Shown one piece after another: positions 1 to 64,000 of a stretch of DNA of 64,000 nucleotides. Location of the stretch: the NCBI GenBank assembly GCA_004335835.1, contig RWJK01001481.1, positions 48,579-112,578 on the forward strand. Direction: 5' to 3'. The notes beneath the pieces were generated by a model. It was given only the letters and a program-made list of their open reading frames with translations. It had not been told where the DNA came from and ran no database searches. Within the stretch, counting starts at the first letter, position 1; each line of letters begins with the position of its first letter. This stretch comes from Scenedesmus sp. ARA3 (lineage: Eukaryota; Chlorophyta; Chlorophyceae; Sphaeropleales; Scenedesmaceae). A program made the position numbers and the translations under genes.

Positions 1-2783
1 ACAAGAACTTGAGTGCATTCTCTGCAAACAGCAGTCTGCAATGTGCATCATGAAGGTTGATCAACAGCTGATTTCTGCATCCAGCTTGCAGGCATTGGTT
101 ATATGTTGCCATGGCTTGAAGTTGCTTACTGCTCACAATATATGACTTTTCTGGGTTGTTGCACTTAGAGAGTTTGATTCCTGCACCTGGCCTTGGTGTG
201 TTATGATCCTTGTGACCTGCTGTGGTTCTTTCTTGCCCGTGCTGATGATCTGCTCTGCGATCAACCCTAGGTGCCAAAACAGCTTATCGTTGCATCAGCT
301 GTGAAGCTTTTCACCAGCAACATCCTCAACATATGTTTGGGCCAGCGCATGCTGCTGGCAAACCACAAGGGCAGGCTTTCAATTAAAGGTTGCAACCCCT
401 ATCTCGCAAGAAGTGAAACCAACTTCTTATCCCTGCCTGCATGTTGTTTGCATGCAATGCTACGCAATGTGTGTTGCCCTGTTGTCACCATCATACTATG
501 ATAGTACACACACAACATCGCTGCAGTCTTAGTTTGTTGAAGTTGAGATCTGGTTGGTATTCACGGCTGGCTTCTTGGTTTTGAGTTCAGCATCTCAAGG
601 AGCTTCTGCATGGCTATGATCCACCCTGTGGCACCAATGATGCCAGTTGCAACAGACCCCTGTCTGAGGTTCTGTGTGCCAAAGGGCTTCTTCCCCAGCA
701 GCAAACATAAAACCAAAACAACTACTGTGCGCTTGATGAGCACTGGTGACACCATGTTCGCCAGTTGCTGCTTGTTATATCAGGAAGTACTAGTGTTTCT
801 GTCACCTGCCTGCAGTGCTGCGCTGCTTTTGGCACCAAAGCGCCAAAACATGCTCAACCCTGGTTTGACAGCTGATGTTATATCCTTTTCAAACTTTTGG
901 ACTATCTTCATGCATGCAACAGCTTGCATGCTTGTGTTGAGAGCTGATTTTTGAGCATCATAAACAGTGATGCTGCATCTTGGCTTGACATGCATGTTAG
1001 CAATCAAGCCATATGGCTTGACACGTTGTGGCCGCATCTACCAAAACTTGTTGAATGTTGGGACTGCAGTTTTTGACGTTTGCTTCCTTGCAGCTGTCTC
1101 TAGTATAGTAAGAACTGAGCCCTTTTGTCATGCCAGATCACTCACTTCTGTCACAACAGGATGTGGATGTTAATTACAGCAGCTCATTCTGTTGCCATAA
1201 CAGCTGTGTTGTTGTGTTAATGACGGCCGAATTGCTGTTACAGCTGCTGAGTCACCATTATCATAACAGCCGAGTCAGTGTCGCTGTAGCAGCTGAGTCA
1301 CTAGCAGGATGCCAGCTGTGTAACCGTTGACTTGACAAAGGCACTCTTTTTGCATCGCTGCATTGTGTGGCTGTGCCACATAAAACACTTGTGGCCAATG
1401 CGGCCCATCATAGCCTACAGGTCCAGTGGTCTTTTGAGGCCAGTTGTTCCTTGAGGGAGCAGAGTTGTTAGCCGTCATGGGCATACATGTCAGCATGGCA
1501 TGCGCATGGCTGCACATGGGCAGCAGGCACAGCTGGCAGCTCTTTTGACGCATTTGCAGCAGATGCGGTGTGGAGCTGAAGCCTTTGCGGCAAAGCTGCT
1601 GCAGTGGGCAGGATGCTTGTCATCTAAGGGAGGGACTGGTGTGTGGTATATACCATATATGCTCAGGGTTTTAGAGTGCTTTATACCCGGGCACATTGCT
1701 GCCAGGGCATTACGTGGCTTACTGCCCGCAGCGGCACACACTTGGCATGAGTGGATTGTAGGATGCATCATTGCAGAAATGTGTACCACAGCTGTTGTGT
1801 GACGCTATTAGTGTTGAGGAACTGCCTTACACAAAGGGTGTAGCACTGCGCAATGCTACCAACAGAATCTCTGGCATTGATAACATTGCAAGCACTGCTG
1901 CATTGTGTGACGTGTTTGAGTCCCCAGGATCTTCTCTTGGTGTTACTCGCTCCTGCATCAAGGCTACAAGCAGCGCATGGATATGCACGAGGCCTGGCTG
2001 CCACGAGTTGGAGGCACCGGGACAGCTGCTGAGTGCTGCTGCCAGCACCACCCGGGGTGGCGCGCGTACGCTTCTGCATCGTGGTTACAGGCAGCACTTA
2101 TAACACTGCGAGATGCATGATTCCCGTGTGCGGCTGCTACATTGCCGCCAGGCGAGCCACGACCGTGGCACAGTGCACGGTGTGCAGTATCAGCAGCTGC
2201 TTCATTCTCTCCATTATGAAGGGCCCTATGTTGTTTTCTCATCACCCGAGTGCAGCACAAACTGCCAGGCAGGCATCAAGTGTGGAGCAGAGTATGATTG
2301 CAGCTGTGGTTTGCTTGGTTGCACATGATGTGCTCTGCTGATGTATCTGGCCACTGGCCATAAACAATGCCAGTGCCTGGCTTTGCGCAGTATGCTGGCT
2401 GGGCTAGCAGTACTGTTGATCCTGCCACTACTGCACACGTTGGCAGCTAGCGCATTGCAGCATTGACCCGCACGGCTGACCCTTTATCAGTACATTTTCA
2501 AACTGAACTGCTTGGTGAGATGCACTCGTCTACAGCAATAAGCACTGCTTATGCCAGTGCTTTGCAACGGCGGTAGTTACATGACCGCTGCTTGAACCAT
2601 TTGCTATACAGCCTGATATCACTGGGTATTGATACTCAGTGCAGCCTGGTCCACGCAAGTGCGCGGGACCAGATTCGGACGTGCATTGTCTCCTGTCATG
2701 AGCCACCAAGCTTGGGCACATGCATGACCTTATATTTGCAGTAGCTCTATTCAAGAAGTCACACATGCAACTGACAAAAGCCG
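1..2783. other. No assignable gene
   Basis: I find no recognisable coding region here. Two minus-strand open stretches (561-755 and 780-1037) have a protein-like composition, the first with a hydrophobic N-terminal segment, but I recognise neither and neither has a convincing exon context. Around 1180-1300 there is a loose cluster of imperfect AACAGC and GAGTCA motifs without clear periodicity. The stretch could be the 3' flank of the PflX-like gene, decayed gene sequence, or part of a gene lying outside the window. Confidence 0.4.
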
Positions 2784-2875
2784 TCAGCCAGCCATCTCCC
2801 CGGCTTCGTACCTAGGAGCCTCCTCAAACCGCCACAGCCAAATGCTGCGCGCATACTGCCGCAGCTGCTGCACCT
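2784..2875 (-). pseudogene. Echo of the last exon of the PflX-like gene
   Basis: The reverse strand reads a near copy of the last ~25 codons and stop of the PflX-like gene at 3217-3310 (same FEEAPRYEAGEMAG-stop ending). It lies about 340 bp beyond the true stop, without the rest of the exon, so it is a tandem copy of the 3' exon end and probably sits in or past the 3' UTR. Confidence 0.8.
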
Positions 2876-3216
2876 CTGTCTCGTGAGCTGAGCTGAGTGA
2901 TATATGCAGTTGGACGCCAACTGCTGCTGCTAGTAACTTGGCATTGAAGGTAGTGAAGTTGCTGAGCAAACAGTCGCTGTAGAGCTACAGGAAAAAGGGA
3001 CCAGACGGCTGGATGCAGTCTCTCTCGACACCTCATCACTGGTCACTCGCATGTCCGTTGCGTTGCAGCTGTCGCAGCCCTGCTTGCTGCGCTCAGCGCA
3101 GCCTGCAAATCAAACAAATGAACAATGCCACAGCTACCCCTGCAATGACGCCGTGTGCTGGACGGTAAACAAAACACTGGCAAATGCATGCACATGCAAT
3201 ATTTGCAAGGCTGGGC

Positions 3217-3432
3217 CTAGCCGGCCATCTCCCCAGCCTCATATCTAGGAGCCTCCTCAAACCGCCACAGCCCAATACTGCGAGCATACTGCCGCAGCTG
3301 CTGCACCTCATCACTGCTCACTGGCCTGTTGATATCTTCATAGCTGTCCCAGCCCTGCCTGCTGCGCTGCTCACCAGAGCCAACCAGGTGGCGAGGGGAG
3401 TACTGCTCCATGATGTGCACGTAGGTGTCCCT

Positions 3433-3473
<41 letters not shown>

Positions 3474-5274
3474 TGTCACGGTTCACCCAGACAGGACAGT
3501 CCACACGGCTGCTGCCCAGAGCCCAAGTGCCGCCGCCGCCGCCGCCGCAGCAGCAGCAGCAGCAGCTGTCACAGTCCACACGGCTGCTGCCCAGAGCCCA
3601 GGTGCCGCAGCAGCGGACTCCTCTTGATCTACGCATGCGCATTGCAACGCACACGGCCACGCCCACCTGCCCAGTTCCATCACCACCCAGTCCAGGATTG
3701 CTTTCCCTTCATCAACCAGGCCAGGCATCACCAGGTGGCGCAGCAGCAGGCCACGCTTGGCCAGGCCGTCAGGGGAGAACACCAGGTCGCCCACCTGCAT
3801 TCAGACAGACAGTTCGGCAGCGCAGTGGGGCATGTGCTTGTCAGCTGCGCTCTGATCGGCAGGCGGTAGGCAGCAGGCCGCGCTTGAACAGGCGGTAAGG
3901 AGAAAACCATTTCCAACCTGCACACCCGCAGACAGTTGAGCAGCGCAGACAGTTGAGCAGCGCAGTGGGGCACGTGCTTGTCAGCTGCGCAGCAAGGCTC
4001 TGATCAGCAGGCAGCAGGCGGCAGGCGGCACTTGGCCAGGCCGTCAGGCGGAAACAACAGTTCTCCAACCTGCAATTCACAGCAGGTGAACACAGTGATG
4101 CAGGAAGATCATCGCCAACTCGACATCACCAGGTGGCGCAGCAGCAGGCCGCGCTTGGCCAGGCCATCAGGAGAAAATACCAGGTCGCCAACCTGCAAAG
4201 TTGTGGAAAACGGCACGAAGCAGTGCAGCAGCATGAGCAGCGTCGGCTGCTCAGAAGGCGCTGCCTGGCAGGCAGAAAGTATGATATCCCATGCTCAGCT
4301 GATACAGCTGCGTTGCCACCTCCCGCAAACGTCGCACTCCAGCAGCAAGCTATCACACAGATCAAGCAGCACCTCTTCAGCTTTCACCTGGAGGGCACGC
4401 TGAAAGCCATAGCACCTGATACCATCACGCCTAACAGACACATCCGCAGTACACAATAGGCGCAAACACCAACCTCCAATGGCAGGCTATCATGCGCAAC
4501 AAGTAGCCAGGGCCCCCACATGTCTGTTCATCTCTTTGATCACTGCCTTTGCCACTTCTGCATAGTCGTGCGCCTTTGCGCCTTAGCACAGCGCTGGCCT
4601 GACTCTGCTGTGAAGAACTTTGAATCTGGCAAATGAATCTGAGCAAGGCCATCCATGAGTGCCAGGGAGGGCATTACAAACCAGCAGCACACATGTTATG
4701 TGTCCAGTTTGTACTCAGATCCAACGACCAATCACTGTGCGCTATGCAGCCAGTTCTTGAAGCGCACCTGTCTGTGCATCTTCTTGATCGCTGCCTTTGC
4801 CACTTCTGCATAGTCCCGCGCCTTTGCGTAGCGCTGGCCCGACTCTGCCGTGAAAAGCTTGAAATCTGGCATGTAAATCTCAGCAAGGCCATCCATGAGT
4901 GCCAGGGAAGGCATTACAGACCAGCAGCACACATGTTATGTGTCCAATTAGTAATCAGATCCAACGATCGATCACTGTGCGCTGTGTAGCCAGTATCCAA
5001 AGCGCACCTGTCTGTGCATCTCCTTGATCGCTGCCTTTGCCACTTCTGCATAGTCGCGCGCCTTTGCGTAGCGCTGGCCTGACTCTGCCGCGAAAAACTT
5101 AAAGTCTGGCATGTAGATGTCAACAAGGCCATCCATGAGGGCCAGTGAGGGCAGGCCATCATACGCGCTGGTGTTGTAGATGATAGGAATGTTTAGGCCC
5201 TTCTCCACTGCTGCTGCAATGGCTTCCACCAGCTTTGGTGGGGAGAGGAGCAGCAGCAGCATCAGCATCAGCAT

Positions 5275-5305
<31 letters not shown>

Positions 5306-6350
5306 TGCAGCAGCTGTGAAGCAGTGTTGTAGATCATGGACATGTTCAGGCCCTGATGTGGAGGCGGCATCCCAAGCAATTGCTACAATGGTACAGTTGC
5401 AAGCAGTTTTGCTTGAAATGCCTCGTGCAGTTACCATGCGCATGCAGGCAGCAGCATCCAAAGCAGCAGGCTTGCATCGTTCGTTTCACCACCTCCTACT
5501 GCTCTACTGCACAGCACATCCCATGTTATGATACAAATTTTATAAGGCAAGTTTATGACATGCTCCGCACCTGAGGAGCCACGTGTTCTGGTGTCACAAA
5601 GTTGATGTTGTGGCAGTTTCCAAAGTCCTGCAGCTTCATCATCCAGTCAGCAAGCTCCGCCCCTGACAGCTCAAAGCCTGCGGGAATAGCACATGCCACA
5701 GAAACTCGGATATGCAGTGGAAACTTGAAAGTGCACTTGAAACTTGCATTGTGCAGCTTCATCATCCAGTCAGCAAGCTCCACCCCTGACAGCTCAAAGC
5801 CTGCGGGAATGTAAATATGACAGTTGGAAGGGGACAGCCAAATACTAGTGGCTGCTTGGCCTGCGCTGCTGCTGCCTCTGCCATTACTGTGTTATTCAGC
5901 ACATCAGCTGCATCACTTGCTTCAGGTTCTGCGCCTGCTGGCTCCAGGCACCTGCGGCATCTATATATGAAGGCAGCGACTTGACAAGCCATGGTGAGAG
6001 GTAACATCTTTTTCTGCTGCGTGCGGTGCTCACCCACACTGACACCTGCATCCACAACCCTGCAGCAAAGCCTTCTGCTGCACATAAACATCCCACTGCA
6101 GCGTCAAACACAGGGCATTAGGTGCTGCACATGAGCTGGCTTTGTGTCTCTTCCCCTTGCCCACCTGCTCGCTTCTGGCTGATGTCCCAGTTCTGGCAGA
6201 ACACGCAGCGCAGGTTGCACATGGAGAAAAAGACAGTGCCGCTGCCGTTCCAGCCCTGCAGCAACAGCAGCAGCAGCACAGGGTATCAGCAGCATCAAGT
6301 TGCACAAAGAGAAGAGACACCGTGCCGCTGCCGTTCCAGCCCTACAATAG

Positions 6351-6392
<42 letters not shown>

Positions 6393-7448
6393 TCCATGCT
6401 CAGTCTAAGACATCGCCCCTAGAAAAGGCAGCAAAGTGTGGTCCCACCTATGACACCAGCAGCTCATGCCCCACGCCACCGACAACACTTGAAGCCTTTG
6501 CCTGCCCTACGACACAGGTGACACCCTACCTGCAGCGACGACTCTTCAGCAAAGAGTGATGCCACTTTTAAAACCAGCAGCTTGCGGCCCGCCCCACTGA
6601 CAACACCACATAACGGCACTCGCCTGTCCAGTGACGACCCACTGTTGACAGCACACTGAAACAGCCTGCAGTCCACACACTGGATGCTGTCACGTCGGCT
6701 CACCTGCAGGGGGCTTTCTTCTGCAAAGTGTGGCGCCACGGTCGACACCAGCAGCTTGCGCCCCACACTACTGACAATGCTTCAAGCCATTGCCTGCCTA
6801 GCCACGGCTGAACCTGCACTCCTTACCTGCAGGGGGCTTTCTTCTGCAAAGTGTGGCGCCACGGTTGACACCAGCAGCTTGCGCCCCACCCCGCACATGC
6901 CCAGCTGCCCTGCCAACCTGTCCACGCCGCAGTCCCTGGGGCAGGCCTTGCAGTTTGCCAATTCCTGTAGACAGCAGCATGGTGATATGATGTAAAGCAG
7001 TGACACAATGTCAGCCAGTGGTGCCAGCTGCCCTGCCAGCCTGTCCACGCCGCAGTCCCTGGGGCACGCCCGGCAGTCCGCCAGCTCCTGCTCGGCAGCA
7101 GCAGCAGCATGGTTTGATTCAACGGTCATTCTCAGCCAGTGCTTTTAGGGGAGTTGGAGGACTGTCCACGCCGAAGTCCCTGGGGCAGCCGCGACAGTCT
7201 GACAGCAGCAGCAGCAGCAGCAGCAGCATAGTTGGATTTGAAAGTCAATCTCAGCCAGTGCACAAGGGGCATTCAGAGGCATGTCCACACCGCAGTCCCT
7301 GGGGCAGGCGCGGCAGTCTGACAGCTCCTGCAATTGTACAGCAGCATGCTAAAGTGACGAAATAGTGACAGACAGCAACCATGTACTGGCCTGTGGACAG
7401 TGTCACTGCCACAGTCCCTGGGGCAGGCACGGCAGTCCGCCAGCTCCT

Positions 7449-7516
<68 letters not shown>

Positions 7517-8130
7517 TTGAATTTGAAAGTCAATCTCAGCCAGGGCTTTTGCAGGATTTGGAGGACTGTCCACGCTGCAGTCCCTGGGGCACGCCGTGCA
7601 ATCTGCCAGCTCCTGCAGAGCGGCAAATGAACACACGCGGTTACTTTCGCTGATGTGCTGCGGGGCAAACCCTGCTGACTTCAGTGTTGCGGGCATGCAC
7701 CGTGGTGGTATGTGACAACAGCTGCAGTGCAGCTTGATTGCGCAAACGTATTAGCGTAATGCCTGCCAGGCACGGCTCTTCTTACCTTTTCTGCTGCCTT
7801 TGGGGGCATGCGCCCCAACTCCCAGTTAGCCAGTGCTACGGCTGCTGGGGCGGTATGTTTGCAGCCCACCACCGCCTGTTAGGCATGCCTCTGCCTCTGC
7901 GAGTACTTCTGCTCACCTTTTCTGCTGCCTTCAGCTTTGCCGGCATGCGCCCCAGGCGGTAGGTGGTTACTGCTGCAGGCACATAATCTTCAACAAGGAA
8001 AGGCGGGGCCAAGTGCAGACCCCGCCGCTGCTGCTGCTGCTGCTGCTGCCATGGGTGCCACGCGCGTGTCTGCTGTCGCCAAGGGTGCTGCCGCTGCCAG
8101 TGCTGCTGCTGCTGCTGCTGCCGCTGCCAG

Positions 8131-8162
<32 letters not shown>

Positions 8163-8519
8163 ACCCCTCGCATTCCGCAGGAAACTAAGGGGCTGCCTGC
8201 AGGCTTCTGCTGGTGGTTTGTTAGGGCAGGCCGTGCCAGGCAGCAGGTGCCTGTCCTTCTGCTGTTGCTGCTGATGCTGCTGGGGTTGCTGCGGCTGGGC
8301 TTGTTGCTTCGCAGAGTACTGATCACGTTGGCTGTCGTGCTGCACGTGGCTGGCTACAAGGCAGCTGCTGCTGACACCAGCCTGCTGCAAGTGCTGCTCC
8401 AACTGCCTGCTTACGATCGCTGCAGGCGCTACGTGTCCGACTGCCGCCTGAGTAAGGCCTAAAAGCAGTTTGCTCGCAAACAGCATGTGCTGCAGGCTGT
8501 GCGGGGCAATGAGCACCAT
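3217..8519 (-). CDS. PflX-like radical SAM protein (COG1313)
   Basis: Exons (complement): 7917-8519, 6827-6964, 6165-6255, 5571-5677, 5008-5232, 3667-3794, 3217-3430. All junctions have GT-AG sites and matching phases, giving about 501 aa. The six downstream exons encode a complete ~300-residue PflX-type protein: CxxC-rich start (CKACPRDCGVDR, then CGVGRK), the radical SAM cluster CNLRCVFC followed by QNWDISQ, then NFVTPEHV, PIIYNTSAYD, VDIYMPDFK, HLVMPG and YVHIMEQY. The three cysteines bind a 4Fe-4S cluster that cleaves S-adenosylmethionine. The family resembles pyruvate formate-lyase activases, but its substrate is not established. The first exon (ATG at 8519) is rich in Gln and Ser and could be an organelle-targeting or disordered extension. 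It is the least certain part, although it ends in a phase-0 donor that fits. Nearly every exon is accompanied by partial tandem copies in the introns. Confidence 0.85.
3840..4210 (-). repeat. Echo array of PflX-like exon 6 start
   Basis: Three partial copies (about 3880-3925, 4030-4078, 4125-4200) of the beginning of exon 3667-3794, including its acceptor-side sequence (reads like VGDLVFSPDGLAKRG). The copy at 4125-4200 is closest to the exon; the others are decayed. They lie in the intron upstream (transcription sense) of the real exon. Confidence 0.75.
4510..5000 (-). repeat. Two tandem echoes of PflX-like exon 5 (period ~242 bp)
   Basis: The 3' part of exon 5008-5232 (residues from GLPSLALMDG to KEMHRQ, with its donor) recurs with matching edges at about 4519 and 4762, against 5003 for the real exon, so the period is 241-243 bp. 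The intron spacer with the ACACATGTTATGTGTCCA motif is repeated too, so the unit is exon end plus intron start. Both copies carry frame-breaking differences. Confidence 0.85.
5752..5815 (-). repeat. Echo of PflX-like exon 4 start
   Basis: A partial copy of the start of exon 5571-5677 (FELSGxELADWMMKL) lies about 135 bp upstream of it in transcription sense, with the preceding splice-acceptor sequence partly kept. Confidence 0.8.
6290..6345 (-). repeat. Partial echo of the radical SAM exon
   Basis: The reverse strand repeats the start of exon 6165-6255 (GWNGSGTV-like, then a degraded CNL), just upstream of it and next to the CAG run at 6355-6390. Confidence 0.6.
6416..6780 (-). repeat. Three echoes of PflX-like exon 2 end
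   Basis: Copies at about 6417-6480, 6535-6605 and 6704-6775 repeat the 3' end of exon 6827-6964 (GRKLLVSTVAPHFAEESPLQ-like) with its donor side. The copy nearest the real exon is almost unchanged and the farthest is the most decayed. Confidence 0.85.
7026..7625 (-). repeat. Five echoes of PflX-like exon 2 start
   Basis: Copies near 7033-7100, 7165-7215, 7283-7340, 7413-7452 and 7568-7620 repeat the 5' end of exon 6827-6964 (QELADCRACPRDCGVD), most preceded by a usable CAG acceptor. CAG/CTG runs separate several copies. Together with the echoes on the other side, both edges of this exon are multiplied. Confidence 0.85.
7783..7830 (-). repeat. Echo of PflX-like exon 1 end with donor
   Basis: The reverse strand repeats the end of the first exon (LGRMPxKAAEK) followed by an intact GTAAG donor, about 130 bp downstream of the real donor at 7916. 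The match supports 7917 as a genuine exon boundary. Confidence 0.7.
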
Positions 8520-8981
8520 GTCTCGGGACTACTTCTTGCAGACAACCCTAATGTGCGAGCGCCGTTCGCCTGCAAGGTGAATCACGGCTCGCCATGCTCC
8601 AAACAAGTAACATCTGTACTCAATACAGTTCTGATGAGTTGTGTCCATCAGAGGAAGGGTGTACGACGACATACAACAGCACCACTGGTGACTGAGTAAC
8701 AGTGACAAGGCGTTCTGCGTGTTACGTGTCACGGACGTTCAGAATACACTGCACGCATGATTATGAGGATCGAAAGCTGAACGAGGTTTGACGCTGGATG
8801 CTTTGGTGTAACTGCCACGCCCCTGCACTTACTGCTGCTGTATGTGCTGTATTCAGCAACCTGACACAGCTATTATGGCAATCCACGTAACCCGAGTGTG
8901 GCAACAATGATCCATCCAATGAAACACAACTGCACAGTGACAAAGATCCATGCTGCACCATTGCGGAAGCGCTCAACCACC
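8520..8981. promoter_or_regulatory. Head-to-head intergenic region
   Basis: This region of about 460 bp separates the divergent starts of the PflX-like gene (ATG at 8519, minus) and gluconokinase (ATG at 8982, plus), so both promoters and 5' UTRs should be here. I see no clear TATA box or other named element. Confidence 0.5.
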
Positions 8982-10131
8982 ATGGGTTGTACTGCAGTCA
9001 CTGCGACGCGGCAGCAGCAACACTGCAGCGCTGCACCGCTGATCTATGTGATCATGGGCGTGAGTGGATGTGGAAAGAGGTTGGTGAAGCAGTTTTGAGT
9101 GCAGCAGCATTGCTTCTTATGCCACTTTTTGCAGAATACAGAAGTTTGTGCTGCTGCTCCCACTCGCGTTCCCGTCCGGTTCTGGAACAGAGACCAAGCC
9201 AACACAGACTCAACTTGTTGAACTGAAAGAGAGACAGCAAGACTCGATCCATGGATCCGCTGAATTTTATTTAAAGCTGTGCTGTGCTGTTTGGTTGATG
9301 CAGCACTGTGGCAGAGCTGCTTGCAGGGAAGCTGTCCTGCAAGTTCTACGATGCTGATGCGTACCACCCAGCAGCAAACATCAGTTGAGCACCCATTGCA
9401 GGCACCCCTCGAGCAGTGCCAGCAGTGAAACAGAAGTATAGCCTTGAAACAGCAGCATCTCTGCTGGATAGAAACCATGTGTGCGCCGCCTGAACTACAC
9501 TGTTAGTGTGTCCTGCAACAGTGTGTCCTGCAACAGCAACCCAGGATTGCCACAGTAGTCCTGCAACAGCAATTTACATGCATGGATGCCTCTTGCTTCT
9601 TGCCGTTATCAACAGGTATGTGTTTAGTATCTTGCAGGAAAGATGTCTGCAGGCATTCCTTTGACAGATGAGGACCGCCTGCCGTGGCTGCAGCAGCTGG
9701 CAGAGCTGCTGCGGGGTCATGTGGCCAGGTGAGCAGCACGCGTGGCAGTGCTGCTTGGCTGATGTTGTGCTGCATTCTGGTTGCAGCAAGCATGATGGGC
9801 AACAGCCGTTGCATCATCGTAGGTGAAGCTGGCTGCAGACGTCTTGTGGTTGGTTGTGCTGCTGCACCTGCAGCTGCAAAACGCGCACTGCATTATATGG
9901 AGTTGCTGCCCTCACTACCCTCCTCTGTGCGGCCGATCTAATGCTGTTGCAAAACCGCTGGCTTCTGTGAAAGTAAATAAACATCTGAATATGCTGATGA
10001 ACTCGGACAACAACAAACATTGGAATGTGGGGCTGTCCGCCACACGTGTGCTGTATGCTGTGCAGCAACACGCCTGCAGTGCTGGCCTGCTCCGCACTCA
10101 CGCCGGCTTACAGGCAGCTGCTGTTTAGTGC

Positions 10132-10169
<38 letters not shown>

Positions 10170-10901
10170 CAAACGATGTAGCAGCACAGCCAGCACAGGA
10201 TGCCACGGCCGGATCACATAGAGCAGCATCGCTGGCGGCAGCAGCAGCAGCAGCAGCAACAGGTGTCGTGTCAGCAGCAAGACCTCCAGCAGTACATGGT
10301 GCTGCTGCATCACTCTCGCAAGGCTCTTGCATTGCCTTCGTGAGTGGCACAGCTTGCTGTTTACTTTGCTTGAGCAATTGTGCTTGCGCTGGTGCTTGTG
10401 CAGTGCTTATTATCACTGTCAGCCGTATCTCACTCAGCGCATAGCGTGACCAAACCATGCACTGTCACATGCAGATCTTTGTTAGCGCTGTGGCGCTTGC
10501 ACAGCTGCATTGCGCTAGTGCCCATCGGACTTACAGAAACCAGGCACAGGTCAACCCTGCAAGCTGTTAGCCCTCACACAAGTCCATCACACATTGGCTA
10601 GCCAATGTCTAAGTTGATCAGTCAACTGCTTGCATCTTCTGCTTGGCTCTGCTGCTGCCTGCAGGTGCTGCTGAACCCTCCGCCTGAGCAGCTGCTGCTG
10701 CGGCTGCAGCAGCGAGCAGCATCAGGCAGCCACTTCATGCCTGCAAGCCTGCTGCAGTCGCAGCTGCAGCAGCTGAGCTACAGCGAAGATGAGATGCACC
10801 TAGTGTTCAACGGCAATGAGCAGGCAGCAGAGCAGATTGTGGAAGCAATCATGGCACACAGAGCAGCACACGATGCGAATGCAGCAGCAGCAGAAGGATG
10901 A
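8982..10901 (+). CDS. Gluconokinase
   Basis: Exons: 8982-9079, 9304-9383, 9638-9728, 9791-9822, 10080-10339, 10665-10901; all phases join, giving 265 aa. Gluconokinase phosphorylates D-gluconate to 6-phosphogluconate, feeding the pentose phosphate pathway. Visible family signatures: the P-loop MGVSGCGKST (split by intron 1), FYDADAYHPAANI, KMSAGIPLTDEDRLPWLQ, VVLACSALTPAYRQLL and GSHFMPASLLQSQL. The start ATG has a favourable CACCATGG context. Exon 5 carries a Gln run and an Ala/Ser-rich insertion of about 60 residues between the ACSAL motif and the next conserved strand; this is absent from typical family members and is driven by CAG repeats. No exon echoes were seen in this gene, unlike most of its neighbours. 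Confidence 0.92.
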
Positions 10902-11660
10902 GATGAAGCGACTTTTGTTGGTTTTGTATATGTGCTGATAAAGTGACAAACCCTCCGCGTTATATGGCATCAACAGCATCAAGTATGCATGCGACCACCA
11001 GGCACTTTGATGTGTTTGTGTAGATTTGCTCACCCACAGCGCTAGCTGCTAGCCTGCATCCTCTCTTGCAGCTTTTTCTTCATGCAGTAGTGCTCCTTCT
11101 TCCCAGCAGGAGCGCTGTGATAATAAATCAATTTCTTTTCTTATGCTTGTGCGCGGATCTGCAGCCACGCGCCACGGTGGTCTGGCAGAGAGGCTCTCTG
11201 AGAGAGCAGCACATGGTCCATGGTTGTTGACTGCACAGCAACAGCGCGCACATGCAGCTGCTTGCCGCGTGAAGTAAAGAAGTATTGGTGTCTTTATTTC
11301 TGCTGACTATGTCTCAACGTGTCTGCTGATGCGCCATTGTGACCTCCGCGAGTACGATTCCAGTTCCGATGCTCTAAGCCCTATAGGCAGTTCCTAATTG
11401 CTGCTGGATCGGTCGTCAGCACCGCTGGAACTGCAAGCTCTGGTGTCAACCCTTCAAGAATTTGTTGACAGTGGCATTCTCTCTCTGCAAACTCTGCAGG
11501 TCCTCAGCTTTGCTGCACATGTGCATCAAGTTCTCGGTGCCAGTCGGTCACGTTTAGCTTGAAGCACAATACTCAAAACAAAATTGCATTATAACAGCTT
11601 TTAAACGTATCTCGACAACCACAGGAGCCCCCAACGCTTACAGCAGCAGCAGCAAGCACC
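10902..11660 (+). other. 3' flank and promoter between two plus-strand genes
   Basis: This stretch holds the gluconokinase 3' UTR and the GST promoter/5' UTR. I see no coding signal. A CAGCAGCAGCAGCAAG run sits just before the GST start codon. Confidence 0.5.
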
Positions 11661-14195
11661 ATGAGCAGCAGCAGCGCACCAGTCCCAGTGCTCACTTACT
11701 TCAATGTGCCCGGGAGGGGAGAGATTGCACGGCTGCTGTTCACAATCGGCAAGGTGGATTTTGAGGTGGGCAGCGGATGCTCAGCTAGCGAAGCAGCTCT
11801 TCTGATGTAGTGCACGCCTGTGCATCTGACTCAGCAGCACCAGTGCGCACTGGTGCATGCACTGCTGCGCAGCTACACTGCTGCGCAGCTGCACTGCTGC
11901 TAAGCACATCACTCAACGCCGCAATTTTGTCAAAGCCTTGCATCCAGGCTTACAAAAGCCACTGTGGCGCAACACACAAAGATTCTCTGTACGACACATG
12001 CAGCTCTGCGGCTAGCAGCATGCAGCATGCTGTCTGCAGCATGCTGTCTGTGCAAACACTGGCGTTGCTAGAATCAGTGCGACACAGCTCACTGCCCTGC
12101 ACGCCATGCGTGCTGTCCTTGACCTTGCAGGACAAGCAGGTGGTTTTTGAAGAATGGGGTGCTCTGAAGCCCACTACGCCATTCGGGCAGATCCCCATCC
12201 TGCAAGTTGGGGATACTGTTGCGGCACAGAGCGCCGCCATAGGTGAGCCGGCAGGGATTCCTCGCATGACCTGTTGTCATGCTAGGAAGCAAAAACAGAA
12301 CCTTTGCTGCAAACAGTGCAGCTGCTTGGGGCTGCAGCACACCTGCACGGATGTGTCTACAACCAAGGTTGCTGCTGTTGCCAAAGCAACCTGCTTGCTT
12401 GTCCCTTCCGCCCATTTTTCGATTTTGTTTCTGCAGACCACTATGCTGCCAAGCTAGCAGGCTTGCAGCCGCAGGACCCCCTGCAGGCGCTGCTGGTGGA
12501 CCAAACCTATTACTTCGTGACATCAGACATACACACAGCGGTGAGCACACAAGCTACGAGCGCTGCACACATCAGCGCATGTCAGCGGATCTGCTGACAC
12601 TCTAGAGTACGCAGAAGCACTGCATTATGGTGCCAGCACTGCCTGACGTACTGCATATTGACATCCAGCATGCACATCAGCAGCGCATGCAAGGCGGCAC
12701 AGAACTGCAACTCCTATGAGCCTCTCGTAGGCTCCTGACTGGGGTTCCCACTCCTCGTTGAGTGGAGCATGTAATGTAATGTAATGTATGCAACACAGGC
12801 GCGATGCCTGTTTCATTCATTGCCCTAGCTACTAAGCACCGTGATGCTTGCTTCTGAGGGCTTGCAAGCCTCCCTACCTCCTACTGCTGTTGAAACTTTC
12901 CCAGTGCAGCAGTTGCTGAAGCAGGCGCGCGCCACTGCCTGCTGCTGCTGCTGCTGCGGATGTGCAGCTGATCTCCCCCACAGCAAAACTAGCGGGTGAG
13001 GAGCAGCTCAAGGCAAGGCAGGCGCTGTCTGCGCCTGGTGGGCCCCTCAAAAGCAAGCTGGCACAACTGGAGAAGTTAGTGGTGAGTTGATTACAGCCCA
13101 GTAGTGTATGTTGAACTTATGATGTTCCTTGCAAGCGTTGCGTAGTTGTTTTCACGGCGCAACAGTTGGCCAATTGAGAGCAAGCTGGGGCAGCTGGAGC
13201 AGCTAGTGGTGAGCTGTTGTGCAGCAGGAGTGGTTGTTTTGTTTTGTATGAGCAGATCGAGGCAAGGCAGGCGCTGTCTGCGCCTGGTGGGCCCCTCAAA
13301 AGCAAGCTGGCTCAGCTGGAGAAGCTGGTGGTGAGCTGAGTGCAACAAGAGCATGACGTTGTGTCGTTTTCCAAAAGCGTCACGAACCTTGTATGCACTG
13401 CTTGGTGATTGTACTGTTTTGATGGCGCAACAATGGGCCACTTGGGAGCAAGGATGATGGGACAGGTTGAGATCAAGTTCTGTGCAGGTGCAGCTCTGGC
13501 GTTCTGAGATAGAATACTAGTGTCGACGGTTGTGTTGCCTTTTGCAGTGCACACTTCACAAGTCTCAATGCAGCTTTGCTTATCATTTTGTAACAAGCCG
13601 CATTGCTGAGGCTGCTTGACATGCCTGCCCTGCTGCATGCACGTGCAGGCAGGGCGCTCCGGCAAGTTCATTGTGGGTGAGCAGCTGAGCCTGGCTGACC
13701 TGTCCATCTTCAACTTCCTGGGCATGCTCAAGTCAGGCTTCTGGGCAGGTGGGATATCCATTGCAATTCTTGATATGTAGACTGCAGTGCAACACCGTGT
13801 TGCACGTGACGTGCATGTGTCGCACAGACAACAGAATTGACAGACAAATGCAGCGTCCGTATATATTATCTTCTATATATACAGACGAATTGCTCGCACC
13901 AGTTATCCTGGGATTTGGCGGTCTTCAACTTTCTGGGCATGCTCAAGTCAGGCCTCTGGGCAGGTGGGTGGGCTGATGCTCCTGCAGCTGGTGTATGTTG
14001 GGTTGGTGCACATGCATTTTCGCAGCCACGTGTGTCTGATTAGTCATTGCTGTTGCTTCATTGCTACTGCCCTCATTGCCGCATTGCTGCCAGGCTGCTT
14101 CCATCATGCTGGAAAGCAGGAGATTGCAAACCTGTGTTTGCAGCTCAATAGCCACACTGCAGCTGCTGGATCCACTGACATGCGAGCACAGTTGC

Positions 14196-14230
<35 letters not shown>

Positions 14231-14382
14231 CTGTTGCAGGCATCCCTGCTGATGTGGCTTCAGACTTCCCTGCCCTGACAGTTTTCAGGAACCAGATAGC
14301 CAGCCTGCCAGAGATTGCAGCCTACTACGCAGCAGCAACAGATGAGCTGCGGGTCAAGGGTTACAGGCCAGATGAGGCCTGA
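11661..14382 (+). CDS. Glutathione S-transferase (sigma-like)
   Basis: Exons: 11661-11765, 12131-12242, 12437-12540, 12968-13081, 13649-13748, 14240-14382; phases are consistent, giving 225 aa, the normal GST length. The N-terminal thioredoxin-like domain shows LTYFNVPGRGEIARLLF (the Tyr is the expected catalytic residue of sigma/alpha/mu types), PFGQIPILQVGD (cis-Pro of the glutathione site) and AQSAAI. The C-terminal helical domain shows the N-capping segment GEQLSLADLSIFNFLG. It conjugates glutathione to electrophiles; the in vivo substrate is unknown. The gene ends convergently with the OPR/RAP gene. Introns 4 and 5 contain extra copies of exon ends. Confidence 0.92.
12770..12788 (+). repeat. 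(TGTAA)3 in GST intron 3
   Basis: Three back-to-back TGTAA pentamers (12770-12784) lie in the third GST intron. TGTAA is the usual polyadenylation signal of chlorophycean algae, so this could act as a cryptic premature polyadenylation site; equally it may be a chance microsatellite. Confidence 0.5.
13165..13330 (+). repeat. Two echoes of GST exon 4 end
   Basis: About 13253-13330 repeats the last 27 codons of exon 4 almost exactly (EARQALSAPGGPLKSKLAQL) and keeps a GTGAGC donor. A shorter, more diverged copy (ESKLGQLEQLV plus GTGAGC) lies at about 13178-13212. Both are in the intron after exon 12968-13081. Confidence 0.9.
13803..13823 (+). repeat. 21-bp dispersed repeat, copy 1
   Basis: A 21-bp stretch in GST intron 5 starting CACGTGACGTGCATG is found exactly, in reverse complement, at 35137-35157. 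It may be a trace of a dispersed element. Confidence 0.6.
13918..13968 (+). repeat. Echo of GST exon 5 end
   Basis: This repeats the end of exon 5 (FNFLGMLKSGLWAG) with its GTGGGT donor, about 220 bp downstream of the real donor at 13749. A single coding difference (Phe to Leu) suggests a recent copy. Confidence 0.88.
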
Positions 14383-15149
14383 ATCTCATGCTGCTGCTAT
14401 CGATCCAGGAGTTTGCAGCTGAAGCGTGGTAGTACACAATGCAGCGTGCACATAACGGTTCCAGGCGAGAGGCTCGAGGACGGCAGCAGTGTGTGGCTCA
14501 GAAAGGGCGTGCACAAAGTCAATGGCTCGAGCATTGCGCAGCCCTAAAAGCGCTGTCACTGATACCGCTGTGGCACAGCAGTTCCAGCCTGACACTTGGT
14601 GCTGCTTTGACTTTGAAAGGGTCATTCATGGCGGCTGTTTTCCCGCATTACTGCAGGCAGCGTGCTGGACAGCGGCTTTGGCTGTTGCTGTGCTATCCTT
14701 TCTTTCTGTTGTTCATGAGCTGATCGTAAGAGCATATCATTGTGGCAAGCATGGTGCCAATGCTGGGAACTGAATCATCCTGTCACACGGTGCAGGGTAT
14801 CAAGTAGCAGCCGCCTGGTCGCCATTTCAACTGTGAACATCTTTACCACGCGAAAGCCTTCCGGGAACTTCCGCCAGTCTTCAAGCCAACAACAGGCTCC
14901 GTGGTACCCGGGTTGAGCATGTTAGACCATTAAATTCAATTTGCAGCAGGCGTTACCTCCTGACAGCAGCAGCTCTCATGCCTACAACAACGTCAACTTG
15001 CAGCAACGGCTGCAACCAGCAACTGTGATATGTGTATCAACAACAGCAACACAGTCCCCTACATGCACAGGACATGCCGCATCACCCGTCACTCTCCCTC
15101 AGCAAATGCGCTCAAACTCGATCACACGCAATCACTGGCAGCGCAGTTG
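14383..15149. other. Convergent 3' region
   Basis: The 3' ends of the plus-strand GST gene and the minus-strand OPR/RAP gene face each other here. No further gene is supported; the open frames seen are short and lack recognisable content. Confidence 0.5.
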
Positions 15150-15272
15150 TCACAGTGCTGCTGCAACTTTACCAGCCAGGTAGGTAACCAACACCTGCTG
15201 CCGGCCTGCAGCTGGCTGCGCTGCTGAGACAGTGCTGCCTGCACTGCAACTTGCCGCGAATTCAAGATCCCT

Positions 15273-15321
<49 letters not shown>

Positions 15322-17470
15322 GCCACAGCGCTGCTGCTGCTGCTGCCAAGCTGCTGGACATCATGCCAGGGCACCCGCACGACTGCATAGCCCCGCGCAC
15401 GCAGCGCCCTGCTTCGTAACAAGCTCTCGTCATTCAGATGCTGCGCAGGGTACAGGAAGTGCTGTGGCCCATCCACCTCAACTGCCAGCAGCAGCTGCTG
15501 CATGCCATCTCTGCCGCCGGTTGCAACTTCAGCTGCTCCTGCTGCCGTGGACTCCGCGCTGCTGCCGCTTGCTGCATTATGTGCCAAACCAGCAGCACCT
15601 GCTCCAGCAGCAGCCTCAAGCAGCTGCTGCCTGCTGGTCACTACAGCAGCAATGTCGATGCTGTAGCAGCCATCATCTGTAAGTGCTTCAAGCTGCACAT
15701 TTGACAAGCCCGGCAGCTTGCGCAGTGCAGCGGCTACATGTCCTTGTAATGATGACGGTCGCGTCACTGCTGCCTGTGCGCACCAGTCCTGCCTGCACTG
15801 CTGTAGCTGCTCAGCTGATAGAACTGTTGCTAGCCCTGCATTTTTGAATATGTCAGCTGCTGCTGCTGCGGCGGCTGGGTCGCTGTCTGCCTCTCCAGCT
15901 GGTGCTGCTGTTGTGCTTGCTGCCTCAGCTGCTGCACAGTCATGCAGCCACAAGTGCACTTGGTACAGCTGGCAGCGCTGCTCCACAGTCATCTCTGCAA
16001 CAGCACTTGCACTGCTGGCTGAGATAGCAGCTAGCTGCTGCACCAGCTGCAGCACAGTGCTCCTGCAGCTGTGGCAGTTGCCGACAGCCGCAGCCCAGCA
16101 CATCAGAGTGGCCCACTCAGGCAAGAGACGCTGCTGTGCTGCATCCGCCTCAGCTGCTGGTGCCTCAGCAGGGGCTGAATCTGCTGCTGTTACTGCTGCT
16201 GCTGGTAGGTATGGCTGTATAACTGCCTGCCGCACGTCATCCTTGAGGTGGTTCAGGGAAGCTAGTGCAGCAAGCAGCTGGCTGCACTTTGCTGCACCCA
16301 GCCGCCACTGATGGTCTCGGTGCTGTGACTGCACCTGTTCTGCTGCATGCTGCTGCTGCTGCTGCTGCTGCAAGTGACGGGGCCTCCAAGGTGCTGACGG
16401 CCATAAAGACACCTCTGCTGCTGCTGTTGCTGCTTCTGCTGCTGCTGCTGCTGGTGATGCTGCAGCCGCCCCCAACCCGCTTTGCTGCAGCTTATCCACT
16501 GCATCGACCAGCCGTAGCTCCTTACAAACTGCATCCAGCAGCTGCGGCTCAGCAACTCCCATCTCCCCACAGGCCCACACCACATCCAGCAGTGCTACTG
16601 TGGTCAGCTTAGCCAAGCTGCCAGCTTGCAGCAGCTGCCGCAGCAGCCGGTGCAGGGCTTGCTGCAGCAGCTCCTGATGCCTGTTGCTCCAGCTGCTGCT
16701 GCTGCTGCTGCCTTGCAGCTCGTCACCGTAGAAGTAAGCACGAGTCAAGCTGAGCACACACATTGAAACGTCATCGCTGCCTGCATCGATCTGCAGCCGC
16801 CAGCCAATCTCCTGTAGCAGCAGCAGCAGCAGCAGCAGTAACAGTGACATCACAAACATCTTGTTTTGAAGCAAGTTGCTTGCTGAGAGGCATCTTTGAA
16901 GCACACAAAAGTGGGGAAGTTTCATAGCATGCCAGCTGGTTGTTGTGGGAAGGATGCACAATGTGCTGCAGCGTTGAAACACATGCAATGCGTTCATTGA
17001 TACAACTTCATTGATGCAACCGAGACTGCATGACATTGCAAACAGCAGGCACAGCGTAAGAATGTCAAAGGCCCCTCACCTGTGTAAGCTGCACCAGCAC
17101 TGGCACCAGCGAGTCAGCCTGAGCAGCATCCATGCTCTGCATGCCCCTGCTGCTGCTGCTGCTGCTGGCCTGCAGCAGCGCAGACCGCTGCAGCTTGGTG
17201 TTGGCATACATCATCAGTGCTGCGCTTGTTGCGCCAGCCTCCTCTACCTTTGCCATGTAGGCCTTGACTATCCAGTTGAGGTCATCTGCCTTCACTGCTA
17301 GGCCCAGTGCAGCGGCTGCATACAGCGCGGTAGACATGTTGACGCTGTCTGCCTGGCTGATGCTGCTGCGCTGCAGGAAGATGCTTAGCAGCTGCTGCAC
17401 CTGCTTCTGGGGAACCAGCACAGCACTGAACTCCTGTCCCTGGCTGTCCTGCTGCTGCACTGCAAACTCT

Positions 17471-17525
<55 letters not shown>

Positions 17526-20054
17526 TTACTGGCCTGCCAAGCCTCCTGCTGTAAGCTGGCTTTGCCCAGTGCGTACTGCTCTTAGATGCGCGCGCTATCG
17601 CCCACAGCAGCATAGAAGCAGCCATAGGGTCGCTGCTGCCGCTCCAAGCACCGCCAGGTGCCCCAGCTGCAAAGTATGCAGCTACTAGCTGCTGCAGCAA
17701 CCCTGGCACTTGCAGGACATCCACCCTGCCCAGCCGTATGCAGCCCCACACTGTGTTTGTGAAGTTCAAAGGCAGGGCCAGCGCCTGACAGCTGGGCTGC
17801 AGGAAGCGTTTGACCAGCGCCAGCACTTGGTCAAACGACAGGCTGCCGCCGAGCGTGGCCGTTGACCAAAGGCACAGCCCGACAGAGCAAGGCGTGAGGT
17901 GTGAGAGCCGCCCGGGTGCTGTCAGCATGTCTGTCAGTTGCTGCACTGCTGCTGGAGGCAGCACTGGCTGCTGCAGCTCTGGAGCTGCTGCTGCTGCTGC
18001 TGCCTCACACTGCTGCTGCTGCTGCCTGTCTTGCTGCGCAAGGCAGTGCTCGCCAGTTCCTGCTTGCACCAGCCAGCCCCGCCTTGTGCAGCGCTGCTGC
18101 AGCCCACAGCGTGTTGTCCAGCCCCAGGGACTCAGTCTCATCTGCTGCTATTTCCTGCAAGATATGCGGCTGCCTAAACTGCTCCTGGATCTGCACCAGC
18201 AGCTGCCTTGGCAGCTGAGCTTGCAGTGTAGCTAGGCCCCAAAGCGTAGTGCTGATCTCCTGAGGTGCAGCACGCCGCTGCTGAGCTTGATCCAGCAGCG
18301 CTGCTGCCAGCAGGCAGAGCTCGTGGCTGGTCACTGCCTCGTGCTGCTGCAGGGTGCCGAGCGCCCACAAAAGGTTTGCGATGTCCTGCAAGGCGCGGTT
18401 GACAGGTGCGCAGCCAGCAAGAACACGGCTGTAAGTCACATGGCAGGCGTAACATTGGTGGGGTTGTGCATGACGCATTATTGTCATGTGCACGCAATCA
18501 GAATGAGGCAGAAATAGCTGCTGCTGCTCACCCCCAAACGCACTTGTGGATGCAGGCTAGCGCCACACCCTGCATACAGGTGTCGCTCCATTGCACGGCA
18601 CCACAAACTGCAGATAATATATATCAAATGGTCCATCCTCACCTGCGCATTTGCGCTGCGCAGCACCTCGCTGCTGCAGAACATGGCATACAGGTGTCGC
18701 AATCTGTAAAACTAATGTCTTCACTCATCATCATGTTACCCATCAAGCCATAGCATCAACGCCATCGGCCCCGCGCCCCAATGGAGCGTCTAATGTCTTC
18801 ACTGTACAGCTGCCACAGCCTTCACATTGAATGCATCCTCACCTGCGCATTGGCGCTGCGCAGCATTTCACTGCTGCAGAACATAGCCACCAGCGCGTTG
18901 CAGTCAGCTGCTTCCACCGCTGCTCCCAGCTTTGCTGCTGCCCACAGCGTGCGGCTGATGTCCCTTGCGCTGGCCCTCCTGAGCTGCCGCAACGCTGCAA
19001 GGCAGCCCAGCAGCTCTCCTGCAAAGCCTGGGCTTGGCAAGCTGCTTGCAGGAAGCTCTGCAATGACAAAGGCTGACAGCGTGTTACAAACCTCCACTGG
19101 CTTTGCTGCTTGAAGGAGCTGCAGCTGCGGGTGCGTCAGCAGCGCTGCTACATCTTGGAAGAGATGCAGCAGCTTGCCGTTGGGTGGAGTGCGCTTCTGC
19201 GCTGCAAGCATGGTGGCTACTCCCCACAGTGTCTGAGACACATACATGGGCTCCAGCTGCTGTGCCCTGCTGCAGCTGTCTGCTGTTCTGCGGGCTTCAA
19301 GATTGAGTAGTGCTGTGAGCAGCTGCTCCAGCTGCACATCACGCGCAGGGATGTGCAGCTTGGCAGCTGCTGTTGTGACCATGGTGATGCCCTGCGGTAT
19401 GGCTTGCTGCAGCACGCTAGGCTGTAGGAAGTGCAGCAGCAGGCCATATGCTGTACTGGTGGGTGTTGCCAAGCCACTGCGTTCCTGCAAGCGTGATAGG
19501 CTCTGCAGGACGACGGCACAGGACCTGGAGTCAAGCTGGGGCTGCTGCTGCTGCTGCGTACTGCTGCTGTCTAAACCAGAGCTGTCTGCTGCTGCTGATG
19601 GCAAGTGTGTAGCTGCCTCTGCTTGCTGAATCAAGCTGTCAAGTGCTGGCAGCAGCTGCTGCCGCAGCAGTGGCTCTAAGACACGTGGGTGTTCATGTGT
19701 CATGTTAGAGAGAGCATTCAGTGCTGCAGAGATGTGTGGAGCTGTTAGCTGCGAACCCCAACGGTCCAGCAACCGCTGGAGCTCTTGAGGATTGGGAGCT
19801 GCGCGCAGCTGGGATGTGATTGCACCTGCTGCTGCTCGGGACAACTGGCTGTGCTGCTGGTGCTGCTGGTGCTGCTGGTGCTGCTGCCTGTCCACGGTGC
19901 TAGATGCGCTGCTTCTCCGGTCTTCTCTGTTATCTTCAGCTGCAATCTTTCGGTTCTGCGACGTCCAGCTGCTACTGACATTGCTGCGATATGCTGCAGG
20001 CATGCTGGTGTCTGCTGACTTCCTCCACCAGCTGCTGCCGTCTGCCCCAGCCAT
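15150..20054 (-). CDS. OPR-type repeat protein with C-terminal RAP domain
   Basis: Exon plan (complement): 18843-20054, then 18385 down to 17080 with one internal frame change near 18.0-18.06 kb, then 15150-16811; about 1,400 aa. Many ~38-residue units carry the signature TLWxxATL or LLWALGTL (for example NLLWALGTL, STTLWGLATL, NTLWAAAAL, SRTLWAAAKL, DVVWACGEM), as in octotricopeptide-repeat proteins that bind organelle RNAs. Near the C-terminus a RAP-like domain reads VEVDGPQHFLYP, then LLRSRALRARGYAVVRVPWHDV, a fold of the restriction-endonuclease type. Role by family: chloroplast or mitochondrial mRNA processing, stability or translation; the target RNA is unknown. The Ser/Arg-rich N-terminus from ATG 20054 could be a transit peptide. 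The frame change is explained either by a short intron (GTGTGAGG to GTGCAG, about 67 bp, phase 0) or by an indel. Long CAG runs encode Gln and Ala tracts. Confidence 0.8.
18636..18705 (-). repeat. Echo of OPR/RAP exon 1 end
   Basis: The intron after exon 18843-20054 contains a copy of its last ~15 codons (MFCSSEVLRSANAQ) with an intact GTGAGG donor. A fragment of the same unit continues toward 18,540. Confidence 0.85.
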
Positions 20055-21459
20055 GACCAGCGTGCTTGTTGTCTTTCCGACCCGAAAAAAAAATTCAATG
20101 TATGATATCTATCGCCTCATTCCGTCGAAACAGCAGCAAGGGCGGGAAATAAGCCGAGAGCGCCCGTGTCGGTTGCCAAGTACACCTAAACAGATTGCTG
20201 GATTCCAGCACCAACCACTCGACGCCGAACAACTCAACTAAGCAGGGTGAGGTGCCAAGATCTGCGTATAACGTTGGCATGGGATGCAGCTGTAACGCTC
20301 CTGACAAGGCCAAGAAGCCCGCTGACAATTTTGCTGCAACCACGGCGACGTCCTGCATTAACGGCAGGCATAAAATTCACCATCCGCTGATCATGTGGCA
20401 ATCTGTGACATTACATCAGGCTCAGGGCAAAGGCTTCCGCATAACCATGGACATGCACTCTGCAGCCTCATCAACACACATTCTCACCGTCCAATGAATG
20501 GATCTCAACCTGATGCTCGCCTGAGCAGGGGATACATGCATCTATTATCATCATGCAGGTGCTGCTCAACAGCACAGGCTGTGCCCCACAAACGAAGACG
20601 CGTTGAGGACACATGCACCAGCAAGACACGATGCTCACTACACTGTCCTCTGACAATTCATACAATACCATCGTCCACATGATGCCTGACTCTTTGCGCA
20701 CAAGCCACAGTACATGCTGCAGATCATGCGCTGCTGTTGTGTAACCTGCTGTTGCTGTCCAAGCTTCAATTACATATATGCGCGAATGGGCCAATAGCGC
20801 AGATGGCTCGCTCACCACAGCACTACCAGTGGCTGGCAGCAAGGTAGCTGTTCGTGCCCCATGAACCATGGCACATAGTATCGCTGCTGCACCAGCAGTT
20901 GATCAGCTGCCATTTCAACATGCATCCGATGCTGTTACTGACATCATAGTATGCATTGCGGTCAGCATGTAGTGTAGGGTATGATATAGAGATATGTCCG
21001 GCAACCACCCAGCCACCACGGCCTTGCTCAACACTTCGCCCAAACCTATCATCCACCCACGCGTGCATAACCTGAGCCGGCAGCTACTGCTGACTTGAGC
21101 CGAACAGTAGCTGCAGCACAGGAGCGACACCATTTTGCCGACCACCTGCCTATACACCTGACAATGTACACCCATTGTGAACCCAATAGCCTGACACCCT
21201 GCCACCACACGTAATTGGTTCTGTATGCCTGCTGCACGCAGCCCTGCCGCATGCGATCTGAGCTGTGGTACACCGTTCCAGGGACACAAAGCACATCCAT
21301 AATACACGGCAACTCCACGGTTTACGCGCCACAACTGTCTGCACACACCCGTCTTTGTACATCGCCTGCTAGGGCAGCCAAACAGAGCACGCAAGCAGCT
21401 GTTGGAGAGCTGGCAGCAACACAAGCATTCCAAGGCTGTTCCCCAGTCAGCGGATGAAT
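20055..21459. other. Intergenic: OPR/RAP promoter side and MARCH 3' flank
   Basis: This 1.4-kb stretch lies between two minus-strand genes. It should hold the OPR/RAP promoter (near 20,060-20,300) and the MARCH 3' UTR. A 182-codon minus-strand open frame (20915-21463) has no recognisable domain and unlikely composition. Confidence 0.45.
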
Positions 21460-23236
21460 TCATACGATGTCAGACAAACGGGCATCATTGCCTGCTGCGC
21501 GTGCTGCTGGGCTGCCGGCAACAGCAGCAGCAGCACCGGGCTGCTCGCCTGCCTGCCCAGCCCTGGCCTGCTGCCGTGCCAGCTCGCGCTGCGTTGCAGA
21601 CAGGATAGCAGCACGCACCATTGCACGCACAGCAGCCACCATGCGCTGCTCCGCCGCCACAGCGTCCGTCTGCTGCCCAGCCACTGCCGCTGCTGCCGCC
21701 TGCCCATTCGCTCCAGTCGCACGCGCTGCACCTGCAGCAGCAGCAGCAGGCGCTGCTGCAGCAGCAGCGGATCCCCAGAATGTGGCATCCCTGCCCAGCC
21801 TATTCAGCGCTGCACGCCGTGCCTGCAGCACCTCCAACTCAAGCTCTGTGAAGCTGCTGCCCCTGCTGTGGCCCCTGCTGTGGCTGCCACCTGCAAAGCG
21901 TGCCAGGAAGCCTCCACCATTTGCTGCTGCTGCTGCTGACACAAGTCCTGCAGGCGGAGCGTCCAGCCCCGGAACGCGCCCAGCTGCTGCTGCTGCTGCT
22001 GCTGCTGCATCAGCCTCTGCTGCCTGCTCCTGGGCCCTCGCAGCGAGCCGCATGACCATCAGCAGCGGCAGCACTACCAGGAACAGTTTCGTCAGCAGCC
22101 ACAGCAGGAACAGCGACGCTCCTGCTGCGAAGCCTGCTGCTGCCGCTGCTGCATCACCTCCAGGCATGCCGCCTGGTCCCGCAGCACCGCCTGCGCTTGC
22201 AGGATCAGCTGCAGGGCTGCCGCCGGGGCCCATGCTGCTGCCGCCTGCTGCTGCTGCTGCTGCCCCTCCTGCTGCTGCTGAGGGGTCTGCCACTGACAGC
22301 GTCATTGTGGAGTGCAGGAACATCATGAACAGCAGGAACATCATGAAGGAGAAGCACCAGGACACTGTCGGCTGCCTGTGGTCGTCCCAATCATCATACA
22401 CATCCCCCAGCAGCTGTCCTGCAAGCCGATCATCCTCAACAGTCAGGTATAAGCTGCCCAGGGGTGCTACTGCATGCAGCGGCTCGCCCTGCAGGTGAAT
22501 TGTAGCAGGCGGCGGCGGCGGGGGCACAACGTACGCTCCGCGGTAGGCCTGCGCGCAGACCTCGCAGGTGGTGTGGTGCTTTTCGTTGATCCATTTCTGG
22601 ATGCACTCGCGGTGCGCGTAGCGCTGCGTGCCTGCACAGCCGCAGGGTGCTTCCAAGTTGCTTGGGGAGTCTTCCTCCAGGCAGATCCTGCAGGGGGAGA
22701 AGTGTGATGAAAGCAGCAGCGAGGGGTATGGGAGGGTGCAGGCAGCGGGGATGTATGCAAGGCGAGGAGTGCAAGCAGTGGCATGTGGCAGTGCGGGATG
22801 TAATACAGCGCAGATGGCAGAGAAGCAGGCCATAACATCACCTGGGTCAAGACTGGACAGTGCTGTGCATGTATGATCTGGCCTTCTTCAGGCGCATGGA
22901 TGCATCCTGCCTCGATGCAATGGCTGAGCTTTGAGGCAGAACCTCATAGGAAGACCACCTTGTATGTAAGCATAGCACACACCTGCACTGGCCCAACGCC
23001 TGCTGCTTGTCTGCTGCCACAGCGTCCTTGCTACTGCCACTCTCCTGCTGCTGCTGAGGCGCGTCTACTGCTGCAGCTGCCTGCTGCTGTGCTGGCTGCT
23101 TGCTCCTCTGCTTGGTAGGAGACGCTGGGCGGCCATCTGCCAGCAAAGGCTGCTGCTCTGAGGCTGAATCATCATGCAAATCAGCATCATCTCCTGCTTG
23201 CTGCTGCTCCTGCTGCTGCTGCCTGCCTCCTGCCAT
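21460..23236 (-). CDS. RING-CH (MARCH-type) membrane E3 ubiquitin ligase
   Basis: Exons (complement): 22983-23236 and 21460-22687, phase 2, giving 493 aa. The junction rebuilds the first zinc pair: QC at the end of exon 1 joins RICLEED. The RINGv domain follows the C4HC3 order: CRIC, then CGCAGTQRYAHRECIQKW, then TCEVC. Downstream are two hydrophobic segments, around FSFMMFLLFMMFLHS and SLFLLWLLTKLFLVVLPLLM, separated by a Gly/Ala/Pro-rich linker, and a low-complexity Ala-rich tail. The family transfers ubiquitin to membrane proteins from ER or endosomal membranes; the substrate here is unknown. The start is the ATG at 23236 (MAGGRQQQQ); the upstream in-frame codon at 23254 is TTG. No exon echoes were seen. 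Confidence 0.9.
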
Positions 23237-24001
23237 GCCTGATGCCTGCTGCAAGTCCTGAAGTCGTGTTCAAAACCACGCAGGGGGCACATTCACAAAT
23301 GTGAGAGGTAGGAGACGGGTAAGGTAGCGTAGAGTTCTACAGTCCCAGCCGTGAGTGGTTCTTGAAGGCGAAACGGCCACCGCAGCACTTCAGCTCGCAG
23401 AACAAACACAATATTCACTATCATGGCATGCACTCACGCAAAAGCCAGGCTTGCTAGCTACTCCGCACTCATAGACAGGTTCACGCACCTTCCTGTTTTG
23501 CAGCTCGCCTGATATTCGAGCAGCGCTGAAGCTAATAGATACTAATATGATAGCGCAGCTATCGCAGCAGCCACGCGCTCAAAAGGACTAGACAATTACT
23601 ACAGCTCAAATGAACCGAAACGTGACCTCTGGCGGGCCTGATTCACCTGATTTTAGACAGCTCAGTACACACTACATGTAATTATGGCGAACCAGATGCC
23701 GAGCAGGGCGATCAAGGGGGCCCCCAAGGCAGAACGAACAATTCCACGCTGTTTAGGGGCGGGGCCAAGGTAATGTTACGAAGCTTGCAATACTTCAGAG
23801 CATGGTTAGAAGTCGCCCTTGAAGTATCAAGTTTCTGATCGGTTGAAGTCTTGCTGGTGGGTGCATGTCGACGTGGGCCACAGCCAGGTCACCTCTCATT
23901 ACGCTGCATCGAACAAAAAGCTCCCGCCTTCGCTGAAATTTTTGAAAGAGATCAGTTGAGTGCTACTACAGCCTGTAATCCCTTGGGTTGAGTTCACCAG
24001 G
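23237..24001. promoter_or_regulatory. Head-to-head intergenic region
   Basis: About 765 bp between the MARCH-type gene (minus) and the 2-oxoadipate dioxygenase gene (plus). It has few CAG runs and appears less GC-rich than the neighbouring exons. It presumably contains both promoters; no specific motif stands out. Confidence 0.5.
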
Positions 24002-25949
24002 ATGCAGTGCAAGGCCCTTGCCCTGAGCACTCACTGCACGACAAGTTCAGGCCGGCTTCTCAGGCGGTGCAACCTTGGCAGAACGTGCATGGTGGTTAGG
24101 GCTTGGCACCAAGAAAGGCGTATGACTGGCACGGCCCAGGTAGAGACATGGGTCATCTGCAGGCTGACTGTGCAGCGGTTGGTGCTGAGCACAGCCAAGG
24201 CGTTCACCTGCATGCTTATGCAAGGGCAATCGCTGTCCTTGCAGGAACCCAACCGGCTGCTCAAGGCCTCTTTAGACAACATCCTATCCAGCTACCTGGG
24301 TGCGCCATGCTGAACAGCTGCGTGCTGGCTGCAGCCAGCTGTGCCGTTCGCTTTGCCAGAATGCAAACACAGGCTGATGCAGCGGCAGCTGCCAGGACTG
24401 GATGCCAGTTCAAGGCTGGATGAGTACCTAGCCGCTGCACAGATGTACTTTAAGTCAAGCTAGCTGATAAGGCAGACTTCCTGCTTGCTCCAGCTTGCTG
24501 ACAAGCTGGTGAAACCCTAGTCGATACTTTTGCATGCCAGGCTCAGCTAATGCCAGGCTCAGCTAATGCCGCCCTGCCATATGCTGTAATATCAGACTCA
24601 GCTGTGTTGCCGTTATGCTGCCTGTTGCTATGCCTGCAGCCTGCACGCCATCGGCTAGGCAGGTCATTGACCGCGTGTACACTCGTACTGATTGAATGGG
24701 CTGCACTGCTGCAACGCTGCATTTCTGCTTTGCAGCCTGCACCCCATCAGCCAGGCAGGTCATTGACCGCGTGTACACTCAGACTGAATGACTGTGCTGC
24801 ACTGCTGCCGCGGTGCCTGTGAAAATGCACATGCAGCCTGCACCCCATCAGCCAGGCAGGTCATTGACCGCGTGTACACCCAGGGCTATGGCAAGGACCA
24901 GCTCTTCCATGACCACTTCGCCTTCCGCACCTTCGGGGTGAGCTGTCCTTTGAGCTCTGAACCTGCATTGAAATTTGTTTTTTTTTTTATGTTGAACTGT
25001 CCATCTTCGCATTGATGTTTAAGTCACATATTGGAGCTTCATCACACCTCTGAACACCCTTTTGACTGCATGGTTAGATTCCCTGCTCTCCATCCCAAGT
25101 CACTGAGCCCTGCGCTGGAGGCCCCTGAATGTGCTTGTTGAATGCGCCTGCAGCCAACGTGCTGTGTTCTGTGCTTTGTGCTTGTTTGGTTGCAGGTGCC
25201 TGGCCTGGGCCTCGACTCCCTGGGCTCTGCGCTAGAAGCCTTTGGCTACATGCGGCAAGACTACTACAGCTTCCTACGCACACACCTGCTGGCGGTGTAG
25301 CACATATCAATGCACTGGTTACATGCAGCTAAACCCAGCGTAATGCATGCGCTGCCGTTCCCTGTCGTTGTTCATGTGTGCAGGTGCCTGGCCTGGGCCT
25401 TGACTCCCTAGGCTCTGCCCTGGAAGCCTTCGGTCAGCCTTCGATTACACGCGGCAGCCTGCCTCCTGAGGATTACTACAGCTTCCCGCGCACACACCTG
25501 CTGGTCGTGTAGCACATATATATGCACTGGTTACATGCAGCTAAACCCAGCGTAATGCATGCGCTGCCGTTCCTTGTTGGTTTTCATGTGTGCAGGTGCC
25601 TGGCTTGGGCCTTGACTCCCTAGGCTCTGCCCTGGAAGCCTTCGGTTACACGCGGCAAGATTACTACAGCTTCCCACGCACACACCTGCTGGCGGCGTGG
25701 TACGCCCCGCCGCGTGAACTGTACACCACGCTACCGCGTATGTTTGTCAGCCAGCTGCAGGTGCGGCTGCTGCTTCTGAGATCTCGAGTCCAGCTTCAGA
25801 AGTGATGATACGGGTCGAATCAACGAGCATGTCAGGTGAAGTCACGCAATCTTCTGCATCTGAACGTGGGAGCTATCGCTGCAGCATGTACAGCACAGTG
25901 TAGCATGGTATCTGACAATGTGCTCCACTGTAAAATGCTGAAGGTGCTA

Positions 25950-25988
<39 letters not shown>

Positions 25989-26568
25989 ATACTGCTGGTG
26001 ATACTGCTACTGCTACTGCTGCTGCTGCTCCTGCTCTTGCTGCTGCTGCTCTTGCTGCTGCAATCCTCCCCGCACATCAACTGTTGACAGGTTGAGAAGC
26101 TGTCGCCAGCAGCGCAGGCCATCATCCTCTCCTACACAGCCGACCTGGCAGACTCCCTCAGCAGCAGCAGCCCGGGCAGCAGCAGCAGCAGCGGCAGCAG
26201 CAGCAGCAGCTTTGCAGCCACGCTCGGTGCCTGGACTGCTGCAGTGACTGGCGTGCTGCCTTGGAGGACACCTAGCAGGGAAGACTACCTGGCATTGCTG
26301 CAGGAAAGCGAATACGGCGCATGGTGAGTTGAATACACTTGGTTGTCCTTCCCTAGATTAGTGTTCATTACTCTTCTAGTCGGGCACATCATTAACAGAG
26401 TACGGCGCGTGGTGAGTTGGGATTACGTGTGTGATGCTACATTCATTGAGCCAAGTTATGCATGCACACAGGGAGTGCAGCAAAGGTGGGCCTGACGGGT
26501 GTTTGGCAGTGCAGATTGTTGAGGTCCTGCGTTACTGCAGCTGAATCATACTGCTGCTGATACTGCTG

Positions 26569-26630
<62 letters not shown>

Positions 26631-27184
26631 GTACTGGTCAACGGCTACCGGCTCAACCACACGGCGCTGAGCGTACACAACATTGCTGGGCACAGCGGCG
26701 ACATCTACGCGTTTGCGAATGACCTTGTGATGAAGGGCTTCAAGCTGAATGAGGAGGGAGGGCTGATGAAGGTGCGATGGGGATGCATGCCTGCTGTCAC
26801 CACAGTTACTTGTTACTCTGCCGTTGGTGGGCAGCACTTTCTGATGAAGGGCTTTTTGATGAAGGGCTGTAAGCTGCATGAGGGAGGGGGTCTGCTCAAG
26901 GCGCGCATGAAACGCCTCCCTGCTGTGGTTTTTCTTCTGCTGATGTGATGATTTGCTCATCTTTCTGTGGTTTCTCAGGACAGCAAGTTGCTCCATCGAC
27001 TGCTTGAAACAGATTGCTCACCTGGCATTGAAAAGCAAATCGCAGCGCTGTGTGGCTTGGCCGATCATGCGGAGCATGGATTACTGTCTTTGCCTGGGCT
27101 GCTGTCCCGCTCGGCGGCGCAGCATCGTGCGGTGCACTGCTGTCGCCCGTCAGCCTTGTGGACAGGTGTTGTTCCTTAAAGTGT

Positions 27185-27230
<46 letters not shown>

Positions 27231-28185
27231 AGGTCAGCCCTGACAGCGGGCTGCTGCAGTGCTCCACTGTGGCTGATGTCATGGACTTCACCTTTGCAGG
27301 AGCAGAGGTGAGCCGGGCAGTCCTACTGCATGACATTTCCATCTTTATCTCTTCTGACAGGGCTTGTGGTTGTTGGGGAGGCATGTTTCCTGGCTGATGT
27401 CATGGACTTCACCTCTGCAGGAGCAGAGGTGCGCAAGGCACGCTTGCATGGTTGTGCCCTAGGGACAAGGCCTTGTGGACAACGCAGTGAAATGATGTTG
27501 TGATGTGTGTATCAGCTGTTGTCAAAAAGCAGGAGTAATGGTTGTTTTTTCTGTCTGACAACAGCTGTCTCTCATCACTTACATGTCATGGCGTGCGCAG
27601 GTGCACCGGGTGATTGGCGCCTAGTTGTGATATATATCGAGCACAAGCAGCTGCTGCGGCATTTGCATGCTATTCACTGGCGTCTTGCTTTCGCAACATC
27701 ATTATAATGCACATGTGCTGTTGCAGGTGCACCCGGTGGTAGGTGCGTACGTCAAATTTGTTGAGCGCAAGCAGCAAGCCACAGCACTCCTTCTTTGTTG
27801 CTAATGTGATGCAACCTCAAATCCTACACAACCTTACTCTCGTACTGCATGTGTTGCGGCAGGTGCTCCCGGTGGTTGGCGCCTACATGGAATTTGTTGA
27901 GCGCAAGCCGCAGCCGCAGCATTCGCTTTTTTTAATTGCCCCACAAACCCGTGCCTTTGCAGCACCATAACAACGTACTTGCATATATTGCAGGTGCACC
28001 CGGTGGTGGGCGCTTACATGGAGTTTGTTGAGCGCAAGCCGCAGCCGCAGCATGCACACCTGGCGGCAGCGGGGCAGCTGCAGGAGCACCAGCGGCGTGA
28101 TGGCTTTGAGGCAGCCAGCGCCAAAGACATTTTTGCGAGCACCACTCTGGCAGCCACAGCAGCACAGAAGCAGGGTATCATGTGA
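24002..28185 (+). CDS. 2-oxoadipate dioxygenase/decarboxylase (DUF1338; FLO7/HglS-like)
   Basis: Exons: 24002-24299, 24837-24937, 25596-25760, 26091-26323, 26630-26771, 27233-27307, 27994-28185. All phases match, giving 401 aa. The bacterial HglS and plant FLO7 enzymes turn 2-oxoadipate into 2-hydroxyglutarate with O2 and Fe(II), the last step of a lysine breakdown route. Matching segments: FHDHFAFRTF (likely metal-ligand His and substrate-binding Arg), VPGLGLDSLGSALEAFGY, LNHTALSVHNI (second His), STVADVMDFTFAGAEV and GAYMEFVER (likely Glu ligand); ligand assignments are by family analogy. The N-terminus, rich in Arg, Ser and Thr with few acidic residues, looks like an organelle transit peptide. 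Exon 4 has a Ser-rich insertion from CAG-type repeats. Every exon from 2 to 7 has extra partial copies in the introns or downstream. Confidence 0.9.
24535..24568 (+). repeat. 16-bp direct duplication
   Basis: TGCCAGGCTCAGCTAA occurs twice in tandem in intron 1 of the 2-oxoadipate dioxygenase gene. Confidence 0.8.
24640..24790 (+). repeat. Two echoes of dioxygenase exon 2 start
   Basis: Copies at about 24640-24682 and 24738-24785 repeat the start of exon 24837-24937 (CTPSARQVIDRVYT), each preceded by a TGCAG acceptor identical in form to the real one. Each copy diverges right after the ~14th codon and meets a stop. Confidence 0.9.
25196..25595 (+). repeat. Two nearly identical echoes of dioxygenase exon 3
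   Basis: Copies begin at 25196 and 25384; the real exon begins at 25596 (periods about 188 and 212 bp). Each has a functional-looking CAG acceptor and encodes VPGLGLDSLGSALEAFG onward. Both end in an in-frame TAG after THLL, and copy 2 has a short insertion. Their ~85-bp intron spacers (with GTTACATGCAGCTAAACC) are almost identical, implying recent duplication. Confidence 0.93.
26388..26420 (+). repeat. Echo of dioxygenase exon 4 end
   Basis: GAGTACGGCGCGTG followed by GTGAGT repeats the last codons and donor of exon 26091-26323, about 75 bp downstream of the real donor. Confidence 0.75.
26835..26902 (+). repeat. Echo of dioxygenase exon 5 end
   Basis: This repeats the end of exon 26630-26771 (LMKGFxxKLxEGGGLLK) but the donor has changed to GCGCGC, so this copy can no longer splice normally. 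Confidence 0.8.
27392..27432 (+). repeat. Echo of dioxygenase exon 6 end
   Basis: GCTGATGTCATGGACTTCAC and the following bases repeat the last ~12 codons of exon 27233-27307 with a GTGCGC donor, about 120 bp downstream of the real one. Confidence 0.88.
27599..27965 (+). repeat. Three echoes of dioxygenase exon 7 start
   Basis: Copies at about 27599, 27728 and 27863 repeat the start of exon 27994-28185 (VHPVVGAYMEFVERK), each after a CAG acceptor. The first stops almost at once (GAY changed to a stop), the second and third run on into short unrelated tails with stops. Divergence rises with distance from the real exon. Confidence 0.92.
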
Positions 28186-28289
28186 AGGAAGGCAGGCTGG
28201 TGCAGCCCTTGAGGCAGCCAGCTTGCACACGGCTGTGTTGAACGTGCAGCTGTAAGCAGCAAGCTGCACCACCTGAGGTTTTTTGGTGT

Positions 28290-28672
28290 GGGTGCATGGC
28301 AGCACACCTGGTGGCAGCGGGGCAGCTGCAGGAGCACCAGCGGCGCGACGGCTTTCAGGCAGCCAGCGCAAAGGACATCTTTGCGAGCACCACTCTGGCA
28401 GCCACAGCAGCACAGAAGCAGGGTATCATGTGAAGCCAGCACGCTACACATGTGAGGCAGCAAGCCGCACACGGCTGTGCCGTATGTGCAGCTGTAAGCA
28501 GCAAGCTGCACCACCTGAGGCTTTACTTTTTGTGTGGGCGTTTGTGTAGGCGCATGGACACAAGGTGCCAGCGGGACAGCTGCAACAGCTGCACCGGTTA
28601 ACCAGCTATGAGGCAGCCAGTGTCAGCACCACGCGTGTGGCTGCAGCAGCGCAGAAGCAGGGTATCCTGTGA
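28290..28672 (+). pseudogene. Two echoes of the terminal dioxygenase exon
   Basis: About 28305-28433 repeats the last ~35 codons and TGA stop of the gene almost exactly (AASAKDIFASTT to QKQGIM). About 28565-28672 is an older copy ending QKQGIL-stop. Both follow the real stop at 28185, so they lie in the 3' UTR or act as alternative last exons. TGTAA occurs near 28251 and 28495. Confidence 0.88.
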
Positions 28673-29982
28673 GCCAGCTGGGTCAAGCAGATCATTGCAG
28701 CAGCTGCCAGTGGGATATCAGTCATCTTGCGCCAGCTGTGTGCAGTGTTAAGGGAGTGTAGTACATGTGCGTCAATGTTGTGTCTTTTTTGCACGTGACT
28801 GCGGCAGAAGTGTGGAGTTGCCGTTAGCGGCGCGTGCAGCCGCTGCAGCAAGCGTGCACAGCGTCTGACATGCAGCAGTCTCAGTAGGGCTGCTGCGTAG
28901 TGTCACTCACTTTTTTGTATCATATTGTTTGAGGTCATGAATTGCGTCTTGTACCATATTGCATTGTAAGAGATTTTCTTAGATCAGATTTACACATACG
29001 CCCAGTGTGCATGGACCGTGGATTGTACCGTGCTGCTGTGGTTGCTTGGGTGTTGCTGCGCGCTCGAAGCCCGTGCTGCTGTGGTCGCTTGGTAGATGTG
29101 ACAGCAAGCAGGGGTGGTTACCTGAGCTGCAGCTACAGCTTAATATGCAGCCTGCTCAGCTTCTGCACGCCCCTCCACTTTACGTGCCTCCTGTGTGGAT
29201 AGTCTGTTGTGATGTCTTGTTTTTGTTTTGTGTATGCCCCCTTTTAAGGCATGGCGGCTTCACTTCAAAACGCAGAGGAGTTGTTGGTGTCCTGTCTTGA
29301 CAGGGGGTCAGTAGTGCATCAGTGGTGCAGGGCCTCTGCATGCTGGCCGGTCCAGCATCACTTTGAAAGGATCTGCCCCCTGTCAACCAATGGATGATCC
29401 AATGTTGCAGCGACTGCCATGCAGTCTCGCTAGTCAGCCGCATATTGCATATGCAGAAGCTGTAACAATACCTTCACCATTTTTTTAGTGGGAAGCAGCT
29501 ATTGAAGTATTTCGGTACCAAACCTTGTGGGAACCTCCCCTGGAGAGTGCTGAAGCCTCAGGCCCTGAGGGGAACCAGTGTGACACAAGAATACCTCGTT
29601 GTGCCTTTAACACGTAACACGGTCACGGCACAGGCGACGGAATACATGCCAAGAACGCATTGCATTGCATCACGCGTTCGACGTGCCTATCGGCGCAGCT
29701 GCAGGAAAGTAGATCCCGCACCTTGCCTCTACTGCCTCTACTGCCTCCCTCGTACCTTGCCTCTACTGCCTCTACTGCCTCCCTCGTACTCGAGCGGCTT
29801 GCAAACAAGGCTTTTGACGTTATTACGTACGCTGCTATCGTAGATAACGTCTCAGAGTCATCTCATACATGGTGCCGACGTCTTGAAAGCGCTAGACACC
29901 TGGAGAGCCCAGGCTGGTCCAGTGCTGCTGCTGTCCTGCTGGGTGCAGCTACTGACATCGCAGCAACTCCCACCTGCGAGCC
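28673..29982. other. Intergenic with a 34-bp tandem duplication
   Basis: No gene is supported here. At about 29721-29788 a pyrimidine-rich 34-bp unit starting CCTTGCCTCTACTGCCTCTA occurs twice in tandem. The stretch should include the dioxygenase 3' end and the promoter of the MYND gene. Confidence 0.5.
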
Positions 29983-31826
29983 ATGCAACGCCAGATACCC
30001 GGCATTACCTCACCTTTAGATATTGACGCTCTCAGGAGACACCTGGCGTACGGCACGACATCAGCAAACCGCGAGGAATGGGCGTTGAGTGCAGTAGCGC
30101 TGAGCGCGTTTCAGCTGGGCGAGGGCAACAGCCCGCATCGCCGAGAGCTCCCTGAGGCCGAGCAGTTCCAGCTGTCCTGCAAAAGCATGGCCACAGGCCT
30201 GCAGTTCCTGGCTGCAACAGCTGTGACGGCCAGCAGCGCTGCTGCAGGGGGCACAGCCGCCAGAGCAAACAGCAGCAGCAGCAGCAGCAGCAGGAGGAGC
30301 GGCAGCAGGAGCGCCAGTGCCTACAACGGTGGATGCCCTGCAGATGCTTGTAGCATCAAAGCTGCAGCTGATGGCTGAAGTTTCCAGTGACAGCGGGGGC
30401 GACCCACAGGCCCGGGACAGGATGAGGGCCAGTCTGGACACAAGTGGTGCGTGAGCGCAGCAGCACACTGATGATGAGCATCTGCAACATGCTTGAATGC
30501 ATGCAAGGCCCGGACATGCAGCAGCAGCACCAGCTATCCGGTTCCCTCTGATCATCAGTGTTACACCATCACCAACTCACAGCAAGAGCGCCGCATCCCC
30601 AACCTTAATGCATGACAGCATCAAGGCAACAAAAGCCATAGTAGAGAAGGTTCTGTTGCAGGTAGCTGCGATAAAGATGTCACCAGTTAGCAAGGGAGTG
30701 ATCCAGCTTTATTGTTTCCCAGCTCCGAGTCAGCAGCCAGTCGGAAGGTTGCCAGCAAGGCCAGCAGCTGTACATGTCATCTTCGACACATGCTCCACTG
30801 CCCCGCTTGCGTTGCTGCTGCCAGCTTGCTCTGCTCACTATTCCTCTCGCATCTACTGCCCTGCTGCCTTGGTTGGCGCTGCCTTGAACTGTGCTGCCTT
30901 GAACTGCGCTGCCTTGAACTGCAATTCCTGCAACTCCGCTGCCTTGATTTGTGCTGCCCTCAGGGCTGCTGAGCACCCTGGCTGCAACCCTGCCTGCCAC
31001 AGCAGCACTGTGTGCAGCTGGCCAAGTGAAGTCGCCACAGCAGCAGCAGCGACAGCAGCAGCAGCAGCACGGGAAAGGCAGTATTGAGGATCTTGCAGAA
31101 GGCCTGCTTTTGTTGATCCGAAGCTATGGCATTATCTGCAAGGGCCGCACAAGCGATGAGCAGCAGTGGAGGGATCTGCTGTTTCCGCTGGCACGGCTGA
31201 GCCAAGCTTTCCTAAGACTGCAGCCTGTCAGCAGCAGCAGCAGCAGCAGCAGCAATGCCCGCGGTGCTGCTGCTGCAACAGCTTCATCCACAGCAGCAGC
31301 AGCAGCAGCAGCTTACACAGAGGATGCTTCAGCTGTGCACTCGTGCCTTGTGACAGCACTTGAGAAGGGCGGGTTCATGGCGCCAAGCCCAGATGCTGGC
31401 GAAAGATCTGCTGCAACTTTCTCTAGCATGGCAGCTGCAGAGCCTGCAAGTGCATATTGCCTGCTGCGTGTGCTGCATCTGCTGCTGGCTTGGCGGGTGC
31501 AAGTTGAGCACCGCAAGCTCAAGGGCAAGTCACACATAGCCGCGGCAGCAGCAGCACCACCGCCACCAGCAAGCAGCAGCAGCAGGGGTCAGCGGTATCT
31601 GGATGTGCCGTGTCACCATGAGCGGTGCATGACAGCTGTCGGTGCTCCGTGCAAGCAGCTCAATGTGCGTGAGGATATTCCGCACATGGAACTGGCAGCC
31701 ATGGCGCGATTCCTGCATTCGTCAGGCATCGACGGCTGCTATCATGCAAGCAGCAGCAGCAGCAGCAGCAGCAGCGGCGGCAGCAGCGGCGGCAGTGGCA
31801 CAGCTGTACAGCCGGGGCAGAGGGCA

Positions 31827-31885
<59 letters not shown>

Positions 31886-34421
31886 CAGCTGGCAGAGCCT
31901 GCAGGAAGCTGCAGTGGTCCCTTCGTTGGATCAGGTGCAGCTGGTCGTTGAGGCAGCTCTGCTGGACCCTGCGCTATGCTTCACTGCAGTCTGCTACTGC
32001 TTCCATTCGGCCCATGCGCTGTCTTTTCATGGTGCCCTCGACGAGGCCGCTGCTGCTGTGCTGCTGCCGCCGGTGCTGCACTTACTGTCGCTGGCAGTGC
32101 AGTTTGCGGTGCAGCACCCGGAGCAGCCGAATGGCTGCGACACAGGACACATCTGCATCATGTTTGGCTCACTGGTGGCACAGCTGGTGGAGGCAGGTGA
32201 GGCAGTACAGAGTGCAGCATTGCAGAGTGAGATACGAACTCACTGAGTCAGCTGTAGTACATTGCAGGTACAATGGGGTCAGGTATCACAGAGCACAGCA
32301 TGAGAACTAGCTGCAGTGCCGTGCAGAGCTTAGTTGTTGCACAGACGGTAGAGGCAGGTGCGGTGCATCAGAGTGAGAATACATTGGAGTTGCAGCGCAG
32401 TATTGTTCAATGCATTGCAGAAAAGACAGGAAGGGCGTCACAGAGTACATAGCGTGAGAACTAGTTGCAGTGCTGTACAGTTTTGCGCTTAGTGTGGAGC
32501 AGCTGTGTATGGCAGGTGAGCGGTCCCGCAGCTGGAAGGTAAACTATTTGCATTGTTGTTAGAGGAGATTTTGCTTTTCTCAACATGTAAGCAATGGGCT
32601 GAAGCTGGTTGAACCTTAATCGTACGGAACTTTATCCTACGAGGGTATGATGTTCACGTTGTAATATGCAGTGTGCTGCAGTATAGTGCAGCGCTACATT
32701 GGAGCTGCAGCGCTTATTGGGCGGTGCATAGGGTGCAGGTGCGACTAATAAGGCATTACAGAGCAAGGCATTTGCGCTCATTGCAGTGCAGTGACGCTGC
32801 TGTGAATGAAGCTGCAGGTTGTCTTCATGACGCTGCAATGCATGCACAGCTGCATCGTGTGCACATCATTATCGAAAGAAGGCAGCAGCATGCATCCTGG
32901 TGACAGCTTTGTCTCCGCTGCGTTGCTGTGCTCGTGCAGGCGGTCCACGGTGGCTGGCGACGCTGCTGCTGCAGCAGCCGCTGGCGACATGCGCGGCGCT
33001 AGAAATTGCCGTCAGGAGCAGCATCCCAGAACAGCTGAAGGACTTTGTACCTACTGCAACTCTCAGCTTGGAGGCATGTAGCATGGCTTTGGAGGCTACG
33101 CGCGACAGGCAGGGTCCAGTGTCAGCGCTGCATGTATTCCCGCTGCGCTGCAGCTGCATCAAGCTAGTGCACGCCGCACACGCTTCGCTGGCTGCTGCTC
33201 CGCAGCTGCCCAGGACTGAAGCTATGAACATGTCCCGGGTGTTTGTTACCAGCAAGGATGCAGCCACGCTCGCAGTCGTCGTGAAGCAGGCAGTCAAGCT
33301 CTGCCAAAGCACACCGCGTACAGCAGCAGCAGCTGCAGCTGCTGCTAGAAGCTCTGCCGGCAGTGCGCTTGGTGCAGCAGCAGGCAGCCCTGCACATTGC
33401 CAGGCGCTGACGCTGGCCGCGCGGAGCTGCGCTGCTGCTGCCGAGGCGTTGGCTCATGTAGCAGCCTGCAGCCATGCCCCGCTGCTCCCCACAGGGGGGC
33501 CTCAGTGAGATGAAGATGAACTCAGCGCAGCTTTCGCTGTTCACATAAACCAGGCGAGGGCCATCGGCCACCTGTCTGAAGCAGTAGAGGGTTTCTACGA
33601 GGGAGCTGCATGCCTGCGGCAGGTGCTGCCTGCAGCGGATCTGCCAGGCGCGGCAGAGGTGCGTGCCAGCAAGCAGCAGCAGCTGCTGCAGGAGCTGGGG
33701 ATGCTGCAGCAGCTGCTGGAGAAAGCCAGGGAGGCCATGAGAGATGCCGAAGAAGCAACAGCAGCAGCAGCAGCAGAGGTGGCACACCGCGGCGGCAGCA
33801 GCAGCAGCAGCAGCGGTGAAGTGTTACCTGCAGCGTTGGTGGCGCTGCTGCCTGGACTGAGTCAGCGGCTGGTGGCATTTGGGGAGGCGCTGGCTGCGCT
33901 GTGCCCTTTGGCGCACTGCTGCAACAACCCGCACTGCGTGGAGCTGCGCGGCCCCAGTGAGCAGCAGCTGGTGGCAGGCAAGGGCTGCGTGTGCTCCCGC
34001 TGCAGGTGGGTGTGGTGCCAGGGAGTCATATTCACAGCCCTCAATAACAAACACTCGACTTCAGTGGTGAAGCAGGCGGCATGAAGCACATCCGGCTGCT
34101 GTGGATGTTGCAGCGATTTGAGGAAATTAGTCGCCGTCATCATTGTCCGCAACAGCAGCTTCATGCAAGATGCCCATCTCATGTCAGCAATCCAAGCGAC
34201 GCTGCTGCTGCAGCTGCTGCTGCTTGCAGAAACGTGCGCTGCTGCCGGCCGTTCATGTTAATTTGGCATGCTCGCCTCAGGCCACTGACACCGCCAGTTG
34301 TGCTTTGTTTTTGTGTGCCGCTCCCAGGACTGCGCGCTACTGCAGCACGGCCTGCCAGGTGGCTTACCACCCGGCTCACAAGAAGATCTGCAAGAGCATC
34401 GCCGCCAGCCAGGCCAAGTAG
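29983..34421 (+). CDS. MYND zinc-finger protein with reading-frame defects
   Basis: Exon plan: 29983-30446 (with a frame change inside), 30964-32196, 32940-34005, 34328-34421; about 950 aa. The last two exons together encode a MYND finger: CCNNPHC, then CVCSRC, RTARYCSTACQ, and a closing H-x3-H-x4-C (YHPAHKKICKSI). MYND domains bind proline-rich partners; the large N-terminal part is uncharacterised, helical and Ala/Leu-rich, as in many chlorophycean MYND proteins. Two problems: the ATG frame ends at 30378 and a different frame is needed from about 30296 on, across a CAG run; and exon 3 has a single in-frame TGA at 33506-33508 with coding quality on both sides. Causes could be an undetected intron, a CAG-length error or polymorphism, or early pseudogene decay. 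Confidence 0.7.
32205..32530 (+). repeat. Decayed echoes of MYND-gene exon 2 end
   Basis: The intron after exon 30964-32196 carries several degraded copies of GTAGAGGCAGGTG-type exon-end/donor sequence with CAGAGTG and GCAGTGC blocks, at roughly 100-130 bp spacing. They are old and imperfect. Confidence 0.5.
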
Positions 34422-34504
34422 GGCTGCGGCCATGGTGCTGACGTCAAGCACCAGCGTAGGATTCCGTCCCCCCTGGTAACAAATAAAAAAAGAAACAGCA
34501 CCAA

Positions 34505-34790
34505 AAAAAGCACCAGCTCACAGGAAGATCTGCAAGAGCATCGCCGCCAGCGGCGGCAAGTAGGGCTGCAGCCATTTTGCTGACATCAAGCACCAGCGCC
34601 AAGCGTGATTCAAATAAGCGTCAGCTCACAGGAAGATCTGCAACGCCGGTTGCGGCATTGCTATGGCTTAAATGGTAACATGGTTACTCCTATGCCAGAG
34701 TAGAGGGAGAGAGGGGGAGAGGCAGAGGGCGCCGAAGATCCGCAAGAGCATCAGCGCTGGTCAGGGCTGCGCCGCTGCATGCTGTTTGGT
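34505..34790 (+). pseudogene. Echoes of the terminal MYND-gene exon
   Basis: After the stop at 34421 the end of the MYND exon (AGGAAGATCTGCAAGAGCAT...TAG) recurs near 34521-34563, then in shorter form near 34630 and 34733. The first copy keeps the stop codon. The pattern matches that past the dioxygenase stop. Confidence 0.8.
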
Positions 34791-36017
34791 CTTGATTTGC
34801 AGGCGCCCAGTCAGCACTAGTGCAGTACTAGTCACGCCAATTGTGACTAGTCACTGGAACCCTGGATGGATCGGTAACATGAGTACGTTTACTTTCTCTT
34901 GCCGGATCCCTGGTTGCAAGCATAGATATTACAATCCATTGCATGCCATGCAGTGCAAGCGGGCTAGGCTGCCAGGTTCAGCCTGCACACAGGGAACCCA
35001 TTTAAAAACCATGCCGTGTCAGTATACATGCAGATGGCGTGTAACAAAGACTACTGCATGCTTGACTACGAAGGTTTCGTCTCCGTACATGTGCTGTACA
35101 GCACTGATGCGTCATGTTCCAACGTACCGCTTCAAGGCGACACATGCACGTCACGTGGACAACATTGCACGGGTCACGTACAAGGTTATACAGCAGCAAC
35201 CTTCAGACCGCCCTGCAATACTGCCAAAGCTTCATGCCATGAAGCTCACATCACATGCAGTGCATGCAATCACCACAATGCCGCTCAGCTAGTGCAATTC
35301 ACAATGCTGGCAAACACTGCCTGTGCAGACATGGAAGGCCTGGCCAGAACTCTCAGGCCTGGCCTCCTAGGAGGCGCTGTTATACATGTGTTTCAATGAT
35401 CAACAAGCATGGTGCGTGTTCTCCACACAACGTAACCTGACCCCTGACCGTACAAAATGAGTTGTCCCATCAGCAACCGGAGTACTTGTCTGCCGTGAAA
35501 CCGCGAACGCAAATAGTGAGCCTGGGTTGACAAGACCAATTGGTCTTACGTTGCAGCACACACTCCAGATCACTTCAAATCATCGAATCGCTCAAAGCCT
35601 GCAATACTCTGTGGCAGCAGGCAGACACAACAAACAACTGCAAACCCTACTGTCAACAACCATATTGTACACCATGAGGGGTTCACACATGACAGCTTCT
35701 CAGCTGTGCACAAAGTCGCTTGGCGTTTTGGCAATGACACTCACAACAATACTGTACATCAGGATGCTGCCAAAGCAAGCCGAGCCCACAACCAACAGCT
35801 TTGCAGCTGCCCTCAAAGCACTAGGGATGAATAAAATCGCAGTTCAACACTACACGCTGCCCTTGCCGCTGCTGCTTCTGTCTGCGGCAACTTGCAGCAG
35901 CTGTGCCGTAAACTCTCTCCTTGATTAGCGGGATGCTCTCAAGCTACCTTCAACAGCTAGCAGACGCAACATGAAGCACTGTGCATAAGGTTGAACAGTA
36001 CACACCTTCTCAGATGC
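34791..36017. other. Convergent intergenic region
   Basis: No gene is supported. The region lies between the MYND gene (plus) and the F-box-like gene (minus). It contains the second copy of a 21-bp dispersed repeat (35137-35157) and little CAG sequence. Confidence 0.45.
35137..35157 (-). repeat. 21-bp dispersed repeat, copy 2
   Basis: Exact reverse complement of 13803-13823. A short flanking GTTG-type similarity continues on one side only. Confidence 0.6.
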
Positions 36018-37850
36018 TCACAGAGGACTCAAACTCACACCATTCGGACTACACACTGTGGCCAGTACCGCTGCTGCTGTCGATGCAACATGCTGCAGCC
36101 GCGCACCAAAGTCTTCACTCACTTTGAGGTTCGCAGCTGCTGGCAGCCTGCACACTCCCTGCATCACCACCTGACTGCGCTGCTTCGCAGCAGCACACAG
36201 CAGCTCTGCGACGCAGCTGCTGCTCAGCTGCTGCGCTGCTGGCAGCTTGCAGAGCCAGTCTGCGCCTGCGCCGCTGTTGCGCTGCACAGCAGCATGCAAA
36301 AGGCTTGCTAGCACCTCACTGCTGAGCTGCTGTGCTGCCGGCAGCCTGCATAGGTGATGTATGCAATCCGAGACCGCCCACTGCGTGACATCCTCAGGGC
36401 ATTTAACAGCTGCCTCCAGCAGCTCTGCTACAGCCTCATTACTAAGGCGCCGCGCTGCTGATAAGCTGCATAGATAGTAAGTGCACTCGCAGTAGCCCCG
36501 GTCGACTGCTGTTTGCAGCAGCTGCGCTGTCACGTTGCTGCTCAGCCGCTGCGCCCCTGGAAGCTTACACAGCTGCTGCACCCAAACACACCGGCCTCGC
36601 TCAACAGCCGCCTGCAGCAGCTCTGCTACAGTGCTGCTTTTTAGCTGTGCTGCTGCAGCTGGGAAGCGGCGCAGCAGCTGCACATAGCTGCTGTTGTCTG
36701 CATGAGTAACTAGCTCAATCAGCACAGTCTGCAATGTTGCTGCATCTACATGCTGCTGTACTGCTGCAAGTGCTGCTAGGTGCTGTAGCGCCTCTGAGTG
36801 CTGCCGCATGGCTGCTGTAACTAGCAGCAAGCGCACAGTGCCTGGCTCAAGCAGCGCAGGCAGGCGCTGCAGTGCTGCTGCTGCTGTTGCTGCTACTGCT
36901 GGCCTTCTGCTGTTCATGGCCAGCTGCAGTAGTCCTGCAAGGGTTGCGTCGGATGTCTCCCGTGCTGAAAAGTCTACAAAGTCCTGCAAGCAATTGATGA
37001 CGGCAGCAGAGCAAGAGTGTCAGGCGTGTGCACAAAAGCAGGTCTTGAATGAAGGCCGCCAGCTGATAACTCATGACCTTCTAACTTATTCTCATGCTGA
37101 GGCGAGTGCTGGAATAGCACAGCTCATGCAATTTGAAGCTGACTGGCGACCACATCAGAAGTAGCAGTACCACTACACACACCAAGCATCATGCGTTGCT
37201 GACAAAAGACGTCTTCTTTCACAGCAAAGGCATGTTGCGCATTTTCCAAACAGTGCGCTGCTGCCATGGCTGTCACAAAAATAGAAACAATATCTCGATG
37301 GCAAGTGCTTCTCCAAGCGACTCACCCAGTTACAGCCGCAGCAGATGGTGACAGCAGCTGCTGGGATGTCTGTCTGCACGCCCAGCTGCTGCTGCGCCTG
37401 CACCCACACCTCCACGCCTGGCACCATGCTGCGTGCTGCTGCCAGCAGCTGCTTGCAGGACACACGAAGGCCAGCTGCTACAAGCTGTGCTGCACATGCC
37501 AGGGGTACTGCTGGTGTGGAAATCAGGCGGTCTGCGGTATCTGGTGATGTGATGGCAGTGGGTACTGCGACACACAGCCATGCTACTGCTTGCATGGGTT
37601 TGTAGGCATCGCTGCGAGCAGCTGTTGCTTTGCTGCTGCTCCTTGCAGCTGCACCAGCTGCATCCAGAGCATCCAGCAGCAGGCACCGCGTATCCAGCTG
37701 CGTTATTGTAGTGCATGCTGACTTAAGCCGATTGCTCGTCGCTGCAAGGCAAGCAAGCCCTCGAAGACCGAGTTGTCTGCTGCAGTATGGCAACATGCTG
37801 ATGACCAGCTCTGTCTCATCAAGAGCGATCCCATCCATCAACGTCTTCAT
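36018..37850 (-). CDS. Helical-repeat protein with F-box-like N-terminus
   Basis: Two coding blocks: 37850 down to about 37340, and 36983 down to the stop at 36018; the donor of exon 1 is uncertain. The N-terminus (VISMLPYCSRQL then LACLAATSNRLKSAC) has the Leu/Cys spacing of F-box-like domains common in green algae. Exon 2 contains seven or more units of about 33-36 residues of the form LPAAQQLSSExxAELLxAAVxRG...LC, predicted helical and somewhat ankyrin-like. An F-box would recruit an SCF ubiquitin ligase while the repeats bind the target, but that is inference. The acceptor of exon 2 (TTGCAG before DFVDFSARE) is clear. The start is the ATG at 37850 (MKTLMDG); the in-frame codon at 37874 is TTG. 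No exon echoes were seen. Confidence 0.6.
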
Positions 37851-38716
37851 GCTTCGACAAGTATTCGAAAGCAATCGAGCAAAAGTTGGTGGGACACTGA
37901 AACAAGATGCGAGCGAAAATGGTTCCGTAACTGGTCAAACATACGGCAAGGCGCCTTGAAAGAGCTAATGAGGTTGCTAGACGTATTACTGCAGCTGCGA
38001 AAAGTTCGAGGCCTGAATCAATGCGATGACTTGATCATGACGTACTGGCGGACACCATGTGGCGAAGTCATGTGATGCATGTGCACGCTCCAAGGTTGCG
38101 TAAGCATGCTTGTGCATTAGCACTTACGCAGTATGCTTAAGCTGAAAATATCATGATTGTTTTGTAACAGGATGCTCGAGTAGGTGTTTACACGTCACAG
38201 CTGTTCCAAACCATCATAGCACACCATGTCATACTCCGGACGTGTGCCACTGTGTCTCTCAGGCACACACTATGCTACAAACTGCCGTGGGGGCTGCACA
38301 TCACCAAAGGCATAAGAAAGTTGCCGATTGCATTCAAAGGCGCCTGAGTTCCATCACCAGCCAACCCTTGTGATGATCCTGAGTATCACAGATAAGCGCT
38401 GCTCGGTCACAGGCTTATGGGCACGCCCATGTCTTACCACTGGCACATCTGTACATGTCTTACCACTGGCACATCTGTACATGTCTTACCACTGGCACAT
38501 CTGTACAATGCAGCAGCTCCTAAACTGTGCCGCCCCGACACAACCACACCGCACAGCGCTGCTACACTGCAGCCGGCGGCCAAGCGTTGGCGGCCAAGCG
38601 TTGGCTGCTGCTGCACTTCTTCTCAGCCAGCCTTCTTCCTGCTGCGTGGCGCAGTCACGGCACACACAGCACACGGCGCACACTCCAGCAACACTCCTGC
38701 AACCTTGCTGCTGCTG
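37851..38716. other. Intergenic with minisatellite
   Basis: Between two minus-strand genes; no gene is supported. It should hold the promoter of the F-box-like gene and the 3' UTR of the methyltransferase gene. Confidence 0.5.
38428..38505 (+). repeat. 26-bp minisatellite, three copies
   Basis: Three consecutive copies of a 26-bp unit starting CATGTCTTACCACTGG. A 14-bp unit (GGCGGCCAAGCGTT) is duplicated shortly after, at about 38574-38601. Confidence 0.9.
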
Positions 38717-40197
38717 CTACTGCTGCTGCTGCTGCTGCTGCTGCTGGTGTTGCACGTAGCCAGCGTACACCGCCACAGGCAGTGCCACCAGCTCATCTGC
38801 ATCCTCCATCTCCTCATCCTCGTCACCACTGCTGCCCTGCTGCTGCTGCTGCCCCTCCTCTTCTTCTTCTGCTGAGTCTGTGCCGACCAGGTCAGCGCTG
38901 CTCCTGGCGCTGCTCTTGCCAGGCTCAGCAGCAGCAGCAGCAGCAGGCGCTGCTGCTGCGGCTGCAGGAGAGTCCTCAGGGCCGGCATCCGCCATGACCT
39001 GCTGCTGCTGCCACTGCTCAGCCGCTGCTGCCGCAGCAACAGCTGCCGCCTGGCTGCTCTGCTGCACCTGCTGTGCTGCAGCAGCTGCTGCTGCTGCCTG
39101 CTGTGCCAGCTTCTTGATGGGAGTAGCCTCCTGCTGCAGGCCCTCCCTGATGGCTGCTGTTGCTGCTGCTGCAGCGCTGCGCTTGCTGCTCCTGCCGGAG
39201 CCAGCTGCTGCCGCTTTGCCGCTGCCAGCAGCAGCAGCTGCCTTGCTGCTGCCAGCAGCAGCGCCTGCACTGTTCTTGCGCTTGCTGGCAGGCGCATCCC
39301 CAGCAGCCGCTGCTGCTGCTACGCTGCCAGCTGCTGCTGCTGCAGCAGCGCCATCTGCAGCGCTGCTGCTGGCCTTGCTTTTCTGCTGCTTGCTGCTGCC
39401 TTTGCGGGCAGCACCCTTGCTGCCGCTGCTTGCTGCTCCAGCAGCAGCAGCTGCTGCTGCTGCTACTGCAGGCGCCGCGCCTGCTGCTGCAGCGTCGCCT
39501 GTCTCCTCCTCCTCCTCTTGCTGCTGCTGCGCTGCCCCCTTCTTGGCCCTGCCTTTTGCAGTGCGCTGGAATGAAGGGCCCAGGTGGCGTGCCCAGTAGA
39601 AGTCATTGTTGGGAGACTGCAGGCATCATACACAACAGCAGCAGCAACAGCAGCAGCAGTGTCAGCTGCGTGTGAACATCTGCGTTGTGCACACATTCGA
39701 TGCCACAGCATTCACTCAACCACAAACCACAATCCCTACCACATCCACCACGTTGCCCTCCTGCTCACACCAGAAGCTCAAAAGCCCAACCCCTGCTGCC
39801 TGCACTCCTGCAGCACCGCCTCGTACTCAGGGCCAGGCACAGACACCAGAGGCATGTACCGAAACCAACAAGCACTCTTACACCGCTCACCTCGTCTACC
39901 ACGTTGCCCTCCTGCTCACACCAGCACTTGATGCCCTGCTGCCTGCACTCCTGCAGCACTGCCTCGTACTTCGGGTCAGGCACAGACACGACAGGCACGC
40001 CCACAGGGGCATCCTCAGTGGCTGCCAGCAGCAGGCAGCGGCCCAATGCAGCGGCCAGCGGCGGTGCCACCGCGTTGCCGATCTGCAGGGACAGCAGCAG
40101 GATAAAACACAGGATTTGATCAGCAGCAGCAGCAGCAGCAGCAGCAGGCAGCGGCCCAATGCAGCGGCCAGCGGCGGTGCCATTGCGTTGCCGATCT

Positions 40198-40242
<45 letters not shown>

Positions 40243-40646
40243 TGTGCATGTAGGGCAGGTGATAGTCAGCAAAGCATGGTATGTGGCCCCAGCACAGCAG
40301 CCAGCGTTGGCACCACGGGGTGTTGCTCTGCCCAGCAGGATGTACAGGGAAGCATTCTTGAAACAGGGTGCAAGTGGGTGACGGTGAGGTCAGGAGGCCC
40401 TCAGCAAACCCAATGCAATGCTACTTCTGCGTGTGCAGCAGGCTGGACAACACGCAAGCCTATTCACAAAGTCCACTGTCAAGCGCGTCGCTCAGAACAT
40501 TGAGCCTAGCCGATCGCACCATGTGACTGTTGATAAACGCACCTGCATATATCTTTCATCAACCGTAGCGGTGCCCTTGCCGTGGCTGCCGTTGCGGCCC
40601 TTGCCGCCGGCCAGACCCACAAACACGTGGTAGTCCGGGAAGCCCT

Positions 40647-40699
<53 letters not shown>

Positions 40700-43600
40700 G
40701 CAATGTCATACAGGCCCACAAACACGTGGCAGTCAGGGAAGCCCTGCAGCAGCAGCCGCAGCAGCAGCAGCGGCGGCAGTGCAATGTCAGCCAGGCCCAC
40801 AAACACGTGGCAGTCCGGGATGCCCTGCAGCAGCAGCAGCGGCAGCAGCAGTGCATTGTCAGACAGGCCCACAAACACGTGGAAGTCAGGGGAGCCCTGC
40901 AGCAGTAGCAGCAGCAGCAGCAGCAGCAGCAGCAGTGCAGTGTCAGCCAGGCCCTCAAACACGTGGTAGTCGGGGCAGCCCTGCAGCAGCAGCAGCAGCA
41001 GCGTTGTCAGCCAAGCACAGAAGCTCTGACAGCGCCTGAGACAACACGCGCTGCAAACAGCCAGTGCCGTGTCACAACAGGTGAATTGGCCGAGATCCTT
41101 GGGACGAAGACAGCTCAACGCACCTGGCAGCGCGCGTTCTCGCGAATGCTCAGCACGCGGTCCTGTGTAGGGTGCACCAGCTCCAGGTTGTGCGGCTGCC
41201 GGCACTGCTCGCAGTGCGCCCAGCCAGTGCCGCCACACACCAAACACAAAGTGCTGGAACTGCCAGAACTGCTGGATAACATAGCAATGCTGGACTCTTG
41301 CGCACCTGGCAGCGCGCGTTCTCCCGATGCTCAGCGCCCTGTTCTGTGTGGGGTGCACCACCTCCAGGTTGTGCGGCTGCCGGCACCACCCACACCCGGC
41401 CAGGCCCAGCCAGTGCGGGCACATTAAATGCACATCGCTGCAACACCCTGACTTCCTCTTATGTTCAGACTCCTGCTCAGCCTGGCAGCGCATTCTGGCA
41501 GTCGTGCGAGAGCACTATATGGACAATATAGTGTGACACATACTCCGCACCTGGCAGCGCGCGTTCTCGCGTATGCTCAGCACGCGGTCCTGGGTGGGGT
41601 GCACCAGCTCCAGGTTGTGCGGCTCCGCGCGCGTGACCACTGTCGGCTGGATTTGGTCCCACCAGATGCGCCCGAAGCAGCCGTGCCTGCCGTTGGAGGC
41701 GCCGCCCTTGTACGTTACGCACCAGCTGCAGCAGAAGGCGAAACAACATGGAAGAGCAGTGCTGTGAGAGCGTGATCCTCGCCTTGTTTATGTCTGTGAC
41801 AGCATGTTTTTTCCCGCTGGGATTGTAGGCGTCACGCGCCAGCTGCATAGCAGGCAGCAGGACAAGCATTGATATGTGGCAGGATGTGAGCACTTTGGGC
41901 GAGATCTGGTCGTGCCAGACGCGCCGGAGGCAGCCGTGGGCACACCAGGTCCAATCTCGAGAACAGATGCGCGCCGCTGGCGCAGCCTGTCGGCGCCCAT
42001 TCAAAAAGGGCGCTCACTCTCCAAACGGCAACAGCATGCAGGGCCGATGATTGAAATCACTCACCGCGGGCACACCAGGTCTCCCGTGTTGGTGAAGTAC
42101 GTGACACTGCTGCAGCCCTCCAGCTTGCTGCCGCGCCAGGCCCCGTTGGCTGTGCTGCCGTAGCTGTCCACCCTGAAGGACTTGTGGTTGCCGTCGCTGC
42201 CTTGGAAGCCCTTCGGGGGCTTGGGGGGCATGCCGCCGCCGGGGCAGCCGCACTGCAGCAGCAATGAAAGAGGTTGACAAGTGACACAGCACGGTCGGGA
42301 TGAGAGTGGTTGGTCTGTGTGGGGTGAGTCTGGAATCCCTCCGCAAGCATGAGGCAGCTGCTGCTGTAAAGGCAGCGGCGGGTGATGGGGTGGAAAGGAG
42401 AGTGTGTCGCAGCTGTCCTCCATTACGGCTGTGTGGTTGCGGTCAGTGCCTTAGGAGGCGGGCAGCTTTGGCAGCATGCCGCCGCCAGGGCAGCTGCATA
42501 CAGGTGCATACGATCATCAGCCCGCAGCCGACCCTCCCCTTACCATGATAGCATGTAGCATCAAAAATGAATCATATGTCATCTTGATAATCAACGTAAT
42601 TATACAAAAGATCTCACCTCCATCTCCACGCCCCTGAATAGGAAGGCATGCCGTCCTTCTTGCCACGCTCCTCCTCACCCAGCACCTGCCACGCAACTCC
42701 TTTCGAAATCCGACATCATCTTCAATAAAGGTAAACCTTGGAAGCCAATCAGTTCACATGTGTGATGATAAAGATTTTGTTTCAAATATATTTCACTCAC
42801 CTCCATCTCCACGCCCCTGAACAGGAAGGCCATGCCGTCCTTCTTGCCGCGCTCCTCCTCGCTCAGCGCCCGCCAGGCAGCCAGGTTGGCCGCAAGCTGC
42901 GCCTTGTTGGCGGCGCTGTCCATGGTGCGCTGCTCCGCGTGCCAGGACCCCGAGCAGCAGGTGCCTGCGGATGCAGAAAATGCACGATACAGGTGCAGAA
43001 ATGCAGGATATAGGTGTCAGCAGTTGCGCCTTGTTGCTGGCGCTGTCCACAATGTGCTGCTCCGCGTGCCAGGAGCCCGAGCCGCACGTGCCTGCAGCAT
43101 GCCTATACCATCAGCCTGTTTTGCCCTGCTTAACATTCAACATCAATCAAGCTCACATCGCGCGCACCAGCCAAGCGCTCACCCCTGCGCTCTTGGTTCC
43201 TGCCGCCCCCGGGTGCGTCACCACGCCCGGCATGTCCCTACAGTTGGCACCCTTCGATTGGGCACAGCACAACCACAACAGCCATCAACCAGCACCATCA
43301 AATAATAGGAAACCTGTTCAAACCATCAGCCTGTTTCGCCCTGCCTAACATTCAGCAGTATTCATGCTCACATCGCACACACAGCTCAGCGCTCACCCCT
43401 GCCGCTCTTGGACCCTGCCGCCCCTGGGTGCGTCACCACACCTGGCATGTCCCTAAAGTTGGCCCCGTTCTCTTTCGGCACAGCACAACCACAACAGCCA
43501 TCAACCAGCACCATCAAATAATAGGAAACCTGTTCAAACCATCAGCCTGTTTCGCCCTGCCTAACATTCAGCAGTATTTAAGCTCACATCGCACACACAG

Positions 43601-46106
43601 CCAAGCGCTCACCCCTGCCGCTCTTGGTTCCTGCCGCCCCTGGGTGCGTCACCACGCCCGGCATGTCCCTAAAGTTGGCCCCCTTCTCTTTGGGCACAGC
43701 ACACATGCGGCGGTAATCGTCCTCGTTACACATGAGGGGCCTGTGGTCCCTCAGCGGTGCAGCCGCGTCCACCTGTGCTGCTGCTGCATCCATGTGCAGC
43801 TTTTGCTGTGACAGGACAGCATGAACGTGCAGCAGAGGCAGCAGCGGTGAGTGTGAGCAACAACTGCCTATGGTGCTGCAGCAGCACCTCCTGCTGACGC
43901 GCCAAGGTGCAGCGTTGGAGCTGCAAACTGTAAATATGAACACAAACTGGCTGCCACCCAATGACATAATTATGTTGTCAGGTAACATAACAACACCGGC
44001 TGCTGCGTGGTGAGGCCCTCATTTGCCGTCGCACATGCTGCTTGTTGTGCAGAGGCTCACATCAGACTGCGCAGGTGATCTTCACGCAGCGACACCAAAC
44101 GTAGCAAATAGAAAGCGGCGGCCTCACCTGCCCCCGCACGTACTGCGTGTTGTGCAGCTCCGCGGCGCGCTGCAGGTGCAGGATCTGCCGCGCGATGGGG
44201 TCCTCAATGCTGTTGAGGTGCTTGAGCCAGGTCTGCGTGGCAAAGTGGCTGCCCCCCTGCATCTCGGCAGCAAGCTCTGCAGCAGCAGCAGCAGCAGCAG
44301 CGGCAGCAGCACAGGCGATCCAGCATTCGTCAAGATTGTGGAGATGTTGAGCTCCAGAGATCATGATACAGGGGTCAACTCAATTGATAAATACATCAAG
44401 TTCCCTGTTTCAAGTGGCGTGAACGCGCTGCCCAGAACAATGACATCTTGTTGAGGTGTTAGGCTCCAACATGCTTTGATGTTGATGTCAACATAATAGC
44501 TGCAGGTGCAGCAGCACACAATGCGCCGCCCACCTGCTGTGTCCTCATCATCTGCAGCATCGCCACCCTCATCTGATGCTGCCACCTCGTCTGCTGCTGC
44601 AGCAGCACCCTTCTTGCCAGCACCCTTCTTGCCTGCAGACGGCTGCTTGCCCTGCTGCTTGGCGCCTGCTGCTGCTGCTGCTGCGCTGCTGCTGCCGGCG
44701 CCATCTGTTGGGCCTGCTGCTGCTGCTGCTGCTGTCGAGGGGCCTGTCAGGTCAGCGAGTGAGATGCTGCCCTTGCCTTTGCACAGCAGGCGCGCACCCA
44801 CCGCCAGTGTCTGCACACCATCAAATGTTGCTCTTTTGTGTCAGACATTACCAAGATACACTGATGCATGCATGATGAAGTGGTGCGCAGCATTTCAGAA
44901 ACGATCAGCTGCAGCAGCGATTTGCGTACCCAGCACGCCACGCAACATGTTGGCTGCTGTGGGTCGCACGTGCGCTCTCAGCTGCTCATGCTGCCAAGCA
45001 TCGATTTAAGCAGCAGTTGATAGTCAGCAATAGGAACGTCTCCACAACGCACCATCACCAGGTTTCCCACACCATCTGTCTTGCACACTCTGTTACAATC
45101 TCTGTGACAAACAAAAAATATACAGTCCCATCAACCCCTGCTACGGCTCACCATGGCCAGCGTGTCCTCGCTCTCTGGCTGCGCCAGCATCTCCGGCGCC
45201 CGCTGCTGCATCTGCTGCCAGGGCTCCATGGCGGCACCGGCGTGGATGCAGCGCTCCCGCAGCGAGCGGCTGTAGCCGGGAGGGGTCCGCCGCAGCCAGG
45301 CCTGCGCCACTGACCGCGGGTCGCTCGCATAGTGCTGCCTGTCGCCCTACAATAAAAGAAACAGTGCAAAGCAATCACATGTGAGTCCTGGCATTCTCTG
45401 AAGCTGGTATGAGCCAGTATGCCATGGTTGTTGTGCAGCGGCAGAATGGAAGTGCCAGGAATGAGGTGTGGGTGAGGGTGAATGCGTGTGTGTATGAGGA
45501 TGCGTGTATGCAGCGCTCCAGCAGGGAGCGGCTGTAGCTTGGCGGGGTCCGCCGCAGCCAGGCCTGCGCCACTGACTGCGGGTCGCTCGCGTAGTGATGC
45601 CTGTCGCCCTGCACACAACAGCAAGGCATTCCCATAATGTTATGGCAAGAGGAGTTGCAGGCATGGGTTTGGCGATGCGCGGGAACGCCCATGCCACAGA
45701 GTGTGGGTCGCTCGCGTAGTGCTGCATGTCGCCCTGTGCAATGCACATGAACGCAGCCGGCCGCAACACACGGCAGCGATGGTGAGTGCAGTCAATGCAT
45801 GCACACCGTGTACGCGGCGTAGGCAGGGTGTCGTGGCATATACACAGCAGTAAGCAAGGCTCGCGTGCTGCCAGCATTGATACAACCCGCAAGTAGCAAG
45901 GGGAGGCAGTGGTCGCTGCAACAGTCTGCGCAGTGCTCTTTGCATCCAAAACACCAAAACAAGAAAAGCGGCAGTGCAGGGACTTGGGCAACATGCCTGC
46001 ACTGTTGTTATGTCTGATGCGATGCATGGCGGTGTGAGTATATGGGGTGGCGTGGGGTGGGGTGCGGGTTGTTTTCCCTGCAAATGCAATGATGACAATA
46101 ACAATA

Positions 46107-46142
<36 letters not shown>

Positions 46143-46276
46143 TAATAACAATAATGATAATAATGATGATCTTTAGTGATTTGTTTCTCACCTCCTCATA
46201 GTTGGACACTGCTGGCAGGTCTGTCAGCACGTCCCCCATCAGCGTCCAGGGGTGCAGGCCTGCCTCGCCCTTCTGC

Positions 46277-46328
<52 letters not shown>

Positions 46329-49248
46329 TCAGCAATGGCAGAAGACGTGCTAGATGGACCAAACTAGCTGCTAGCAGCTGGGATATGCACCCCGCATCTA
46401 GTGCTGCAGCTGCAGCTGCAGTGGATGCATCCACCAGACAAGATGCATGACATCTCTGTCTACAACAGTTCAATCTTTGTTTATCTTGCAATGCACAGCA
46501 CGTTGCAACCCTCCCAAAAAGCGCACTCACGGGGAAGCCAGCACGGCAGGCTGCGTCCAGCAATGGGAAGCAACATGGCATGCATCACATCTTTGTTTAT
46601 AACAATCTTTGTTTATCTTGCAATGCACAGCACGTTGCAACCGTGCCAGCAAGTGAACTTACGGGGAAGCCAGCACGGCAGGCTGCGCCAGACAGGGGGA
46701 AGTCCTGGTTGAAGGGCAGGCAGCGGTGCGTGGGCGCCGGGAAGGGCGGCAGCTGCTCCTTGCCGCTGGCTGCTCCCCAGAACATGGCACGCATGCGGCC
46801 CTGCAGCAACATAAGGAATGAAGTAGTAACAGTTGTGGTCGTCAGCAGCAGCAGTGCGAGGCGCAGGGAAGGGCGGCAGCTGCTGCTTGCTGCTGGCTGC
46901 ACCCCAGAACATGGCGCGCATGCGGCCCTGCAGCAACATAAGGAATGAAGTAGTAACAGTTGTGGTCGTCAGCAGCAGCAGTGCGAGGCGCAGGGAAGGG
47001 CGGCAGCTGCTGCTTGCCGCTGGCTGCACCCCAGAACATGGCGCGCATGCGGCCCTGTAGTTCAGTTATGCAAAATAATCATGAATATTGTACCTTAGCG
47101 GGTGTCCGTCATGCAACGGTTGTTTGTTACTAAGGCCCAAGCAGCCACATGGCAGCTCTTCAGATCCAGATGCTCATCGCGCATTTGCAGCTGCAAAAGC
47201 GCTGATGCGAACTAGTCACAGAGTAATGCAACAACAAGCACCTCTCCTGGCTACAGCTGGATGATCAAGGCGGCACCAACAGATGACGCACCTGAGGCAC
47301 GCCGTATTCGCCGGCAACGCAGATGGCTGCGTGCGCCTGGTAGCCACTGCCGACCATCAGCGTCATGGCGTAGCGCGCATACGTGGCGTTCTCCTTGCGC
47401 CACACGTCGCACACCTGTCAGCAGCAGCAGCAGCAGCAGCAGCAGTACCAGGGCACAGCAGCAGGTCAGGGAGGGTCCTTGGCAGCCACTGCTAAGGGAA
47501 GATGCAGGTGCAGGAGCATGACCAGCTGCATGTAGGCCGTCAGCAGACAACGCTCACAACAACTTGCAGGCACAACAAGCACAACGCATGCATCAGCAAG
47601 CATTAATCAGCAGGAGGCACAGCAGCACACCTAGCCGATGCAGATGAAGCTGGGCTGCAGTTGATTCAATGCAGTTGACCCAATGCACTCTGTGTAGGCT
47701 GTTGACAGGTCAACAGTAACAACAGCAGCACGCAAAGCCTCCCAGCAAACCTCAAGCCCACCTGCTCCATGAAGATGAAGCAGGGGGCTGCAGCTCTAAG
47801 CTTCGCTGCATGTAGGCCATCAAACAAGTTGATGGAACAACCAGTTGTAAAACCTGAAACCTGAGCCCACCTGCTCCATGAAGATGAAGCTGGGCTGCAG
47901 GTAGCCGATCAGCTTCAAGTCTATGGCAATCACTTGAAAGTCAACAGTCCACCCAAAAACCAGGCACAGCACACCTTAAGCCCACCTGCTCCATGCAGAA
48001 CAAGCTGGGGGCTGCAGGTAGCCGATCAGCTGCATATATGTTGTCAACAGTCGACAGACTGTCGCCAACATACATGCAGCTCATCGGCTACCTGCAGCCC
48101 CCAGCTTCAACTTCATGGAGCGACTCAACAACATCAGAAACAACCTGGCTCAACCCTCAACCCAGCGAAGCTAAGCCCACATGCTCCATGAAGATGAAGC
48201 TGGGCTGCAGGTAGCCGATCAGCTTCATGTATGCCTTTGACACATGTAACAATCAGGCACAGAAACCCCAAACCAGGAACACAGAACCCGGTAAACCCCA
48301 AGCCCGCCTGCTCATGAAGATGAAGCTGGGCTGCAGGTAGGCAATCAGCTTCATGTATGAAGCTGGGTTGCAAGCATCAGCTTCATGTAGGACTGTGACA
48401 GCCGTAAACCTACCAGGCAGGCAGTGCCCACCGTAAACCTAGGCAACCCTACACCCAGCAAACCTCAAGCCCACCTGCTCCATGTAGATGAAGCAGGGGG
48501 CTGCAGCTCCAAGCTTCGTTGCATGTAGGCCATCAAACGAGGCAATGATAACAAGTTGTAAACCCGGTACACCCTGAGCCCACCTGCTCCATGAAGATGA
48601 AGCTGGGCTACAGGTAGGCAACCAGCTTCATGTACGTAGCTGGGTTGCAAGCATCAGCTTCATGTGGGCCTGTGACAGCCGTAACACCAGGCAGGCATCG
48701 CCCACCATAACCTAGGTACCCCTACACCCAGCAAACCCTCAGCGCACCTGCTCCATGAAGATGAAGCTGGGCTGCAGGTAGCCGATCAGCTTCATGTAGG
48801 CCGTCACCAGGCGGTTCTTGGGGTCGTTCAGGATCTCCTGCTGCTTGGCGTGCCTATTCAAGCCGCTCACGTTCTGCATGGATGGCAGGCAGGCAAGCAG
48901 GCAGGCAGGCAGGCAGCAGGGTTGTTGCACAGCAGGCATGCGCAAGGGTTGCTTTGCAGGGTGCAGCACACCCTGCAGCTTGGCATGCCTGTTGAGGCAT
49001 AGCAGGCACACACTGCGGGATCACATCAAGCAAGCGCAGGCAGCAGCAACTGCGCAGTAAGCGTCAACCACAAACTTCGCATCAGCAGCGCACCTGGCAG
49101 GGCGGCCCGCCAGTGAGCACGCCCACATCCCCCGGCATGGGGATCTGCTTGTCTGCCAGCATGGCCAGCATGAAGCGCTGCATGGGTGCCACGCCATCCG
49201 GCCGCCACAGCAGCGCCTGGTGCTCCCAGGCCCACTCGCTGCTGTCAT

Positions 49249-49280
<32 letters not shown>

Positions 49281-50983
49281 CCCTTCCTGCAAGCGGAAGC
49301 CAGAGCAGCCAGCAACATGACTGATGTGAAAGTATGGGCTGGCGCAGCACCCCAAAGCAAGGCAGCACTGTCAGGACATTGCATTGCAGGCCGCCTGACC
49401 TCAGCCGATCGCCTGATTATCACACAACAGCAGCCAACCACACCACTCTATGTACTTACCACTCGCGCCGCACTTCATATTCCATCCAGCACTCCCAGTC
49501 AGTCAGCCTCTTGATCTGGTTGCACTGCAACACAGCCATGCATGCTCTCTGCCTAGGCATCCAGCCATCAACATCATAGCCTGACGTCGTAGTCCAGCCA
49601 GCAATCGCTTTCGGTGAGGCCCTGGTCTTTCTTTTCACAGCTGCTGCCCTGCTTCACGCAACTTGAGCCTAGAAATTCAACAATAAACAGCATGGCCTCA
49701 CCGCTGGCGCCGCACTTCGTACTCCAGCCAGCACTCCCAGTCAGTCAGCCCCTCCTCGATCTGGTTGCGGCTGCTGCCCTGCTTCACGCGCACCGCGCAG
49801 TCCTTGATGCGCACGTCGCGCACCTCCAGCACCTGCAGCGAGCAGCAGCAGCAGCAGTAGTGGGTGCAGCAGCAAAGCCACGGTCAGCACAAAGGCAGTG
49901 GCATGCACAGCACAGACGTAATGTGCACGTCGCGCACCTGCAGCAGCTGCAGCGAGCAGCAGCAGCGGTAGTGGGTGCAGCAGCAAAGCCACGGTCAGCA
50001 CAAAGGCAGTGGCATGCACAGCACAGACGTAATGCGCACGTCGCGCACCTGCAGCAGCTGCAGCGAGCAGCAGTACTGGGTGCAGCAGCAAAGCCACGGT
50101 CAGCACAAAGGCAGTGGCATGCACAGCACAGACGTAATGCGCACGTCGCGCACCTGCAGCAGCTGCAGAGAGCAGCAGAGGGTGCAGCAGCAGCAACAGC
50201 AGCAGCAAAGCCTGGCTCAGCACGAAGGCAGTGACATGCAACACACAGTCCGTGCGCACATGGCGCACCTCCAACACCTGCAGCAGCAGAGGGTGCAGCA
50301 GCAGCAGCAGCACAGCCTGGCTCAGCGTAAAGACATTCGCAGGCAGCACTGGTCGCTCTGTCGTTACAGCAGCACTGCTTCTGCGCCACCCACGGCAGCA
50401 GCTGCATCCAGCGCCGCACCTTGCCGCGCCCGTGCTGCTTGTTGAAGGCGATGCACTCGTCAATGCACTGCTGCTGCTGCTGCCGCGCCTGCTCGTAGGC
50501 CTCCTCCATGCGCTGCTTCTCCTTGTCCTTTTTTGCTTTGGCCCTGGCGGCCGCTGCACTGCTGCCGGCAGCAGCAGCAGCACCATCCTCATCCTCCTCT
50601 AGCTCTGCGAGGCGAGGCATGAAGTCCTCCACTGACACTGCATCGCTGCTGTCTGCCGGGGAGATCTGTTGTGTGCAGGGCAACGACAGTACAGGCAGGC
50701 AGCACAGCAGGCAGCAAAGCAGACGGTGTTTCTGTCGGCGGCTGCATTGCACACAGCATGAGGTGGTGTTGGCCCTCAAAGTGGTGCACCCAGATGCTGC
50801 TGCTCTTGCTGCCAGCTCATTGCAAACTATGCTTTTTCATTATTAGCCAATACATCACACCCGCTGCTGCCACTGCTAGCCTTATCAAAAGCAGCTCTGC
50901 CCCTCTGAGTGCCTTGCTACACAATCTGCTGTGAACACACCAGACCCACCTTGGGCAGCCGCTTGCAGATGACCTCAAAGTCT

Positions 50984-51019
<36 letters not shown>

Positions 51020-54000
51020 TCATCCTCAGCAGCACCAAACACAGGCGGCGGCAGGCCCTGCTGTGCACGGTACTCCCGCACCGCTTTCTCGCCCCGTGCT
51101 GCTGCTGCAGTGTGGCCGTCAGACGAAGTGCCAGCCTTGCCCATGGTGGTACCCCACACGCCCACGCCCTGCAGGCGCGGTCAACGACGGTCAAACACAG
51201 TCAACACTCGGTCAAACGCGGTCAATGTATGGTCAAACTTTGACTGTTCAGGCAGGAGACGTCCTGCGCGCCCGCAGGTCATGCACAGGCACAGCTCTTG
51301 AGCAATGCTTAGCTGGAAACAATCCAAGCGGTAGGCAATGGATGCGAGTGGTCGGCAATGGATGCAACTCCTGTCACCCATCCTGCCATAGGCAGTGTGG
51401 TGAAGTAAGTCATGTGCCATGGCCGGCTGCACCCGCAGCTGCTCTCAATATATGGCATGCGCTCTGCTAGCGCGCAACGCCTTTGCACACCAATGCTTAC
51501 TTCCTGAACGCACATGATGCGCTCATCCTGTTGTGGCTTGTATCAACTCGTACCGTCTACGATGGTGCTCGGACCCACACTTAACTACCCGCTCTCTTTA
51601 TGCCCACCAGAGGGACGTGCCACATAACCAGGCTGCAGCCGCCACTGTGCCCTGCATGGCATGCCCTCTGCTAGCGAGCGGTACCCTAGGGAACCAAAGC
51701 CTACCTGTGGGATGTGAGTGCGCGCAAACTTGCGCTGAGGACCTCCACTGCGCAGCTGCTGCAGCTCCGGGATCTGCATCCAGCCGCTGCCGCAGTAGCG
51801 GACCACCTCCAGGCCCCACTTCATGCACAGCTGCGTGAGCTCCTCCATGCCCACACACGACATCTGCAGCAGCAGCAGCAGCAGCGCAAGATGTGTGAAG
51901 ATTGGGGTCCCACTTCATGCACAGCTGCGTGAGCTCCTCCAGGCCCACACACGATATCTGTGGCGGCAGCAGCAGCAGCAGCGGCAAGTCATTTGTGACA
52001 CATGATGCAGGAAACCTTGCAGCTTCCTCGCAAGCGCACCCTCAACACTGGCTGCAGCACTGGGTTCATTACCAATCCAGCAGCAGCGTGCTACTCACAA
52101 ATGCTTCAGGGTGGTTGCAGGATCACATGGCAGAGGCCGGGTTGCTGCATGCAATGCTGCATCTCAAGGCCTCAACTGCACATGTCACTTATTACTCTAG
52201 CACTGCCACCGCAGCAGCCTGCTACTCACGAACGCCTCGGGGTGATTGCAGGTATAGGTAGCAGACGCCGAGTTGTTGATGTCGTTGGCCCAGCCGTGCT
52301 TGATGGCCACCTTGTCATTAAACTGGGCCAGGTATGCCAGGCCGCCGCCGCCGCAGAACAGCTCCAGCACGTACAGCACCTGCAGCCATGGTCAGATTCA
52401 GATTCAATCTTTCAAATGCAGATATAAATCGCTGTTTGAGATCCCGCCGCTGCCACAAACCAGCTCCAGCACGTACAGCACCTGCAGCCATGGTCAGATT
52501 CCGATTCATTCTTTCTGAATAAAATTTAAACATCGGTTTGAGATCCCGCCGCCGCCACAAACCAGCTCCAGCATGTACAGCACCTGCAGGCACGCGCAGT
52601 GCACGATTCAAATGTCATACGACGGCCCACCAGTAGCGCAGACTGGCTCCAGCACGTGCAGCACCTGCAGGCACGCGCAGCACAATTCAAGTGTCATGTG
52701 TGAAACCTGCCCGGCTGTCATACATAGCTTGGAAAGCCTGCCGACTGAAGCACCTACAGCGCCTCCAGCCACAAGCAGCACACCACATTGTAACATGACA
52801 ACTTGTTACGGCATCAACAGCTGTACATACATCCCTGAGCAATTAACCCTAAAGCCGACCCTCATTATCCGCTTGCCTTCTCCCTGCTGCTGCGCCAGCA
52901 TCAGCTTCTGCCGTTCAGCCCTCGCAACAGCCCTGCAGGGTTGTGGAGCCGCAGCAGCAGCCCCCGTATGTCATCCACGAACATCAAACATCAACCCTCA
53001 ACCCTGCAACCCCGCTCACCCGCTTGCCCTCGCCTTGCTGCACAAGCACAAGCTTCTTGCCATTCAGCCCTCGCATCAGCCCAGCAGGGTTTTTGAGGCG
53101 CGGATACCCGCCACGCCCTTCTCGTGCCAGGAAAAAGAGTCGACGCAATACCCATAACCCTAGAACCCTCAAACGTCGACCCTAAACCATGCCCCACTCA
53201 CCCGCTTGCCTTCTCCCAGCTGCACAAGCACAAGCTTCTTGCCATTCAGCCCTCGCATCAGGCTGGCGGGGATCTTGAGGCGCGGCAGCAGCTCCTTAAC
53301 ACCCGCCACGCCCTTCTCCTGCCACAGATAAGGGTTGACGCAATACCCGAAACCCTAGAACCCTCAAACATCGACCCTAAACCATGCCCCACTCACCCGC
53401 TTGCCCTCTCCCAGCTGCACAAGCACAAGCTTCTTGCCATTCAGCCCTCGCATCAGGCTGGCGGGAATCTTGAGCCGCGGCAGCAGCTCCCTGATCCCCG
53501 CCACTCCCTTCGCCTGCCAGAGCTGCTTGTAGTGAGGCCCAAACAGTGTATAGTCCTCAAAGCAGTCCGCAAACATGAAGTGGTCTGTGTGCGTGTACGA
53601 GTTGTAGAACCAGTCCTGCTGGTCATCAAACTCGCCCTGTAAGAGGGCAGGGCAGCAGTAGGAAAGGAGCTCAGCGCCGCATACACAAGTGTGCACTGTG
53701 CACTGTATAGAACGGTCCTGTTACCAGCATCAGAGAACTCAAAAAGCCAGCTCGCAAGGCTGTCTGTCTAGTCACCAGGGTAAGGTACGGCAGCAGTGCG
53801 AGAGGGCAGGGCAGCAGGAGTGAGGTGAGCTCAGCGCCGCGAACACAATCGACAGCGGCGTCCAACAACCCAGCGTGCAAGGCTGTTTGTCTAGTCACCG
53901 GGTAAGGTGCAGACGACTGGCTGCAGACAACTAGCAGACATGCAGGTCACAGGGTAGCGCTGTTCATCAAACAAGTGCAAAAAAAGGAGATTGCTAGGAA

Positions 54001-56280
54001 GACGGGTGTGACTCACATCAAACTGCGGGTCTTTGCTGGGGTGTGTGTAGCCAGGCGTGATGTGCATTGCACCCACTTGCAGGCAACTGCCTGACATAGA
54101 TGGTGTTACTTCAACAAAATAACACAGATGTAACATACCTCAAAGCTTGGGTCCTCAGTAGGGTGCTTGTACCCAGGCTTGATGTGCACCACGCGCGTCT
54201 TCCTGCAAGTCGCAACACAAATGCACGGCAGCATGTGTGTGAAACTCAACTTACACAAGCAGCATGTGCCGGCACCAGCGCAACATGATACAGGCGCTAA
54301 TGAGAGGGCTATGCTGACAACACATTTGCCTTGCAGGACAGCAGTGCCATGCCGCACACATAGTCCGCACAAACATGCCGCACACCCATGCCGCGTACAC
54401 ATGCCGCACCAACGCTGTCGCACAACCACTGTCGCACACACATGCCATGATACACACGCATGCCGCACACACCGCCCGCATGCAAGCAGCACGCCACCAC
54501 TGGCAACAGCAGCAGCACCTGTCGATCTCGGCCAGCTTGTAGTGTGTGTTGTACCGCTGGTTGTCCTCGTCTGACCCGCACACCCGCAGCATACGCGGGT
54601 GCACCAGGCACTCCCCAATCGGCAGCTGCGCCACGTGCTGCTCCCCCTGCTCCTTCTTTGTGCCGTTGCTCTCCTTGGGGCCTGCTGCCAGGGGCGTGTC
54701 GACAGCGCGGTACATCCAGTGCACCCGCACGTAGCGCTCGCCCTACAGCAGCATCGGCGCATTGTTCAGATTCCTCCTGGGCTCACAAGCCTTTGCAACG
54801 TGTCCTACCGTGTGCATTCCCGTACTTTCTGGTCTTAGGCCATGTGTTCCCCTGGCTCGACTCATACCGCCTAAGATGGTGCCAGGATCCACATGCGACT
54901 ATGCTCTCTCTTGGTTGCTCAGCTGCTTAGCATTGCAAGATAAACGTTGTGCGCCCCATGATACAACATGCAGCACCAATGCACCAGCGCACACAAAACT
55001 CTGCTGGCAGAAGCCAATACAACTGAGAAACAACACTAACAGTGCTTGAAACGAGTGAAGATCAGCCTGCGCTCGGCTGCAGCTCTCACCCTGACAGTCA
55101 CAAAGATGTCTGTCACGCGCCCAACCATCTCCTCCACCACTGTGCTGCTGCCTTGCTTCTTCCTCTCAGGGATGATCACACAATCGCCCAGCGTCACCTG
55201 TGTTTGTTGAGTTGATCCAGACCGACAGAAAAACAGCAGAGGACAAGCACATAAGGGAGCATTAGTCGTACAAGAGGCGTACAAATCTAGCGTGCGCACT
55301 GCTTGCTGCACGCCCCCATCCACAACAGAACCCAACGCACGCTCGCTTTGCAGCAGCCATGTATGCTTCAAAGCAGCCGTGCGCGACATGCAGCACCATA
55401 GCCCTGCCTTGCGCACATGCGCCAAGCATGCAGCACCCGCCAGCGCCCGCACCCTCCACAAGCAGCACCCACAATGTCTCAAAGCAAACAGCACTGCAGC
55501 AAACATCTACAGCACATCCCACAAAAGTCCTGCATTGTATGCATCCACGTGTTCACCCACGCACCTCCCAGCACTCGCCAGCGTCCTTGTCATGCATCAG
55601 CAGCCCCTCAAAATGGAAAAGCGGCACCTCGTCCTGCAAGGACAGAGACATGACGACAAAGCTTGAATACTGGATGGATCACCTAATTGGTCGATCATCA
55701 TAGTTCCTGCTGCTGCTGCAGTGTCAAGCTGCAAGCAGCATGGCTGCTGCTGCGCAGCACGGCCAACAGCATCAGCACCCGCAGCATGGTTCCAGCACAC
55801 ACTGGGCTTGAGGCTGTTTCCAGCAGTCGTACATGTGATGCCTGACACACTGCAGAGATAACACAGTGCAGTTTCATGGCAAGCAAGCGCTTCACAGCAA
55901 GCGGAACGCCGAGTGCGGCAGCATCGCCTCCAACCATTCATTCATATTAAAGGCTGTGTGTAATGTACTACTACTGGTACACGGGCCAGGCAGCTGCAGA
56001 GCCTTCGCCTAGCACCATCACTGCAGGCAGCAGCATGCGGCTGCATCCACAGCGCACTTGCTGTCTTGACATTGCATGCCTGCACCGCAGCAGCGCCACT
56101 GCCGCTGCTGCTGTCATGTAACTATGTTACGTTATGTTATGTTTTGCCGCCGCACCTGGGCTGTCTCCAGCGATGCAAGGTCCTTGCTGTCTAGGTGGAA
56201 CACGCCAGGCCAGCGCCTACCATCACGCTTGTTGTCCCCGCTTGGGGCATCACACCTGTAGTGCGTAAGCACAGCATCCT

Positions 56281-56313
<33 letters not shown>

Positions 56314-56887
56314 CCACCAGCACATGCGCCACGTCAAGCAGTGGCTTTTTGCATAGGTTTGGCGACAGCAAGGTCGCGCTCTGCAATTGTTACGATGTGC
56401 AGAGAGCAGGCCAAGCCCTGCAGATCAACTGACCAGCATCCTGAAGGTCACGTGATCACACACGCAAAGGCCAGATTAGCAACGGCTGCACTGCTGGTGC
56501 TGCAGCCTGAGAGTGCCGTGGACAAAAAAAGCGGGCAGTGCAGTGTTTTACCCTGGGCATGGGTGGCCCCACGAAGCTCCAGCATCCATCCTCAGATGGC
56601 TTCAGAGCCTCCCCTAGGCGCTGCTTGAACTGCTGCTGCAGACTCTCTGGCATGGACTCGGCTTGAGCCCATTTTAGGGGATCAAACTCTGCCAGCACTT
56701 GCTCACTGCTTGGCGCTGCTGCTGCTGCTGCTGCAGCTGGTGCCCTTTCGCCTGTTGCTGCTCCTGCAGCCTGACGCCGCGCCTGCTGGTCTGAGGCTGA
56801 TCGAGGAACATCTTGTGGGGAGCTGGCAGCAGCATGCTTGCCCCGTTTGGGAGCTGAGTCGCTGGCCAGGACGCTCCTCTTGCCCAT
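38717..56887 (-). CDS. Chromomethylase-type DNA (cytosine-5) methyltransferase
   Basis: About 27 exons over 18 kb, from ATG 56887 (exon 1 56552-56887, exon 2 56156-56278) to TAG 38717. Order as in plant CMTs: BAH domain ([11 protein letters not shown] near 55.1-55.2 kb, [13 protein letters not shown] at 54.7 kb, LVHPRMLRV at 54.6 kb); motif I ELFCGGGG (52.36 kb) and [18 protein letters not shown]; a chromodomain-like part broken up by low-complexity insertions (49.2-51.2 kb); motif IV GGPPCQ, the catalytic Cys (49.1 kb); [10 protein letters not shown] and motif VI MEQV (48.75-48.88 kb); motif [30 protein letters not shown] and [16 protein letters not shown] (43.7 kb); [17 protein letters not shown] and [10 protein letters not shown] (41.6 kb); [14 protein letters not shown] (40.6 kb); motif [19 protein letters not shown] (40.1-40.55 kb). 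All catalytic motifs are present. The C-terminal exon is a Lys/Ala/Gln-rich disordered tail. CMTs methylate non-CG cytosines guided by histone marks. Almost every intron contains echoes of neighbouring exon ends. Confidence 0.88.
39775..39835 (-). repeat. Echo of exon end [11 protein letters not shown]
   Basis: The intron downstream (in sense) of exon ~39893-40084 repeats part of its 3' half ([11 protein letters not shown]) before losing the frame. Confidence 0.75.
40125..40202 (-). repeat. Echo of methyltransferase motif X exon start
   Basis: [17 protein letters not shown] is repeated upstream (in sense) of the real exon start at about 40084, with a CTGCAG acceptor, between two CAG runs. 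Confidence 0.85.
40700..41030 (-). repeat. Echo array of the GFPDYHVF exon start
   Basis: The exon start with acceptor (reverse strand CTGCAGGGCTTCCCGGACTA-type, encoding [11 protein letters not shown]) sits at about 40617-40650. It recurs at about 40715, 40797, 40869 and 40951, with a remnant near 41002. Spacing is 72-98 bp and a CAG run of variable length separates each copy. Several copies keep the reading frame. Confidence 0.93.
41105..41415 (-). repeat. Two echoes of the RENARCQ exon end
   Basis: Copies at about 41120-41220 and 41290-41410 repeat the end of exon ~41553-41730 ([20 protein letters not shown] and ARCQ with GT donor). They are in the intron just after it. Confidence 0.9.
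42310..42500 (-). repeat. Partial echoes of the [12 protein letters not shown] exon start
   Basis: Short degraded copies of the start of exon ~42066-42255 lie near 42310-42360 and 42440-42495, upstream in transcription sense. Confidence 0.6.
42615..43100 (-). repeat. Echoes around exon 42.80-42.96 kb
   Basis: The exon encoding [19 protein letters not shown] to FRGVEME has a copy of its 3' end near 42620-42690 and a copy of its 5' part near 43015-43095, so it is echoed on both sides. Confidence 0.8.
43145..43480 (-). repeat. Two echoes of the [15 protein letters not shown] exon end
   Basis: The end of exon ~43609-43806 ([19 protein letters not shown] with donor side) recurs at about 43185-43260 and 43400-43475. 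The intron spacers (with AACCTGTTCAAACCATCAGC) are duplicated as well and are nearly identical. Confidence 0.88.
45500..45740 (-). repeat. Two echoes of the [10 protein letters not shown] exon start
   Basis: Exon ~45155-45346 begins [20 protein letters not shown]. Copies occur at about 45500-45612 (long, close match) and 45670-45735 (short, [10 protein letters not shown]), both upstream in transcription sense with acceptor sequence. Confidence 0.9.
46090..46170 (+). repeat. (AAT)n microsatellite
   Basis: An imperfect AAT/ATA run with scattered AAC and GAT units lies in a methyltransferase intron. It is the only sizeable AT-rich microsatellite among the many CAG runs. Confidence 0.95.
46801..47056 (-). 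repeat. 127-bp tandem repeat, echoes of motif VIII exon start
   Basis: The start of exon ~46660-46802 ([12 protein letters not shown]...LPPFPAP) and its upstream intron are repeated with a period of 127 bp (CTGCAGCAACATAAGGAATG at 46801 and again at 46928), giving three copies of the exon start in all. The two intron spacers appear identical, so this is among the youngest arrays here. Confidence 0.95.
47636..48640 (-). repeat. Echo array of the motif VI exon end
   Basis: The end of exon ~48751-48876 ([14 protein letters not shown] plus donor) recurs in the downstream intron at about 48591, 48481, 48312, 48187, 47992, 47878, 47769 and 47640, roughly every 110-170 bp, plus one inverted copy at about 48060-48118. 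It is the largest array in the window. Copies differ in decay; several retain the GT donor. Confidence 0.92.
47989..48120 (-). other. Intronic long hairpin made from inverted exon copies
   Basis: Arms 47989-48051 and 48058-48120 are reverse complements at 55 of 63 positions by my count, with a 6-nt loop (48052-48057). The arms derive from the [14 protein letters not shown] exon end. In the methyltransferase pre-mRNA this would fold into a long stem homologous to the gene's own exon. Confidence 0.85.
48884..48922 (+). repeat. (GGCA)n tetranucleotide run
   Basis: A GGCA/AGGC repeat sits in the intron just upstream (in sense) of the motif VI exon acceptor. Confidence 0.9.
49810..50335 (-). repeat. 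Five-copy ~112-bp array of an exon start
   Basis: The exon start [11 protein letters not shown] with its acceptor (near 49835) and upstream intron is repeated with starts near 49810, 49922, 50034, 50138 and 50253 (periods 104-115 bp). The middle copies are nearly identical, including the block CAAAGCCACGGTCAGCACAA. Confidence 0.95.
51895..51965 (-). repeat. Echo of the [13 protein letters not shown] exon start
   Basis: [16 protein letters not shown] is repeated upstream in sense of exon ~51707-51865, next to a CAG run. Confidence 0.88.
52440..52680 (-). repeat. Three echoes of the motif I exon start
   Basis: The real exon starts at about 52379 with [13 protein letters not shown]. Copies after CTGCAG acceptors lie at about 52448-52482, 52545-52587 and 52625-52668, reading [26 protein letters not shown] and [13 protein letters not shown]. 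Similarity falls off with distance. Confidence 0.93.
52900..53330 (-). repeat. Three echoes of the [14 protein letters not shown] exon end
   Basis: The end of exon ~53396-53637 ([20 protein letters not shown] and GEGKR, donor GTGAG) recurs at about 53200-53300, 53020-53110 and, most decayed, near 52880-52930. The intron piece AACCCTAGAACCCTCAAAC is repeated with them. Confidence 0.93.
54010..54085 (-). repeat. Echo of the [13 protein letters not shown] exon
   Basis: A copy reading [18 protein letters not shown] lies just downstream in sense of exon ~54139-54205. It is diverged but nearly full-length, with acceptor and donor sides both partly kept, so it might be an alternative exon. Confidence 0.8.
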
Positions 56888-58774
56888 GCTGCCAATCGGT
56901 GACAGATCAAGCGCCGAATGCTGGCATATAACTTAAGGTACAATAGTCATATTCAATGGCTAGCGCGGTGCCAGGAAAAGCAGGGCACTGCCGGACAATG
57001 ATTTGGATGTAGCTTCAAATGATCCCCGCGTGTTGTGAGGCGCGTCTAACGCCCTACAAGCACCAGCAATCGAAGATAATGCCTGAAATGCTCAAGAGAA
57101 GGTGAGCAAGCGACTAAGCTGTTGGCAGTGGCTGGGAGATTTGAACACAGCATGTACACCCTACCTGACAGTGCAGGTTATTGGCGTGTACAAGAGTACG
57201 AAAACCAATACAACATCAGTTAAAACCATCAAAAGCGGTAACCTCTGCTTGCTATGCAGTGCAGGGCACGGCGGGTAATTTGAGTTCTAGCGCGGCTTCA
57301 GAGTTGATACCGCACGGCTCTTTGTACATTGGGACCCCTCGACATTTCATTCACAGAAATTCACCTTGAACCTACGTCAGTGTTGCGGCGTGCAGTCCAC
57401 AGCCGCGGTTGGGCTGGGAGCTGATGGCTGCACATCATGTGCAGTGCAGGCACTGAAACAGCATCGCCTGGTTGCGTGGAGAGGGCGCGGCCTGTAGCAG
57501 CAAACAACTGTGAGTTTATTTACACCTCACCAACAGCATCATCAGCGTGGGAGGCCGCCATCTGCCAGCACTGCCAATGGTGGCAGACGGCGGCCTCAGG
57601 CTCCCACGCTGATGATGTTGTCGCCAAGATGTATACAAACTCACTGCGCAGTGCAGCGCCGCAGCACGACGCCTTCCAGACTACTCAGATGAGTGCCTAT
57701 GCATCATCAGTCATGAAACAAACCAGAACTGTGAGGTGAAATTACTTGGTTGTGGCTGCAGTTCACATGTTCCTGGTCAAGATGCTACACCAATACTCCT
57801 CCAGCACACACACCAGCAATTGCTGGTGTCATCATGCTGACATTACGCCAGCAAATGCCGGTGCGAAGCTTTGCAGAACACGCCGCTGCACAGGCAGCTT
57901 GAAGCGCATGACCTGATGCATCTGCAGTGCCAGCAAGCAGCCGTCCCAAATGAAAACGTGACGTGCTGCATGGGGCGCATTACAGCTACCACAAACATCG
58001 CGGCTTTCACAACTTAGTCATACAGTACATACAACAAGCCATTCAATGGCTGAAGTTCAGCACCGTCAGCACATCCCACAGACGTGGTGCTCAGCACTCC
58101 CTGCTGACTGCCAGATATCAAACAGGACCCTGCAGCGATGCTGAGCAGCCGCAGCCGCAGCTGCAGCACCTGCTGCACAACCTCTGCTTAACGCTGCCGC
58201 TGCATGCCCTGCATTGCTTTGTGAGCAGCAGCTCCCAGCAGGTGTGCGCTGCTGCATGTACACGGCACCCGCAGCTGCTGTGGCAGCGCTGCTGGCTTGT
58301 GTGGCGCAAGTTGTGTCTACACACACACTATCTTCCCTGGGATATGTCCACCAGAGGCGGATGACAGCTTGCTTGCTTTGCTTGAGACATATTTGCCTTT
58401 GTACTTGTCAACTCATCACACAACGCTGCAAATTCCCTGTTAACACTCTGGAGTCAGTGCTGCCAGCTGCCCTTCACTTCACAATTCACAGCCCTGCACA
58501 GTCCTGCAGGCAAGCGTGCAGCCTCAGCCTGTACCACCAATCGGCAGCAGTGTCAACAGCTTGCATGCTCCTCCTCCTCTACTGCCAACACAATAGCATC
58601 AAGCTCCAACAAACAAAGCATGCAGCCTTGGCCTGCAGCCAAGCTTCCCATAGCCAGGCATATGCGCACAACCGGCAGCTGTTCAACCGCTTGCATGCTG
58701 TACACATGCTCCTCCTCCTCTGCTGCTGAGCAAGGCCATGAGCATAATGATGTTATAACAATGTTATAAGCTGC
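56888..58774. other. Intergenic upstream of the methyltransferase gene
   Basis: This stretch holds the methyltransferase promoter and the BolA3 3' flank. I support no protein gene. A 100-codon plus-strand frame at 57437-57739 simply spans the hairpin described separately. A perfect 20-nt palindrome lies at 57820-57839. Confidence 0.5.
57511..57643. ncRNA. Candidate long hairpin (small-RNA precursor?)
   Basis: Arms 57511-57567 and 57581-57643 pair around a 13-nt loop. Core pairing is 16 nt without mismatch (CATCATCAGCGTGGGA) and 15 nt with one mismatch (GGCCGCCRTCTGCCA), separated by a 6-nt bulge on the 3' arm, with weaker pairing out to TGAGTTT at the base. It lies outside any gene model and contains no CAG run. 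It could be a microRNA-like precursor or the remains of a MITE with terminal inverted repeats; expression is unknown. Confidence 0.45.
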
Positions 58775-59089
58775 TCAGGGTGCCTTAGTGACCAGCTGGA
58801 AGCCGTGCCACTCTGCAATCTGCTCCTTGAGCAGCTTGGTCACCAGCTGGTGCTGCTTCACAATGCTCATGCCCTTGAACTCCTCAGACACCACCTGGAT
58901 GCTGTACATGGCCCCGCAGCCGCCACTGGTGTCTGCTACGCTGATTGACTGCGCATTGAGGCCCGCCTGGATCTTGGCTGCTATGTTTTTCTCTGCTTCT
59001 GTCTCCGCCTGCACTGCTGCAGAGTAGCAGCGCTGCAAGGCACTCCTGAGGGAGCCATTGGCCACAGATCTGCTGCAGGCACGAAGCAT
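58775..59089 (-). CDS. BolA3-like protein
   Basis: A single-exon gene of 104 aa from ATG 59089. The BolA fold signatures are clear: VADTSGGCGAMYSIQVVSEEF, then VKQHQLVTKLLKEQI and EWHGFQLVT. The SGGCG Cys and the QHQ His match the positions used to bind a 2Fe-2S cluster with monothiol glutaredoxin in BOLA3-type proteins, which help deliver Fe-S clusters in mitochondria. The first ~25 residues (Arg/Ser-rich, no acidic residues) look like a mitochondrial presequence. It is divergently placed to the CPSF6-like gene, 444 bp away. Confidence 0.92.
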   Translation of the reverse strand: MLRACSRSVANGSLRSALQRCYSAAVQAETEAEKNIAAKIQAGLNAQSISVADTSGGCGAMYSIQVVSEEFKGMSIVKQHQLVTKLLKEQIAEWHGFQLVTKAP

Positions 59090-59533
59090 TCTGTTGGTGC
59101 TTCTGCTACTGCTGGTGTCTCGATTGTGTACTGTGGCTGGAGAAGGTAGGTGGTGCTGCTGCTGGTGCCGCTGCCACTGGTGGTGATTGTGCTGCTGCTG
59201 TGGTAGGTTAGCAAAGAACAGACATCGAGAAGTAAGTAGTAAGGAAGAGTTAAAAGGTTTGAAAGCAACACTTGAGCAGAGTCAGGGCGTTAACCGGCGA
59301 GCACAGTAGTAGCAGTGATGAACAGTGCACAGGGCTTACTGTCATGTCATGTTACGGTGACCCGCAACAGCTGCTGCAGAGCTGCTGACAACTTGGTCAA
59401 AAATTTCGACCTGCAGCCTTCAAGCTATCGCCTTGATCGAGCTGGTGCACGCGTTTGATCGCCATCAGCAGCAACTCAAGCTTTGCACGCAGCAGGTGCT
59501 CGCTTCTGCAGCGAACATAGTTGAACGTTCATT
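59090..59533. promoter_or_regulatory. Head-to-head intergenic region
   Basis: It separates the starts of the BolA3-like gene (minus) and the CPSF6-like gene (plus) and should contain both promoters. I see no specific motif with confidence. Confidence 0.5.
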
Positions 59534-60061
59534 ATGGCTGATGATGACGATTTCGGGGCGTTTGAGGGCCTAGAGGATGTCGGGGATGCAGGTGAGCAGC
59601 AGTAGCAGCAGCACCAGCAGCAGCAGCAGCAGCAGGACAGCACCTGCTCCAAGCTCGTTGATAGGGTGTGCCTAGCTGCTGTAATCCGTCAGCTTGGGCG
59701 CTATAATCAGTCAGGCTACAAGATACTGGCAGTTTTTGCCTGCACACCCTATGCTGCAGCTGTCCTGCAAGCTCTACTCTGTCAACACACACTGGCGTGC
59801 GTAAAACGATTCATGCTGCAGGAACCGCAGCTTTTGATGAAGGTCAGCTAGGGGATGTTGATGAAGCAGGGGATGAGGGCATGCAAGCTGAGGACGAGCA
59901 GCAAATAGAGCAGCAGCAGGACTTTGATCAAGACCAGCAGCAGGAGCAGGAGCAACAGGAGCAGTTCAATGGAGATGAGGATGAAGAGATGCACGACCAG
60001 GAGCAGCTGCAGCAGCAGCATAGCACTGAAGAGCAGCTGTATGCCGACCAGCAGGAGTATG

Positions 60062-60092
<31 letters not shown>

Positions 60093-60247
60093 CGAGCAGC
60101 AGCAGCAGCAGGACGAGCAGGAGCAGCAGGGCGAGCAGGAGCAGCATGCTGACGAACAGGACCTGCAGCAGCAGGAGCTGGAGCAGCAGCAGCAAGACGA
60201 GCAGCAGCTGGACGAGCAGCAGCAGGATGACCTGCCGCAGCAGCAAG

Positions 60248-60297
<50 letters not shown>

Positions 60298-62824
60298 GAC
60301 AGTGACGACGCTGGTGCTGCTGCCGCGCGGCGCATGTCGCAGCAGAACAGCGAAGCAGCAGACGACAACCTGCTGCTTGGCTTAGTGGATGAAGATGATG
60401 ATGCAGAAGCACAGCAGCCAATCATGAAGAAGCCACAGCCAGTGAAGCTGCCGCCGCCTCCTCAGCAGCCGCCTGCTGCTGCTGCTGCTGGTGATGCAGA
60501 GGCAGATGCTGCTGCAGCGGAGGCTGCAGGCATCTCGCCTGCTGCATACAGCAAGCTGAATGCGAGGCAGCGGCGCACCCTGGCCCGGCAGGCGCAGCGC
60601 GGCGGCGCGGCAGGCGGCGGCAGCGGCAGGCAGCGCATACCTTCGTTTGAAGAGGCGATGGGGCATGGCGGCGGTGCAAACGGCAGCGCGGAAGCAGCAG
60701 GAGCGTTAGCAGCAGCATTAGCAGCAGCACAAGATGGAGTCAAAGAAGAGGAACAGAAGGTGAGAGGTGGCAGATTGGTCTAGGAATGCGACACATGGCC
60801 TTAAAAAGCTGCATTGTTGCCCGGCAGCGTCTGTGGTGTGGCTTGCCTGCACAGCCGCCCTCTGCTGCAGCTGCCGGCGTAGGCGCGTCTTTCGTCGCAT
60901 GCCACCAGCACCGTTGTGCTTGATTCTTGAGTACTGTGTCTTTTTGTTGCAATTGCGCGTGCAACCGCCGCCTCGCCGCACGCGAACAGAACATCCGTGT
61001 TGGCTGTACCTGATAAAGTGATCCTCGTCCCTGCTGTTCCTTGTGTGTTGCCGCTGCCCCACATTGGCACCCTGCACGGGCTCCTGCCTCACCACGTGTC
61101 ACCAGCACCAGCGTGCTAACTGTTTCTCAATGACTGTGTCTTGCTGTGCATCCTGCCTGCACAGGCGCCTGCTTCGCCGCATGTCAACAACACCATCGTG
61201 TACATCGGCAACCTGCACTGGTGGACCACTGATACTGCGGTGGAGGCTGCAGTGACAGAGTTTGGCCCAGTGACCAGCTGCCGCTTCGTGGAGGAGCGAG
61301 CAACAGGTGGGTGCTACGTTTTTTGTTGCGTTTTCAATGGGCAGCACACTTACAGTGTCAGCTGCAGGTGGTGGTTGCATGTGCCAGGCGCCGCCCCTTG
61401 CTGGGCGCTCAGGTGCGCTTTTGTATGCGTCCCTTGAGCTGTCATGTGTCTCTTGCGTGGTGCGGCTGGTCTGCATCAGTCATGTGCAGCATTTTGTGAA
61501 GCTGCCGCGAACAAGCATGACACATTGCGTTCTGTGGTGCCTTGTTTGTAAGCCTCTCCCTTGTTGCTGCCTCTGTCTATGCGATGTTTTGGTTGCAGAC
61601 AAGTCCAAGGGTGTGGCTGTGGTGGGAGTCATGGATGCTAGAGAACAAACAGAACATATCATCTACTGTATGTCCACTGCTCCTTCGTAAGCCTATCCTT
61701 GTTGCTGCCTCTGTTCGTGTATGCACTGTTTCATGTGCAGGCAAGTCCAAGGGTGTGGCGGTGGTGGAGTTCATGGATGCTGCTGCTGCTGCTGCTACTC
61801 CAGCCTTGATCCTTAAATGTGCTTTTGTTGTCTGTCATGTCGTGCAGGCAAGTCCAAGGGTGTGGCTGTGGTGGAGTTCATGGACGCTGAGGGGGCGCGG
61901 CGCTGCAAGGCGGAGCTCACAGGGTAAGGATGCGTGGCCGTGGTGCTGCTGCTGCTGCTGCTGCTGCTGCCGCTGCTGCTGCTGCTGCTGCTGCTGCAGC
62001 GACGGCAGTAGCCGACGGTAGCAGCTGATGCTTGGTAGAGACACTTGAGACAAGTGTAGGGGCAGCATGACTGCCAAGCTGAACACGTATGTATCTGCAA
62101 TCATGGTTGTTGACGGTGCCTGCACCAGGTGCTTGAGCCCCGCGCTGCCGTGCAGGCAACATCTGTACATCCTTTCACTCTTGTTGCGCCTTGTTCTGCA
62201 ACTTCTTCTGGTGTCTGCAGGCGCGAGCTGGATGGGCGTGCAGTGGTTGTCACCTGGGCGGCGCCGGGGCAGGTTGCGCAGTTCCTGAAGGGCCAGCAGG
62301 GCCGCAACTTTGGCCTAGGCATGGGCTCGTGGGGAGGAGGCATGCAGCAGCACCAGCAGCAGCACCAGCACCAGCACCAGCACCAGCAGGGCTTCGTGCA
62401 GCAGCAGCAGCACCAGGGGGGCGGCAAGGGCTGGGGCCAAGCCGGAGGAGGGTTTGGCGGGAGGGGAGGAGGGTTTGGCGGGCGAGGCGGGCGGGGCGGT
62501 GGGAACCAGATGCAGCAGCGTGGCGGGCGGGGCGGGTATGGCGCGGTGCCACCTGGAATGCCGGAGGGAGCAATGGGTGCGGCAGGTGGCATGGGCCCGA
62601 TGGGTCACACGGGTGGCGGTTTTGGGGGCATGAACCCTCAGATGAACCCTCAAATGATGATGATGATGGCGCAGATGATGGGGAGGGGTATGATGGGGGG
62701 CCCTGGGGGGTATGGCGGCATGGGGCCTGGGGCAATGGGGCCTATGGGTGGCGGGATGATGGGGGGTGGCGGGGGCTATGGGATGGGGGATGAAGAGCAG
62801 GACTTCAAGCGGCAGCGGCGGTAG
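59534..62824 (+). CDS. CPSF6/CFIm68-like RRM protein
   Basis: Exons: 59534-59591, 59822-60759, 61165-61306, 61848-61923, 62221-62824; phases agree, giving 605 aa. A single RRM spans exons 3-5: VYIGNLHWWTTD (RNP2), CRFVEERATG, KSKGVAVVEF (RNP1) and LDGRAVVVTWA. The WWTTD motif after RNP2 is characteristic of the large subunit of cleavage factor Im (CPSF6/7), which sets poly(A) site choice in the nucleus. The N-terminal DDDFGAFEG start resembles that family. Exon 2 is an acidic and Gln-rich low-complexity stretch of over 200 residues built from CAG repeats. The C-terminus is Gly/Met/Gln-rich with GGRGG boxes and ends DFKRQRR, possibly a nuclear signal. Intron copies exist of exon 3 and exon 4 starts. 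Confidence 0.9.
60870..61120 (+). repeat. Three decayed echoes of CPSF6-like exon 3 start
   Basis: Around 60877-60920, 60968-61005 and 61077-61117 there are degraded copies of the start of exon 61165 (pattern CGCCTC-CGCCGCATG-C-ACAGCACC-CGTG), with the intron stretch ACTGTGTCTTxxTGTTGC between them. Spacing is 90-110 bp; these are older copies. Confidence 0.65.
61598..61795 (+). repeat. Two echoes of the RNP1 exon start
   Basis: Copies of the start of exon 61848-61923 begin at about 61600 (DKSKGVAVVGVMDA) and 61741 (GKSKGVAVVEFMDA), each after a TGCAG acceptor. The first reads through into a short unrelated tail, and the second runs into a CTG repeat encoding Ala. Confidence 0.93.
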
Positions 62825-64000
62825 ATCGGGTAGCTTAGACTGCTGCTGCAGCTGCGGTTCTTTGGGCGTCCTCTACTTGCAGCGAAGGGAAGTGGTGGCG
62901 CCTGTTGATTGCAGGCTGCAAGCTGCAGCTGGCGGCCCTCGCATCTGCAGCAGTATTGTTGGTCCGGCTGCCGCCGTTGATTGGTCTGAGTGGCAAACGT
63001 GCATGGCGCTGCCTTCTAAGTCAGGCTGTTGGCTTTTGTGGTGCTTGGCCTCGCCCATAGGCGCTGTGATGTATGCAGTAGTGTTCTGTGTGCGTGGTTC
63101 AGCGCTTTGTGCAGTGCAGACTTGGTGAAACGCATGCCTTTACCAAAGCATCGTCTGAAAATCTGGGCCAGTTTCCTGCCGTAACATCCTAGTCATCTAT
63201 AAGAGATCTGTGATTGAAGAAGACATATGCCTGGTGTTACGATGAGACGACCATGACAGATTTGAACGGTGTCACCGGAGCTCACAGCTTTCAGAAAGCT
63301 CTTCTGTAAGGGTAGAGATTACTTGTAACTGCCACAGTGACTTCGGATAACAAGCCCTCGAAATGCCCCTACCCCTAGGGGCCTTGCTGGCAAGGGTTTG
63401 ATTAGGTAGTATGGGGCAGCTTTCAATGTTAAAATGTGCAGTATGGGAGGCGCAGCCGCATAATTTTTGAATTATACAGCCTGAATCAGCCGGTTTCATC
63501 GTGAAAACGCTTTCACAGCTGCAGCCTGCTGCCAAATTAGGTTTCTGTCGGGGTTGTAAAATCCCCCTTTGACACGCACTCACAGCCGAACATGTAACGC
63601 ACAGCCGCTGAAACTGTCGCACACCTACAACTTGCAATATTCGAAACAATATCACAACATCTGGGGGGCCACACTCAAATCAAAACGTAGAATTGAAAGG
63701 AAAACTGTACTGCTGGACACCTGCCACCACATTTATGTCAGCTGTGTACAGCCAACAGCATTGCACGGATGGCAGCAGAGCACAGCAGATGTCCATTGTA
63801 TGTTACATGTGATGGTAGGTTTGGTTGGTGTTGTTCTGCAGGGTGCGCAGGTCACCAGGGGTTGACATGTATCAGTGCGTCTGCCCAGTGGAACGCTGCT
63901 TCCAGCCAACTGCCTTGTGTGTGCAGCTGGCTGTGTGGCGCGGACAGCGGCACAGCCCAGCTAATACACATGTATATGATGCATTTCAGGCTGGCTTTGG
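62825..64000. other. 3' flank of CPSF6-like gene; no further gene
   Basis: I support no coding region after the CPSF6-like stop. The open frames are short and unrecognised. CAG runs are scarce here. Confidence 0.5.

What the first reader, a model, noticed from the sequence alone, without database searches (positions are those of the whole stretch)
2784..61795. Pervasive tandem 'echoes' of exon edges in introns of most genes
Seen directly: more than 30 places in seven unrelated genes on both strands, where 20-150 bp of an exon edge plus its splice site and adjoining intron is repeated 2 to about 10 times in tandem. Copies of exon starts lie upstream and copies of exon ends downstream, including past the stop codon of three genes. 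Decay usually increases with distance from the real exon. This goes beyond ordinary alternative-exon duplication and suggests a genome-wide process that grows introns by repeated duplication across splice junctions, possibly fed by CAG/CTG slippage. I do not know of a described system with this density.
Basis: partly seen in the sequence, partly recalled or inferred. Interest (0 to 1): 0.92.

Follow-up and report, generated by a model that had tools for sequence, protein, structure and literature searches.

The report
Exon-edge tandem echoes growing algal introns
In this green-alga genome about a quarter of the exon edges examined are repeated nearby as decayed copies, typically about 125 bases apart, a widespread duplication process that goes with longer introns.

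Summary
In the window 33 of 130 splice edges have a same-strand copy on the outward side, against 3 of 130 on the far side and 1 of 130 inverted; 75 copies sit at 38 edges in seven genes, three of them with copies past the stop codon. Nineteen other 10-kb stretches give 78/290, 9/290 and 0/290. Copies step by about 126 nt, rarely under 100. Periods of 100-260 nt occur in 33 of 37 edge-spanning arrays and 7 of 67 noncoding ones. Echo introns are longer (median 544 vs 310 nt). Copies carry frameshifts and three tested introns have no other genomic match: neither alternative exons nor introners. Neutral decay of simple tandem duplications is rejected by simulation: the exon half stays similar while the intron half diverges, yet as a group keeps faint in-register homology. 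Best reading: edge-spanning tandem duplications whose exon-derived half is re-homogenised by the constrained exon; the last step is inferred. CAG slippage and decay with distance are not supported.

The parts
2786..2876 (-). echo of the last 91 nt of the radical-SAM-like CDS, past its stop codon (3217-3219); homology ends at the stop
   Evidence: 91% identity
3870..4197 (-). three echoes of the start of exon 3667-3794
   Evidence: 81, 81, 92% identity
4517..4913 (-). two echoes of the end of exon 5008-5232 with intron (TRF period 240)
   Evidence: 92% and 83% identity; intron halves of the inner pair homologous, z=44.9
5324..5354 (-). short partial echo of the start of exon 5008-5232, not reaching the edge
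   Evidence: 88% over 32 columns
5752..5810 (-). echo of the start of exon 5571-5677, intron flank not alignable
   Evidence: 98% identity, D=123, z=0.6 for the intron halves
6289..6343 (-). echo of the start of exon 6165-6255
   Evidence: 84% identity
6431..6766 (-). echoes of the end of exon 6827-6964: two that reach the edge and one partial
   Evidence: 98%, 77% and 81% identity
7024..7619 (-). echo array of the start of exon 6827-6964
   Evidence: five copies, 84-96% identity, three reaching the edge
7672..7817 (-). two echoes of the end of exon 7917-8519, one partial
   Evidence: 80% and 75% identity
13179..13339 (+). two echoes of the end of GST exon 12968-13081
   Evidence: 85% and 93% identity
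13922..13968 (+). echo of the end of GST exon 13649-13748
   Evidence: 96% identity, D=215; intron has no other genomic match
18640..18687 (-). echo of the end of RAP-gene exon 18843-19591
   Evidence: 90% identity
24637..24782 (+). two echoes of the start of HGLS exon 24837-24937
   Evidence: 98% and 93% identity
25191..25504 (+). two echoes of the start of HGLS exon 25596-25760 (TRF period 212)
   Evidence: 79% and 90% identity
26846..26926 (+). echo of the end of HGLS exon 26630-26771
   Evidence: 79% identity
27391..27440 (+). echo of the end of HGLS exon 27233-27307
   Evidence: 98% identity, D=121
27598..27922 (+). three echoes of the start of HGLS exon 27994-28181, steps 131/136/126 nt
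   Evidence: 94, 84, 74% identity
28302..28678 (+). two echoes of the end of the HGLS CDS, past its stop codon (28183-28185)
   Evidence: 94% and 67% identity
34513..34598 (+). echo of the end of the MYND-like CDS, past its stop (34419-34421)
   Evidence: 89% identity
39738..39854 (-). echo of the end of methyltransferase exon 39891-40082
   Evidence: 82% identity
40139..40197 (-). echo of the start of methyltransferase exon 39891-40082
   Evidence: 97% HSP; only 26 nt, not reaching the edge, scored after masking
40665..41002 (-). array of echoes of the start of methyltransferase exon 40543-40644, with CAG tracts
   Evidence: TRF periods 72-84; HSPs
41119..41382 (-). two echoes of the end of methyltransferase exon 41551-41725
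   Evidence: 89% and 95% identity
41886..41938 (-). partial echo of the start half of methyltransferase exon 41551-41725
   Evidence: 77% identity, not reaching the edge
42402..42498 (-). echo of the start of methyltransferase exon 42065-42252
   Evidence: 75% identity
42613..42695 (-). echo of the end of methyltransferase exon 42801-42964
   Evidence: 90% identity
43022..43095 (-). echo of the start of methyltransferase exon 42801-42964
   Evidence: 86% identity
43154..43487 (-). two echoes of the end of methyltransferase exon 43588-43805 (about 215-nt period, intron part conserved)
   Evidence: 93% and 92% identity; intron halves z=40.6 and 14.3
45502..45736 (-). two echoes of the start of methyltransferase exon 45152-45346
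   Evidence: 92% and 86% identity
46443..46570 (-). echo of the end of methyltransferase exon 46663-46800
   Evidence: 91% in the exon part; intron halves z=28.8
46845..47060 (-). two echoes of the start of methyltransferase exon 46663-46800 (TRF period 127)
   Evidence: 90% and 91% identity
47498..48670 (-). largest array: 11 listed echoes of the end of methyltransferase exon 48748-48873, of which 8 reach its edge, plus one inverted copy (48071-48121)
   Evidence: 79-98% identity
49458..49659 (-). two echoes of the end of methyltransferase exon 49702-49832, one partial
   Evidence: 87% and 76% identity
49905..50349 (-). echo array of the start of methyltransferase exon 49702-49832 (TRF periods 105-111)
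51906..51998 (-). echo of the start of methyltransferase exon 51705-51863
   Evidence: 95% identity over 55 nt
52444..52697 (-). three echoes of the start of methyltransferase exon 52230-52379 (TRF period 102)
   Evidence: 90, 90, 87% identity
52846..53330 (-). three echoes of the end of methyltransferase exon 53397-53636
   Evidence: 93, 87, 78% identity
61545..61790 (+). two echoes of the start of RRM-like-gene exon 61848-61923
   Evidence: 98% and 90% identity

Best explanation
Short tandem duplications with a unit of about 100-260 bp (mode about 126) that straddle an edge of coding sequence (acceptor, donor or stop codon). SHOWN: they are local, direct and numerous; they sit almost always on the side that leaves the mRNA intact; they are concentrated on coding edges; echo-bearing introns are longer; their exon-derived block is not coding now; and the exon block stays similar to its parent while the intron block diverges, keeping faint homology in register as a group. 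INFERRED: the duplications arise by replication slippage, template switching or unequal exchange. Units under about 100 nt are lost, probably because two splice sites so close misdirect splicing. The exon-derived blocks go on exchanging sequence (unequal exchange or gene conversion) with the parent exon, which purifying selection holds constant, so exon blocks stay recombinogenic and seed further units while intron blocks drift. Introns thus grow in steps of about 125 nt.
For: Orientation and side bias. Step size, nearly independent of exon-block length (r=0.21). Periods of 100-260 nt in 33 of 37 arrays that span coding edges, against 7 of 67 noncoding-only arrays. Young duplications (>=92%, >=60 nt, step 90-320) touch coding in 15 of 20 cases and at >=88% in 38 of 49 (9 noncoding only, 2 coding only), against 32% for random 126-nt units not inside coding. 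Simulated neutral duplications, under nine age settings, leave at most 8% (exon identity >=95%) or 17% (90-95%) of pairs with intron homology ending within 15 nt; observed 18 of 33 and 26 of 59. In sharp-edged pairs the sequence from +18 on is still homologous in register (84 pairs, none of 4000 permutations as high; off-register control p=3e-7, 82 pairs), so the intron half was duplicated too. Sharp and full duplications have similar steps (medians 151 and 138; 38% and 35% within 115-140) and similar exon-block divergence, and exon identity does not track intron identity (rho 0.09, p=0.23, 169 pairs), as expected if the exon block is refreshed. Echo introns are longer, and outside their arrays average 262 nt against 341 nt for echo-free introns.
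Against: Exchange between exon and echo was not seen directly; clustering of differences inside blocks is weak (longest clean run at mean percentile 0.57, p=0.0095, 115 blocks). The in-register homology of sharp pairs is modest (median excess about 1 score unit; 12 of 84 above 4), so part of them could still be edge-only copies. A simple exchange model gives only about a twofold difference between exon and intron halves, less than seen. Against a laxer control, random 252-nt stretches, 54% touch coding, which makes 15 of 20 only a mild excess. The edge enrichment holds for young pairs too, so either births are favoured at edges or old arrays breed new units; I cannot tell which. The 126-nt step has no identified cause. 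Codon position 2 (5.8%) versus fourfold sites (19.1%) would also allow some past constraint on the copies.
Confidence: 0.5

Rival explanations
1. Plain neutral tandem duplication at a uniform high rate; exon edges stand out only because the parent exon does not mutate.
For: Many full-unit duplications exist (51 of 169 pairs have >30 nt of intron homology); side and orientation follow from selection on the mRNA.
Against: Simulation predicts far fewer sharp-edged pairs than seen; edge-touching duplications are in excess even among young ones (with the laxer control noted above); periods of 100-260 are rare in noncoding-only arrays.
Confidence: 0.12
2. An exon-edge-only copying process (RNA- or microhomology-templated, primed at the splice consensus) writes exon ends into introns at a fixed offset.
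For: Exon blocks of 39 and 46 nt with no mismatch followed by unalignable intron (L012, L027); set step; inner boundary without further homology in most pairs (median excess -0.14, though the mean of 141 pairs is above chance, p=0.002).
Against: Residual in-register homology of the intron halves; stop codons, which are no splice sites, are echoed as well; copies of exon interiors into introns are rare (4 of 203 windows).
Confidence: 0.2
3. Functional alternative exons or splice sites (tandem exon duplication).
For: Copies keep strong splice-site scores (donor median 5.6 vs 6.2, acceptor 5.3 vs 5.9); differences are enriched at third codon positions. The radical-SAM stop echo differs from its parent mainly at third positions and both read a stop there (seen in the alignment).
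Against: 110 of 125 gaps in copies are not multiples of three; copies are partial and lack a splice site at the inner end (GT follows 0 of 99 acceptor-type copies; acceptor-like scores at donor-type copies are no higher than in random intron).
Confidence: 0.05
4. Introners or another mobile element.
For: Introns here are long and repeat-bearing.
Against: Three echo-bearing introns (13749-14239, 45347-46191, 42253-42800) match nothing else in the 87-Mb assembly except their own exon edges (that search skips simple repeats and very common words, and only three introns were tried).
Confidence: 0.02
5. Assembly artefact.
For: Reads were not available; arrays of this kind can be mis-sized.
Against: Most copies differ from the parent by several percent or more, with substitutions and small indels; the pattern recurs on many contigs.
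Confidence: 0.01

Closest known systems
Intron gain by tandem genomic duplication of an AGGT-bearing exon segment (PMC3443670 and PMC2891723, passages read; PMC4974935, search listing only)
   Same: Tandem duplication of exon sequence leaves exon copies in introns; a duplicated splice motif lies between copies.
   Different: There a new intron is born inside an exon. Here existing introns (and 3' flanks) hold the copies, units repeat up to about ten times, and echo donors are not enriched for AG|GT (34 of 56 vs 96 of 151), though echo acceptors are weakly (16 of 45 vs 29 of 168, p=0.013).
Daphnia neointrons with direct repeats from staggered double-strand breaks (PMC4202315, passages read)
   Same: Exon-terminal direct repeats within introns; repeated events lengthen introns.
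   Different: Exon-terminal repeats there are 4-12 bp, in recently gained introns; here exon blocks are mostly 30-100 nt, in 70 of 232 introns, with a preferred step.
Direct repeats near intron borders (PMC11782384, abstract read)
   Same: Repeats at exon/intron borders.
   Different: Pairs of 4-30 bp read as insertion scars; not tandem arrays of exon edges.
Introners (PMC9860276, passages read)
   Same: Genome-wide change of intron content.
   Different: Introners are dispersed families; these copies are local.

Membership tests
Tandem genomic duplication (general mutation class) | Direct, adjacent copies of one unit | tested here: met
   103 direct vs 8 inverted local HSPs; TRF arrays
Tandem genomic duplication (general mutation class) | Whole unit duplicated, intron half included | tested here: met
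   Clear in 51 of 169 pairs; for the 91 sharp-edged pairs only shown as a group, faintly
Intron gain by AGGT tandem duplication | Duplicated unit becomes a new intron between formerly contiguous exons | tested here: inconclusive
   Copies lie inside existing introns or past stops; no intron-less relative available to test a gain
Introner | Same sequence family in introns of many genes | tested here: not met
   no match elsewhere for the three introns tried
Tandem exon duplication / alternative exon | Whole exon with both splice sites and an intact frame | tested here: not met
   Partial copies, frameshifts, no inner splice site
Staggered-break neointron (Daphnia type) | Filler sequence flanked by short (4-12 bp) direct repeats | tested here: not met
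   Repeats are far longer, and as a group the spacer is homologous to the flank beyond the copy
Staggered-break neointron (Daphnia type) | Recent gain shown against an intron-less relative | not testable with these tools
   No relatives held

The most novel reading that the evidence does not exclude
This algal lineage has a dedicated or strongly biased duplication process that targets edges of coding sequence with a set step of about 125 bp, and it is the main engine of intron growth: constrained exons act as permanent seeds, so introns lengthen in steps by exon-anchored arrays. It could help explain why introns of green algae are long and lack the usual short peak.
Probability: 0.3. Interest if true: 0.9.

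Novelty: new variant of a known kind. Interest (0 to 1): 0.77.

Why it matters
How introns lengthen without transposons is open. For Chlamydomonas and relatives, PMC8226300 (passages read) notes long introns without the usual 60-110 bp peak, calls the advantage of the extra length unknown, and says whatever mechanism drives intron length is likely ancient. Here 22,066 of 95,588 intron bases examined lie between an exon edge and its outermost echo, a process with a measurable step, which makes intron growth testable by comparing strains. It also warns that gene finders will call echo copies as exons: mine did so at many places before I masked them.

Tried and rejected
CAG/CTG slippage as the driver: no association after matching intron length (p=0.055 unmatched). 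Reading-frame selection on the step: D mod 3 is roughly even (62, 51, 56). Mini-exon or stwintron reading: inner ends carry no splice signal. Rescue splicing through AG|GT: no excess at donors, weak excess at acceptors. Exon-edge-only copying looked attractive, but the intron half proved faintly homologous. Decay with distance: not significant. Paralogue searches with long queries were dominated by CAG repeats in the listed part of the matches and gave nothing. Eight paper searches (open-licence PMC only, listings capped) showed no title or abstract start describing such arrays; that is weak evidence of absence.
Full report
WHAT WAS CHECKED. The window lies in an 87.3-Mb assembly of 1567 contigs with no relatives held. 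A long ORF has five homologues that all carry PF08373 (RAP, name recalled), and the learned splice motifs are CAG|GTGAG and TGCAG|G, which fits a green alga (recalled). GC (56.6%) and mean intron length (412 nt, from the totals) resemble the Tetradesmus obliquus entry in PMC5966456 (57%, 462 bp; passages read), but the species is not identified. No annotation existed, so I wrote a simple gene finder trained on this sequence, saw that it called echoes as exons, and re-ran it with echoes masked by hand. Of 85 exons, 76 in 11 gene ranges were kept. GST, HGLS and BolA rest on Pfam hits; radical-SAM, MYND, RRM and CMT-like names are recalled from motifs (three radical-SAM pieces gave no Pfam hit).

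THE OBSERVATION. Local self-matches are mostly direct: 103 against 8 inverted within 3 kb. At splice edges: 33 of 130 outward same-strand, 3 of 130 far side, 1 of 130 and 0 of 130 inverted. By 60-nt windows, a local copy was found for 33 of 111 exon-edge windows, 10 of 103 first-intron windows, 4 of 203 exon-interior windows, 23 of 515 intergenic windows and 143 of 530 intron-interior windows; the last include echo-to-echo matches. One search lists 75 copies at 38 edges. In 19 other loci (157 high-confidence exons, 290 edges) the counts were 78, 9, 0 and 0; 16 of the 18 loci with testable edges had at least one.

ANATOMY. Pooling both sets gives 213 copies, of which 169 reach the edge of their exon and are used below. 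Successive copies are 120-139 nt apart in 52 of 169 cases, under 100 in 3, with a second hump near 240. Among the 98 steps under 165 nt the median is 130 for donors and 125.5 for acceptors, and the step hardly depends on exon-block length (r=0.21). In the window 27 of 30 donor copies keep GT and 25 of 26 acceptor copies keep AG, and splice scores are nearly those of the originals. The inner end of copies is at no special site, with homology beyond it in few cases (5 of 141 clearly; mean above chance, median not). Gaps within copies are mostly not multiples of three (110 of 125).

THE SHARP EDGE. Identity is about 0.9 up to the splice site and falls to 0.3-0.5 within about 20 nt, against 0.25-0.3 for unrelated flanks. 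Intron homology ends within 15 nt in 91 of 169 pairs and runs beyond 30 nt in 51. Simulated neutral decay of full duplications does not give this. The alternative, that only exon edges were copied, is weakened by in-register homology from +18 to +68 in the sharp-edged pairs (84 pairs; the 41 with exon identity >=90% are significant too), measured against other loci and against off-register windows of the same intron; the effect is modest. Exon-block divergence is alike in sharp and full pairs (position 2: 6.5% and 5.0%; fourfold sites 20.0% and 17.3%), and exon identity does not predict intron identity. I read this as duplications of various ages whose exon block is refreshed from the parent; the refreshing step is inferred.

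EDGE SPECIFICITY. Of 142 tandem arrays with period 10 or more, 37 span a coding edge (33 with period 100-260), 67 are noncoding (7 such) and 38 coding (1 such). Among young pairs (>=92%, >=60 nt) 15 of 20 touch coding; at >=92% and >=100 nt 7 of 9; at >=90% and >=80 nt 18 of 24; at >=88% and >=60 nt 38 of 49. Random 126-nt units not inside coding touch it in 5623 of 17447 placements (32%); random 252-nt stretches do so in 10122 of 18694 (54%), a laxer control under which the youngest set is only mildly in excess. Three stop codons in the window are echoed, so a splice site as such is not required.

INTRON GROWTH. Of 232 introns, 70 carry an echo: median length 544 vs 310 nt (p=2e-15). The stretches from an exon edge to its outermost echo cover 22,066 of 95,588 intron bases; outside them echo introns average 262 nt, against 341 nt for echo-free ones. 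Longer introns also have more room for copies, but the shorter remainder argues for growth.

LIMITS. Exons are predicted, without RNA. Copies within one array share history (146 of 189 double differences are shared, 28 expected if independent), so pairs are not fully independent. The 19 loci come from contigs that had matched a CAG-bearing query. No relatives, reads or transcripts were available.

VERDICT. A real, widespread and quantitatively striking form of tandem duplication anchored on edges of coding sequence, going with longer introns and a step of about 125 nt. The mutation class is known; its density, step and exon anchoring were not described in any title or abstract start that my eight searches listed, nor in the passages read.

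Noticed in passing
48071-48121: One inverted copy of the methyltransferase exon end inside the direct array, and a self-complementary stretch 47988-48121: hints at template switching.
   Followed up: partly
57510-57644: Imperfect palindrome (75% over 141 columns) in the noncoding stretch beside the methyltransferase gene.
   Followed up: no
2890-3022: Noncoding stretch with a 79% match on another contig (G000:C876:13069-13207), possibly a dispersed repeat.
   Followed up: no
38769-56888 (-): Gene that looks like a plant CMT-type DNA methyltransferase (name from motifs recalled, not from a family search) and carries the most echoes.
   Followed up: partly
2786-2876 vs 3219-3309: The echo past the radical-SAM stop differs from its parent mainly at third codon positions and also reads a stop codon there, unlike most echoes; it could be a former alternative last exon.
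   Followed up: no
window-wide: Very dense CAG/CTG trinucleotide runs in exons and introns, with many matches elsewhere in the genome.
   Followed up: partly
L022: A requested stretch (G000:C1139:40001-50000) reads as N throughout (withheld).
   Followed up: no
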